42,637 nt of DNA, taken from positions 1 through 42,637 of the forward strand of contig JAKURV010000018.1 in assembly GCA_022452035.1 (NCBI GenBank). Direction: 5' to 3'. Numbering within the stretch: the stretch's first letter is position 1; each line of letters opens with the position of its first letter. Below the pieces are notes generated by a model. That model did not search any database. It was given only the letters and a program-made list of their open reading frames with translations, and was not told the origin of the DNA. Position numbers and translations under genes: made by a program. This document shows positions 1-42,637 of this stretch, in pieces. The DNA comes from Acidimicrobiales bacterium. GTDB lineage: Bacteria > Actinomycetota > Acidimicrobiia > Acidimicrobiales > MedAcidi-G1.

Positions 1-1
1 C

Positions 2-415
2 ACCTGGCAGCAGGAGAAGATGCGGGTCGACGACGCCGTCGGGGCGGTCGCCGTCCACGGCTGGACCGGTTTCCTGGGTGTTCTGCTCATGGGCATCTTT
101 GCCAGCGGCTACCCCGCCGCCTCCGGCGCCGGAAACCAGGTCGATGTCACCATCCTCGGCCAGCTAGTCGGCATCGCTGCTCTGCTGCCCTTGGCCTTCC
201 TCTCCGGTTACATCATCTCGTGGTTGCTGAAGCAGGGGAACCTGCTCCGCGTACCACCTGAGGTCGAGCTCGAAGGTCTCGACGTCGCCGAGTTTGGTGG
301 CGATTTCTATCCGGACTTCGGCGCTAGCGACGAGGTCATTGTGGAAGCCGATGGCAGCGAAGTATCGGCAGGACCGGTGCTCGCCCAAGCGGCCAATCAA
401 CTCATCCGCGGTTGA
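2..415 (+). CDS. amt: Ammonium transporter Amt, C-terminal part (5' end outside window)
   Basis: This is the last ~137 codons of an Amt/Mep/Rh channel for ammonium or methylammonium in the cytoplasmic membrane. The frame is open from the window edge, so the start lies upstream. The segment VDDAVGAVAVHGWTG matches the Amt pore region, with the His of VHG (codon near 56) in the place of the second pore histidine. Two further hydrophobic segments follow (VLLMGIFASGY and LVGIAALLPLAFLSGYIISWLL), then an acidic cytosolic tail of about 55 residues. The stop is 3 nt before the next small gene, so they are probably cotranscribed. Next to methylamine genes the channel may recapture or import ammonium or methylammonium released by demethylation; that role is inference. 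Family assignment is firm. Confidence 0.88.
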   Translation, partial: TWQQEKMRVDDAVGAVAVHGWTGFLGVLLMGIFASGYPAASGAGNQVDVTILGQLVGIAALLPLAFLSGYIISWLLKQGNLLRVPPEVELEGLDVAEFGGDFYPDFGASDEVIVEADGSEVSAGPVLAQAANQLIRG

Positions 416-418
416 TCG

Positions 419-544
419 ATGCTTGAACTCATTGGGGCCATCGCACTGATGTACGCCGTCGTCTTGGCGGCGGGCATCTGGGCGACCCGTAAGTCGAAGG
501 CCCTACGTGAGTTGGCAGAGAACGACATCGAAAATTCAATTTGA
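419..544 (+). CDS. 41-aa single-span membrane protein
   Basis: This short gene starts 3 nt after the amt stop and encodes 41 residues: a hydrophobic helix at about residues 4-22 (IGAIALMYAVVLAAGIW), then a positively charged segment (TRKSKALREL), which predicts the N-terminus outside and the C-terminus in the cytoplasm. I recognise no family. It is credible as a gene because it fits tightly between amt and the next small gene and has a clear transmembrane pattern with positive residues on one side. No good Shine-Dalgarno sequence is visible at its start, so translation may be coupled to amt. It could be a small accessory subunit of the transporter, which is speculation. Confidence 0.55.
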   Translation: MLELIGAIALMYAVVLAAGIWATRKSKALRELAENDIENSI

Positions 545-562
545 GAAGGAGTGTGAACCTAT

Positions 563-799
563 ATGGACACCTTTCCCTACGCCGATTGGGCTGAGGCACT
601 CGAAGCGAATGGTGCGATCTATACCTGGGCCGACAACGAGAGCGCGATCTTCGTGCTCACGGCCCTGGGGATTGCAGCGTTCGTGCTGAGCCTCGTCCAC
701 ATCATGAGGAGTGAGGATCGGAACCTCAACCACGCGGCCGCTCGTTTGGCCGCCAAGAGTGCACCGAGTGCACCGAGTGCACCGATGGGAGGTGAGTGA
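563..799 (+). CDS. 78-aa small membrane protein of the amt cluster
   Basis: The gene encodes 78 residues. An acidic, aromatic N-terminus (MDTFPYADWAEALEAN) is followed by one transmembrane helix at about residues 28-48 (AIFVLTALGIAAFVLSLVHIM) and a charged tail that ends in a Ser-Ala-Pro repeat. The start is well supported by the ribosome site GAGAAGGAG at 543-551, which overlaps the stop of the upstream small gene. The tail repeat is three exact copies of a 9-bp unit (GTGCACCGA, about 761-787). I do not recognise the family. It lies in a run of four short membrane-protein genes between amt and a sarcosine-oxidase-like gene, with 18 nt upstream and 1 nt downstream spacing, which argues for a single operon. 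Confidence 0.65.
   Translation: MDTFPYADWAEALEANGAIYTWADNESAIFVLTALGIAAFVLSLVHIMRSEDRNLNHAAARLAAKSAPSAPSAPMGGE
761..787 (+). repeat. 9-bp tandem repeat (x3) in the small amt-cluster gene
   Basis: Three consecutive copies of GTGCACCGA encode SAP-SAP-SAP at the C-terminus of the 78-aa protein. It is a simple slippage-type repeat, in frame, and would change only tail length. Confidence 0.8.
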
Positions 800-800
800 G

Positions 801-968
801 ATGGCCGGTAAGCAGGTCGAGTTTCCTGAGAACCACACGCATAAGAAGAGTTATGAGCGTGGGATGCTGCTCTTCAGCCTTGCGTGCATCGTGTTTGTCA
901 TCATCGCCGTGAACGTCGTCAGTGGCCCCACGTGCGATCCCGACGTGACCTGGGCGATGTCCTGCTAA
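801..968 (+). CDS. 55-aa small membrane protein of the amt cluster
   Basis: A 55-residue protein with a basic/His-rich N-terminus (MAGKQVEFPENHTHKKSYERG), one transmembrane helix at about residues 24-42 (MLLFSLACIVFVIIAVNVV) and a short tail with two cysteines (PTCDP and MSC at the extreme C-terminus). The ATG lies 1 nt after the upstream stop, with GGAGGTGAG at 789-797 as the ribosome site; a longer version starting at 711 would overlap the preceding gene and lacks a site. Family unknown. The two outward-facing cysteines could form a disulphide or bind metal, but nothing here tests that. Confidence 0.6.
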   Translation: MAGKQVEFPENHTHKKSYERGMLLFSLACIVFVIIAVNVVSGPTCDPDVTWAMSC

Positions 969-1007
969 CTCCAGGCGAACAGTAGAAGAAGTAGAAGAAG
1001 CAGTTAG

Positions 1008-1361
1008 ATGCCGGCGGCGGTGCGCCTCCGAGTTGCGGAGGTCGCCGCCGCCGTCATCGTCATCTCGGTGTTTTTGCCCTGGGTGGTCGAGGACGGACGG
1101 ACCCTGCGGGGCGTTCAGGTCGGCCAGGGGCAGTTAGTTGTCCTTACGGCGGTGGCAACCATCGTGCTGATCCGTCTTCGTAAGCGCCTGTCGTGGTTTG
1201 CGGCTGGCTTTTCGGCAGCTGTGCTGTGGCGGCAGTTGTTCGACGGAGCTGACGGCCTTCGAAGCCTGGGCCCCCTGTTGGGGGCTTTGGCGGCAACGAC
1301 GGCTGTCGTCTTCCTGGTGTGGCACCTGCTGGCCGAGATCCGAGAGAACGCTGAGAGGTGA
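1008..1361 (+). CDS. 117-aa four-helix membrane protein, unknown function
   Basis: This encodes a 117-residue protein with about four hydrophobic segments: residues 10-27 (AEVAAAVIVISVFLPWVV), 42-58, 63-78 and 87-107 (LGPLLGALAATTAVVFLVWHL). I recognise no motif. The ATG follows a purine-rich GTAGAAGAA repeat that can act as a weak ribosome site. The stop codon (1359-1361) falls within the possible ribosome site of the next gene, so translational coupling to the FAD oxidoreductase is likely. Being fourth in the row of short membrane proteins behind amt suggests a shared membrane role, which is inference. Confidence 0.65.
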   Translation: MPAAVRLRVAEVAAAVIVISVFLPWVVEDGRTLRGVQVGQGQLVVLTAVATIVLIRLRKRLSWFAAGFSAAVLWRQLFDGADGLRSLGPLLGALAATTAVVFLVWHLLAEIRENAER

Positions 1362-1389
1362 GTCCGGCGTGCCGCCCGAGGGCGGTCGC

Positions 1390-2565
1390 ATGACCCCCGG
1401 TTCCTACGACGTCGTGGTGGTCGGGGCAGGCATGCTCGGTGCTTCGGCCGCCCGACACCTAGCCGATGGCGGATGCGCTGTGGCCTTGGTCGGTGAGGCT
1501 GAGCCGGACGACCCCAAGGTGCACGACGGCGTTTTCGCCAGCCATCACGACATCGGCCGGGTCAGCCGGACCATCGATCCCGATCCCGTCCGGGCTTGGC
1601 TGGGGTACCGAGCGGTCGCCCAGTTCGCCGACCTCGCGGCACGTACCGGGATCCGGGCCGTTTACGGGGTCGGACACCTCTGGGTAGAGGCCGCTGATGG
1701 CCTGGAGGCCCTGGTCGCCGCCGACCGCCGGTTCTCGCTGGGCTGCATCCGTCGGAGCGCTGCGGACACCATGGCCGCCATCCCCTACCTCTCCCTGCCC
1801 GCGGAACTAGACACCCTGTGGGAGCCGCCCCCGGCCGGGTGGGTGGATCCGCGGGCCTACGTGCGGTCCGAGAAGGCAGCGCTCGAGGGCGCCGGGGCGA
1901 CAGTCCTGGACACCCTGGTCGGCTCGGTGGTTTCGGTCGACGGGGCCGTGGAAGTCCGGACTGAATCCGAAACAGTGGTCGGCAACCGCGTGCTGTTGGC
2001 CACCGGGGCCTTCTCGGGCTTCGGCGAGACGCCGGCGGCCGGGTTGGACGTCGAGTACGCCCTCCACACCCAGCGGTATCTCCAGTTGGACGACGACGAG
2101 GCGTCTCGTCTGGCCGGCATGCCGAGCATCATCGCCAAGAGCCCTGATCCAGAAGAGGACTTCTACCTCACCCCGCCGACCGTCGACCCCCGGGGCCGGA
2201 CTGTCCTGAAGGTCGGCAAACCCCAGGACGACCACGTGCGGGCGTCGGCGACCGATCTGGCGGCCTGGTATCGGACCGACGGCGACCCAGCATTTGCTAG
2301 CCGCCTTGACCGGACGATCGGTGGCCTCCTTCCCGGCTTACGGTGGCTCGACCGGTGGACGACCTCGTGTGTCACCGCCTACACGCCGACCGGGCACCCA
2401 ATGATCGACGCGTTGGACGACCGGGTCTTCTGCTGCATCGGCGGCAACGGCTACGCGGCCAAGTGCGCTCCTGCCCTCGGCGAGTTGGCTGCAGGAATGC
2501 TGCTCGGAAACTCCTGGCCGAGCGAGGTCGACCGGGACCTCTTCCGGGCCTCCTTCGCAGCCTGA
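1390..2565 (+). CDS. FAD-dependent oxidoreductase, sarcosine oxidase (MSOX/SolA)-like
   Basis: A 391-residue DAO-family flavoprotein. The N-terminal dinucleotide-binding motif VVVGAGMLGASAARHLA is at residues 9-25, and the C-terminal FAD-binding segment GGNGYAAKCAPALGELAAG lies near the end, as in monomeric sarcosine oxidase and N-methyltryptophan oxidase. Length also fits that family (about 390). Such enzymes oxidatively remove an N-methyl group, giving formaldehyde. Two starts are possible: ATG at 1390, or GTG at 1369 in the same frame with GAGAGGTGAG (1353-1361) correctly spaced; the GTG adds seven residues. The gene ends in a strong hairpin facing tdm. Beside Amt and TMAO genes it may act on sarcosine, dimethylglycine or another secondary or tertiary methylamine; the exact substrate cannot be read from sequence. 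Confidence 0.82.
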   Translation: MTPGSYDVVVVGAGMLGASAARHLADGGCAVALVGEAEPDDPKVHDGVFASHHDIGRVSRTIDPDPVRAWLGYRAVAQFADLAARTGIRAVYGVGHLWVEAADGLEALVAADRRFSLGCIRRSAADTMAAIPYLSLPAELDTLWEPPPAGWVDPRAYVRSEKAALEGAGATVLDTLVGSVVSVDGAVEVRTESETVVGNRVLLATGAFSGFGETPAAGLDVEYALHTQRYLQLDDDEASRLAGMPSIIAKSPDPEEDFYLTPPTVDPRGRTVLKVGKPQDDHVRASATDLAAWYRTDGDPAFASRLDRTIGGLLPGLRWLDRWTTSCVTAYTPTGHPMIDALDDRVFCCIGGNGYAAKCAPALGELAAGMLLGNSWPSEVDRDLFRASFAA

Positions 2566-2598
2566 GGACCTAGACCGTTAAACGGTTGAGGTCCTCAG
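2562..2598. terminator. Bidirectional hairpin terminator between FAD oxidase and tdm
   Basis: The arms CTGAGGACCT (2562-2571) and AGGTCCTCAG (2589-2598) are perfectly complementary. Inside them ACCGTT (2574-2579) pairs with AACGGT (2581-2586). The result is a very stable, nearly symmetric hairpin filling the gap between two convergent genes. The left arm overlaps the stop codon of the FAD oxidase, and tdm ends 3 nt after the right arm. There is no U-tract, so it may act with Rho or as an RNA 3'-end stabiliser on both transcripts. Confidence 0.8.
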
Positions 2599-2600
2599 AA

Positions 2601-4958
2601 TCAGGCCCGTACTCTCTCCTTATCCGGGTCGTAGTGCGGGAACCGCACCACGGTGGCCGGGAGGCGCTTCTGGTGGCCGTCCATCTTCCCTACCTCCACA
2701 GCGGTGCCGATCTCAGCGTGCTCCACGGCCATCCGACACAGGGCGATGTTCTTACCGAGTATGGGGGAGCGGGTCCCGCTGGTGATCGTGCCCACTTGCT
2801 GGCGGCCGACCATGACCATGTCGCCGTTACCGGCCGGATCATCGCCGGACAACTCCAAGCCGACCAGGGTCCGCTGGGGGTGTTCCTTGCCGCGGACCAG
2901 GGCATCGCGACCGATGAAGTCGTCCTCCTTGGTCTTGAGTGGCACGGTGAAGCCGATGCCGGCCTCGAACGGGTTGGTCTGATCGCAGAACTCGTAGCCG
3001 GCGAAAATCAGGCCGGCCTCGATCCGCAGCATGTCCAGGGCTTCCAGCCCGAGAGGGGTCAGGCCCTTTGGCTGGCCGATGGCCCAGATGGCGTCCCACA
3101 CCGTCTCGGCGTCTGACGGGTGACAGAACACCTCGAAACCCAGCTCGCCGGTGTAGCCGGTACGCGACACCACGATCGGGACACCGTGCTCGTCTCCGAT
3201 ACGGGCCACCGACAGCCGGAACCAACCAAGTTCCTCAATCGTTGGTTGGTCGGGTCGGGTCCAGACCACCTCGGACAGGATCTCCCGGCTGAGAGGTCCC
3301 TGAACCTGCACGTTGTGGAGCTGGTCGGTGGAGTCCCGGACCCAGGCGTGGAGGCCGAGTTCTTTCGCCTGTTTGCGCAACCACAGGCCGCTGGCGTCCG
3401 AGCCGCCGATCCACCGGAAGTTGTCCTGGCCCAGGCGGTACACCGTTCCGTCGTCGATCATGCCGCCGGTGTCGTAGCACATGGCCGTATAAACAACCTG
3501 GCCGATGGCCAGCTTCCGGATATTGCGGGTCACACAGGTCTGAAGCAGGATTTCGGCATCGGGTCCGAGGACCTCGTACTTGCGGAGTGGAGACAGGTCG
3601 ATGATCCCGGCCTTCTGGCGGGTGGCCCAGTACTCGTCGATGGCTCCGTGCCCGGTGTAGCTGTTAGCCAGCCAATAGCCGGCGTACTCGGTGAAGTTCC
3701 GGGTCAGCGCAGAGGTCCGGGAGTGGAAGCCGGTCTCCTTGGTCAGTTCGGGGTCGGCATCGGTAGACATGCGAAAGGCCGTCGCTTTCTTGAAGGTGTT
3801 GGTCGCCGGATAGACGCGGAGATGTATGTCGGTGGGTTGCCAGCCGTTGGCGGCGTCGATATCGCACGGACAGGCCGACGAGACGCAAACCAGGTCGGTC
3901 AGCGCCCGCAACAGGACGTAGTCGCCGGGACGTGACCAGGGCTCCTCGAAGTACATCTGGTTCGCGTCGTCAAGGTTGGTGTTGTAGAAAAAGTTGATGG
4001 CCTCCCAGCCGCGCCGGGGAGCGATGTCGTAGGGCGCCAGGACCCGGTTGAAGTTGTCGCTGCAGTTGATGTGACCCGGGTAGCCCATGTCCTCGTAGTA
4101 CTTGGCGTTACACGCAGTGTTGAAGGTGTCGTGGCGGCCCACGGTGTCATGGACAACCTCCACCATGGGTTGGAAGTCCAGTGTGTAGTACTTGGCGTAG
4201 AGGCCTGGCATGGGGTAACTCGCGCCCATCAGGCTGCGGGTGATGGTGGCGTCCAGCGCCGCCTCCACGCCACCATCCAGTCGGGTGGCGTCGAAGCACT
4301 GGAAGTCGGAGCACTCCCTGCCCTCCACGTCGATGATCTGGATGAACTCACCGGCCTTCACCTCGTAGGTCCGGGCGGTGGCAGCAGGCACCCGCAGGTC
4401 CTGGTTCTGGTCGGCCAGGGGAGTAGGGAGGACCTCCAGGCCGGGTGCCGGGGGAGCGGTCCGGTGGACGAACGTGATGACGTCGGTCGGCGGGTTCTGC
4501 TCGTCGGGCGACATCTTTGAGCCGGGTACACCGATTACACAGACCACGTCGGCCGACGCGGTCAACCATGCCGTTTCCGCAGCCGGGGAATCGGGGGCGA
4601 ACAGGTGGACCGCGGTAGCCGAGCCCAGATCGATCCCCTTTACGGCAAGGGCGTCGGCCACCCGCTGAGCGTCGTGCTGGTTTCCGGACAGGATCGCCGC
4701 GATGCCGGTCGCCGGAGCGCCCGACGACTCGCCGAGTAGACCTGGGTCGGAGTTCCCGTTGCGGTCGAAGGCTGCCACCTCGACTGGTTGACAGCCCTCG
4801 GGGTCGATGACTTCCAGGCGGTCGCCGGGCCCGAGCAGTACCGCGGTGACGGCCCCTCCGGTGATCCGGTAGCGCTCGATACCGGGCTCGAAGTTGGCCA
4901 TTCCCGGCATGAGCAGGCGGGGCCCCTCGGCCACCGTGATCGTCATCCTCGCCCCCAT
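2601..4958 (-). CDS. tdm: Trimethylamine-N-oxide demethylase (Tdm)
   Basis: TMAO demethylase (aldolase) cleaves TMAO into dimethylamine and formaldehyde. The protein is 785 residues from ATG 4958 (alternative ATG 4946, four residues shorter). About residues 190-400 form the DUF1989-type domain with cysteines at 216, 221, 283, 299, 358, 363 and 365. Cys283, Cys299 and the CPC pair 363/365 have the spacing I recall for the zinc site of the Methylocella silvestris enzyme. Residues 430-770 are a GcvT-like tetrahydrofolate-binding domain (TGYTGELGFEV near 600), expected to catch the formaldehyde. Total size and two-domain order match Tdm. It is transcribed alone, convergent with the FAD oxidase and divergent from gmaS. 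Start choice is uncertain because the upstream frame stays open to 5174 but runs into the promoter region. Confidence 0.92.
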   Translation of the reverse strand: MGARMTITVAEGPRLLMPGMANFEPGIERYRITGGAVTAVLLGPGDRLEVIDPEGCQPVEVAAFDRNGNSDPGLLGESSGAPATGIAAILSGNQHDAQRVADALAVKGIDLGSATAVHLFAPDSPAAETAWLTASADVVCVIGVPGSKMSPDEQNPPTDVITFVHRTAPPAPGLEVLPTPLADQNQDLRVPAATARTYEVKAGEFIQIIDVEGRECSDFQCFDATRLDGGVEAALDATITRSLMGASYPMPGLYAKYYTLDFQPMVEVVHDTVGRHDTFNTACNAKYYEDMGYPGHINCSDNFNRVLAPYDIAPRRGWEAINFFYNTNLDDANQMYFEEPWSRPGDYVLLRALTDLVCVSSACPCDIDAANGWQPTDIHLRVYPATNTFKKATAFRMSTDADPELTKETGFHSRTSALTRNFTEYAGYWLANSYTGHGAIDEYWATRQKAGIIDLSPLRKYEVLGPDAEILLQTCVTRNIRKLAIGQVVYTAMCYDTGGMIDDGTVYRLGQDNFRWIGGSDASGLWLRKQAKELGLHAWVRDSTDQLHNVQVQGPLSREILSEVVWTRPDQPTIEELGWFRLSVARIGDEHGVPIVVSRTGYTGELGFEVFCHPSDAETVWDAIWAIGQPKGLTPLGLEALDMLRIEAGLIFAGYEFCDQTNPFEAGIGFTVPLKTKEDDFIGRDALVRGKEHPQRTLVGLELSGDDPAGNGDMVMVGRQQVGTITSGTRSPILGKNIALCRMAVEHAEIGTAVEVGKMDGHQKRLPATVVRFPHYDPDKERVRA

Positions 4959-5076
4959 CTCGTCGCCCGTTTTGGGCGGGTTGCGACCCGATCTTCGCAC
5001 CGGGACGGACCGCTGACCAGCGCTTCCAGAGGGGACCACCCCTGTGTGTGGAGGCAGTTTCCTACGGAGAAAGATT

Positions 5077-5109
5077 TCACTGGCAGTGAGTGTAGTTGAT
5101 CGGTATGGT
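5077..5109. promoter_or_regulatory. tdm-gmaS divergent control region with palindrome
   Basis: The 239 bp between tdm and gmaS hold a perfect 13-bp palindrome TCACTG-G-CAGTGA at 5077-5089. On the plus strand a possible -10 box TATGGT lies at 5104-5109, which places the palindrome over the -35 region of gmaS. This is a plausible operator for a regulator of the methylamine genes. The rest of the intergenic sequence shows nothing else I can name. Confidence 0.4.
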
Positions 5110-5197
5110 GTGCGGGTTAGGGATGCGTGGCCCCGGACATAACGCAGCTGCAATAACCGCCACGTGCAACGCACCGAACGATGCCAGGGGGAGACTA

Positions 5198-6607
5198 ATG
5201 ACCGACATCCAGGCCTTCATCGAGGCTGAGGGGCGCGCCGAGCAGGTCGCCGAGGTCCAGAAGCGGATCGAGGCGGAGGGCATCCAGTACCTGTACTGCC
5301 AGTTCGTGTCCGTCACCGGGCGCATCATGGGCAAGGGCATCCCAGCCAAGCATTTCGGCACCATCGCCAACAAGGGCTTCCAACTGGTCTACGGATCCAC
5401 AGCCAACCTGTTCGTCGATCGGCACGGGGAATACATCGGCTACGGCCCGGAGTCACGCGAGCTGGTCGGCGTAGCCGAGGTCGACACCTTCATGAAGCTT
5501 CCTTGGGACCCCAAGACGGCCCGGGTTTTCTGCACTCTGTTCCGGGGTCGTGAGGAAGAGGTCGACGGCGGCATGTTCCTCACGTCGGACTGCCGTGGCA
5601 ACCTGCACCGCATCCACAAGGCCTTCGAGGAGAAGACCGGCCTTCATCTGCGTGCCGGGACCGAGCCGGAGATGATGTGGCTCAAGGCCGACGCCGATGG
5701 CAAGCCCACCGTGGAGGGCATGACCAAGCCGAACTGCTACCACATCGACCAGTTTGCCGAGCTCCAGCCGCTCATTCACAAGGTGGTCGAGTACAGCGAG
5801 GCCATGGGACTGGACATGATCCAGGGTGACCACGAGGACGCTCCGGGTCAGCTCGAACTCAATTTCAACTTCGACCGGGCCGACCTTACGGCCGACCGGC
5901 TCACCACCTACCGCCAGATCTGCAAGCAGGTCGGTCGCGAGATGGGTGCCTTCCCGTGCTTCATGCCCAAGCCCTTCATGGGCGTGTCGGCCAACGGCTG
6001 CCACCACAACATCTCCCTGTGGACCGGCGAACCCGACGAGGGTGGCGAGAACAAGTTCATGCCCGAAGGCGATAACCCGCAGATCCCCGGTGAGATCGGA
6101 ATGAAGGCCATCGGCGGGATCATGGAGCACCTCGATGCGCTGACCTGCCTGGGCTCACCGACCGTCAACTCGTATCGGCGCCTCTGGGACACCGGCTTCT
6201 GGGCACCCGTCTATGCCGACTGGGGCTTCCAGAACCGCACCACTGCCCTCCGGATCAGCGCGCCGGGACGGTTCGAGTACCGGTCCGTGGACTCGGCGGT
6301 CAACCCCTACCTGTCCTTTGCGGGTCTCCTCAAGGCCATGGAGGACGGGCTGGATCGCAACCTGGATCCTGGCCCGCCCGAGGAGCGCAACATCTACGAG
6401 GCCATGGAAGAAGGCAAGGAAGTCAAGAAGATCCCGATGCACCTTGGTGAGGCCCTGGATGCTCTGAGGGCCGACGAGGTTATAAAGAGCGCTCTTCCCA
6501 ATGAGATGTTCAAGGTCTTCGAGCACTACAAGCGCGACGAGTGGGAGCGCTTCATGCACACCGTGACTGACTGGGACGTCGAGGAGTATCTCGACATTCT
6601 CCCGTAG
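5198..6607 (+). CDS. gmaS: Gamma-glutamylmethylamide synthetase (GmaS)
   Basis: A glutamine-synthetase-fold ligase joining methylamine to glutamate with ATP, giving gamma-glutamylmethylamide, the first step of the indirect methylamine pathway. The 469-residue protein carries GS signatures in order: TEPEMMW (155-161), the GDHEDAPGQLELNF stretch (210-223), NGCHHNISLW (266-275, nucleotide/metal), NSYRRLW (324-330) and RFEYRS (358-363). Sequence alone cannot fully separate GmaS from GlnA type III-like enzymes, but the neighbours tdm, mgsABC and tmm make GmaS the best reading. ATG 5198 has AGGGGGAG at 5186-5193 as a ribosome site; an upstream ATG at 5096 would place the N-terminus within the promoter. 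It heads the gmaS-mgsABC operon. Confidence 0.9.
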   Translation: MTDIQAFIEAEGRAEQVAEVQKRIEAEGIQYLYCQFVSVTGRIMGKGIPAKHFGTIANKGFQLVYGSTANLFVDRHGEYIGYGPESRELVGVAEVDTFMKLPWDPKTARVFCTLFRGREEEVDGGMFLTSDCRGNLHRIHKAFEEKTGLHLRAGTEPEMMWLKADADGKPTVEGMTKPNCYHIDQFAELQPLIHKVVEYSEAMGLDMIQGDHEDAPGQLELNFNFDRADLTADRLTTYRQICKQVGREMGAFPCFMPKPFMGVSANGCHHNISLWTGEPDEGGENKFMPEGDNPQIPGEIGMKAIGGIMEHLDALTCLGSPTVNSYRRLWDTGFWAPVYADWGFQNRTTALRISAPGRFEYRSVDSAVNPYLSFAGLLKAMEDGLDRNLDPGPPEERNIYEAMEEGKEVKKIPMHLGEALDALRADEVIKSALPNEMFKVFEHYKRDEWERFMHTVTDWDVEEYLDILP

Positions 6608-6612
6608 CCCAC

Positions 6613-6670
6613 GACCCGCGTCCCAGAGATCACACGACCCGCGTCCCAGAGAGGACCCGCGTCCCAGAGA
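6613..6670 (+). repeat. Three direct repeats between gmaS and mgsA
   Basis: The 17-mer GACCCGCGTCCCAGAGA occurs three times at 6613-6629, 6636-6652 and 6654-6670, with periods of 23 and 18 bp. The array fills the short gap from the gmaS stop to the mgsA ribosome site (GCAGGAGA, 6671-6678). Its role is unknown: it could be a slippage product, a regulator-binding array, or an RNA element setting mgsA translation. Confidence 0.85.
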
Positions 6671-6684
6671 GCAGGAGACACCAC

Positions 6685-7614
6685 ATGTGCGGCATTGCCG
6701 GCATCATCCATCGTGACGGCCCGTCTGACATCGGCGACGAGCTCACCGCGATGCTCAACTCCATGAAGCACCGGGGCCCCGACTCCACGGGCTACGCCAT
6801 TTACGGACCACCCGACGAAATGGTCGTCGTGCGGTTCATGCTGGCCGAGCCGAACGACTACACGGGATTCGGCATGGAGGAGAAGCTGGAGCGCAACCGG
6901 GCTGAGGTCGAGTCCAGGCTGGCCAAGATCGGCGCCGACCTGGCCACCATCCAGAACGAGACCGGCTACGCCTTCCGAGCCACCATCCGATACGGGGGCG
7001 ACCTCAAGCCGCTGGCCGATTACCTGGAAGATATCGACGGCTGCAAGGTGCTCTCGCTGGGTAACTCCCTAGAGATCATCAAGGACCTGGGCGACGCCAA
7101 CACGGTGCACGAGCAGTATGGGCTGGCGAACATGCCGGGCACGCACGGCATCGGGCACGTTCGCATGGCTACCGAGTCCGACGTTGATCTGGCCAGTGCC
7201 CACCCCTACTGGGCCTACCCGTTCGCCGACGTGGCGGTCGTGCACAATGGCCAGCTCACCAACTACCACGTGTGGCGGCGTCGTCTCGAGCGGATGGGTC
7301 ACCGGTTCCAGTCCGAGTGCGATTCCGAGATCATCGCCGTGTACCTGGCTCAGCACCTCGAGGACGGCCTGCCGCTCGAGACAGCCATGAAGCACAGCCT
7401 CGACGATTTCGACGGCGTATTTACATACCTGGTTGCCACCGGCAGCGAGCTGGGCATCGCTAAGGACGAGATGGCTGCCAAGCCGCTGGTGCTCATGGAG
7501 TCCGACAATCTGGTGGCGATGGCCTCCGAGGAGATTGCCATCCGGGCGCTCGTCGGAACCGAGGTGGAGACCAGGGATCCGTTCGAGCGGGAGGTGCTGA
7601 CGTGGCAGGTCTGA
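6685..7614 (+). CDS. mgsA: N-methylglutamate synthase subunit A (class II glutamine amidotransferase)
   Basis: A 309-residue class II (Ntn) glutamine amidotransferase domain. The protein begins MCGIAG, so Met removal exposes the catalytic Cys, and contains the family stretches HRGPDSTGYA (about 30-39), GHVRMATES (about 158-166) and VVHNGQLTNY (about 183-192). In methylotrophs MgsA provides the amidase half of N-methylglutamate synthase: it hydrolyses gamma-glutamylmethylamide so that methylamine passes to MgsC with 2-oxoglutarate. A separate amidotransferase, GXGXG and FMN-synthase set in three consecutive genes is the mgsABC signature, unlike the fused GltB. The last codons overlap mgsB by 13 nt, pointing to translational coupling. 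Confidence 0.9.
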   Translation: MCGIAGIIHRDGPSDIGDELTAMLNSMKHRGPDSTGYAIYGPPDEMVVVRFMLAEPNDYTGFGMEEKLERNRAEVESRLAKIGADLATIQNETGYAFRATIRYGGDLKPLADYLEDIDGCKVLSLGNSLEIIKDLGDANTVHEQYGLANMPGTHGIGHVRMATESDVDLASAHPYWAYPFADVAVVHNGQLTNYHVWRRRLERMGHRFQSECDSEIIAVYLAQHLEDGLPLETAMKHSLDDFDGVFTYLVATGSELGIAKDEMAAKPLVLMESDNLVAMASEEIAIRALVGTEVETRDPFEREVLTWQV

Positions 7615-8393
7615 ACACCAAGAGCGGCGTCGTCTACGACGCTCGCGGCCTCGTCGAACCAGATCCTGAGCCACCCCTGACGGCTGAGATCGATGGCGAC
7701 AGCGCCGTAATCGATGCCACCGACCTCACGACCCGCAAGATCAACCTGGAGTTGAAGCGCGTCGTCTACGACGAGGGCGTCAACAACGTCACCATCGTGA
7801 ACCCGGGCTCCAAGCACTCGCTTGGCGTGGGAATCCTCAAGCGGTGCAACATCACCTTCGAGGGCAGCCCCGGCTGGTACGCCTGTGGCCTGATCGACGG
7901 ACCGGAGGTCCAGATCAACGGCCGTGTCGGGTGGTCGCTAGCTGAGAACATGATGTCCGGCTCTGTCGTAGTCGAGGGCCCGGCCGGCTCCCTGACCGGT
8001 GCCGCGCTGCGCGGCGGCGACCTGGTGATCAAGGGAAATGTGGGTGCCCGAACCGGCATCGACCAGAAAGGCGGCACGATCATTGCCCTGGGGAGCGCTG
8101 GCATCAACACCGGCTTCATGATGCAGCGTGGTCGGCAGATTATCTGCGGGGACGTCAACGACGGCCTGGGCGACTCGATGTACGACGGCGTGATCTACGT
8201 GGGCGGCAAGATCGCTTCGCTGGGCGTGGATTGCGTGCCTGGCGAGATGAACGACGAGGACCAGGAGTTCATCAACCGCAAGTTCGAGATCTACGACCTT
8301 GGCTCCCCTCCGGAACTGCAGAAGTTCGAGTGCGGCAAGGTGCTCCACAACTACGACGCGCTGGAGCCTTCCGAGCGCAAGCTCGTGCTCTAG
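7602..8393 (+). CDS. mgsB: N-methylglutamate synthase subunit B (GXGXG domain)
   Basis: A 263-residue protein with the right-handed beta-helix GXGXG fold that ends glutamate synthase large subunits. Glycine-rich repeats run from about residue 85 to 215 (for example GRVGWSLAENMMSG, AALRGGDLVIKGNVGARTG, IALGSAGINTGFMM, GVIYVGGKIASLG). In the Mgs complex it is the structural subunit bridging the amidotransferase and the FMN barrel. It begins inside mgsA (13-nt overlap) and its stop overlaps the strong mgsC ribosome site, so all three are made together. The first ~50 residues have no obvious counterpart that I can name. Confidence 0.88.
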   Translation: MAGLNTKSGVVYDARGLVEPDPEPPLTAEIDGDSAVIDATDLTTRKINLELKRVVYDEGVNNVTIVNPGSKHSLGVGILKRCNITFEGSPGWYACGLIDGPEVQINGRVGWSLAENMMSGSVVVEGPAGSLTGAALRGGDLVIKGNVGARTGIDQKGGTIIALGSAGINTGFMMQRGRQIICGDVNDGLGDSMYDGVIYVGGKIASLGVDCVPGEMNDEDQEFINRKFEIYDLGSPPELQKFECGKVLHNYDALEPSERKLVL

Positions 8394-8405
8394 GAGGAGA
8401 CGACG

Positions 8406-9839
8406 ATGCCAGAAGCAAACGACATCAAAGGCGCGGATACCCCGCCGGTCGACACCAACTCCGCCACCGACGTCATCGGAAAGAGCAAGATCTTCACGCC
8501 GGAGGTCATTAACGACATCCACGTGAAGGCCGAGCTGGGCCGGTACCGGATGCGTGGGTTTTCGTTGTTCAAGAAGATCCCGCACTGGGACGAGCTGGTG
8601 TTCCTTCCGGGAACTTTGACCCGCTTCGTGATCGAGGGCTACCGGGAGAAGTGCGAGACCAAGACGGTTCTTGGTGCACGGTTCGCCAACAAGCCGCTCG
8701 AACTCGACATCCCCGTCTACATCACTGGCATGAGTTTCGGCGCCCTGTCGATCGAGGCGAAGATGGCCCTGGCCAAGGGCGCCTCGATGGCCGGAACCGC
8801 CACCTGCTCGGGTGAGGGCGGCATGATCCCACCGGAACGGGACCTGTCGACGAAGTGGTTCTACCAGGTCATCCAGAGCCGTTACGGCTTCAACCCGCAC
8901 CACCTCATGCTGGCCGACGCGGTGGAGTTCTTCATCGGGCAGGGTTGCAAGGTGGGCCTGGGTGGCCACCTCATGGGCCAGAAGGTCACTGAGCAGGTGG
9001 CCGAGATGCGCTCGCTACCCGCTGGCATCGACCAGAGGTCACCGGCCCGCCACCCGGACTGGATCGGCCCCGACGACCTGTCGCTAAAGATCCAGGAGAT
9101 ACGGGAGGCCACTAACTACCAGATCCCGATCCAACTGAAGTTGGGCTCGGCTCGGGTCTACGACGACGTCCGGATGGCCGCCAAGTGCGGTCCGGACACC
9201 ATCTACCTGGATGGAGCCGAGGGTGGAACCGGCGCCGGCCCGCACCTCGCTACCGAGGAGACGGGTATCCCGCTGATGGCAGCAATCCCCGAGGCCCGAC
9301 GGGCGCTTGAGGACGTCGGCCTGGCCGATGAGGTCGACCTCGTGGTGGCCGGCGGCATTCGCAACGGCGGTGACGTGGCCAAGTGCCTGGCGCTGGGCGC
9401 CAAGGCCGTGGCCCTGGGCACCGCCGCCCTGATGGCGCTGAACTGCAACAAGCACATTGAGGGTGTGACCGACTACGAGGGCACTATCGGCGTGCCGGCC
9501 GGCGAGTGCTACCACTGCCACACCGGCCGCTGCCCGGTGGGCGTTGCCACACAGGACGTGGAGTTGCGGGCGCGACTCGACGTCGACGAGGCGGCACTGC
9601 GGGTCTACAACTTCCTCCACACGCTGACCATGGAGGTCCAGTTGCTGGCTCGTGCCTGCGGCAAGACAAACATCCACAGCTTGGAGCCGGAGGACCTTGC
9701 GGCCCTGACCCACGAGGCGGCGGCCATGGCCAAGGTGCCACTAGCCGGTACTACCTACATCCCAGGTGTCAGCGAGGAGCGGGCGCTGGCGGAGATGAAG
9801 GATTTGATGGCCAAACAGGTCGCGAACCAGGGGAGCTGA
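8406..9839 (+). CDS. mgsC: N-methylglutamate synthase subunit C (FMN glutamate synthase domain)
   Basis: A 477-residue FMN-binding glutamate-synthase-type TIM barrel that would condense methylamine with 2-oxoglutarate and reduce the product to N-methylglutamate. Visible family marks are YITGMSFGALSIEAKMAL (substrate/FMN region), GEGGMIPPE, IQLKLGSARV, YLDGAEGGTGAGP, VAGGIRNGGDVAKCLALGA (FMN phosphate) and GECYHCHTGRCPVGVATQ with Cys368, Cys371 and Cys376, the ligands of the 3Fe-4S cluster. Start ATG 8406 is fixed by GGAGGAGA at 8393-8400. It is third in the operon gmaS-mgsA-mgsB-mgsC. Electrons presumably come from ferredoxin, as no GltD-like subunit is present. Confidence 0.92.
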   Translation: MPEANDIKGADTPPVDTNSATDVIGKSKIFTPEVINDIHVKAELGRYRMRGFSLFKKIPHWDELVFLPGTLTRFVIEGYREKCETKTVLGARFANKPLELDIPVYITGMSFGALSIEAKMALAKGASMAGTATCSGEGGMIPPERDLSTKWFYQVIQSRYGFNPHHLMLADAVEFFIGQGCKVGLGGHLMGQKVTEQVAEMRSLPAGIDQRSPARHPDWIGPDDLSLKIQEIREATNYQIPIQLKLGSARVYDDVRMAAKCGPDTIYLDGAEGGTGAGPHLATEETGIPLMAAIPEARRALEDVGLADEVDLVVAGGIRNGGDVAKCLALGAKAVALGTAALMALNCNKHIEGVTDYEGTIGVPAGECYHCHTGRCPVGVATQDVELRARLDVDEAALRVYNFLHTLTMEVQLLARACGKTNIHSLEPEDLAALTHEAAAMAKVPLAGTTYIPGVSEERALAEMKDLMAKQVANQGS

Positions 9840-9844
9840 AGGAC

Positions 9845-10267
9845 ATGAGTGACAAGCGCAGCGTCGCCATCGACGCCGAACAGCTGGCCGGCAAGCGGTT
9901 CGAGTACCAGGAAGACATTTCTCTCGTCGAGGACCTCGACCTGATGGAGTTGACTCCCGGCAAGGACCTCAACTGGCTGGAGGACATCCACCTCCTAGAG
10001 GAGGACAACACCCCCGCCGTGTTCGATCGCAACTCCAACTCGTTCCTCAAGATCTACTTCAACATCCCGGAGGGCCGCGAGGACGAGATCGCCCGCAAGG
10101 TGCTGATGAAGCACCTCATCTCGGGCAACTCCTACGGCATCCAGCTAAAGGAGAAGCACTGCAAGTTTCACCAAGTCGAGCTTGGCCCATGGGTGGCCGA
10201 CTCCAAGTCGGTCGGCGACAATTACCAGCCCCCAGTGCTCGAGGGCTGGGAAGCCCCTGCCCACTAA
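9845..10267 (+). CDS. 140-aa acidic protein of unknown family, downstream of mgsC
   Basis: A 140-residue soluble protein I cannot assign. The N-terminal half is strongly acidic with an internally repetitive pattern (SLVEDLDLMEL, then NWLEDIHLLEEDN, about residues 25-58). The C-terminal half looks globular (FLKIYFNIPEGREDEIARKV; GNSYGIQLKEKHCKFHQVE) and ends Pro-rich. There is no signal peptide or transmembrane segment. It starts 5 nt after the mgsC stop with AAGGA at 9839-9843, so it is part of the same operon, ahead of a SoxB-like FAD enzyme. It may be an accessory subunit of N-methylglutamate synthase or of the FAD dehydrogenase; both are inference from position only. Confidence 0.8.
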   Translation: MSDKRSVAIDAEQLAGKRFEYQEDISLVEDLDLMELTPGKDLNWLEDIHLLEEDNTPAVFDRNSNSFLKIYFNIPEGREDEIARKVLMKHLISGNSYGIQLKEKHCKFHQVELGPWVADSKSVGDNYQPPVLEGWEAPAH

Positions 10268-10299
10268 CCCAAGCCCTGAGAGAGTCTCCGGTCCGGGCC

Positions 10300-10367
10300 T
10301 GTCGCCACGTTGTCGGTGGGCCCGGTCGTGTTCTCGACCGAACAAACGTCAACCGGCCTGCGGGCCG
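10300..10367 (+). promoter_or_regulatory. Intergenic stem-loops before the SoxB-like gene
   Basis: The 120-bp gap upstream of the FAD oxidoreductase holds two short perfect hairpins: CGGTCG/CGACCG (10323-10328 with 10335-10340) and CGGCC/GGCCG (10354-10358 with 10363-10367). They may be a processing or attenuation site that sets the level of the last gene relative to gmaS-mgsABC. There is no U-tract. Confidence 0.3.
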
Positions 10368-10387
10368 CCGAATAACAGGAGTGCCCC

Positions 10388-11740
10388 ATGAGCACGTCCG
10401 ACACGCTTCCTAAGTCGATCCGGTATTGCATCATCGGTGCCGGCATCCACGGCCTGTCCACCGCCTGGCACCTGGCCCGCGAGCTCAAGGCCCGCGGCAC
10501 TGGTGACGGCAGCGACATCGTCGTCATCGAGAAGTCTGAAGCGGGTGCCGGCCCCTCGGGCATCGCCTGCGGCGTGGTTCGCAACAACTATTTCCAGCCC
10601 GCCATGCGGGAGCTGATGGCCCACTCAGTTGAGGTCTGGGAGGCCAACGCCGAGGCGTTTGAATACCACCCGGTCGGCTACCTGCAGATTTCCTACGACG
10701 AGATGCGCGACGACGTGGTCACTATCCACGAGCAGCAACAGGCCATTGGGTACGAGTCGGTGTTTATCGACGGGGAGGCCGAAACCCACGCTTACATGAA
10801 GGGCATCTTCGACGACTGGCGGGCCACCGGCGTCACCAGCGTGTTACATGAGAAGAAGGGTGGCTACGCCCACAACATGGCCACCGTCAACGGCCTCTTG
10901 GCCAAGGTGGAGGCCGAGGGCGTAAGCGTGGTTGCCGGAACTTTGGTCACCGAGTTGGTGGTTGACGGCGGTGCCGTCACCCACGTGGTTACCCGCCAGG
11001 GAACCGAGTCGGCGACGATCGCCGTCGACCATGTCGTGGCGGCCGCCGGCCCGTGGGTCCCCAAGTTGTGGGAGATGCTGGACCTCCCCGACACCACCGA
11101 CATCGTGGTGGGCGACCGGACGTTCACTGAGCCGACGTGGAAGTTCTGGGCCCTCCAGGAGGGCACGCTGGGTGTCGACCCCGGTTACCTGATGAACAAC
11201 GACGGCGACATGCCGCCGGTAGTTCACGTGGACGCTGATGCCACGCTGTGCGACGAGGACGGCAACGTGCTGGTCGAGGGCAAGTGGGGCATCTACTACA
11301 AGCCGGACTTCAACTTCGGCGGCGTGCAGGGTGGCTACATGCCCTACCGGGTCGAGAAGCCCTGGCGCGAGGTCGCCATCGACCCCTACGGCCCGGCCAG
11401 TCCTGACTTCATCGTGGGCGAGGACTTCCGGGCTGTCTGGGCCGCAGCGTTGTCCCACTGCCAGGAACGGTTCGAGGGCAAGGCCAGCCTGATGAGTCAT
11501 GCCCCGTCAGGCGGTATCGGTGCTTTCACGCCGGACAGCTTTCCCGTGTTCGACACCTTCTGTGACAACGTCTACGTGATCGCCGACTCGAACCATGGGT
11601 TCAAGATGGTGGGTGTGGGTGCCTTGGTGGCCCGGGAACTCTGTGGCGACACGCAGGGTCTACTAGAGCCATTCCGCTACAGCAGGTACGCCCTAGGCAA
11701 ACTCCACCCGGAGAGCAACTCGCCCTATCCCTGGAGTTAG
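10388..11740 (+). CDS. FAD-dependent oxidoreductase, sarcosine oxidase beta (SoxB)-like; candidate N-methylglutamate dehydrogenase
   Basis: A 450-residue DAO-family flavoprotein with the N-terminal FAD motif CIIGAGIHGLSTAWHLA (about residues 14-30), the SoxB-like stretch VVRNNYFQPAMRELMAHSV (about 62-80) and a C-terminal flavin segment (VIADSNHGFKMVGVGALVARE). Heterotetrameric sarcosine oxidase and N-methylglutamate dehydrogenase (MgdABCD) use such a beta subunit beside alpha, gamma and delta chains, but none of those is nearby. As last gene behind gmaS-mgsABC it is the obvious candidate to oxidise N-methylglutamate to glutamate and a C1 unit, perhaps as a single-chain enzyme or with the 140-aa protein. 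AGGAGTG at 10377-10383 fixes the ATG. Family is sure, substrate is inference. Confidence 0.8.
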   Translation: MSTSDTLPKSIRYCIIGAGIHGLSTAWHLARELKARGTGDGSDIVVIEKSEAGAGPSGIACGVVRNNYFQPAMRELMAHSVEVWEANAEAFEYHPVGYLQISYDEMRDDVVTIHEQQQAIGYESVFIDGEAETHAYMKGIFDDWRATGVTSVLHEKKGGYAHNMATVNGLLAKVEAEGVSVVAGTLVTELVVDGGAVTHVVTRQGTESATIAVDHVVAAAGPWVPKLWEMLDLPDTTDIVVGDRTFTEPTWKFWALQEGTLGVDPGYLMNNDGDMPPVVHVDADATLCDEDGNVLVEGKWGIYYKPDFNFGGVQGGYMPYRVEKPWREVAIDPYGPASPDFIVGEDFRAVWAAALSHCQERFEGKASLMSHAPSGGIGAFTPDSFPVFDTFCDNVYVIADSNHGFKMVGVGALVARELCGDTQGLLEPFRYSRYALGKLHPESNSPYPWS

Positions 11741-11774
11741 GTCATAGCGGACCTCCGGGGCCGCCCAAGTGTCG

Positions 11775-11806
11775 ACCGGCGGTCGGGCTTGTGCCCGGCC
11801 ACCGTC
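11775..11806. terminator. Hairpin between convergent SoxB-like gene and tmm
   Basis: GGTCGGGC (11781-11788) and GCCCGGCC (11793-11800) pair with a TTGT loop and one G-T pair; GC-rich flanks extend the stem. It sits in the 85-bp gap between two convergent genes and is the likely end point for one or both transcripts. No U-tract is present. Confidence 0.5.
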
Positions 11807-11825
11807 GCGTCCGGGGCCCGTACGT

Positions 11826-13184
11826 TCAGCCGCCGCCCTCCGGGGCCTCGTCCAGGAGGTAGGTCGCCATGGAGTCGTCCATCGCCTCCATCCACGGAGT
11901 GTGGTGGATCGGTGCCTCCGTGCCGGTCAGCGTTGACGGAAAGCCGAGGTTGCGGTAGCCCATGATGTCGGCGTTCTTGTGGCCCTTCCACTCCTTGAAC
12001 ATCCGGTTCACCTCGCCGATGTTGAAGTCGGGGTAGTCGGTGGCATCGACCAGTTCCTGCGTGTAGTCGCCCTGGAAGTCGATCTCTTCGTAGGCGGTCT
12101 CCAGGGCCTCCTCGCGCTCGAGCCACCTGGAGCTGTCGGCCGCCATCTCGGCAGCTGACGGCAACTCGATGCGTCCCAGCATCACATCTCGGGCCCACCA
12201 GGCCTGAGCGTCGAACATATTGAACGTGTAGTACTGGTCCTGCATCCCTAGGTAGAAGAGTTTTGGGTTCCGCTCCCAGGCCACTCCCTTGTAGAGCCCG
12301 GGCGTCCAAAGGCGGTTCTTCGTCTCAAGGCGAAGGTCGTCGGGCATGAACGGGAAGTGATGCAAGTAGCCGGTACACAGGATGATGGCCTGCACATCTC
12401 GGGTCTGGCCGTCGACGAAGTGGGCGGTGTTGCCGTCCACGTGGGTCAGGATCGGAAACTCTTCCCAGTTGTCCGGCCAGTCGAAGCCCATCGTGCCGGC
12501 GCGTGATGTGCAGTAGATGTTTCTAGCGCCGTACTTGTGGCACTGGGACCCGATGTCCTCGGCTGAATAACTGGCTCCCATGATGAGGATGTCCTTGCCG
12601 GCGAACTCCACGGCATCTCGGAAGTCGTGGGCGTGCAGGATCCGCCCCAGGAACTTCTCGAATCCCGGGTAGTGGGGCACGTTGGGTACCGAGAAATGTC
12701 CAGTGGCCACGACGACGTAATCAAACTCCTCGGAGCTGACGGTGCCGACCTTTAGGTCATGGGCGGTCACCGTGAACTGGCCGGTCGCGTCGTCGTAGGA
12801 CACGTCGCGAACCGGGGTCCGGAACCGGATCTGGTCGCGGACCTTGCTCTTCTCGACGCGCCCCTTGATGTAGTCCCAGAGGACTTCCCGCGGCGGATAG
12901 GAGGCGATGGGCTTCCCGAAGTGCTCCTCGAAGCCATAGTCGGCGAACTCCAGGCACTCCTTCGGACCGTTAGACCACAGGTACCTGTACATCGAGCCGT
13001 GGACGGGCTCGCCGTACTCGTCGACCCCGGTGCGCCACGTGTAGTTCCACAGGCCGCCCCAGTCTTCCTGCTTCTCGTAGCACACCAGATCGGGGATCTC
13101 GGTCCCGTCGGCCGCCGCCGAGGCAAAGGCCCGCAACTGAGCCAGGCCGCTCGGGCCCGCGCCGAGGATGGCCACTCTGGTCAT
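11826..13184 (-). CDS. tmm: Trimethylamine monooxygenase (Tmm)
   Basis: A bacterial flavin-containing monooxygenase oxidising trimethylamine to TMAO with NADPH and oxygen. The 452-residue length is that of known Tmm proteins. It has the FAD motif ILGAGPSGL (6-14), the [12 protein letters not shown] stretch (37-48), the FMO signature region [13 protein letters not shown] (158-170) and the NADPH motif [11 protein letters not shown] (202-212). Start ATG 13184 is fixed by a strong ribosome site, GGGAGGA, at 13191-13197. It is the last gene of tmoW-tmoV-tmm, 22 nt behind tmoV, so TMAO import and TMAO formation are co-expressed. Its product feeds Tdm. Other class B monooxygenases are possible, but length, motifs and neighbours agree on Tmm. 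Confidence 0.93.
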
Positions 13185-13206
13185 GTCGTTTCCTCCCGGG
13201 GTTAGG

Positions 13207-16200
13207 TCAGGAGATGAGGCCGAGTTGACGCTTGCGCTTGTCGGCCCATTCTGAGATCAGCACATCAGATGCCATGCCTATACAGGCCACGGCAATGCCG
13301 GCGACGATGGCCCGGCCACTGTCGATGTTGGGCTGCGCCTCGATGAGTTCCCGGGCCAGCCCCGTGGTCTTGATGAGTCCGGCGATCATGACCATGAAGA
13401 GGCCAAACATGATTGTCTGGTTGACGCCGAGCATGATTTCCGGCACGGCCATCGGCAATTTCACCTTCCAGAGGGTCTGCCGTCGGGTACAGCCGGCCAT
13501 TGTGGACGCCTCGACCAGTGGCGCCGGCACGTTCTGGATGCCGAAGATCGTGTACCGGATGGCCGGTACGGATGCGGAGAGGACCACGGCAACGATGATC
13601 GCCGTTTCGGAGACGTCGAAGAACATGATGGCCGGAAATAGGTAGACGAACGACGGGAAGGTCTGGAAGAAGTCGAGGAACACTTGCACTGCCGTGTTGC
13701 GTCGCGCGGTAGTTGCCGCCCAGATCCCGAACGGAACGCCGAAGACGATTGCCAGCAACACGGCAAAGGTCAGCTGGTAGAAGTTCCACATGGCCTGCCA
13801 CCAGAACCCGGCGAGGGAGATGAAGGCGACCATGCCCGCGGCCATCAGGGCGGGTCGGCGACCGTTGATGAAGTATCCGACCACACCGAAGAGCAGGACG
13901 AGGCCCACCCACGGAACGGTGAGGTAGGCGTCGCGCATGGGCAGCAGGACCCAGGACTCGAGATAATCCCGGAAGGTGATGGTGATGTCGCGGAGGTTGA
14001 CGGTGAAGGATTCGTCGATGGTTCGGAGGGTCACCCAGCCAAGCGCCACGATCGCCGTCATGACTGCCGTCCAGGTGAAACGCAGCGACTGTTGGGCCTG
14101 CGCGGTGGCCGCGAGGTCCGAGTTGTCCTCCTCGGAGGCCTGGGTCAGCAGCCTGGTTCGTACCGAAGAGCCGTACGCTAAGGCGGCGACGCCGGCCACC
14201 ACGAAGACGTAGATCCACGGCTTTGTGGAGAGGTGCAGGAAGTCGAAGAGATCGACGGACCATCCCACCAGGGTCACGGCGGTCGCAGCGAAGAGCCAGC
14301 GGTAGCGCCGGGTGTCCCAGGCTCTCCACCCGGCGACTGCGATGGCGGCCAGGAAGAGCACCAGCCACCGACCACCGGACAGGTGCCACCACGCCACATC
14401 GCTCTTGCCATTATCCACGAGGAATTCCCAAACGCCCTCATGGCCCCGCATCCACGAGTTGGGAACACGGAAGGCGGCATCCCAGGCTTGGGCCAGAAGG
14501 AGACCGCCCACCACCACGGCCCCCGTGGCCAGGAGGTAAGGGTGGCGTTTCCAGAAAGGCGCGCCCTCTGCGTGGCGGGTCGGTTGGAGCCGACCCAGCG
14601 CCTGGCTGAGGCGATCCAGGGTGATGGCCATGACGACGATGGCGATCCCGATCTCCGTTCCGGCGCCGATGTGGAGTCCCGTAAGACGGAACAGGAGGTC
14701 CTGCCCCAGGCCGGCAGTGCCGACGAAGGACGCAATGACCACCATGGCCAGGCACTCCATCACCACCTGGTTGATGCCAACCAGGAGGGAGTGGCGGGCG
14801 GCGGGCAACTCAACCTTCCACAGCATCTGCCGTCGTGTACAGCCGCCCATGATCCCCGCCTCGATGACCTCACTCGAGATCCCCTGGATGCCGAGGATCG
14901 TCACCCGGGCCATTGGCGGGATGGCGTAGGCGATCGTGGCGATGACACCCGCCTTGTGCGAGAGGCCGATGAACACGCCGATCGGGATGAGGAAGGTGAA
15001 GTGCGGGAAGGCCTGGGTCAGGTTCATGATCGGGATCAGGAACTGTTCGACCCGACGTCGCTTGGCAGCCACCAGACCGATGAGGCCTCCGAGCAGGGCG
15101 GCGATCGGAACGGCCACCAGGACCGCGGACAGCGTGATCATCGTCTTGTCCCAGCGCGTCTCCGCTCCGGCCTGTTCCGCAGGTTCACCAACGAAGGCGG
15201 CGTAGAGAATGAATCCGACCGACAGGAGGGTGAGGCGCCAGCCACCCAGCTTCCAACCGACGACACCGAAGAGGCCGGCAATCACGATCCACGGCAGTGC
15301 GGGAATATGCCATGGCTCGTAGAGGCTCACCACGGCCATCCAGCCCAACAGCAGGGTCGTTACGGCTAGGGGGGTGCTCCGGCGTTGCCAGGCCAGCCAG
15401 CCTGCGCCACCGACTAGGAGGACGAAGATGAACAGCCACGGCATGTCGGGTAGGTGCCACGGCCCGTAGCCGCTGATGAGGAGCCCTTCGGTGACGTCCA
15501 GGGGGAACTCCAGCCATCGTGCGACCTGGCGGAAGAAGGCCTTGACGTTGAAGGACTCCTCGTTGGTCTGCAGGGCCAACCATCCGATGGTGGCGACGGT
15601 TGCGGTCGCCGCCGTCCATCCGAACGTCCGATTCTGCAGAGTCCGGGCCGCCGAGGCGATGCCGAGCACCAAGAAGACGTAGACCCACGGCGTTGTGGGA
15701 ACGTGCAGGAAGTCCAACAGGTCGAACGACCAGCCCATCCATGCCACGGCCACGGTGGCCATCAGCCAACGGTTGCTACGGGTACGCCAGGCCATCCAGC
15801 CGGCCGCTCCGAGGCAGGCCAGTAGGACCAACAGCCACGGCCCCTTGGAGAGGTGCCACGCCACGGTGAACTGGAAGAACTCTTCGTAGCGGAGATGGTC
15901 GAACCAGGTGTTCACCCACCCCGTGGCCTTGTAACTGACGCTGGCGAAGCCGTCCCGGCCCGCAAAGTTGAACCAGTCGACGGTCCAGGTCCGCGGAACC
16001 CGGTACAGCCACTCAAGCGCCGCGGACTCCCCTTCGTACTTGCCAGTTCGAGTGATGTGGTGTGACCCGAGCCGCCACCAGGCGAACCACAGAATCAGGA
16101 ACGGGCCGAAGGCAATCGCCGACTTCTGGCGACTGGAGAGTTGTTTCGCTGGTCCGTCGGCCGAAGCAGCGTCAGAGGTGTCGAGGGGCTCGGCCGTGGT

Positions 16201-16212
16201 CTGATCCGTCAT
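13207..16212 (-). CDS. tmoV: TMAO ABC transporter permease TmoV, duplicated fused form
   Basis: A 1001-residue membrane protein with two ProW-type ABC permease domains in one chain. Each has an EAA loop: [20 protein letters not shown] (451-470) and [20 protein letters not shown] (901-920). Each permease domain is preceded by a hydrophobic/aromatic extension, and these also match: [20 protein letters not shown] (160-179) with [20 protein letters not shown] (650-669). The whole protein is thus a tandem duplication of a ~450-residue unit, so one polypeptide supplies both halves of the channel. In Ruegeria pomeroyi the TMAO importer is TmoXWV. The gene lies between tmoW (10-nt gap) and tmm (22-nt gap). 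A glycine-betaine/choline specificity is the main alternative; the tmm, tdm neighbours favour TMAO. Confidence 0.85.
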
Positions 16213-16222
16213 GGCCTGGTGA

Positions 16223-17233
16223 TCACTCGGACTCGAAGAGCGCTTCGTTCACCTGCGCAGCGGTGATCGAGCCGACAACCTCGCCGTCTTCGACCACCCT
16301 CAGCGGGACCGTGGAGCTGAGAATCTGACTGGCCACCGACGCCACAAACACGCGACCGTCGACCTCGCCCTCGGCGTCATCCGAGGCTGAACCCATCAGG
16401 GTATGAACCCGGAGCAACTTGGCCCGAGAGACGTTCTTGGTAAACGCCGCGACGTAGTCCGAACCCGGGTTGGTGATCAACTCCTCAGCGGTGCCCAACT
16501 GGTCGATCACCCCGTCGCGCATGATGGCGATCCGGTCAGCGAGACGGATGGCCTCGTCGAAGTCGTGCGTGATGAAGATGATCGTCTTCTGCAACGTCGA
16601 CTGGAGCCGGAGGAACTCATCTTGCATATCGCGTCGGATGAGGGCATCGAGGGCGGAGAACGGCTCATCGAGGAACCAGACATCAGGCTCAACAGCCAGT
16701 GAGCGACCGATGCCGACACGCTGCTGCTGTCCGCCGGAAAGTTCCCTGGGGTAGTAATCGCCCCGTCCGTGCAGCCCGACGAGATCGATGATCTCGAGGG
16801 CCCGCTCGTTCCGGGTGGCCAGGTCGACACCCTGGACTTCAAGCGGAAAGGCAACATTTTCGAGCACCGTGCGGTGCGGAAACAGTGCGAAGTGCTGGAA
16901 CACCATGCCCATCTTGTGCCGGCGAAGTTCGACCAACTCCCGTTCGGAGGCGGCACGCAGGTCCTCGCCGTCGAAGTCGATCTCGCCGGCGGTCGGCTCG
17001 ATGAGACGAGACATGCAGCGGACGAGGGTGGACTTCCCCGAGCCACTCAGACCCATCAGCACGACGAGCTCACCCTCGTGGACCTCCAGCGAGGCGTTTC
17101 GAACGGCGGGGATGTAGCCGCCCTCCTTGATGGTGGTCAGGTCGGGCTCACCGTCATGGGACGCCAGAAACTTTTCGGGATCTGGCCCGTAGAGCTTCCA
17201 GACGTTCCGGCAGGCGAGCTTGGGCTGGTTCAT
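16223..17233 (-). CDS. tmoW: TMAO ABC transporter ATP-binding protein TmoW
   Basis: A 336-residue ProV-type ABC ATPase: Walker A GLSGSGKST (60-68), Q-loop VFQHFALFPHRT, signature LSGGQQQR, Walker B VWFLDEPFSALD and switch FITHDFDEA. The N-terminus has the insertion usual in quaternary-amine importers (KLYGPDPEKF...), and the last ~60 residues resemble a degenerate CBS-like regulatory part (VASQILSSTVPLRVVEDGEVVG). It is the first gene of tmoW-tmoV-tmm. No periplasmic binding protein (tmoX) gene is in the window, so the solute receptor must be encoded elsewhere or in the part outside the window. Specificity for TMAO is inferred from neighbours. Confidence 0.87.
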   Translation of the reverse strand: MNQPKLACRNVWKLYGPDPEKFLASHDGEPDLTTIKEGGYIPAVRNASLEVHEGELVVLMGLSGSGKSTLVRCMSRLIEPTAGEIDFDGEDLRAASERELVELRRHKMGMVFQHFALFPHRTVLENVAFPLEVQGVDLATRNERALEIIDLVGLHGRGDYYPRELSGGQQQRVGIGRSLAVEPDVWFLDEPFSALDALIRRDMQDEFLRLQSTLQKTIIFITHDFDEAIRLADRIAIMRDGVIDQLGTAEELITNPGSDYVAAFTKNVSRAKLLRVHTLMGSASDDAEGEVDGRVFVASVASQILSSTVPLRVVEDGEVVGSITAAQVNEALFESE

Positions 17234-17359
17234 CGCGTCGAACCTCGTCGGGAAACCGGCGGTCCGGCTGGCCGCCGCACTCTAGTGCTGAAAAGGAAAC
17301 AGCGCCCTAGCCACTGATAGGTTCCGCGGCCGTCCGGGATCGACAGGGGAGAGCGAACC

Positions 17360-18478
17360 GTGAAGATCGCCGAGGTTGACGTGTTTCAGCACGACCTCCC
17401 CGTGCGAGGGCCCGAGCAGGGTGTTCCGTACCGGATGGCCCTCCAGGACCAATGGCATCTGGACACCACCATCGTGCGCCTCGCCTGCGACGACGGCACG
17501 GTCGGATACGGCGAGACCTGTCCGCTGGGATCGACCTACCAGCCCGAGCATGCCCTAGGCGCCCGAGCCGCCCTGGCGGAGATGGCTTCTCACCTGATCG
17601 GCTTGGATCCCACGGCCATCGGTCGGGTGAACTCCGCTATGGACGAGGTGCTGATGGGACACCGGTACGCCAAGGCGGCCGTCGATGTGGCCTGCTGGGA
17701 TGCCACAGGCAAGGCCTACGGGATCCGGGTCTGTGACTTGCTGGGCGGCGCGGTCCGGGAACGGGTGCCGTCGTACCACGGCGTTCTGATCGCCTCGCCG
17801 GAAGACTCCGCAGCGGACGCTGACCGACGACAGGCCGAGGGCTTCCCGCGGATCCAGCTCAAAGTGGGAGGTCGTCCGGTGGCCGACGATGTCGCCGCGC
17901 TACGGGCCGTGGCGGCGACCCTGCGGCCTGGGGTTCGCCTGTCGGCCGACGCCAACAAGGGGTGGACCACCCGCGACGCCATCCAGGTTTCCCGGGCCTG
18001 TCGTGACATAGCGATGGTGCTCGAGCAGCCCTGCCTGAGCTACGAGGAGACGGCTTCGCTGGTAGGGAAGGTCTGCCATCCGATCTACCTCGACGAGTCG
18101 GCTACCGACCTGATGGCCGTGGTGACGGCCATCAGCCAACGGGTGGCCGACGGGTTCGGCATGAAGGTCTCTCGGGTCGGGGGCATCAGCGCCATGCGGG
18201 CTGTGCGCGACGTGTGCGCGGCGGCCCGTCGGCCCCACACGGTCGACGACACCTGGGGGGGCGACCTGGTCGCCGCGGCCAGCCTGCACGTGGGAGCCAC
18301 AGTGGACCCGGCGAACTTCGAGGGAACTTGGATCGCCGAGCCTTACGTGGACGGCCACTACGACGATAAGCATGGGATCCACCTGGACAGGGGCTGGATC
18401 GACCTGCCCCCTGGCCCGGGCCTGGGTATCACCCCGGACGAGTCCCAGTGGGGCGATCCGGTGATGTCGTTCCGCTGA
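17360..18478 (+). CDS. Mandelate racemase/muconate lactonising family enzyme, hydroxyproline-betaine epimerase (HpbD)-like
   Basis: A 372-residue enolase-superfamily protein. Catalytic layout is complete: Lys168 (QLKVGG), metal ligands Asp197 (SADANKG), Glu222 (LEQP) and Asp245 (YLDES), and the second base Lys269 (GMKVSRVGG). The two-lysine pair suits a proton-exchange reaction at an alpha-carbon. The N-terminus (AEVDVFQHDLPV), GETCPLGSTYQPEHALGARA and the end GLGITPDES are, from memory, like the proline-betaine/4-hydroxyproline-betaine 2-epimerases and cis-3-hydroxyproline dehydratases. A betaine substrate would fit the N-methyl context. Start is GTG with AGGGGAGAG at 17345-17353. Divergent from tmoW with 126 bp between; shared regulation is possible. 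Exact substrate unproven. Confidence 0.75.
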   Translation: MKIAEVDVFQHDLPVRGPEQGVPYRMALQDQWHLDTTIVRLACDDGTVGYGETCPLGSTYQPEHALGARAALAEMASHLIGLDPTAIGRVNSAMDEVLMGHRYAKAAVDVACWDATGKAYGIRVCDLLGGAVRERVPSYHGVLIASPEDSAADADRRQAEGFPRIQLKVGGRPVADDVAALRAVAATLRPGVRLSADANKGWTTRDAIQVSRACRDIAMVLEQPCLSYEETASLVGKVCHPIYLDESATDLMAVVTAISQRVADGFGMKVSRVGGISAMRAVRDVCAAARRPHTVDDTWGGDLVAAASLHVGATVDPANFEGTWIAEPYVDGHYDDKHGIHLDRGWIDLPPGPGLGITPDESQWGDPVMSFR

Positions 18479-18535
18479 CCGGGTGATGCTGGATCAGCGT
18501 CCGGCCAGGTCCACCGCCTTGCTCCCCGGGGTCTT

Positions 18536-18610
18536 CTAGTCGACCTTGCCGGTGGCCAGCATGGGCAGGACTGCTCGGAGGTGGACGGTCTTGGGTACCT
18601 TTGACGAAGG
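18536..18610 (-). pseudogene. Remnant of an AMP-dependent (acyl-CoA) ligase C-terminus
   Basis: Reading the minus strand from 18610 to the TAG at 18536-18538 gives about 24 residues with KVPKTVHLRAVLPMLATGKVD at the end (written here only as its motifs: KVPK, then LP, then TGKVD). This is the pattern of the last segment of AMP-binding ligases, including the conserved Lys of TGK. Upstream the frame gives nothing family-like and runs into the P450 start, so only the tail survives. It differs from the intact ligase at 40.1-41.7 kb. It suggests a P450/ligase catabolic block that was cut here. The shortness keeps confidence modest. Confidence 0.5.
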
Positions 18611-18616
18611 TATCTT
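18596..18616 (+). promoter_or_regulatory. Putative P450 promoter with palindrome
   Basis: TACCTT-TGACG-AAGGTA (18596-18612) is a perfect inverted repeat and overlaps a possible -10 box TATCTT (18611-18616), about 40 nt before the P450 ATG. This fits a repressor site. The left arm coincides with conserved codons of the ligase remnant, so the palindrome could be partly chance. Confidence 0.35.
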
Positions 18617-18654
18617 CCTCGCAAGAGAACCTTTCCCGAGGAGTTGGAATCGCC

Positions 18655-19938
18655 ATGGCCACCATCGACGACATCGACCTCACAGACCTCGACGTGTTCG
18701 TCGAGCGGATGCCCCACGACTGGTTCGACCTACTCCGCCAGGAAGCACCGGTGTGGCGTCACCCGGCCACCGACGAGCACCCGGAACCGTTCTGGGTGGT
18801 TTCGTCCTACGAACACATCTCCGAGGCCCACCGGTCAGGGACCCTGTTCTCCCACCAGACCGGGCCGGGACGGGACGGTGCCGGCGGGGTAGCCCTGAAC
18901 GACATCGCGCCCGGCCGCGGCCCGGGCCTCCAAATGGTCATGACCGACCCGCCCCAGCACACGAGGTACCGCAAGCTGGTCAACACCGGGTTCACGCCGC
19001 GCATGGTCCGACGCATGGAGGACGTCATGCGGCTCCGCACGACCATCATCCTGGACCGGATCTGCGAGCAGGGGACGGCCGACTTTGTGTTGGACGTGGC
19101 CGCCGAACTCCCCCTGATGGCTATCGCCGACATCATCGGGGTACCTGACAATGAACGGCACCTGCTACTGGACTGGAGCAACCGGACTATCGGTGGAAGC
19201 GATCCTGAATACATGGACGAGGGTGCCGAGGAAAATCACAGTTCTACCTACGAGAAAGCCATGATCGAGATGGCTACGTACGCCCACGGCCTGTCCGACC
19301 GCAAGCGCACCGAGCCAGAGGATGACCTCTGGACGGTCCTCACGTCGGCCACTGTGACGCTGGACGACGGCACGACGTCCGAGTTGACCGACATCGAACG
19401 GGACCTCTTCTTCACCCTGCTGCTGGTGGCCGGTAACGAGACGACTCGCAACGCCATCAGCCTTGGCCTGATGGGCTTTCTCGACCATCCCGACCAGTGG
19501 GGTCCACTCACCGAGGGGGCCGAGATGGACGAGGTCGCCGTGGACGAGATCCTGCGGTACACCAGCCCGGTCAACTACTTCCGGCGTACGGCCACCGCGG
19601 ACACGGAGCTGGGGGGCCAGCAGATCCGGGCCGGAGACAAGGTGACCCTCTGGTACCCGTCGGGGAATCGGGACGAGAAGGTCTACGACGACCCCCACCG
19701 CATGGACCTGACCCGTCACCCCAACCACCATCTGGCTTTCGGTGGCGGCGGTGCCCACTATTGCTTGGGGGCGAACCTGGCCCGTCTGGAGCTGAAGCTA
19801 GTGTTCGAGGGCCTCGCCCGGCGGATGCCCGACATCGCCTCTACCGGTCCGGCTGACCGGCTGCGGATGAGCTTCGTGAACGGGATAAAGCACCTTCCGG
19901 TCGAGTTCACCCCGTCCGAACCCGTACTGGTCCCCTGA
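18655..19938 (+). CDS. Cytochrome P450
   Basis: A 427-residue soluble bacterial P450. It shows the I-helix oxygen-binding AGNETT (259-264), the K-helix ExxR (EILR), and the haem loop FGGGGAHYCLGANLAR with Cys370 as the axial ligand. Overall it resembles the actinobacterial CYP125/CYP142/linalool-hydroxylase-like group (TDPPQHTRYRKLVNTGFTPR; an NGIKHLPVEF end), enzymes that hydroxylate terpenoid or sterol side chains; the exact family cannot be fixed by eye. ATG 18655 is preferred over an in-frame TTG at 18601 because GAGGAG (18638-18643) precedes it and MATIDD fits family starts. No redox partner gene is adjacent. It converges on the MpaB-type gene with 24 bp between. Confidence 0.9.
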   Translation: MATIDDIDLTDLDVFVERMPHDWFDLLRQEAPVWRHPATDEHPEPFWVVSSYEHISEAHRSGTLFSHQTGPGRDGAGGVALNDIAPGRGPGLQMVMTDPPQHTRYRKLVNTGFTPRMVRRMEDVMRLRTTIILDRICEQGTADFVLDVAAELPLMAIADIIGVPDNERHLLLDWSNRTIGGSDPEYMDEGAEENHSSTYEKAMIEMATYAHGLSDRKRTEPEDDLWTVLTSATVTLDDGTTSELTDIERDLFFTLLLVAGNETTRNAISLGLMGFLDHPDQWGPLTEGAEMDEVAVDEILRYTSPVNYFRRTATADTELGGQQIRAGDKVTLWYPSGNRDEKVYDDPHRMDLTRHPNHHLAFGGGGAHYCLGANLARLELKLVFEGLARRMPDIASTGPADRLRMSFVNGIKHLPVEFTPSEPVLVP

Positions 19939-19962
19939 CGATCGTTGCGGTCTTCGTTCCGG

Positions 19963-20883
19963 TTAGCGGGTAGAGCCGGGTGGGTTTCGGAACCGCACGC
20001 CCTCTGGGCGGGGTTCGGCGCATCGTTCCAGAGCGGCGGCCCAGGCCGGCGAGGCGCCGAGTGCGCTACGTAGGCCGCGGACCAGCAAGCGCCCACGGGT
20101 GACGGCTCCCCGGCGGGGTGAGACACCGATGGCTTCCAGTATCGGCCTCGGGATGGTGGCCGCCGCGGCGTCGTGGATGATCCGGTAGGCCGTCCGCACC
20201 GGACCAGATAAGGGAGGTCCGGAGAGGAAGGCGACGGCGTCGTCGCCGGCCGGGGAACGGCCCAGGGACGGGTGCCCGGCCAACCAGGTTTTCAACTCGT
20301 CGGCACCGGCCGGCAGTGGTGCAGCTTCCATACGCTCTCCCAGGCGAACCTGCTCGGCCACGTAGGCGTCGGCCTGGGCGTCCGACATGGGTTGGGGTCC
20401 GAAGGTGCGATGAGCTACCAGGAACGAATCCACCAAGGCGTTGTGGACCCAGGCTGCCATCTCCGGGTCGGCAGCCGAATAGGTGACGCCCCGGTGCGAG
20501 GTTCCCGACACCGGGCTGTGCCGCCGACGTACCAGGGCGACCGCTGCGTCCACCTCGGGCAAAGACCCGTAGGCGGTGGCCGTTACGTAGGCCGCGGTGC
20601 GAGACAGGCGGCCTAGTGGGTCGTCCCGGTACGAGGAGTGGTCGCCCACCCCGGCGGCCACCTCGGGATGGGCGGCCTGGACCAGAAGGGCCCGGACCCC
20701 GCCGATGAACGTTGAGCAGTCGCTCATCACCTGCCAAGTCGTCGACGTCGGTCCGAACAGGCCAGGGTCACCCTGGTGGGCGAACGTGTCGGCCAGCGGG
20801 TCGGGGGCGTGGCTGAACAGCCCGACAGCCGCCTCGGTGACTCGTCGGCGCCAGATGGCCGGAGTCGGGGAGCGGTCGTTCAC
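19963..20883 (-). CDS. MpaB/DUF2236-family oxygenase-like protein
   Basis: A 306-residue protein of the DUF2236 (latex-clearing protein/MpaB) family, common in actinobacteria and often linked to haem-dependent oxidation of isoprenoid or lipid substrates. Family stretches seen are FIGGVRALLVQAAHPEVAAGV (about 60-80), DPLGRLSRTAAYVTATAYG (about 88-106) and the WVHNALVDSFLVAHR segment (about 144-158) holding likely haem-site histidines. Start is GTG 20881-20883, overlapping the VOC stop by 4 nt (GTGA), so it is translationally coupled and is the third gene of the BON-OmpA, VOC, MpaB operon. Substrate unknown. Confidence 0.8.
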   Translation of the reverse strand: MNDRSPTPAIWRRRVTEAAVGLFSHAPDPLADTFAHQGDPGLFGPTSTTWQVMSDCSTFIGGVRALLVQAAHPEVAAGVGDHSSYRDDPLGRLSRTAAYVTATAYGSLPEVDAAVALVRRRHSPVSGTSHRGVTYSAADPEMAAWVHNALVDSFLVAHRTFGPQPMSDAQADAYVAEQVRLGERMEAAPLPAGADELKTWLAGHPSLGRSPAGDDAVAFLSGPPLSGPVRTAYRIIHDAAAATIPRPILEAIGVSPRRGAVTRGRLLVRGLRSALGASPAWAAALERCAEPRPEGVRFRNPPGSTR

Positions 20884-21434
20884 CGCAGCCTGGTGGTGGG
20901 CGTGGACGACAGCCCGTCGCCGGCCAACTCGGCCACGGCGGGCACGGGATCCGGGTCGGCGAACATCTCCGGGTCGTCGGGCCGGAACCCGAGGTCACGG
21001 CCGCCGGTAGTCCACCACGACGCCTCCAGGGCGATGCCGCTCACATCGTGGAAGTAGATGGAGCGCAGGATGTGGTGGTCCACCACCGGTGTCACCTCGC
21101 AGCCTGCAGCCATCAGGCGTTGCTGGAGGGCCACAAGGGCCGCCTCGTCGTCGACGGCGAACGATACGTGGTCGAACTGGATAGCCCGTGACGAGGGTGC
21201 ACCCGCCGGCTTGGAGAACGTCTCGGCATCCGGAACCTCAAAGAAGGCGATGGTGTTCCCCGGGCCGAGCTCGAAGAAGTAGTGGCGCATCGGTCCGGCC
21301 CGCAGTGTGGCGACTAGCGGCATGCCGAGGACGCCGACGTAGAAACGAACTGTGGCGTCCATGTCAGGGGTGACCAGGGCCAGGTGGTGGACGCCACGCC
21401 AGTCCGGAGGCGTGGATCGGTTGCTTAGCGTCAC
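20880..21434 (-). CDS. VOC (glyoxalase/bleomycin-resistance) family protein
   Basis: A 184-residue vicinal-oxygen-chelate fold protein with two paired beta-alpha-beta-beta-beta modules. Module one begins VHHLALVTPDMDATVRFYVGVLGMPLV (candidate metal His near residue 16); module two begins IQFDHVSFAVDDEAALVALQQRL, with a later metal-type Glu in GIALEASWW. A ~40-residue tail with low similarity follows. These enzymes include dioxygenases, glyoxalases and epimerases; no specific reaction can be called. Start is GTG at 21432-21434, 4 nt after the BON-OmpA stop, and the end overlaps the MpaB-type gene. Confidence 0.82.
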   Translation of the reverse strand: MTLSNRSTPPDWRGVHHLALVTPDMDATVRFYVGVLGMPLVATLRAGPMRHYFFELGPGNTIAFFEVPDAETFSKPAGAPSSRAIQFDHVSFAVDDEAALVALQQRLMAAGCEVTPVVDHHILRSIYFHDVSGIALEASWWTTGGRDLGFRPDDPEMFADPDPVPAVAELAGDGLSSTPTTRLR

Positions 21435-21438
21435 GGAC

Positions 21439-22335
21439 TCAACCCCCGGTGGTGGTGTCGTTCGACTCGCTCGCCACGGGCGGAGGGGGGAGACCGGTCT
21501 CTCCCTCGCGGAGGAGCAGAAACTCGATACGGCGGTTGGCTGCCTTGCCGGTCTTCGTCAGGTTGTCGGCGATGGGGTCGGTGTGGCCGAGGCCCAGAGT
21601 GATCAGCCGGTCGGGCTCCACGCCACGGGCCAGTAATTGGGTGCGGACCGCCTCGGCCCGGGTAGTGGACAGGCGGAGGTTGTCGCCAGGCGACTTCTCG
21701 TCGCTGTCGGTGTGGCCGATGATCTGAACCCGAATGGTCGGCTCGAACAACAGGAAGGCGGCCAGCCGGTCGAGCGTGGGTACCGACTCCAGGGTGATCC
21801 GGTCGCCGCCGCTCTCGAACTGGATCGGCGGATGGGCGGCCACCGCGCTCAGGCGGGCCTGGAGTACCAGGTCGGCCAGGGCGGCTGGGAGGTCGGGGAG
21901 CGTGGTGGTGGTGATCGTCTCTTCGATTGTCGGGGGGACGTATAGGCGGTTCTGGACGCTAATGACGTCCGGTTGGGCGAAGGCCACTCGCTCGGCGGCT
22001 TCCTTCAGTTCGTCGGTGGCCACCCGGCCCTCCAGAATCACTGTCCAGTCGACGACCCGGACTTCGACTGTTGGCAGGCCGGCCTGGACCATCGCCCCCT
22101 GGACGGAGGCCGTGAGGTCCTGCTCGGTCGCCCGCTCCTCGGTTGGGGCATTGGTCCCCAGGGCGATAACAGCGAAGAAGGCGACGAGGACGGCCACGGC
22201 GATCCAGGTGGAGCGACTACCCAAGGCGTCGGCTAGGCCGGCCCGGGGTATACGCCGGGATCGCCGTCCGAGGCCGAAGGCGGGACCGAAGTCCCGGTTT
22301 CGGCGGTCCCGGGGGTCCCGCATCGTTCCGGTCAC
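21439..22335 (-). CDS. BON-OmpA domain membrane protein (OmpATb/ArfA-like)
   Basis: A 298-residue protein: a basic N-terminus, one transmembrane helix at about 44-62 (STWIAVAVLVAFFAVIALG), a BON-type domain at about 75-135 (VVDWTVILEGRVATDELKEAA; VISVQNRLYV), then a C-terminal OmpA peptidoglycan-binding domain at about 170-280 with IIGHTDSDEKSPGDNLRLSTTRAE and LGLGHTDPIADN. This is the domain order of mycobacterial OmpATb/ArfA. It probably anchors the envelope to peptidoglycan. Start may be GTG 22335 or ATG 22323 (four residues shorter). First gene of a three-gene operon with the VOC and MpaB-type proteins. Confidence 0.8.
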   Translation of the reverse strand: MTGTMRDPRDRRNRDFGPAFGLGRRSRRIPRAGLADALGSRSTWIAVAVLVAFFAVIALGTNAPTEERATEQDLTASVQGAMVQAGLPTVEVRVVDWTVILEGRVATDELKEAAERVAFAQPDVISVQNRLYVPPTIEETITTTTLPDLPAALADLVLQARLSAVAAHPPIQFESGGDRITLESVPTLDRLAAFLLFEPTIRVQIIGHTDSDEKSPGDNLRLSTTRAEAVRTQLLARGVEPDRLITLGLGHTDPIADNLTKTGKAANRRIEFLLLREGETGLPPPPVASESNDTTTGG

Positions 22336-22351
22336 GGCTGGACACCGATCG

Positions 22352-22373
22352 TCGTGCGCACGATGTCAGGGTA
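22352..22373 (-). promoter_or_regulatory. Possible promoter and palindrome upstream of BON-OmpA gene
   Basis: On the minus strand a TACCCT box (22368-22373) is followed by a perfect 12-bp palindrome TCGTGC-GCACGA (22352-22363), which would cover the expected transcription start, 17-28 nt before the GTG. It is a plausible repressor site. GC-rich DNA makes short palindromes common, so this is tentative. Confidence 0.3.
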
Positions 22374-22420
22374 GGGGCGCAGTGGCTAATGGGGGAGGCC
22401 GCGATGTCGGCCGGGACCTC

Positions 22421-23290
22421 CTAGAGGTCTGCCAGGGGGGCCACGACGGCGTCGGCGAACTTGGCCAGCGCGTCCGCGGTGTCCCGGAGGAAGAGGAAGG
22501 AGGGCACGACGACGCGGCCGACCCCTAGGGCCCGGAGGCCCTCCGCCGCCTGCACCGGGTCCTCGCCTGTCGCCAGGTCTCCAGCCCACGTGATCTCGAT
22601 GCCATCGGGGTCACGCCCGTGTGCCTCGGCCTCCTGCCGCATCACGTCTATTAGGTGGCCCAGGTCGCCTCGCCCAGGCCAGAAGCCGTTACCGAGCCGC
22701 CCCGCCCGGCGGGCCGCAGCCTCGGTGTGTCCACCCACCACGATGGGCACGTTGCCCGAGACTGGTTTGGGGTTCGACGAGACCCCGGCGAAGGAGGTGA
22801 ACTCACCGTCGAACGCCACGCTGTTGCCACTCCATAGGGTGCGCATGACCTCCACGTACTCGTCGGTCCGGGCGCCCCGGCGCTTCCAGGGGATCCCGAG
22901 GGCGTCGAACTCCTCCCGCAGCCATCCCACGCCGATGCCCAGGTCTACCCGGCCGCCGGTCAGCTGGTCCATGGTGGCCAGTTGCTTGGCTAGCACCAAC
23001 GGGTTGCGCTCGGGGAGGATCAGGATGCCGGTGGCCAGCCGAATGGTCGAGGTGTGGGCGCCGACCCAGGTCAGCCAGGTCAGGGGTTCGGTTAGGTCGG
23101 TGTCGGGGGCCATCATCATCCGGCCCGAGTCGTCGTAGGGATAGGACGACTCGTAGTCGTCCGGATAGATGACGTGTTCGACCGTCCACAACGATTCGAT
23201 GCCGGCTTCTTCGGCGGCTGTGGCTAGGCCGACGGCTCCCTCGGCGGTACCGAATGGCCCGATGTTGGCGAACGCGATCCCGACCTTCAT
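22421..23290 (-). CDS. LLM-class F420-dependent oxidoreductase
   Basis: A 289-residue luciferase-like (TIM-barrel) flavin/F420 oxidoreductase. Family marks are the start MKVGIAFANIGPFG, EEAGIESLWTVEHVIYP (about 27-43), IRLATGILILPERNPLVLAKQLATMDQL and GRVDLGIGVGWLREEFDALG (about 115-134), and PIVVGGHTEAAARRAGRLGNGF. Actinobacterial members use coenzyme F420 for hydride transfer to varied substrates. ATG 23290 follows GGAGAG; an upstream ATG at 23365 would add 25 unrelated residues. Divergent from the amidohydrolase with a palindromic operator between, so both may answer to the same regulator. Substrate unknown. Confidence 0.85.
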   Translation of the reverse strand: MKVGIAFANIGPFGTAEGAVGLATAAEEAGIESLWTVEHVIYPDDYESSYPYDDSGRMMMAPDTDLTEPLTWLTWVGAHTSTIRLATGILILPERNPLVLAKQLATMDQLTGGRVDLGIGVGWLREEFDALGIPWKRRGARTDEYVEVMRTLWSGNSVAFDGEFTSFAGVSSNPKPVSGNVPIVVGGHTEAAARRAGRLGNGFWPGRGDLGHLIDVMRQEAEAHGRDPDGIEITWAGDLATGEDPVQAAEGLRALGVGRVVVPSFLFLRDTADALAKFADAVVAPLADL

Positions 23291-23402
23291 GGCTCTCTCC
23301 GGCGTCGTGGCGGCTGACTGGCCGAGTCTGACCGGTGGTCCTGACCGGGGCCCCATCCGGCCCAACTTTGCCTCGGAATGGCTGGACGAAGCGGATGCGG
23401 CC

Positions 23403-23424
23403 TAAGATCTGACGGTGCGTCAGA
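23403..23424 (+). promoter_or_regulatory. Palindromic operator (CTGACG-N3-CGTCAG), copy 1
   Basis: TCTGACG-GTG-CGTCAGA at 23408-23424 is a perfect 7-bp-arm palindrome directly abutting a possible -10 box TAAGAT (23403-23408), 22 nt before the amidohydrolase ATG. A repressor bound here would block the start of that transcript. The same core occurs at 33605-33623. The size and symmetry suit a TetR-type dimer. Confidence 0.6.
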
Positions 23425-23446
23425 AACTTTGGGGAACTCGACTGGC

Positions 23447-24694
23447 ATGACGATCGCCCAACCCGCACCCTCCGGGGCCCGCACCGAGATCCCCCCGATC
23501 ATTAGCGTCGATGACCACATCGTGGAGCCGCCCCACCTGTGGCAGGAATGGCTTCCTGCCCGGTACCGCGACCGCGGCCCTCGGGTCGAACGGCGTCGAC
23601 TGGGCGAGATGAAGTGGGTTGGCGGGGCGAAGATGTACGAGTACGAGCTGGACACGCCCGACGCCCCGTGGTGCGACATCTGGTTCTACGAAGACCTGGT
23701 CCACCCCAACAAGCGGCACGTGGCGGCCGTGGGTTTTGAGCGCGACGAGATGACCATGGCGCCTATTACCTACGACGAGATGCGACCCGGCTGCTACGAC
23801 CCGACGGCCCGGGTGGCCGATATGCAGGCCAACCACGTCGAGGCGTCGCTGTCCTTTCCCACGCTGCCCCGGTTCTGTGGCCAGACGTTTTACGAGGCCA
23901 CCGACCGGGACCTCGGGTTGGCGTGTGTGCGCGCCTACAACGACTTCATGATCGAGGAGTGGTGCGGCGACTCAGACGGGGCCCTTATCCCCCTCATCAT
24001 CATCCCGCTGTGGGACGCCGGGCTGGCCGCCGACGAGGTGCGTCGTAACGCCGAACGGGGCTGTCATGCCGTGTGCTTCTCCGAGATCGCCCCCAACCTC
24101 GGGCTGCCCTCCATCCACACTGGCTACTGGGACCCCTTCTTCGCCGCCTGTCAGGACACCCGGACTACCGTCAACATGCACATTGGCTCGTCCTCGAAGA
24201 TGCCGGCTGCCTCGCCCGACGCCCCACCAGCCGTGGCCGCATCGCTCAGCTTCAACAACGCCATCGCCTCGATGAGCGACTTCCTGTTCTCCGGGGTGCT
24301 GGTTCGCTTCCCGGAGCTCACCCTGGCCTATAGCGAGGGCCAGATCGGCTGGATCCCCTACATCCTGGAACGGGCTGACGACGTGTGGAAGGAGCACCGG
24401 GCGTGGGGGGGCGTGGCCGACACCATCCCCGAGCCCCCCTCCACCTACTACTACCGCCAGATCTACGGTTGCTTCTTTCGCGACAACCACGGACTGCGGT
24501 CGCTGGACGAGGTCGGGGTCGACAACATCACCTTTGAGACCGACTACCCCCACACCGACACCACTTGGCCCCACACGAAGCAGGTGGCCGAGGAGATGAT
24601 GGGCCACCTTCCGGCCGACGTGGTGTGGAAGATCGTGCGGGGTAACGCGGCCCGCATGCTCAGCCTCGACATCGAGCCCTGCCCGACGGTCTGA
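23447..24694 (+). CDS. Amidohydrolase family 2 (metal-dependent hydrolase)
   Basis: A 415-residue TIM-barrel amidohydrolase (amidohydrolase_2/ACMSD-like). It opens with ISVDDHIVEPPHLW (about 19-32), the actinobacterial form of the first metal motif, has NMHIGSS with a second-strand His, and FETDYPHTDTTWP with the catalytic Asp near residue 367. Such enzymes hydrolyse or decarboxylate small aromatic or amide substrates. ATG 23447 is preferred because the next upstream in-frame ATG (23378) lies before the operator and likely promoter; the site in front of it is weak. It is divergent from the F420-type oxidoreductase. Substrate cannot be named. Confidence 0.83.
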   Translation: MTIAQPAPSGARTEIPPIISVDDHIVEPPHLWQEWLPARYRDRGPRVERRRLGEMKWVGGAKMYEYELDTPDAPWCDIWFYEDLVHPNKRHVAAVGFERDEMTMAPITYDEMRPGCYDPTARVADMQANHVEASLSFPTLPRFCGQTFYEATDRDLGLACVRAYNDFMIEEWCGDSDGALIPLIIIPLWDAGLAADEVRRNAERGCHAVCFSEIAPNLGLPSIHTGYWDPFFAACQDTRTTVNMHIGSSSKMPAASPDAPPAVAASLSFNNAIASMSDFLFSGVLVRFPELTLAYSEGQIGWIPYILERADDVWKEHRAWGGVADTIPEPPSTYYYRQIYGCFFRDNHGLRSLDEVGVDNITFETDYPHTDTTWPHTKQVAEEMMGHLPADVVWKIVRGNAARMLSLDIEPCPTV

Positions 24695-24743
24695 CTTCCG
24701 GTCGGTCGCCCGCCACGGCCCAAGGCCAACGGGACGAGGTCCG

Positions 24744-24749
24744 TAGACT
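24744..24749 (+). promoter_or_regulatory. -10 box of a probable leaderless transcript (HD protein)
   Basis: TAGACT ends 6 nt before the ATG at 24756, which puts the transcription start at or next to the start codon. No correctly spaced Shine-Dalgarno sequence exists, consistent with a leaderless mRNA. Confidence 0.5.
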
Positions 24750-24755
24750 GCCTCC

Positions 24756-25580
24756 ATGGCCGAGACAGCGGCGACCGATACCCAGCCGGCCACCGGCCCG
24801 TTAGACGAGGTAGACCCGGGGGCCGGCGAGCGCCTGTCGGCCCTCCTGCTGGAGCCGGACTGCGCGCCTGGTATCTGGGCCTCAGTGGACTCCGGCGAGA
24901 TGGACCACCTGGTCCCCGAACTGCTGGCTCTGCGGATGGAACAAGATCCCATCCACCGGCATAAGGACGTCCTCAGCCACACGATCGCCGTGGTGGGCAA
25001 GACTGAGCCCGAGATGACGGTGCGTCTGGCCGCCCTGTTTCACGACATCGCCAAGCCCCGCACCCGCTCCTTCGAGCACGGCGGCGTGACCTTCCGCCAC
25101 CATGAGGCGGTGGGAGCCCGCATGACCCGACGGCGCCTGGTCGCCATGGGCTACGACGAGATGTTGGTGGACGACGTGGCCGAGCTGGTCCGGTTGTCCG
25201 GTCGCTTCAAGGGTTACGCCGATGGCTGGTCGGACGCCGCGGTTCGGCGGTACGCCCGGGACGCCGGGCCGTTGCTCGGCCGCCTCAATCACCTGATCCG
25301 CTGCGACTGCACGACCCGTAACCGGGAGAAGGCGGCGGGCATCCAGGCCGCTATGGACGACCTGGAGCACCGAATCGCCGAACTGGCTGAGGAGGCCCGA
25401 CGGGCTGCCGAGCGTCCGGGCCTAGACGGTGCCGACGTGATGGCCCACCTGGGCATAGGACCAGGTCGCGACGTCGGCCGGGCTCTGGCCTTCTTGCTGG
25501 AGGTCAAACGGACCCAGGGCGACCTGCAGCGCCCAGACCTAGAGGCCCGCCTCGACGCTTGGTGGGCCGACCAGGCCTAA
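24756..25580 (+). CDS. Stand-alone HD-domain protein resembling the C-terminal half of CCA tRNA nucleotidyltransferase
   Basis: A 274-residue protein with a complete HD phosphohydrolase motif: HRHKDVLSH (67-75), LFHDIAKP (94-101; His96-Asp97) and FRHHEAVGA (113-121). After it the segments RFKGYADGWSDAAVRRYARDAG, RCDCTTRNREKAAGIQ and the end LDAWWADQ look, from memory, like the tail of actinobacterial CCA-adding enzymes (PcnA). The N-terminal nucleotidyltransferase head is missing: there is no GG/DxD polymerase motif and the gene upstream is an amidohydrolase. The protein may be a phosphodiesterase/phosphatase on its own, or half of a split enzyme. The first 50 residues are acidic and unmatched. 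Leaderless-type promoter in front. Confidence 0.78.
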   Translation: MAETAATDTQPATGPLDEVDPGAGERLSALLLEPDCAPGIWASVDSGEMDHLVPELLALRMEQDPIHRHKDVLSHTIAVVGKTEPEMTVRLAALFHDIAKPRTRSFEHGGVTFRHHEAVGARMTRRRLVAMGYDEMLVDDVAELVRLSGRFKGYADGWSDAAVRRYARDAGPLLGRLNHLIRCDCTTRNREKAAGIQAAMDDLEHRIAELAEEARRAAERPGLDGADVMAHLGIGPGRDVGRALAFLLEVKRTQGDLQRPDLEARLDAWWADQA

Positions 25581-25589
25581 GTCCACTGG

Positions 25590-27794
25590 TCAGTTGCCAG
25601 ACGTTTCGAAGAACACCTTGTCCACTAGCCAGTCGCCCACCTGCGACATCCCGGCGTCGGACAGGTGCACGCCGTCGTTTCGCATCTCGCGTTCCTGCTC
25701 CGTGCCGTTGGCCCCGATGAAGTCTCGGTAGGGCACGGTCGTCACGTACCGGAGGTCCGCCGTGGCCTCCCGGACCAACGCGTTAAGGGCGTCGATCCGG
25801 TCGGGGTGGTTTTGAGGGCGGATCTCACGCCGAATGTGGGCTCCCTCCAGCCAGTACACGTGCGCACCGGTCGAACCCAGCACCTCACTAGCCAGCCGGT
25901 ACTCGGCCGAGATGTACTCGTCGTAGGCGGGGACACCGATCCATACCCAGTCCTCGCCAAGCGACGGGACCAGCCGGTCAGTCACGTCCCAGGCCGTCAC
26001 GTGGCCCATCACCACGTCAGGACGGAAGGCCTTAACGGCTGATGGCCACGAGACCACCTCGGGGTCCAGCATCACGTGGGTGGGGACGGGGTCGTTCCAC
26101 GCCGAGCAGAGCTCACCCACTGGCCCTTCGTCGCCCTCGGGGATCCGCTTAAGGCCGTGGCGACCCACGATGCACCCCAGGTGGGCCTCGTTCAAGACCA
26201 CCATGCGTCCCGGGTTGTCCACGGCCCACCCGCACAGGGCCTCTCCGATCTGGAGGGCCACCGAGTCGCCGACCACCAGGACCCGGACCCGTTCGTCGGA
26301 CGGCGGCGGCAGCAACCCCTGCTCGGTACACGGGCTGGTCGACGGGGCGAACGCCCCGGCCTCGGCCGGCCGGGTATTGACCCACAACAACCCCACCAGG
26401 ATTAGGACGACGGCCGTGGCTCCGGCCGCTGTGCCGCTTATCGCCGAAATCGGTCGGTCGAGTAGCGGGAACCGCCGTCGCATGACCGGCTGTTCCACCA
26501 GATAGAAGCTGGCCGCGGCCAGAGCGAAGGTGAGGGCTAGGTGCAGCCAGATCAGGTTGTTGCCTTCGATAACCGACACGCCGGGCACGAGGCGAGCCGC
26601 CCGGGTCGGGGTGACCAGCAGGTAGATCGGCCAGTGGTACAGGTAGAGGCCGTAGCTGATCTTTCCCACCCAGCGGATGAGTCTGGACTCGAGGAACCAG
26701 TGCAGCGGACCGACTGTTGGCCGGTCCACGCCGTAGCAGAACCACCCGATCCCCACGCCCAGGAGGTAGGGCCAGTGGTCGAACGGGGCGTTGCCCCGGG
26801 CCACGCTGACCACCGCCCAACCGGCCGTGAAGAGCCCGGCGTAGAGGGCGCCGCAGACCAGCCGGCTGGCCCATGGGGCGTCGTCGGCCGACAGGGCACT
26901 GGGTAGCCGGCTGTGCCAGGCCCGTTCACCGGGCTGAGCCACCCCGTAGATCATCAGGCACGAGACGGCGGCCACTAGCAGGAAGCCCCCGTATTCGAAC
27001 ATCCAGGCGTCGCGTTCGGAGATCTCGAAGATGGCCCACGAGAAGAAGATCGTCGCCCCGTAGGCCCCGACCACCCACACCAGCTGGCCGGCCCGGGTCC
27101 GGACCGGCCCGTACATGCGGACGGCAACGGCCAAAATAATGCCGGCGAACAGCGAATGGGCCCGGGTGTCAGTTCCGTAGTACACGCGGGAGGGATCACC
27201 GTGTCCTGGGTACAGGTGGCTCATCCACCATGTAGAGAGGATGGTGCCGGCCACCATGGTGACCAGCAGGGCCAGGTTGGCCCGTCGCCGGAAAAGGGTC
27301 AGCACAGTAATCAGGTAGAGCGGGGCGAAGATGTAGAACTGCTCCTCGATCGAGAACGACCAGACGTGGCGGAGCGGCGAGTGGTGGAAGTCCTCGAAGT
27401 AGGAGGTGTCGGAGAAGATCTCGTACCAGTTGGCGCTGTAGGTGAGGGTCGAGAAGATCGCGCCGGTCCAGCGGGCTATCTCGCTGGGCGGGACCACCAG
27501 CACCAGGTACAGGGTCAGCATTCCCAGGGCCAGGAACAGGGCGGGCAGGAGGCGCCGGGCCCGGCGTCCCGCATAGGCCTTCAGGTCGATCCGCCCGGTG
27601 GCCTCGAACTCGTTCAGGGCGATGGAGATGATCAGGAAGCTGGACAGGGTGAAGAACAGGTCGATGCCTAGGATCCCGCCGGAGACTGTGTCGGTAGCCG
27701 CGTGGTACAGCAGCGGGCCGACGACCACCCAGATCCCTCGGATGCCGTCGAGGCCGGGAATGTAGGAGAAGCGGGGGCGCGCCTGGTCGGCCAT
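25590..27794 (-). CDS. Acyltransferase 3 / SGNH-hydrolase fusion (OafA-like O-acyltransferase)
   Basis: A 734-residue membrane acyltransferase. About residues 10-470 form the ~10-helix acyltransferase-3 domain with YIPGLDGIRGIWVV, ALFLALGMLTLYLVLV, HHSPLRHVWSFSIEEQFY (catalytic H...WSLxxEExFY-type motif) and YGLYLYHWPIY. A linker and an extra helix follow, then a C-terminal SGNH esterase-like domain (VLVVGDSVALQIGE near 515; NDGVHLSDAGM near 710, the catalytic Asp-His pair). Such fusions O-acetylate surface glycans. A TAGGTT box at 27803-27808, 8 nt before the ATG, suggests a leaderless transcript. Convergent with the HD gene (9-bp gap). Confidence 0.88.
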   Translation of the reverse strand: MADQARPRFSYIPGLDGIRGIWVVVGPLLYHAATDTVSGGILGIDLFFTLSSFLIISIALNEFEATGRIDLKAYAGRRARRLLPALFLALGMLTLYLVLVVPPSEIARWTGAIFSTLTYSANWYEIFSDTSYFEDFHHSPLRHVWSFSIEEQFYIFAPLYLITVLTLFRRRANLALLVTMVAGTILSTWWMSHLYPGHGDPSRVYYGTDTRAHSLFAGIILAVAVRMYGPVRTRAGQLVWVVGAYGATIFFSWAIFEISERDAWMFEYGGFLLVAAVSCLMIYGVAQPGERAWHSRLPSALSADDAPWASRLVCGALYAGLFTAGWAVVSVARGNAPFDHWPYLLGVGIGWFCYGVDRPTVGPLHWFLESRLIRWVGKISYGLYLYHWPIYLLVTPTRAARLVPGVSVIEGNNLIWLHLALTFALAAASFYLVEQPVMRRRFPLLDRPISAISGTAAGATAVVLILVGLLWVNTRPAEAGAFAPSTSPCTEQGLLPPPSDERVRVLVVGDSVALQIGEALCGWAVDNPGRMVVLNEAHLGCIVGRHGLKRIPEGDEGPVGELCSAWNDPVPTHVMLDPEVVSWPSAVKAFRPDVVMGHVTAWDVTDRLVPSLGEDWVWIGVPAYDEYISAEYRLASEVLGSTGAHVYWLEGAHIRREIRPQNHPDRIDALNALVREATADLRYVTTVPYRDFIGANGTEQEREMRNDGVHLSDAGMSQVGDWLVDKVFFETSGN

Positions 27795-27846
27795 GGTGTC
27801 GGAACCTACCGGGAGCCGTCGTGGCGACCGATGGCCGCGGTTGTCG

Positions 27847-29481
27847 TCACTGACACGGTGTTAGTAGGCGCCAGGTGCGGGTTCCGCCCACGTCGCAGAA
27901 CCGCTCGTCCACAACGGCGCCCGGGGTGGGGTCGCCGGGTCTGGTGGAGTTGTTGGGCTCCGTCCAGCCGTCGAACCGGTCGGTGAGGACCAGCAGGTCG
28001 GCTGAGGCCAGTGAGGCGGCCAACCCGCCGCCATGACGGTTGGCCAACCCTGGATTCATTTCCAGGTGGCGGCTGGCTGGGACCAGGTCGGGGAGCAGGA
28101 AGTAGAGGAAGGTGTCGCCGTAGTTGGTGCGCGACAGGTCCGCCGGGCCCACGAAGATCCGGTCGCCGGGTCGGGTTAGGGCATCTGCCATCGACACCAC
28201 AGTGTCCACCTCGGTAGCCACGTCGGCTGTGGCCCTGCCCAGGGGCAGGATTCGCCCGTCGTGGACCACGGTGGTCGTGGCCCCGTCAAAGGGCCGGTCG
28301 GTGAAGGCCTGAGCGGTGAACCGGCCGATGTGGTGGGGGGCCACGGCGACTAGCCCACCGAGCACCACCAACAGGGCTATCGGTGGTGCCAGGACCCGGG
28401 TTCGGCTGCCTAGCCGTCGTCCCATGGGAACGGCTAGGGCTACCACGGCGATGGCTACGGTGAACGTGCCCACGAATTTGAGGTGGTTGGGGCTGGGGCG
28501 TTGTAGTGCCATGGGCAGCAGTGCCACCGACAGGGCCACTAGAACGCCTATCCGGGTCCTACCTGACCCCCGCCAACGCCGGGCCACCACGACTAGCACC
28601 AGGGTTCCGACGATAAGCAGCCAGAACAACGCCGCTATCTGGGCCGGTCGGTCCAGTCCGGGCAGGCTTTCCGGCCCGCGGACCAGGTCGTCCAGCCGGG
28701 CGAAAAAGTCGCCGCTGTCCGACGGGTCGGGGGGCACGGGGAGCTGTCGTCCGGCCCGGAGGCGGAAAACTGGATCGATCACCATGCCTTCGAACATGGC
28801 CCGGGGTCCGACCAGCACGAGGTGGAGCAAGAACGGTGAGAGGCCGGCTACGGCTCCCGTCCCCAGCCGGGCTCTCCGCTCGGGGTCGGCGGCTAAGAAG
28901 GCTGGGACAACGACCACTAAGGCCGCCGGAATCAGGACCACCTGGTGGAAGGCGGCCAGGCCGCACAGTCCGGCTCCCACGGAGGCCCGTCGTCCGTCGT
29001 CGCCCTCAAGAACTAGGGCTGTACCGGCGATCAGCAGGCCCAAGCCGGCGATCCACGGGTAGGCCACCAGCCCAAACGGGACGATGACTGCCCATGAGGC
29101 CAACGTGGCACAGGTCGCTGTCCCCCGGCCCCAGTGGCGGCACAGCCGGTGGATACCCCATAGGAACGCGAGCCGGTAGGCCAGGCCGACTACTCGCTCC
29201 ACGGCTACCGACGTGCCCAGCAGCCAGAAGGCGCTGGCTACCGTCCATGCCGTACCCGGGGCATAGAGGTACTCGACGTCGGCGTGAGGGAGGCGACCGT
29301 CAAGGATTCCAGCTCCCACCACCAGGGCGTTGGCCTCCTCCATGGAGGTGGCGCCAGTTCCGAACATTCGGGCCAGCGGTATTGCTACGGCGATGGCCGG
29401 TACGAGCAGTGAGGCCGCTTCGGTCCACGGGAGGGCCGACCACCGCGGCCGCGGGATGTTCCGGCGCCCGGCGACCTCCAT
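27847..29481 (-). CDS. Multispanning membrane protein, GT-C glycosyltransferase-like
   Basis: A 544-residue protein with about ten predicted transmembrane helices (for example AASLLVPAIAVAIPLARMF; FGLVAYPWIAGLGLLIAGTALVL; IAALFWLLIVGTLVLVVVA) and a soluble C-terminal portion of ~140 residues. The first loop carries acidic/aromatic residues (SMEEANALVVGAGILDGRLPHADVEYLYAPG) like the DD/ED motif loop of GT39/GT83/GT87-type polyprenyl-sugar transferases. No closer assignment is possible by eye. A TAGACT box (29490-29495, minus strand) lies 8 nt from the ATG, again a leaderless layout. Beside an O-acyltransferase it likely works in surface glycan assembly. Confidence 0.65.
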   Translation of the reverse strand: MEVAGRRNIPRPRWSALPWTEAASLLVPAIAVAIPLARMFGTGATSMEEANALVVGAGILDGRLPHADVEYLYAPGTAWTVASAFWLLGTSVAVERVVGLAYRLAFLWGIHRLCRHWGRGTATCATLASWAVIVPFGLVAYPWIAGLGLLIAGTALVLEGDDGRRASVGAGLCGLAAFHQVVLIPAALVVVVPAFLAADPERRARLGTGAVAGLSPFLLHLVLVGPRAMFEGMVIDPVFRLRAGRQLPVPPDPSDSGDFFARLDDLVRGPESLPGLDRPAQIAALFWLLIVGTLVLVVVARRWRGSGRTRIGVLVALSVALLPMALQRPSPNHLKFVGTFTVAIAVVALAVPMGRRLGSRTRVLAPPIALLVVLGGLVAVAPHHIGRFTAQAFTDRPFDGATTTVVHDGRILPLGRATADVATEVDTVVSMADALTRPGDRIFVGPADLSRTNYGDTFLYFLLPDLVPASRHLEMNPGLANRHGGGLAASLASADLLVLTDRFDGWTEPNNSTRPGDPTPGAVVDERFCDVGGTRTWRLLTPCQ

Positions 29482-29773
29482 GGCTGGCGAGTCTACGAAC
29501 CGCTGGGTCGACGACCGGACCGGTCCCGGAGCCCGGTCAGGCCAAGTTGACCGGGCTCAGTCTCCAGCAGCCCAGTTTCCAGGTCAGCCACCGGTGAATG
29601 TTCGGAGTGAGACAGTGAGATCTGGGTGAAACGGGGGTGGCCCTACAAGTTGTTTACCCGAGTCAGGACCCCGTCTTTGGCGGTGCATGCGGTCGGCGGG
29701 TACCGTCACGGACCCACGTAGGACGGAGCCGACGGCGAGCCACCGAGCGACCCGGCGGCGGAGGAGGTGTGCC

Positions 29774-31825
29774 GTGAAGGCTTTCGCGCCGGACCGGATC
29801 CGCAACGTGGCCCTGGTTGGGCCGCCCGGGTCAGGCAAGACATCCCTGGCTGAGGCGATGCTCTACCGGGCTGGAGCCCTCAAGCGGGTGGGACGGGTGG
29901 AGGACGGGTCGACCGTCTGCGACCACGAGCCGGAGGAGAAGGAGGCCGGGCACTCACTGACCACTGCGCTGGCCACCCTGGAATGGCATGACCACAAGGT
30001 CAACCTCCTGGATACGCCCGGAACGTTCGACTTCGCCGGCGAGGCGGTGGGTGCCATGGCGGTCGCCGACCTGGCCGTCTTCGTAGTGGATGCCTCTAGT
30101 GGTCTTGACCACGCCACGGTGGACCTGTGGCGTCAGGCTTCTGTCCGCCGGTTGCCGCGCCTGGTATTTGTGAACAAGCTGGACCGGGAGTACACGAGCT
30201 TCGAACGGGTCCTCGCCGAGTTGCAGGACGCCTTCGGGGCCGGTGTCGCCCCCCTAGAGATCCCGATCGGCGAGGCCGAGTCGTTTCACGGCATCGCTGA
30301 CCTCCTCACCGATACGGCCTGGATCTACGACAGTGGTCATGCCGAGTTGGGCGAGATCCCGGAGGAGATGAAGGAGCGCGAGCACCAGGTCCACGATTCG
30401 CTGATCGAGAACATCGTGGTGGCTGACGACGACCTGCTGGAGCGGTTCCTGGACGGCGACGTCCCGTCTCTCGAGGAGTTGGAGAAGGTGCTGGGGCGGG
30501 GCGTGGCCGACGGCACAGTGTTTCCGGTGGTCTGCGGGTCAGCCACTATCCCCATCGCTGTGGACCGCCTCTGCAACTACATCGTTGAGGTTGGGCCGTC
30601 GCCGATGGACCGGCCCGCCGTCCCGGTGACTGTGGGCGGGACAGAGGTCGAGGTGGTCCCCGACCCGTCGGCCGACACCCTGGTCCAGGTCTTCAAGACC
30701 GCTGTCGACCCCTATCTGGGCCACGTTTCCTACTTCCGGGTCTTGACCGGCACGGTGAACCGCGACCTCCACCTGTCCAATGGTCGGACTGGCGACAACG
30801 AGCGGTTCCGGAACGTGATGACCCTGCAGGGTGGCGAGTCGCTCAACGTGGATGCGCTGCCGGCCGGTGACATCGGAGCGGTGGCCAAGCTCCACGGGAC
30901 CCTGACTGGAGACACGCTCTCAGCCGGGGGCCGCGCCGCCGCGCCCCCCATCGGCTTCCCGTCGCCTGTGCTGTCGGTGGCCGTCTCGGCGAGGAACCGT
31001 AACGACGAGGACAAGCTGGCTAATGCCCTGCACCGCCTGGTCGAGGAGGACCCGGTGCTGACGGTCACCCGCAACGACGAGACTCGCCAGACACTGCTGG
31101 GCGGGTTGGGAGAGACTCACCTGCGCAACGTGGTGGCCCGCCTGGAACGTAAGTTCGGCGTCCAGGTCGACAAAGAGGACGCCCGGGTGGCTTACCGGGA
31201 GACCATCACCGGCACCTTCAGTGCCGAAGGCAAGTACAAGAAGCAGAGCGGCGGCCACGGGCAGTTCGGTGTCGCGTCGATCCGGATCGAGCCACTGCCC
31301 GCCGGGTCGGGTTTTGAGTTCACCGACGAGGTGAGGGGCGGAGTGATCCCCCGGCAGTTCATCCCCGCCGTAGAAGCTGGCATCGTCGACGCCATGGCCC
31401 ACGGGGGCTCCTCGGGCTACCCGGTGGTCGACGTACGGGCTGCCGTGTTCGACGGCAAGCACCATGCCGTCGATTCCTCCGAGATGAGTTTCAAGATGGC
31501 TGGCCGCCTGGCCTTCCAGGAGGCGCTAGGCGGGGCCCGTCCGGTGGTGCTGGAGCCCGTTTCAGCCGTCGAGGTGACCATCCCGTCGGACTGCCTGGGA
31601 GACGTCATGGGTGACCTGTCGTCGCGTCGGGCGACGGTGCAGGGCTCGGACATGGACATGTGGGGCGACCAGGTGATCATCGCCATGGTTCCCGAGGCCG
31701 AGATGATGCGCTACTCGATCGATCTGCGCTCCATTACGGGAGGTCGGGGCCGGTTCACGATTCGGCACGACCACTACGCCCAGGTTCCGGCCGGGGTTTC
31801 TGTCCCGGCGCCTCCCGAGCGCTGA
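29774..31825 (+). CDS. fusA2: Elongation factor G-like protein (FusA2 type)
   Basis: A 683-residue translational GTPase of the EF-G-like group. G1 is GPPGSGKTS (about 15-23), the switch region reads EKEAGHSLTTALA instead of the canonical RGITI box, G3 is DTPG, G4 NKLD and G5 CGSAT. Domains II-V follow, with the domain IV/V marks GQFGVASIRIEP, FTDEVRGGVIPRQFIPAVEAG, SEMSFKMAGRLAFQEA and GRGRFTIRHDHYAQVP. It is shorter than EF-G1 and resembles the mycobacterial paralogue FusA2 (Rv0120c type), whose role is unsettled. Start GTG 29774 is fixed by GGAGGAGGTG (29760-29769); the frame is open upstream to 29687. No ribosomal genes lie nearby, unlike fusA1. Confidence 0.88.
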   Translation: MKAFAPDRIRNVALVGPPGSGKTSLAEAMLYRAGALKRVGRVEDGSTVCDHEPEEKEAGHSLTTALATLEWHDHKVNLLDTPGTFDFAGEAVGAMAVADLAVFVVDASSGLDHATVDLWRQASVRRLPRLVFVNKLDREYTSFERVLAELQDAFGAGVAPLEIPIGEAESFHGIADLLTDTAWIYDSGHAELGEIPEEMKEREHQVHDSLIENIVVADDDLLERFLDGDVPSLEELEKVLGRGVADGTVFPVVCGSATIPIAVDRLCNYIVEVGPSPMDRPAVPVTVGGTEVEVVPDPSADTLVQVFKTAVDPYLGHVSYFRVLTGTVNRDLHLSNGRTGDNERFRNVMTLQGGESLNVDALPAGDIGAVAKLHGTLTGDTLSAGGRAAAPPIGFPSPVLSVAVSARNRNDEDKLANALHRLVEEDPVLTVTRNDETRQTLLGGLGETHLRNVVARLERKFGVQVDKEDARVAYRETITGTFSAEGKYKKQSGGHGQFGVASIRIEPLPAGSGFEFTDEVRGGVIPRQFIPAVEAGIVDAMAHGGSSGYPVVDVRAAVFDGKHHAVDSSEMSFKMAGRLAFQEALGGARPVVLEPVSAVEVTIPSDCLGDVMGDLSSRRATVQGSDMDMWGDQVIIAMVPEAEMMRYSIDLRSITGGRGRFTIRHDHYAQVPAGVSVPAPPER

Positions 31826-31835
31826 TCGGGCAGGT

Positions 31836-33572
31836 CTAGGCGTCGGCCGGGATGGACACCGTCTCGGTGTCGATCCCAGAGCGCAGAACCCGTCCGGGCA
31901 GCGACCCCGTCGGCGTGGACGCCTCCACGGTGCAGGTGCCGTTGACGTAGACCCGGTCGACCCCGTGGGCCTCGGCGTAGAGACGCGAGCTGTCGCCCGG
32001 CAGGTCGTGCCGCAGGTGGAACTCACCGGCTCCGACGGCCCGTGGGTCAAAAATCACCAGGTCGGCGTGCCATCCCTCCACAATCCGGCCCCTTTCGCGG
32101 AGCCCGAAAAAGCGGGCCGGCACGTCGGTCATGTGGGCCACTGCGGCTTCCACCGAGGCCAGCTGCCGACCCCGAAGGCAATCGGCCAGCCACTGGGTGG
32201 TGTAACTGGCGCCGGCCATGCGGTCGAGGTGGGCACCGGCGTCCGAGCCACCGATCATTACGTGGTCGTGGTCCCAGGCTGCCTGGCGCATGATCCAGCT
32301 GGCCGGGTCGTCGTCGGTGGGCCCTGGCCACAGGACGGTCTGCAGGTCGTCGGCGAGCACGATGTCCAGCAGCGTGTAGAAGTCCCGCTGACCGCGCTGG
32401 CGGGCAATGTCACCGACCAGGTGTCCCTTGAGACCCTCGTTTTCGACCGAGTGCGTATCGCCGATGCGGTACAGGCCCCACCCGGTCAGTCGCGAGAACA
32501 CCCCGGCGTCCGGTGAGGCGGCCCGTTCCTCGAGAAAACGGCGGGTCTCGGGGTCGGCCAGAGCTGCCATCTTCTCGCCGTGGGGGAGGTTCATCACGTC
32601 GCCCCAGTCGGGCAGTGAGTAGAGGGCGCAGAACGTGTGAAAGTGCATGTTCATGCCCACGAGGATGGGCATGGTCAGGGCCATGGCCCTTCCTCCGGTC
32701 TCTGCCACCCGGTCGCAGGCCGCCAACTGGTTCCGGTAGTCGTCCGGTCGGGCGGCGTCGATGGTCAACACGTTCCAGTTGACTGGTCGTCGGCCGGCCA
32801 GCGACATACGGGACATCAGGTCGACCTCGTCATCGCTGAAGCCGTTCAGGCATCCGTCGGCCACCCACTCCAGAGTGGTGCCCGGGTGATCGGCGCACAC
32901 GGCGCTCAGGGCGACCACCTCGTCGACGGCCGCTGTGCGGGACGGGACAGGGAGCCCGTCGCCGTCGGTGTGGGTGAACGAGCGACTGGTTGAGAAGCCC
33001 AGGCCGCCGGCTTCCAGCGATTCGGCCAGGAGGCTCGTCATCTGGGCCAGCTCGTCGGGGGTGGCCTCCCGGCTGACGGCATCGTCCTTCATGACCGTCC
33101 GGCGGATGGCGCTGTGGCCAACCATTCCGGCCACGTTCACGCCCAGGTTCCCCTCGAAGCGGTCCAGGAAGCTGCCGAAGGAGCGCCAGTTCCAGTCCAC
33201 ACCTGCCGACAGGGCGTCGGGGGACATGCCCTCCACCTTGACCAGCATGGCGGCCAGGTAGGCGGCGTCCGAGTCGTCGCCCAGGGGGGCGATGCTGAAG
33301 CCGCAGTTGCCCATGACCATGCTGGTGATTCCGTGATGGGACGACGGCGTGGCGTACGGGTCCCAGAAGAGTTGGGCGTCGTAGTGGGTGTGGGGGTCGA
33401 CGAAGCCGGGGCACACGATCCGGTCGGCGGCATCGACCGTCTCGACGGCCTCGGCTTCAGCCAGGTGGCCCACCGCCGCGATGCGGCCGTCGGTGACGGC
33501 CACGTCGGCCCGGAACCCCGGTTCGCCCGAGCCGTCGATCACCGTGCCACCGCGGATGATTAGGTCGTACAT
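31836..33572 (-). CDS. N-acyl-D-amino-acid deacylase family amidohydrolase
   Basis: A 578-residue amidohydrolase of the D-aminoacylase (COG3653) group. It starts MYDLIIRGGTVIDGSGEPGF, has the metal-binding HxH in FVDPHTHYDAQ (His61, His63), the GNCGFSIAP stretch (about 93-101), and IGGSDAGAHLDRM with the catalytic Asp. These enzymes remove acyl groups from D-amino acids or related amides; the actinobacterial subgroup is broad and true substrates are often unknown. A TAGCCT box (33580-33585) sits 7 nt from the ATG, so the mRNA is probably leaderless. The shared palindromic operator lies just upstream. Converges on fusA2 with a 10-bp gap. Confidence 0.85.
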   Translation of the reverse strand: MYDLIIRGGTVIDGSGEPGFRADVAVTDGRIAAVGHLAEAEAVETVDAADRIVCPGFVDPHTHYDAQLFWDPYATPSSHHGITSMVMGNCGFSIAPLGDDSDAAYLAAMLVKVEGMSPDALSAGVDWNWRSFGSFLDRFEGNLGVNVAGMVGHSAIRRTVMKDDAVSREATPDELAQMTSLLAESLEAGGLGFSTSRSFTHTDGDGLPVPSRTAAVDEVVALSAVCADHPGTTLEWVADGCLNGFSDDEVDLMSRMSLAGRRPVNWNVLTIDAARPDDYRNQLAACDRVAETGGRAMALTMPILVGMNMHFHTFCALYSLPDWGDVMNLPHGEKMAALADPETRRFLEERAASPDAGVFSRLTGWGLYRIGDTHSVENEGLKGHLVGDIARQRGQRDFYTLLDIVLADDLQTVLWPGPTDDDPASWIMRQAAWDHDHVMIGGSDAGAHLDRMAGASYTTQWLADCLRGRQLASVEAAVAHMTDVPARFFGLRERGRIVEGWHADLVIFDPRAVGAGEFHLRHDLPGDSSRLYAEAHGVDRVYVNGTCTVEASTPTGSLPGRVLRSGIDTETVSIPADA

Positions 33573-33595
33573 GGGGGCGAGGCTAGCGGTGGGCC

Positions 33596-33623
33596 GGTAT
33601 CGATACCTGACGGAGCGTCAGGT
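33596..33623. promoter_or_regulatory. Palindromic operator (CTGACG-N3-CGTCAG), copy 2, plus overlapping palindrome
   Basis: ACCTGACG-GAG-CGTCAGGT at 33605-33623 is a perfect palindrome with 8-bp arms. A second perfect palindrome, GGTATC-GATACC, occupies 33596-33607 and overlaps it by three bases. The site covers the -35 region expected for the aminoacylase and lies 66 nt upstream of the GH3 start, so it may control both divergent genes. The core matches the site at 23408-23424. Confidence 0.6.
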
Positions 33624-33688
33624 TTTCGGTCCCCGATGAACGGTCCCGCGGGTCGCCAGCCGGGCGACCCGTGGACGAGGATCCTCCG

Positions 33689-36226
33689 ATGGGCGAGAGG
33701 ATCGACAGGCTGCTGGTGGACCTGACGTTGGCGGAGAAGGTGGCGCTGATGGGGGGGCGTGACCTTTGGTCGGTGCAGCCGGTGGATCGCCTGGGCATTC
33801 CGTCGCTGAAGGTCACCGATGGTCCGAACGGTGCCAGAGGGACCGGCATGTTGGGTACGGGCACGCCGTCGGTCTGTATTCCCTGCGGTACGGCGTTGGG
33901 GGCCACCTGGAATCCGGAGTTGGTCGAGGAACTGGGTGGAGTACTGGCCGCGGAAACCCGGGCCCGCGGATGTCACGTGTTGCTGGCCCCGACTGTCAAC
34001 CTGCACCGAACCCCGCTAGGGGGGCGGAACTTCGAGTGCATGTCGGAGGACCCGTTTCTGACCGGTCGGATTGCCGTCGGCTTCATCCGCGGTGTGCAGG
34101 CCGGTGGCGTTGGGACCACGGTCAAGCACTTCGTTGCTAACGACTCCGAGTTCGAGCGCACGACGATCTCCTCGGAGGTGGATGAGCGGACCCTGCGGGA
34201 GGTTTCGATGCGTCCATTCCAGATGGCGGTCGCTGAAGGCGGCGCATGGGGTGTCATGGCCTCCTACAACCGGGTCAACGGGACGTACGCGGCCGAGAAC
34301 AGGTGGATGCTGGACACCGTCCTCCGGGGCGAGTGGAGTTTCGACGGGATCGTGGTGTCGGACTGGTTCGGCACCAGGTCGACTGGCCCCTCGGTTACTG
34401 CAGGGCTGGACCTCGAGATGCCCGGACCGCCGCATTGGTACGGAGAGCGGCTCGTCGAGGCAGTCGAGGCTGGTGAGGTCCCCGAGTTGGCATTGGATAG
34501 AGCGGCCCGGCGGCTACTCCTCCTGGCCGAGCGGACCCGAGCCTTTGAAGAGCCTCACTTACGGGAAGAGGAGGAGTTGAACGAACTGGCTCACCGGCTG
34601 CTGGCTCGGCGGGCTGCCGCTGAGGCCATGGTCCTGTTGAAGAACGACCAGCTACTCCCACTTGAGGTCGACCGTTTGAGCAACCTGGCGGTGATCGGCC
34701 CGAACGCCGCGGCGGCGATGATCATGGGAGGTGGTTCGTCAGCCCTGGTTGCCCAGCATGAGACCTCACCCCTTGATGCCCTGGTCGACCGCTTGGGGGA
34801 ACGCCTGGAGATCCGTTACGAACCCGGGGTTGTTACCGACAGGTCGGCCCAGCCGCTGGGCGGACGGACCACTGAACGGTCCGACGGTCAGCGGGGATTC
34901 GACGTGGTCTACTTCGACTCCACCGACTGGACGGGCCCCGAGGTGGGAACCTCAACCTTCCGGGATGGTCGGATCCTCCACTTCGACCGGGTCCCTGGAG
35001 TGTCCGACCTGCGGTCCTTCTCATTCCGGGCAACCACCACGTTTACCCCTGCGGTCGACGGTAACCACGCCCTCACGCTGGTGCAGGCCGGGCGGGCCCG
35101 ACTGCTGGTGGACGGCCAGGTGGTGGTTGATGGGATCGCTCAACCCATGCCACTTGGTGAGGAGTTCTTCGGGATGGGGAGCGTTGAGGCGGACGCCGCC
35201 GTCCCTATGGTCGCCGGTCGACCTGTCGAGGTGACCGTCGAGTGGACGTCGGAGGGGGCGGCGTTCATAAGCGGCGCCAAAGTTGGCGTGCGGACGCCCT
35301 CGCCGGACGACCTCATGGACCGGGCCGTGGCGGCAGCGACCGAGGCCGACGTTGTCGTGCTCGTGGTTGGCACCAACCATGACTGGGAGACTGAGGGCCG
35401 GGATCGGGAGTCGATGGACCTGCCCGGTGATCAACCTGAGTTGATCCGGCGGGTGTGTGCGGCGAACTCGGACACCGTGGTCGTCGTTAACGCGGGATCT
35501 GTGGTTACCAGCGATTGGGCAGATGTTGCGCCTGCTGTGCTCCAGACGTGGTTCGGAGGCCAGGAGATGGCCGACGCCCTGGTGGACGTTCTGGTCGGGG
35601 ACGACGAGCCGTCGGGTCGCTTGCCCACCACGGTGCCCCATCGCTTGCAGGACACGCCGGCCTTTCTCCACTATCCGGGCGAGAACGGTCGGGTGGTCTA
35701 CGGCGAGGGGTTGTTCACCGGCTACCGCTGGTATGACGCACGAGACTTGCCGGTGGCCTTCCCGTTTGGTCACGGTCTGGGCTACACGGAGTTCTCCTGG
35801 GGGGAGCCCTCGCTGGGTGAGGTCCCGACCGTGGCCGATTTGGAGTCGGGGGCCACCCTGTTGGTCACCGTGCCGGTGACCAACGTCGGCGACCGGGCGG
35901 GCTCCGAGGTCGTGCAGTGCTACGTGGCTCCCCTAGCTCCGCGCTTAACCCGACCGGTGAGGGAGTTGCAGGGCTTTGCAAAGGTGCGCCTGGAACCGGG
36001 GGAGTCCACGGACGTCGTCGTCGTACTTGGCCACCGTGCCTTCGCCTACTGGGACCCCGGGGATCCCGGGTACTCCCAACGTTCGTCGAAGTCCCCCGTG
36101 GCCGCCGGTCAGGGGGTGGCTTCCCGCGACGAGCCCGGCTGGCACATTGATCCGGGGTCCTGCGAACTACATATCGGACCGTCGTCGGCCGACATCCGGG
36201 CCATTATTCCGCTCGATCTACGGTGA
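33689..36226 (+). CDS. Glycoside hydrolase family 3 beta-glucosidase with PA14 insert
   Basis: An 845-residue GH3 enzyme. The TIM-barrel domain has KVTDGPNGARGTG, the GGRNFECMSEDPFLTG stretch (active-site loop), VKHFVANDSEFER (about 148-160) and GIVVSDWFGT with Asp225 as the nucleophile. The alpha/beta domain (VLLKNDQLLP; VIGPNA) is interrupted at about 405-530 by a PA14-like domain (FSFRATTTFTPAVDGNHALTL...LLVDGQVVVDG), a known layout for beta-glucosidases such as those acting on glucan side chains. A fibronectin-III-like domain ends the protein (VTVPVTNVGDRAGSEVVQCYV). No signal peptide, so cytoplasmic. ATG 33689 with GAGGA at 33677-33682 is preferred over GTG 33671. Confidence 0.92.
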   Translation: MGERIDRLLVDLTLAEKVALMGGRDLWSVQPVDRLGIPSLKVTDGPNGARGTGMLGTGTPSVCIPCGTALGATWNPELVEELGGVLAAETRARGCHVLLAPTVNLHRTPLGGRNFECMSEDPFLTGRIAVGFIRGVQAGGVGTTVKHFVANDSEFERTTISSEVDERTLREVSMRPFQMAVAEGGAWGVMASYNRVNGTYAAENRWMLDTVLRGEWSFDGIVVSDWFGTRSTGPSVTAGLDLEMPGPPHWYGERLVEAVEAGEVPELALDRAARRLLLLAERTRAFEEPHLREEEELNELAHRLLARRAAAEAMVLLKNDQLLPLEVDRLSNLAVIGPNAAAAMIMGGGSSALVAQHETSPLDALVDRLGERLEIRYEPGVVTDRSAQPLGGRTTERSDGQRGFDVVYFDSTDWTGPEVGTSTFRDGRILHFDRVPGVSDLRSFSFRATTTFTPAVDGNHALTLVQAGRARLLVDGQVVVDGIAQPMPLGEEFFGMGSVEADAAVPMVAGRPVEVTVEWTSEGAAFISGAKVGVRTPSPDDLMDRAVAAATEADVVVLVVGTNHDWETEGRDRESMDLPGDQPELIRRVCAANSDTVVVVNAGSVVTSDWADVAPAVLQTWFGGQEMADALVDVLVGDDEPSGRLPTTVPHRLQDTPAFLHYPGENGRVVYGEGLFTGYRWYDARDLPVAFPFGHGLGYTEFSWGEPSLGEVPTVADLESGATLLVTVPVTNVGDRAGSEVVQCYVAPLAPRLTRPVRELQGFAKVRLEPGESTDVVVVLGHRAFAYWDPGDPGYSQRSSKSPVAAGQGVASRDEPGWHIDPGSCELHIGPSSADIRAIIPLDLR

Positions 36227-36287
36227 GCTTTTGTACCTTTCGGGCCTTCCACGCCGCACCGGTTGACCGGTAGTCTCGAGGACGACA

Positions 36288-36402
36288 ACCAGCCGGGGAG
36301 CTCGGGCCTGATGCCGGGCTGAGAGGGCAGCGACCGTCGCCATCGACGGGGGCGCTGTCGACCCGACCAGAACCTGCTCCGGGTAATGCCGGCGAAGGGA
36401 GA
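36288..36402 (+). ncRNA. TPP (THI element) riboswitch
   Basis: The leader has the conserved TPP aptamer blocks in order: CGGGGAGCTCGGG, GGGCTGAGAGG (36332-36342 region), a long variable P3 arm (GCAGCG ... CGCTGT with an inner ACCGTCG/CGACGG hairpin), CCGACCAGAACCTGCTCCGGGTAATGCC (CTGAGAG and GGxTAATGCC are the family hallmarks) and GGCGAAGGGA. The 3' strand GAAGGGAGAG (36394-36403) is also the ribosome site of thiB, so ligand binding would hide it directly: translational control without a separate expression platform. A possible -10 box TAGTCT lies at 36271-36276. Confidence 0.93.
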
Positions 36403-36406
36403 GCCC

Positions 36407-37498
36407 ATGGTCCGTGCCCGATCCTCCGCCTTCGGCTCGGGGTTCCTGGTGCTGGCCGTCCTGGTCGGATCAGCCTGTGGGGGGACCGACCCCATCACGT
36501 CGGTGCCGCTCAGCTCTGGTGATGGGTCGGCTGAACTGTCGCCCATCGGCCCGGTCACCTTGGTTACCCACGACTCGTTCTGGGTCTCGGAGGGAACGTT
36601 GGCTGCTTTCACGGCCGGGACCGGTATCGAGGTCGTCCTCCGGACGGCCGGTGACACCGGTCAGATGGTTTCGACGGCCATTCTCACCGCCGGCGACCCG
36701 ATGGGCGATGTGATGTTCGGTGTCGACAACACCTTCCTCCAACGTGCGCTGGACGCCGACCTCTTCGAGTCCTACCGGTCGCCGGCCTTGGCCGACGTAC
36801 CGACCGCTTTACAACTCGACCCGTCGCACCGGGTCACGCCGATCGACTTCGGCGACGTGTGCGTCAACTACTGGATCGACCGCTTCGACGATGGCCATCT
36901 TGCGCCCTCCACGCTGGCCGACTTGGCCGACCCGGCCTATGCCGACCAGTTGGTGGTCCAGAACCCGGAGACCTCGTCTCCCGGGCTGGCCTTCTTATTG
37001 GCCACCATTGCCGAGTTCGGCGACGGTTGGGAGGACTACTGGGCTGCCCTCCGCGACAACGGCGTGGTGGTGACAGCTGGCTGGGAGGACGCCTACTACG
37101 GCGAGTTTGTGTCCGGAGGTGGGAACCGACCGATCGTGGTCAGCTACGCGTCCAGCCCGCCCGCCGAGGTGATCTATGCCGACCCGCCGGTCGATACCCC
37201 GCCCACCGGGGTGGTTACCGACACCTGCTTCCGCCAGGTCGAGTTCGCCGGGATCCTGGCCGGAACGCCGAACCGGCTCGCAGCTGAGATGCTGGTCGAC
37301 TTCCTCCTGTCGCCCACCTTCCAGGAGGACATTCCGCTGAACATGTTCGTGTTCCCGGCCCTGTCGACAGCCATCCTGCCGCCGGCTTTCGTGGACTTCG
37401 TGGAGTTGGCTGACGATCCGCACGTACTGGACCCGGCCGAGATTGAGGCCAATCGCAACACCTGGACCGAGCGGTGGACCGAGATCGTTCTGCGCTGA
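36407..37498 (+). CDS. thiB: Thiamine ABC transporter substrate-binding lipoprotein ThiB
   Basis: A 363-residue periplasmic-type binding protein (TbpA/ThiB). It has a lipoprotein signal with the lipidated Cys at residue 24 (LVGSAC), then THDSFWVSEGTLAAFTAGTG, VMFGVDNTFLQRALDADLFESY (about 105-126), PIDFGDVCVNYW and LADPAYADQLVVQNPETSSPG (about 176-196), ligand-pocket stretches typical of thiamine binders. ATG 36407 was chosen because the upstream in-frame ATG (36386) lies inside the riboswitch aptamer, while GAAGGGAGAG precedes 36407. First gene of thiB-thiP-thiQ, controlled by the TPP riboswitch. Confidence 0.9.
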   Translation: MVRARSSAFGSGFLVLAVLVGSACGGTDPITSVPLSSGDGSAELSPIGPVTLVTHDSFWVSEGTLAAFTAGTGIEVVLRTAGDTGQMVSTAILTAGDPMGDVMFGVDNTFLQRALDADLFESYRSPALADVPTALQLDPSHRVTPIDFGDVCVNYWIDRFDDGHLAPSTLADLADPAYADQLVVQNPETSSPGLAFLLATIAEFGDGWEDYWAALRDNGVVVTAGWEDAYYGEFVSGGGNRPIVVSYASSPPAEVIYADPPVDTPPTGVVTDTCFRQVEFAGILAGTPNRLAAEMLVDFLLSPTFQEDIPLNMFVFPALSTAILPPAFVDFVELADDPHVLDPAEIEANRNTWTERWTEIVLR

Positions 37499-37531
37499 GT
37501 CCGTGGCGCCGATCAGGAAGGGTGGGCTGAC

Positions 37532-39148
37532 GTGGGCCCGGTCCGATGGGCGGCGCGGGTGTTGTGCGTCGTCGTGCCTGGCGCCTTCCTGGGAGTCTTC
37601 TTCTTGTATCCGGTGGGGACGATTCTGGTCCGGGGACTGGGGGCCGACGGCCTAGACGGGCTCCTCGGCCTTCCAGGGCGGGCCTCGTTCCGGGGGGTGG
37701 CGTGGTTCACGGTTTGGCAGGCCACGGTGTCCACCCTGCTCACCGTGGTCGTGGCCCTGCCCGGTGCCCACCTGCTGGCCCGGCGCCGGTTTCGGGGCCG
37801 GGCGCTGTTCCGGGCGGCCACCACCGTGCCGTTCGTCCTGCCCACCGTGGTAGTTGGCGGAGCCTTTCTGGCCCTGTTCGACCGCTTCGGCTTGGTCGAC
37901 GGCCCGTTCCGGGCGACCCGCACCGTGTGGGCCATCCTGGTCGCCCACGTCTTCTTCAACGTGGCCGTGGTGTTGCGCACTGTCGGCGGCTTCTGGGAGG
38001 GCCTCGACCACCGACCAGAAGAGCAGGCCCGGGTCCTGGGGGCCACGCCGTGGCAGGCCTTCCGGTGGGTCACCCTGCCCCGGCTCTGGCCGTCGATCGC
38101 CGCTGCCTCGTCGATTGTGTTCCTATTCTGTTTCACCTCGTTCGGGGTGATCTTGATCCTCGGCGGGCCGACCCGGGCCACCCTGGAGACCGAGGTGTGG
38201 CGCCACGCTGTGTTCAGAGGCGACCTGACCTCCGCGACGGCCCTGGCTGTGGTTCAGTTGGCCGCCGTCTTGGCCATGGTCGTGGTGGCCAACCGTCTCC
38301 AGCGGCAGCGAGCCGTCGGCCAGCGGCCGGTCCACCGAAAGGTTCCCCGGGCCGAGGCCCGGCTGCTGGCCGGGAACCTGGGCCTGCTGGGAGCGGTGCT
38401 CGGTCTGCCGGTCGCTGTACTGGTCGAGCGGTCGCTGGCCACCGACGGTGGCTGGTCGCTGAGCAACTACGCCGCCCTGGCCGACCGGGTCAACCTGCTT
38501 CCCGTCTCGGCGATCGAAGCGTTACAAAACTCGCTGCTGTTCGCAGTGGTGGCCACTGGCCTGGCCGTCTTGGTCGGAGGCCTGGCCTCACTGGTCGTGG
38601 TCCACGGCCGGCGGGCCGCGTCCCGGGTCTTCGACTTGGGGATGATGCTGCCGCTGGGCGCCTCGGCGGTCACCCTGGGGTTCGGCATGCTGATCGCCCT
38701 AGACGAGCCGCCCCTGGACCTACGGTCGTCGCGGTGGCTGGTGCCGGTGGCCCACGCCCTGGTCGGTGTGCCGTTCGTGATGCGGACCGTGGTGCCGACC
38801 TTGCGGGGAATCGACAGTCGACTCCGGGAGGCCGCCGCGACGTTGGGGGCCTCACCGGCCCGGGTCCGGCGCGAAGTGGACCTTCCAATCGCCGCCCGGG
38901 CCCTGGCCGTGGGGGCCGGGTTCTCGTTCGCCGTTTCGCTGGGGGAGTTCGGGGCCACCTCGTTCCTGCCCCGCAACCCCGACCGGTTGACTGCCCCGCT
39001 GGCCCTCTTCCGCCTCTTGGGTACACCCGGGGAGACCCTGCGGGGCCAAGCCATGGCACTGGCCGTGGTGCTCATGGTCCTGACCGCCGCCTCAGTGCTG
39101 GTCATCGAAGGTTGGGGACGTCGGGGCAGCGTTCGGGGGGACCTGTGA
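37532..39148 (+). CDS. thiP: Thiamine ABC transporter permease ThiP
   Basis: A 538-residue permease with two fused ABC transmembrane domains of about six helices each, as usual for ThiP. EAA-type loops are EEQARVLGATPWQAFRWVTLP (about 166-186) and LREAAATLGASPARVRREVDLP (second half, near residue 430). The region near 450-475 reads FSFAVSLGEFGATSFLPR, a recurrent ThiP motif. Start is GTG 37532 with GGAAGGG upstream. The end overlaps thiQ by 4 nt (GTGA). It imports thiamine or its phosphates with ThiB and ThiQ across the cytoplasmic membrane. Confidence 0.92.
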   Translation: MGPVRWAARVLCVVVPGAFLGVFFLYPVGTILVRGLGADGLDGLLGLPGRASFRGVAWFTVWQATVSTLLTVVVALPGAHLLARRRFRGRALFRAATTVPFVLPTVVVGGAFLALFDRFGLVDGPFRATRTVWAILVAHVFFNVAVVLRTVGGFWEGLDHRPEEQARVLGATPWQAFRWVTLPRLWPSIAAASSIVFLFCFTSFGVILILGGPTRATLETEVWRHAVFRGDLTSATALAVVQLAAVLAMVVVANRLQRQRAVGQRPVHRKVPRAEARLLAGNLGLLGAVLGLPVAVLVERSLATDGGWSLSNYAALADRVNLLPVSAIEALQNSLLFAVVATGLAVLVGGLASLVVVHGRRAASRVFDLGMMLPLGASAVTLGFGMLIALDEPPLDLRSSRWLVPVAHALVGVPFVMRTVVPTLRGIDSRLREAAATLGASPARVRREVDLPIAARALAVGAGFSFAVSLGEFGATSFLPRNPDRLTAPLALFRLLGTPGETLRGQAMALAVVLMVLTAASVLVIEGWGRRGSVRGDL

Positions 39149-40137
39149 GCCTCCGAGTGGAGGGCCTGACGCTGGCCTTCGACAGTGTGCTGGTGCTGGA
39201 CGGCATTGACCTCGAGGTGGCCGAGGGCGAAGTGGTGGTGTTGTTGGGACCGTCGGGATGCGGCAAGAGCACCCTGCTCCGGGCCATCGCTGGCCTGGAG
39301 CGTCCCTCGGCGGGACGGGTCTGGTGGGGTGACGAGGACCTGACCGTTGCGGCCACCCACCAGCGGGGCATGGGCCTCATGTTCCAAGACCACGCCCTGT
39401 TCCCTCACCGCGACGTAGCCGGCAACGTGGAGTTCGGCCTGCGGGTAGCCGGGATGCCCGCCGACCAGCGAGCCCACCGGGTGCGGCGGGTGCTGGATCT
39501 GGTGGGCCTTCCGGGCTTCGGCGACCGCCGGGTCGACACCCTGTCGGGCGGGGAGGCCCAGCGGGTGGCGTTGGCCCGGTCACTGGCCGCCGGGCCCCGA
39601 CTGCTGATGCTCGACGAACCGCTGGGCTCCCTGGACCGGGCCCTTCGGGAGCGGCTCACCGCCGAGCTGGGAACGCTGCTACGGCGCCTAGGCCAGGCCG
39701 TGGTCCACGTCACCCACGACCACGACGAGGCCTTTGCCCTGGCCGACCGGATCGCCGTGATGGGGGGTGGCCGCCTGGTCCGAGTGGGGACACCGGCCGA
39801 GGTGTGGGCCGATCCGCGGTCGGTGCATGCCGCCCGGTGCCTAGGCCACGAGAATCTCGTCGACCTGGATGGCGACGGTGGGTGTGCCCTGGGTCGCCTG
39901 GGCGACGGGCCAGGCACTGTGCTGGTCCGCGGCGACCGCCTAGTTGTCCGACCCGCACCTCCGGCCGGTGGGCTGGTGGGCGAGGTCCGGCGTACCTCGA
40001 TCCGGGGTGGGCGGACCCTCCTTGACCTGGACGTGGCAGGCGTCGCCATCCGGGCCTGGTGGGACGGGCCGACCGTCGTTGGTGACCGGGTGGAGTTGGT
40101 CCTGGCTGACGGGGCGGTCGTGCCCCTGGCCGGGTAG
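39145..40137 (+). CDS. thiQ: Thiamine ABC transporter ATP-binding protein ThiQ
   Basis: A 330-residue ABC ATPase: Walker A GPSGCGKST (about 34-42), Q-loop MFQDHALFPHRD, signature LSGGEAQRVALARSLA, Walker B LLMLDEPLGSLD and switch HVTHDHDEA. The C-terminal ~90 residues form a TOBE-like beta domain (VLVRGDRLVVRP; LVGEVRRTSIRGGRTLLDL), longer than in Escherichia coli ThiQ (about 230 aa). Start GTG 39145 overlaps the thiP stop; the same frame is open far upstream across thiP by GC bias, which is not coding. Last gene of the riboswitch-controlled operon. Confidence 0.92.
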   Translation: MSLRVEGLTLAFDSVLVLDGIDLEVAEGEVVVLLGPSGCGKSTLLRAIAGLERPSAGRVWWGDEDLTVAATHQRGMGLMFQDHALFPHRDVAGNVEFGLRVAGMPADQRAHRVRRVLDLVGLPGFGDRRVDTLSGGEAQRVALARSLAAGPRLLMLDEPLGSLDRALRERLTAELGTLLRRLGQAVVHVTHDHDEAFALADRIAVMGGGRLVRVGTPAEVWADPRSVHAARCLGHENLVDLDGDGGCALGRLGDGPGTVLVRGDRLVVRPAPPAGGLVGEVRRTSIRGGRTLLDLDVAGVAIRAWWDGPTVVGDRVELVLADGAVVPLAG

Positions 40138-40142
40138 GCCGC

Positions 40143-41735
40143 TCAAGCCCCGTCAAAATGGGGGGCCAGGTCGGTCTTGACCACCTTGCCCAGGGCGTTT
40201 CGGGGAAGGCCGTCGAGCACCAACATCCGGGATGGCACCTTGTAGTGGGCGAGATGTTCCCGACAGAAGGCGACTACGGCTTCAGGCAGCGTGTCCGGGT
40301 CGACGTCGTCGGTGGCGACCAGGGCGGCCACGACGGCCTCGCCCAGGCGGTCGTCAGGTACCCCGAGGACGGAGGCCTCCCGCACCCCCGGGTGGTCCAG
40401 CAGCACCCTCTCCACTTCAGCCGGGTAAACGTTGGCCCCGCCCCGCAGGATCATCTCGGTCCGTCGGCCCCGGACCACCAACTGGCCGCCATCCAGGAAA
40501 CCGAGGTCACCGGTGTGGAGCATCGCGCCCCGCAGAGCCTCCGCGGTGGCCTCGCCCCGGTTCCAGTAGCCGAGCATCGGGGTCCACGAGCCGGCCCAGG
40601 GCCCGTGGTCGGCCGGAGCGATACAAACCTCACCCGTTTCGTCCGAGGGGATCTCCCGGTCGTCGTCATCGACGATCACCACACGGACCGGGTCGAGGGG
40701 GTAACCGGCGCCGTCGGACCGGGTCGGGAAGTCCGCACGTTCCCGGGTCACCCCGGACGGGGCCTCGGTCAGGCCGTAGCCGATGGTGGCCGGGGTGCCG
40801 AACTTCTCCCGCCAGGCGGCCCGCAGCGCCGGAGGAGAGTGGCCGGCACCGATGATGGTCTGGGACAGAGGGGCCAGGTCGTCACCTGCTACCCCAGGGT
40901 GGGCCACCAGGTCGTGGGCCAGGGTAGGTACCAGGGTGATCCGGTTGATGCGCTGTTCCCGGATGTCGGTGGCCAGACCCACGGGATCGGATCGGTCCAA
41001 CAGGACGGCTGTGGTGCCCCGGAGGTACGACCACAGTGGTCCCAGGACGAGAATGTTCAAGATGGTGAGAGCGAGCACCGTGCCGTGCCGTTCGTCGTCC
41101 CGGGCTGGTGCCGAGGTACGGCTGGAGATGCCCGGCCACAGCAGGTTGTGTTGGGAGTGCACGGCACCCTTGGGGCGTCCCGTGGTCCCCGAGGTGTAGG
41201 CGATAGCCGCCGGGGCGTGGGGGTCCACGTCGACAGTCGGAGGGGGCTGACCGGCGGCCACCAGGTCGGCCCACGTACCAGACCCGTCGCCGGGATCGAC
41301 AGTGAGCGTTTGGAGATCATCGGAGGCGACGGTCTGTTCGGGACTGGCGATGAACAGGGAGGCCCCGGTGTCCTCCAGCATCCACCGGGCCTCCGGCGGA
41401 GCCAGGTTGGTGTTGATGCCCAGCCAGACGGCCCCCAGACGTTGGACAGCCAGGAACGCCTCAACGACAGCCGAGACGTTGGGAAGCGACAAGGCGACCC
41501 GGTCACCCGACTGGATACCGAGGGCGGCCAGACCACCGGCCGCTGCCGTCACCCGCCGGTCCAACTCGGCGTAGGTCAGGGAGAGGTCACCCCACACGAG
41601 AGCCTCCCGGTCAGGGTGCTCAACCAGCCCCCGGTCGAGGCAGGCGGCCACCGTGGACGGCCCCTCCGGAAAGGGGGAGGGAGTGGGGCGGTCCACCAAG
41701 CCCTGGTGGTCCACAGCGGGTCGTGGGTGAGGCAC
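40143..41735 (-). CDS. AMP-dependent acyl-CoA synthetase/ligase
   Basis: A ~530-residue ANL-superfamily adenylating enzyme. Motifs in order: the P-loop IAYTSGTTGRPKGAVHS, IGYGLTEAPSG (A5), GEVCIA, HTGDLGFLDGGQLVVRGR (A7/A8 hinge), ILRGGANVYPAEVERVL and a C-terminal LPRNALGKVVK carrying the catalytic Lys. It activates a carboxylic acid, most likely to a CoA thioester; substrate not deducible. The frame is open to 41840. I prefer GTG 41735 because a TAGCCT box (41744-41749, minus strand) lies 8 nt before it, a leaderless layout seen at other genes here, and VPHPRPAVDHQGL fits a family start; ATG 41783 is the alternative. Convergent with thiQ (5-bp gap). Confidence 0.85.
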   Translation of the reverse strand: MPHPRPAVDHQGLVDRPTPSPFPEGPSTVAACLDRGLVEHPDREALVWGDLSLTYAELDRRVTAAAGGLAALGIQSGDRVALSLPNVSAVVEAFLAVQRLGAVWLGINTNLAPPEARWMLEDTGASLFIASPEQTVASDDLQTLTVDPGDGSGTWADLVAAGQPPPTVDVDPHAPAAIAYTSGTTGRPKGAVHSQHNLLWPGISSRTSAPARDDERHGTVLALTILNILVLGPLWSYLRGTTAVLLDRSDPVGLATDIREQRINRITLVPTLAHDLVAHPGVAGDDLAPLSQTIIGAGHSPPALRAAWREKFGTPATIGYGLTEAPSGVTRERADFPTRSDGAGYPLDPVRVVIVDDDDREIPSDETGEVCIAPADHGPWAGSWTPMLGYWNRGEATAEALRGAMLHTGDLGFLDGGQLVVRGRRTEMILRGGANVYPAEVERVLLDHPGVREASVLGVPDDRLGEAVVAALVATDDVDPDTLPEAVVAFCREHLAHYKVPSRMLVLDGLPRNALGKVVKTDLAPHFDGA

Positions 41736-41858
41736 AAAAGACGAGGCTAGGACCGATCGGTTTGGCTCAGCTGCCTGTGTCATAAGCCATTGGTTCGGCA
41801 CGCATCCAGTTACGTACACCTTGGTCTCCCGGACTCGCATCGGTAGGAAGTTCGGGTC

Positions 41859-41932
41859 TACGGTTCCGAATTACGAGATGTGGGAACCATCCCAATCATC
41901 TCGAAATAACGGTGTTTTGACTACGAGGGGAA
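41859..41932 (+). promoter_or_regulatory. 5' region of binding-protein gene: -10 box, stem-loop and ribosome site
   Basis: A possible -10 box TACGGT (41859-41864) would start transcription near 41871. Immediately after it a stem-loop spans 41874-41903: CGAGATG-TGGGA, loop ACCA, TCCCA-AT-CATCTCG, 12 base pairs with a 2-nt bulge. The ribosome site GAGGGGAA is at 41925-41932, 7 nt before the ATG. A hairpin at the extreme 5' end is a known way to stabilise a highly expressed mRNA; an operator is the alternative. Confidence 0.45.
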
Positions 41933-41939
41933 CTGTTCC

Positions 41940-42637
41940 ATGAGGACTCGACTGCGCAGGTTGACCCTACTTTTGGCGGCTTTCGCGCTTATGGCAGGAG
42001 CCTGTGGCTCCGATGAGGCCGAGACCACGACGGCTGCTCCGGCGGCTACGACGGCTGCTCCGGCGGCTACTACGGCTGCTCCGGCTACTACGGCTGCTCC
42101 GGCTCCCGAGGAGGTCGGCACGGTTGCTGACCATCTTGGTGATGGTTCGTTGGGCACCGTTGAGGTGGGTTCCGGCGAGGACATTCAGATTCGTTCGCTG
42201 AACGCCATTTCTGGCGATGTGGCGTTCTTGGGTATCCCGAACCAGCGCGGCGTCGAGATGGCCATTGCTGATTACGGGTCCATTGGTGGCCATGACGTGT
42301 CGATGGGTACTGGTCTTGATGACTTGTGCTCAGCTGATGGTGGCCAGGCGGCTGCCCAGACGATCGTGGCTGACGAGCAGGTTGTCGGTGTGATTGGCAC
42401 GAGTTGTTCGGGTGCGGCGGCTGCTGCGGCTCCGTTGATCTCTGAGGCCAACATGGTGATGATCTCGGGTTCGAACACCAGCCCGTCGTTGACCAGTGAC
42501 CTGGCCGGCACGGCAGGTTCGAACAACTACCCGGGCTACTACCGCACAGCGCACAACGACCTGTACGGGCGCTGCGGCGGCTGGTTTTGCTATCGAGGTG
42601 CTTGGTGTGACGTCGGCGGCGGCCATCCATGATGGCG
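41940..42637 (+). pseudogene. Branched-chain amino acid-type ABC binding lipoprotein, 5' part, frameshifted near window end
   Basis: A type I periplasmic binding protein (Peripla_BP_6, LivJ-like). It has a lipoprotein signal with Cys22 (LMAGAC), a low-complexity TTAAPA linker (about 29-57), then SLNAISGDVAFLGIPNQRGVEMAI, LDDLCSADGGQAAAQTIVADEQVVGVIGTSCSG and LISEANMVMISGSNTSP. After Tyr209 (codon 42564-42566) the frame breaks: the next bases read GAAAAGFAIEVLGVTSAAAIHDG, the expected continuation, only from 42568 in the +1 register, while the original frame reaches a stop at 42630-42632. A 2-nt loss or 1-nt gain near 42567 explains it. This may be a true mutation or an assembly error. Codons here end in T more often than in neighbours. 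Confidence 0.8.
42027..42104 (+). repeat. Tandem repeat encoding the TTAAPA linker
   Basis: Two 21-bp units (Thr-Thr-Ala-Ala-Pro-Ala-Ala) followed by two 18-bp units (Thr-Thr-Ala-Ala-Pro-Ala), nearly identical at DNA level. This encodes the flexible linker between the lipid anchor and the binding domain. The copy number is prone to vary. Confidence 0.85.

What the first reader, a model, noticed from the sequence alone, without database searches (positions are those of the whole stretch)
2..18478. Near-complete TMA/TMAO catabolic island in an actinobacterium, with a non-canonical parts list
tdm, gmaS, mgsABC, tmm and tmoVW are together, but three expected components are absent: dmmDABC (dimethylamine to monomethylamine), mgdABCD (N-methylglutamate dehydrogenase) and tmoX (binding protein). 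Two FAD oxidoreductases, an Amt, five unknown small proteins and a betaine-epimerase-like enzyme are present instead. TMAO pathways are best described in alphaproteobacteria, so this may be a distinct actinobacterial version.
Basis: partly seen in the sequence, partly recalled or inferred. Interest (0 to 1): 0.8.

Follow-up and report, generated by a model that had tools for sequence, protein, structure and literature searches.

The report
Candidate missing route for dimethylamine breakdown
A marine actinobacterium carries genes for using the fish-odour compounds TMA and TMAO together with an apparently undescribed duplicate set of glutamate-linked amine genes, shared with the very abundant ocean bacterium SAR11, that may perform the dimethylamine step for which those bacteria had no known enzyme.

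Summary
The island is real: tdm and tmm pass curated cut-offs, and it recurs in relatives. The DmmB family has no match in the 96%-complete genome. A tmoX homologue lies at another contig's edge, a Sox/Mgd-type four-gene set on contig C6.

The 'gmaS-mgsABC' here is not the canonical monomethylamine set but a separate paralogous module ('type II': gmaS2-mgsA2B2C2, an unknown 140-aa protein sp140, usually a SoxB-like flavoenzyme, DAO2), split from canonical GmaS and MgsC at 100/100. It is not actinobacterial: alpha-, gamma- and deltaproteobacteria have it. In 385 genomes of one class, its marker sp140 is in 26 of 34 with tdm and 11 of 351 without; DmmB-family genes are in 0 of those 26 against 5 of the other 8.

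Best explanation, inferred: dimethylamine becomes gamma-glutamyl-dimethylamide, N,N-dimethylglutamate, N-methylglutamate (DAO2), then glutamate. SAR11 lacks Dmm yet grows on TMAO nitrogen; ten paper searches found no such route. No activity was tested.

The parts
2..415 (+). C-terminal part of an ammonium/methylammonium transporter (Amt), cut by the contig start
   Evidence: PF00909 1.2e-17; same stretch in relatives
419..544 (+). small protein sp41, unknown
   Evidence: ORF; conserved after amt in relatives
563..799 (+). small protein sp78, unknown
   Evidence: ORF; conserved; no Pfam above cut-off
801..968 (+). small protein sp55, unknown
   Evidence: ORF; conserved; only a COX2-TM match below cut-off
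1008..1361 (+). protein sp117, unknown
   Evidence: ORF; conserved; no Pfam match
1390..2565 (+). DAO1: monomeric sarcosine oxidase / N-methyltryptophan oxidase-like flavoenzyme; lineage-restricted
   Evidence: PF01266 101 bits; monomeric sarcosine oxidases nearest by sequence among solved structures; found only in family f1 islands among the loci compared
2601..4946 (-). tdm, TMAO demethylase
   Evidence: NF053776 1226.6 bits over cut-off 1100; DUF1989 + GCV_T + GCV_T_C
5198..6607 (+). gmaS2: type II glutamate-alkylamine ligase, proposed for dimethylamine
   Evidence: Gln-synt_C; TIGR03105 322.5 bits, below cut-off 469.6; type II clade 100/100; catalytic residues kept, neighbours changed
6685..7614 (+). 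mgsA2: glutamine-amidotransferase-like subunit, keeps N-terminal MCGIAG
   Evidence: GATase_6 64.4 bits; 35% to Paracoccus alcaliphilus MgsA
7602..8393 (+). mgsB2: GXGXG subunit
   Evidence: PF01493 42.8 bits
8406..9839 (+). mgsC2: FMN glutamate-synthase-like subunit
   Evidence: PF01645 308.8 bits; type II clade 100/100
9845..10267 (+). sp140: unknown protein, constant neighbour of mgsC2; marker of the type II module
   Evidence: next to mgsC2 in 53 of 53 sp140 loci compared; no Pfam match over cut-off; no PDB fold match under E 0.001 for a low-confidence model
10388..11740 (+). DAO2: SoxB-like FAD enzyme, proposed N,N-dimethylglutamate demethylase
   Evidence: PF01266 132 bits; best structure matches are sarcosine oxidase beta subunits, followed by a proline dehydrogenase, an L-amino acid deaminase and dimethylglycine oxidase; within 9 kb of sp140 in 25 of 28 loci with room to see it
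11826..13184 (-). tmm, trimethylamine monooxygenase
   Evidence: NF058570 812 bits over cut-off 675
13207..16212 (-). tmoW-like ABC permease, 1001 aa, two permease domains
   Evidence: BPD_transp_1 two stretches
16223..17233 (-). tmoV-like ABC ATPase
   Evidence: PF00005 120 bits; 53% to the HTCC1062 counterpart

Best explanation
The island takes up and breaks down TMA/TMAO. Tmm makes TMAO and Tdm makes dimethylamine (DMA) plus formaldehyde. Instead of being demethylated by DmmDABC, DMA is then captured by a paralogue of the N-methylglutamate pathway. GmaS2 ligates DMA to glutamate (gamma-glutamyl-dimethylamide). MgsA2B2C2 with sp140 transfers it onto 2-oxoglutarate, giving N,N-dimethylglutamate. 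DAO2 oxidatively removes one methyl to give N-methylglutamate, and DAO2 or the Sox/Mgd-type heterotetramer removes the last, leaving the nitrogen in glutamate; free monomethylamine need never appear. Shown: the module exists as a separate clade, is linked to tdm, is distributed in near-complement to DmmB-family genes in one class, keeps the GmaS catalytic residues, and lies after tdm in SAR11. Inferred: every substrate and product, the role of sp140, and which enzyme does the last demethylation.
For: Two-type split of GmaS and MgsC at 100/100. Marker sp140 in 26 of 34 tdm+ but 11 of 351 tdm- genomes of one class (Fisher 7e-25). Among the 34 tdm+, the DmmB family (E up to 1e-30) is in 0 of 26 sp140+ and 5 of 8 sp140- (p 2e-4; 0.0015 if the weak hit of G171 is not counted; not corrected for kinship). 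29 of 69 type II genomes also keep canonical MgsC, including HTCC1062, and 40 have type II alone, while 8 chosen genomes with tdm and a DmmB-family gene (already known to lack sp140) have canonical MgsC alone; so type II is not just a replacement for methylamine. Residues Lys30', Tyr147, Gln175, Asp177, Glu179, Glu186 and Asn188 are kept in all 58 type II GmaS rows (52 distinct) while the second shell changes uniformly (A48V, Y174I, N176G, N182P, F185L). Canonical GmaS already accepts DMA weakly (Km 16 mM against 27 micromolar for methylamine; PMC7948447 passages). DAO2's best structure matches include enzymes that oxidise N-methyl amino acids. HTCC1062 grows on TMAO nitrogen without dmm, and the authors suppose an unknown Dmm isoenzyme (PMC8918994 passages).
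Against: No biochemistry. The co-occurrence counts are not phylogenetically independent. sp140 is missing from 8 of 34 tdm+ genomes of the class, 3 of which also lack the DmmB family (G322, G407, G481); G089 and G140 in the mixed set likewise have neither. In the mixed set of 70 tdm+ genomes, 10 with sp140 also have some PF11927 hit, three of them Acidimicrobiales or Acidimicrobiaceae by record title (G100, G106, G110); only one of the ten (G115) was looked at and is a lone 28% paralogue. DAO2 is not seen in 15 of 53 type II loci, 3 of them with 6.5 kb on both sides, so another demethylase would be needed there. 11 sp140+ genomes of the class have no tdm. The DAO2 model is middling (pLDDT 70) and its structure matches have TM-scores of only about 0.5 and also include proline dehydrogenase and L-amino acid deaminase. 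27 of the 38 type II-only genomes that were in both calls hold a GSIII over the GmaS cut-off, which could feed Mgs2 with the methylamine product.
Confidence: 0.6

Rival explanations
1. Type II is a second monomethylamine route: GmaS2-Mgs2 make N-methylglutamate, DAO2 replaces MgdABCD, and an unrelated, unidentified enzyme turns dimethylamine into methylamine.
For: Same domain set as the canonical route; catalytic residues kept; 40 of 69 type II genomes have no canonical MgsC, so type II may serve methylamine there, and 27 of the 38 tested hold a GSIII over the GmaS cut-off.
Against: 29 of 69 keep both sets, among them 4 of the 7 genomes of the SAR11 order given, side by side in HTCC1062; does not explain the complementarity with DmmB or the linkage to tdm.
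Confidence: 0.2
2. Type II handles another amine altogether (a longer or branched alkylamine), and its linkage to tdm reflects shared regulation in marine bacteria.
For: Canonical GmaS is promiscuous: ethylamine, propylamine (PMC7948447 passages); 11 sp140+ genomes of the class lack tdm; in Roseovarius the set lies away from tdm.
Against: 26 of 34 tdm+ against 11 of 351 tdm- genomes carry it; it lies directly after tdm in HTCC1062 and in other SAR11 loci.
Confidence: 0.12
3. In this lineage DAO1, the monomeric sarcosine oxidase-like enzyme beside tdm, oxidises dimethylamine to methylamine, and type II then handles methylamine.
For: DAO1 is adjacent to tdm in 13 of the 14 islands of the genus that were mapped (all but G007) and belongs to the N-methyl amine oxidase family.
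Against: Not found in the tdm loci of other Acidimicrobiales families or of Proteobacteria with the same type II module, and only fragments in three genus g4 islands.
Confidence: 0.05

Closest known systems
Indirect methylamine (N-methylglutamate) pathway: GmaS, MgsABC, MgdABCD
   Same: Same domain set; GmaS catalytic residues kept; MgsA keeps its N-terminal cysteine
   Different: Separate clades at 100/100; 29% (GmaS), 35% (MgsA), 34% (MgsB) and 54% (MgsC) identity to Paracoccus alcaliphilus; GmaS under the TIGR03105 cut-off; extra sp140; SoxB-like DAO2 where others have MgdABCD; linked to tdm
DmmDABC dimethylamine monooxygenase step of Ruegeria and Rhizobium
   Same: Would occupy the same pathway slot after Tdm, judged by distribution
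   Different: Different protein families; the proposed chemistry is glutamylation and flavin oxidation, not monooxygenation
Heterotetrameric sarcosine oxidase beta subunit and dimethylglycine oxidase
   Same: DAO2's best matches by sequence and by predicted structure are the beta subunits; dimethylglycine oxidase is also among them
   Different: 24-26% identity to own SoxB and to MgdA over 188 and 227 residues of 450; no alpha, gamma or delta partners recognised in the island; no folate domain
SAR11 (HTCC1062) TMAO cluster in PMC3160333 and PMC8918994
   Same: tdm, a 116-aa protein, DAO2, gmaS2, mgsA2B2C2, sp140, amt in this order; DAO2 corresponds by position and kind to SAR11_1304, named monomeric sarcosine oxidase in the passages read (my inference)
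   Different: The passages read treat only the canonical set (SAR11_1313 to 1316) and leave the enzyme for dimethylamine open

Membership tests
TMAO demethylase Tdm | passes the curated equivalog model and has DUF1989 + folate-binding GCV_T domains | tested here: met
   1226.6 bits, cut-off 1100; domains
Trimethylamine monooxygenase Tmm | passes the curated equivalog model | tested here: met
   812 bits, cut-off 675
Canonical GmaS | TIGR03105 cut-off | tested here: not met
   322.5 bits, cut-off 469.6
Canonical GmaS | falls in the canonical clade | tested here: not met
   separate clade, 100/100
Canonical GmaS | catalytic Asp177 and Glu186 and the amine-pocket residues named in PMC7948447 | tested here: met
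   all 58 type II rows (52 distinct)
Canonical GmaS | methylamine as best substrate | not testable with these tools
   needs enzyme assay
N-methylglutamate synthase MgsABC | GATase, GXGXG and FMN synthase proteins in one operon-like run | tested here: met
   order
N-methylglutamate synthase MgsABC | MgsC in the canonical clade | tested here: not met
   own MgsC 54% to the canonical Acidimicrobial P0001, canonical copies at least 71%
MgdABCD N-methylglutamate dehydrogenase | four subunits beside gmaS/mgs | tested here: not met
   none among the island's frames; the genome's only SoxG match is on C6, in a soxBDAG-type set 42% (SoxB/MgdA) and 35% (SoxA/MgdC) identical to Paracoccus alcaliphilus
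DmmDABC | DmmB/HODM alpha family PF11927 | tested here: not met
   no match in the own genome
DmmDABC | DmmA, DmmC and DmmD | not tested
   not searched in the whole own genome; one search used them only on the loci
TmoXVW transporter | OpuAC binding protein with V and W | tested here: inconclusive
   V and W in the window; OpuAC domain on C31 inside a multi-domain binding protein at a contig edge

The most novel reading that the evidence does not exclude
The type II module is a complete, previously undescribed dimethylamine assimilation pathway through gamma-glutamyl-dimethylamide and N,N-dimethylglutamate. It bypasses free methylamine and supplies the step missing from SAR11, so the supposed 'dimethylamine bottleneck' of ocean methylamine cycling would not exist where this module is present.
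Probability: 0.5. Interest if true: 0.93.

Novelty: new variant of a known kind. Interest (0 to 1): 0.85.

Why it matters
PMC5520151 (abstract, distribution and discussion sections read) infers from the absence of dmmDABC in SAR11 and other abundant marine bacteria that dimethylamine breakdown is a genetic bottleneck that may feed marine aerosols. PMC8918994 (passages read) then shows HTCC1062 growing on TMAO nitrogen without dmm and supposes an unknown isoenzyme. A concrete gene set sitting after tdm makes that question testable with enzyme assays and a mutant rescue, gives markers (sp140, mgsC2) to recount the bottleneck in metagenomes, and means that gmaS surveys may merge two enzymes.

Tried and rejected
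Rejected: 'actinobacterial version' (module shared across phyla). Rejected: DAO1 as the general dimethylamine enzyme (family-restricted). Rejected: sp140 as a DAO2 subunit in the first place, because it follows mgsC2 in 53 of 53 loci while DAO2 is seen in 38 of 53. Set aside without proof: enolase-family gene and P450 as pathway parts (several relatives' contigs end there). Led nowhere: sp140 fold (pLDDT 58, no PDB match with E under 0.001); plasmid searches for sp140 (E up to 1e-3) and DAO2 (E up to 1e-15) gave no match. I could not decide whether the C6 soxBDAG set is sarcosine oxidase or N-methylglutamate dehydrogenase; it lies beside a Rieske-type gene (read by eye), and a SoxA-like match in a frame of about 960 aa also occurs in several relatives without a full tdm.

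Choices behind the counts; 80 handles, namely 20 tdm+ and 10 tdm- relatives and 50 of the 80 loci (those with at least 12 kb held, less ten that I dropped, nine of them Rhizobiales and one Roseovarius by title, and less L084 and L090, which were present as G010 and G081). Six of the ten dropped loci (L144, L148, L153, L158, L159, L163) carry dmm and show no type II gene in the stretch held, so dropping them did not favour my reading. Of the 10 tdm- relatives 3 have sp140 (G005, G015, G024) and 2 others have a PF11927 hit (G018, G034). Of the ten sp140+ tdm+ genomes with a PF11927 hit only G115 was examined. Two of the ten sp140-negative tdm+ genomes (G003, G102) have the type II cluster cut by a contig end, and G011 counts as sp140+ on a partial match. 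I chose the 80 genomes; type I and type II were told apart by identity to P0001 (71% and more, 55% and less), and six genomes hold a further copy at 52-55% that I did not place; six duplicate loci were dropped; only 28 of the 53 loci had 6.5 kb on both sides; eight outlying or ambiguous GmaS-like rows were left out of the type counts (five Acidimicrobial GSIII rows, the Aquabacterium row, two distant glutamine-synthetase rows), three of the Acidimicrobial rows being shown apart; the 58 type II rows hold 52 distinct sequences; near-identical rows were removed; the program warned of long branches meeting inside the GmaS tree. The class of G121 and the order of G355 are taken as Alphaproteobacteria and SAR11 from the title of L118 and from the contig length of G535, not from a label in the output.

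Papers: PMC5520151 abstract and two sections read, plus passages; PMC3160333, PMC7948447, PMC8918994, PMC13390433 and PMC8437039 passages only; all other papers only as search listings. The nitrogen-limitation paper cited by PMC5520151 was not held. Recalled, from no call: the HTCC1062 and HIMB59 genome sizes, the Mgd/Sox subunit naming, and the masses in the next steps. The plasmid records annotate the four genes beside gmaS as sarcosine oxidase subunits; calling them Mgd is my reading of their place.

Full report
What is there. The window is the whole contig C18 (42637 bases) of a 2.18 Mb, 96.1%-complete genome in 65 contigs, and it begins inside an Amt gene. From left to right: amt (cut), four small proteins, DAO1, tdm, gmaS-like, mgsABC-like, a 140-aa protein (sp140), DAO2, tmm, tmoW, tmoV, an enolase-family gene and a P450. 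Tdm and Tmm pass curated equivalog cut-offs. In a search of the genome and 99 relatives, 20 of 100 genomes have a Tdm over its cut-off. The order of genes recurs in the relatives fetched, with the piece mgsABC-sp140-DAO2 intact in the other Acidimicrobiales families G081 and G064.

The three absences. (1) dmm: PF11927 (DmmB) has no match in the own genome or in the 19 other tdm-carrying relatives given to by G handle. Three further genomes reached through loci and titled Acidimicrobiales or Acidimicrobiaceae (G100, G106, G110) do have weaker hits besides sp140, not examined. DmmA, C and D were not searched genome-wide. (2) mgd: none among the island's frames; a soxB-D-A-G-type set lies on C6, 42% (beta) and 35% (alpha) identical to the corresponding proteins beside gmaS in Paracoccus alcaliphilus. 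It could be sarcosine oxidase or Mgd. (3) tmoX: the own genome has an OpuAC domain at the very edge of contig C31 inside a multi-domain binding protein, 95% identical to a copy just before tmoV in G006. So the transporter is probably complete and split by assembly or rearrangement.

The paralogous module. tdm loci from 80 named records showed that GmaS, MgsA, MgsB and MgsC near tdm fall in two kinds: the kind in the window, and the canonical kind that stands beside a four-gene set annotated as sarcosine oxidase (which I read as mgdABCD) in Paracoccus, Thioclava and Ponticoccus plasmids. Some loci (L138, L161, L119) carry both. Trees split the kinds at 100/100 for GmaS (23 against 19 rows, one row unplaced) and MgsC (18 against 13 rows) (the program warned of long branches within the GmaS tree). 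Identities of the window proteins to P. alcaliphilus: GmaS 29%, MgsA 35%, MgsB 34%, MgsC 54%. I call the window's kind type II. sp140 stands next to mgsC2 in 53 of 53 sp140 loci compared; of 28 loci with at least 6.5 kb on both sides, 28 have gmaS2, 25 have DAO2 within 9 kb and 20 have tdm.

Distribution. In an even sample of 385 genomes of the class of G121 (Alphaproteobacteria by the title of L118), tdm is in 34, sp140 in 37, PF11927 at E up to 1e-30 in 46. sp140 occurs in 26 of 34 tdm+ and 11 of 351 tdm- genomes. Among tdm+, PF11927 occurs in 0 of 26 sp140+ and 5 of 8 sp140- genomes; none of the 37 sp140+ genomes has it (Fisher tests, not corrected for kinship; one of the five, G171, is a weak hit, and without it p is 0.0015). 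In a mixed set of 70 tdm+ genomes, 60 have sp140. Ten of these 60 have some PF11927 hit; the strongest (G115) is a lone paralogue, and the other nine were not examined. Canonical MgsC is in 39 and type II in 69 of 80 chosen genomes: both in 29, type II only in 40 (own genome included), canonical only in 10, neither in 1. Eight of the ten canonical-only genomes are the ones chosen for tdm plus a DmmB-family gene, already known to lack sp140.

SAR11. In the order of G355, 67 of 147 genomes have sp140; these are of about 0.8 to 1.5 Mb. One, G535, has a single contig of 1,308,759 bases, the size I recall for HTCC1062. Its order is tmm, tmoWV, tmoX, tdm, a 116-aa protein (which I take for a regulator), DAO2, gmaS2, mgsA2B2C2, sp140, amt, then canonical mgsABC and canonical gmaS. 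This agrees with PMC3160333 (passages), where SAR11_1303 is an aminomethyltransferase, SAR11_1304 a 'monomeric sarcosine oxidase' beside it, and SAR11_1313-1316 the canonical set; the type II genes between them are not discussed in the passages read. Of seven genomes of this order given, four have both MgsC kinds and three (G355, G544, G546) only type II. PMC5520151 reports that SAR11 lacks dmmDABC; PMC8918994 reports growth of HTCC1062 on TMAO as sole nitrogen source and supposes a Dmm isoenzyme. The type II genes are the obvious candidate.

Mechanism. The residues that PMC7948447 assigns to amine binding and catalysis in canonical GmaS (Lys30', Tyr147, Gln175, Asp177, Glu179, Glu186, Asn188) are kept in all 58 type II rows (52 distinct sequences), while their neighbours change uniformly (A48V, Y174I, N176G, N182P, F185L) (numbering carried over through P. 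alcaliphilus and slipping by about two later in the chain). That paper also gives a Km for dimethylamine of 16 mM against 27 micromolar for methylamine in the canonical enzyme, so glutamylation of dimethylamine has a precedent and would need retuning. MgsA2 keeps its N-terminal cysteine. The synthase would then reduce an iminium of 2-oxoglutarate and dimethylamine to N,N-dimethylglutamate (inference). DAO2 belongs to PF01266; its best solved matches are sarcosine oxidase beta subunits, with proline dehydrogenase, L-amino acid deaminase and dimethylglycine oxidase next (TM-scores about 0.5). The sarcosine and dimethylglycine enzymes demethylate secondary and tertiary N-methyl amino acids, which fits N,N-dimethylglutamate (inference). 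Such a route ends in glutamate without free methylamine, which would explain why 40 of 69 type II genomes can do without canonical MgsC; but 27 of the 38 of them tested hold a GSIII over the GmaS cut-off, so use of methylamine by type II Mgs is not excluded.

Limits. No activity is shown. Some tdm+ genomes have neither sp140 nor PF11927 (G322, G407, G481, G089, G140). DAO2 is not universal. sp140 has no assigned function: no Pfam match over cut-off, none at all for the L138 copy, poor model, no fold match. Novelty rests on ten paper searches of an open-licence library without preprints or most subscription journals; none listed a paper that by title or abstract start concerns gamma-glutamyl-dimethylamide or N,N-dimethylglutamate in methylamine catabolism (the 16 papers are on other subjects by title). 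A description outside that library cannot be excluded.

Noticed in passing
window 2-1361: amt followed by four small proteins (41, 78, 55, 117 aa) is a recurring unit next to or near tdm in the genus and in other Acidimicrobiales loci (G081, G064, L097, L103, L106); function unknown; no hit in the proteobacterial loci at the E limit used, which is harsh for such short proteins.
   Followed up: partly
L298:1-2994 (own contig C31): A very long binding protein joining PnrA-like, SBP_bac_3 and OpuAC domains; its OpuAC start repeats at the contig end, suggesting a tandem repeat that broke the assembly, as G006 has two OpuAC copies in a row before tmoV.
   Followed up: partly
L298:13223-14602: A second GSIII-type ligase over the TIGR03105 cut-off in the own genome, with Ala where canonical GmaS has Gln175; in G012 and G021 it stands beside canonical mgsABC, on the own contig not.
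   Followed up: partly
G103, G122, G230, G342, G344, G512: Six genomes hold one more MgsC-like copy at 52-55% identity to canonical MgsC, besides the type II copy next to sp140; possibly a third kind.
   Followed up: no
L234:4354-4689 and 10446-10781: Gammaproteobacterium G107 carries two sp140 genes in one locus.
   Followed up: no
L231:4466-9943: Roseovarius has the type II gmaS2-mgsABC-sp140 set away from tdm and without DAO2 nearby, followed by a carbon-nitrogen-hydrolase-looking gene (read by eye).
   Followed up: no
window 13207-16212: tmoW here is one 1001-aa protein with two permease domains; the HTCC1062 tmoW reading frame is 717 aa.
   Followed up: no
L044:7538-8200, L048:7226-7858, L058:8705-9352: Shortened DAO1 remnants beside DAO2 in genus g4, suggesting that DAO1 is decaying or dispensable there.
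   Followed up: no
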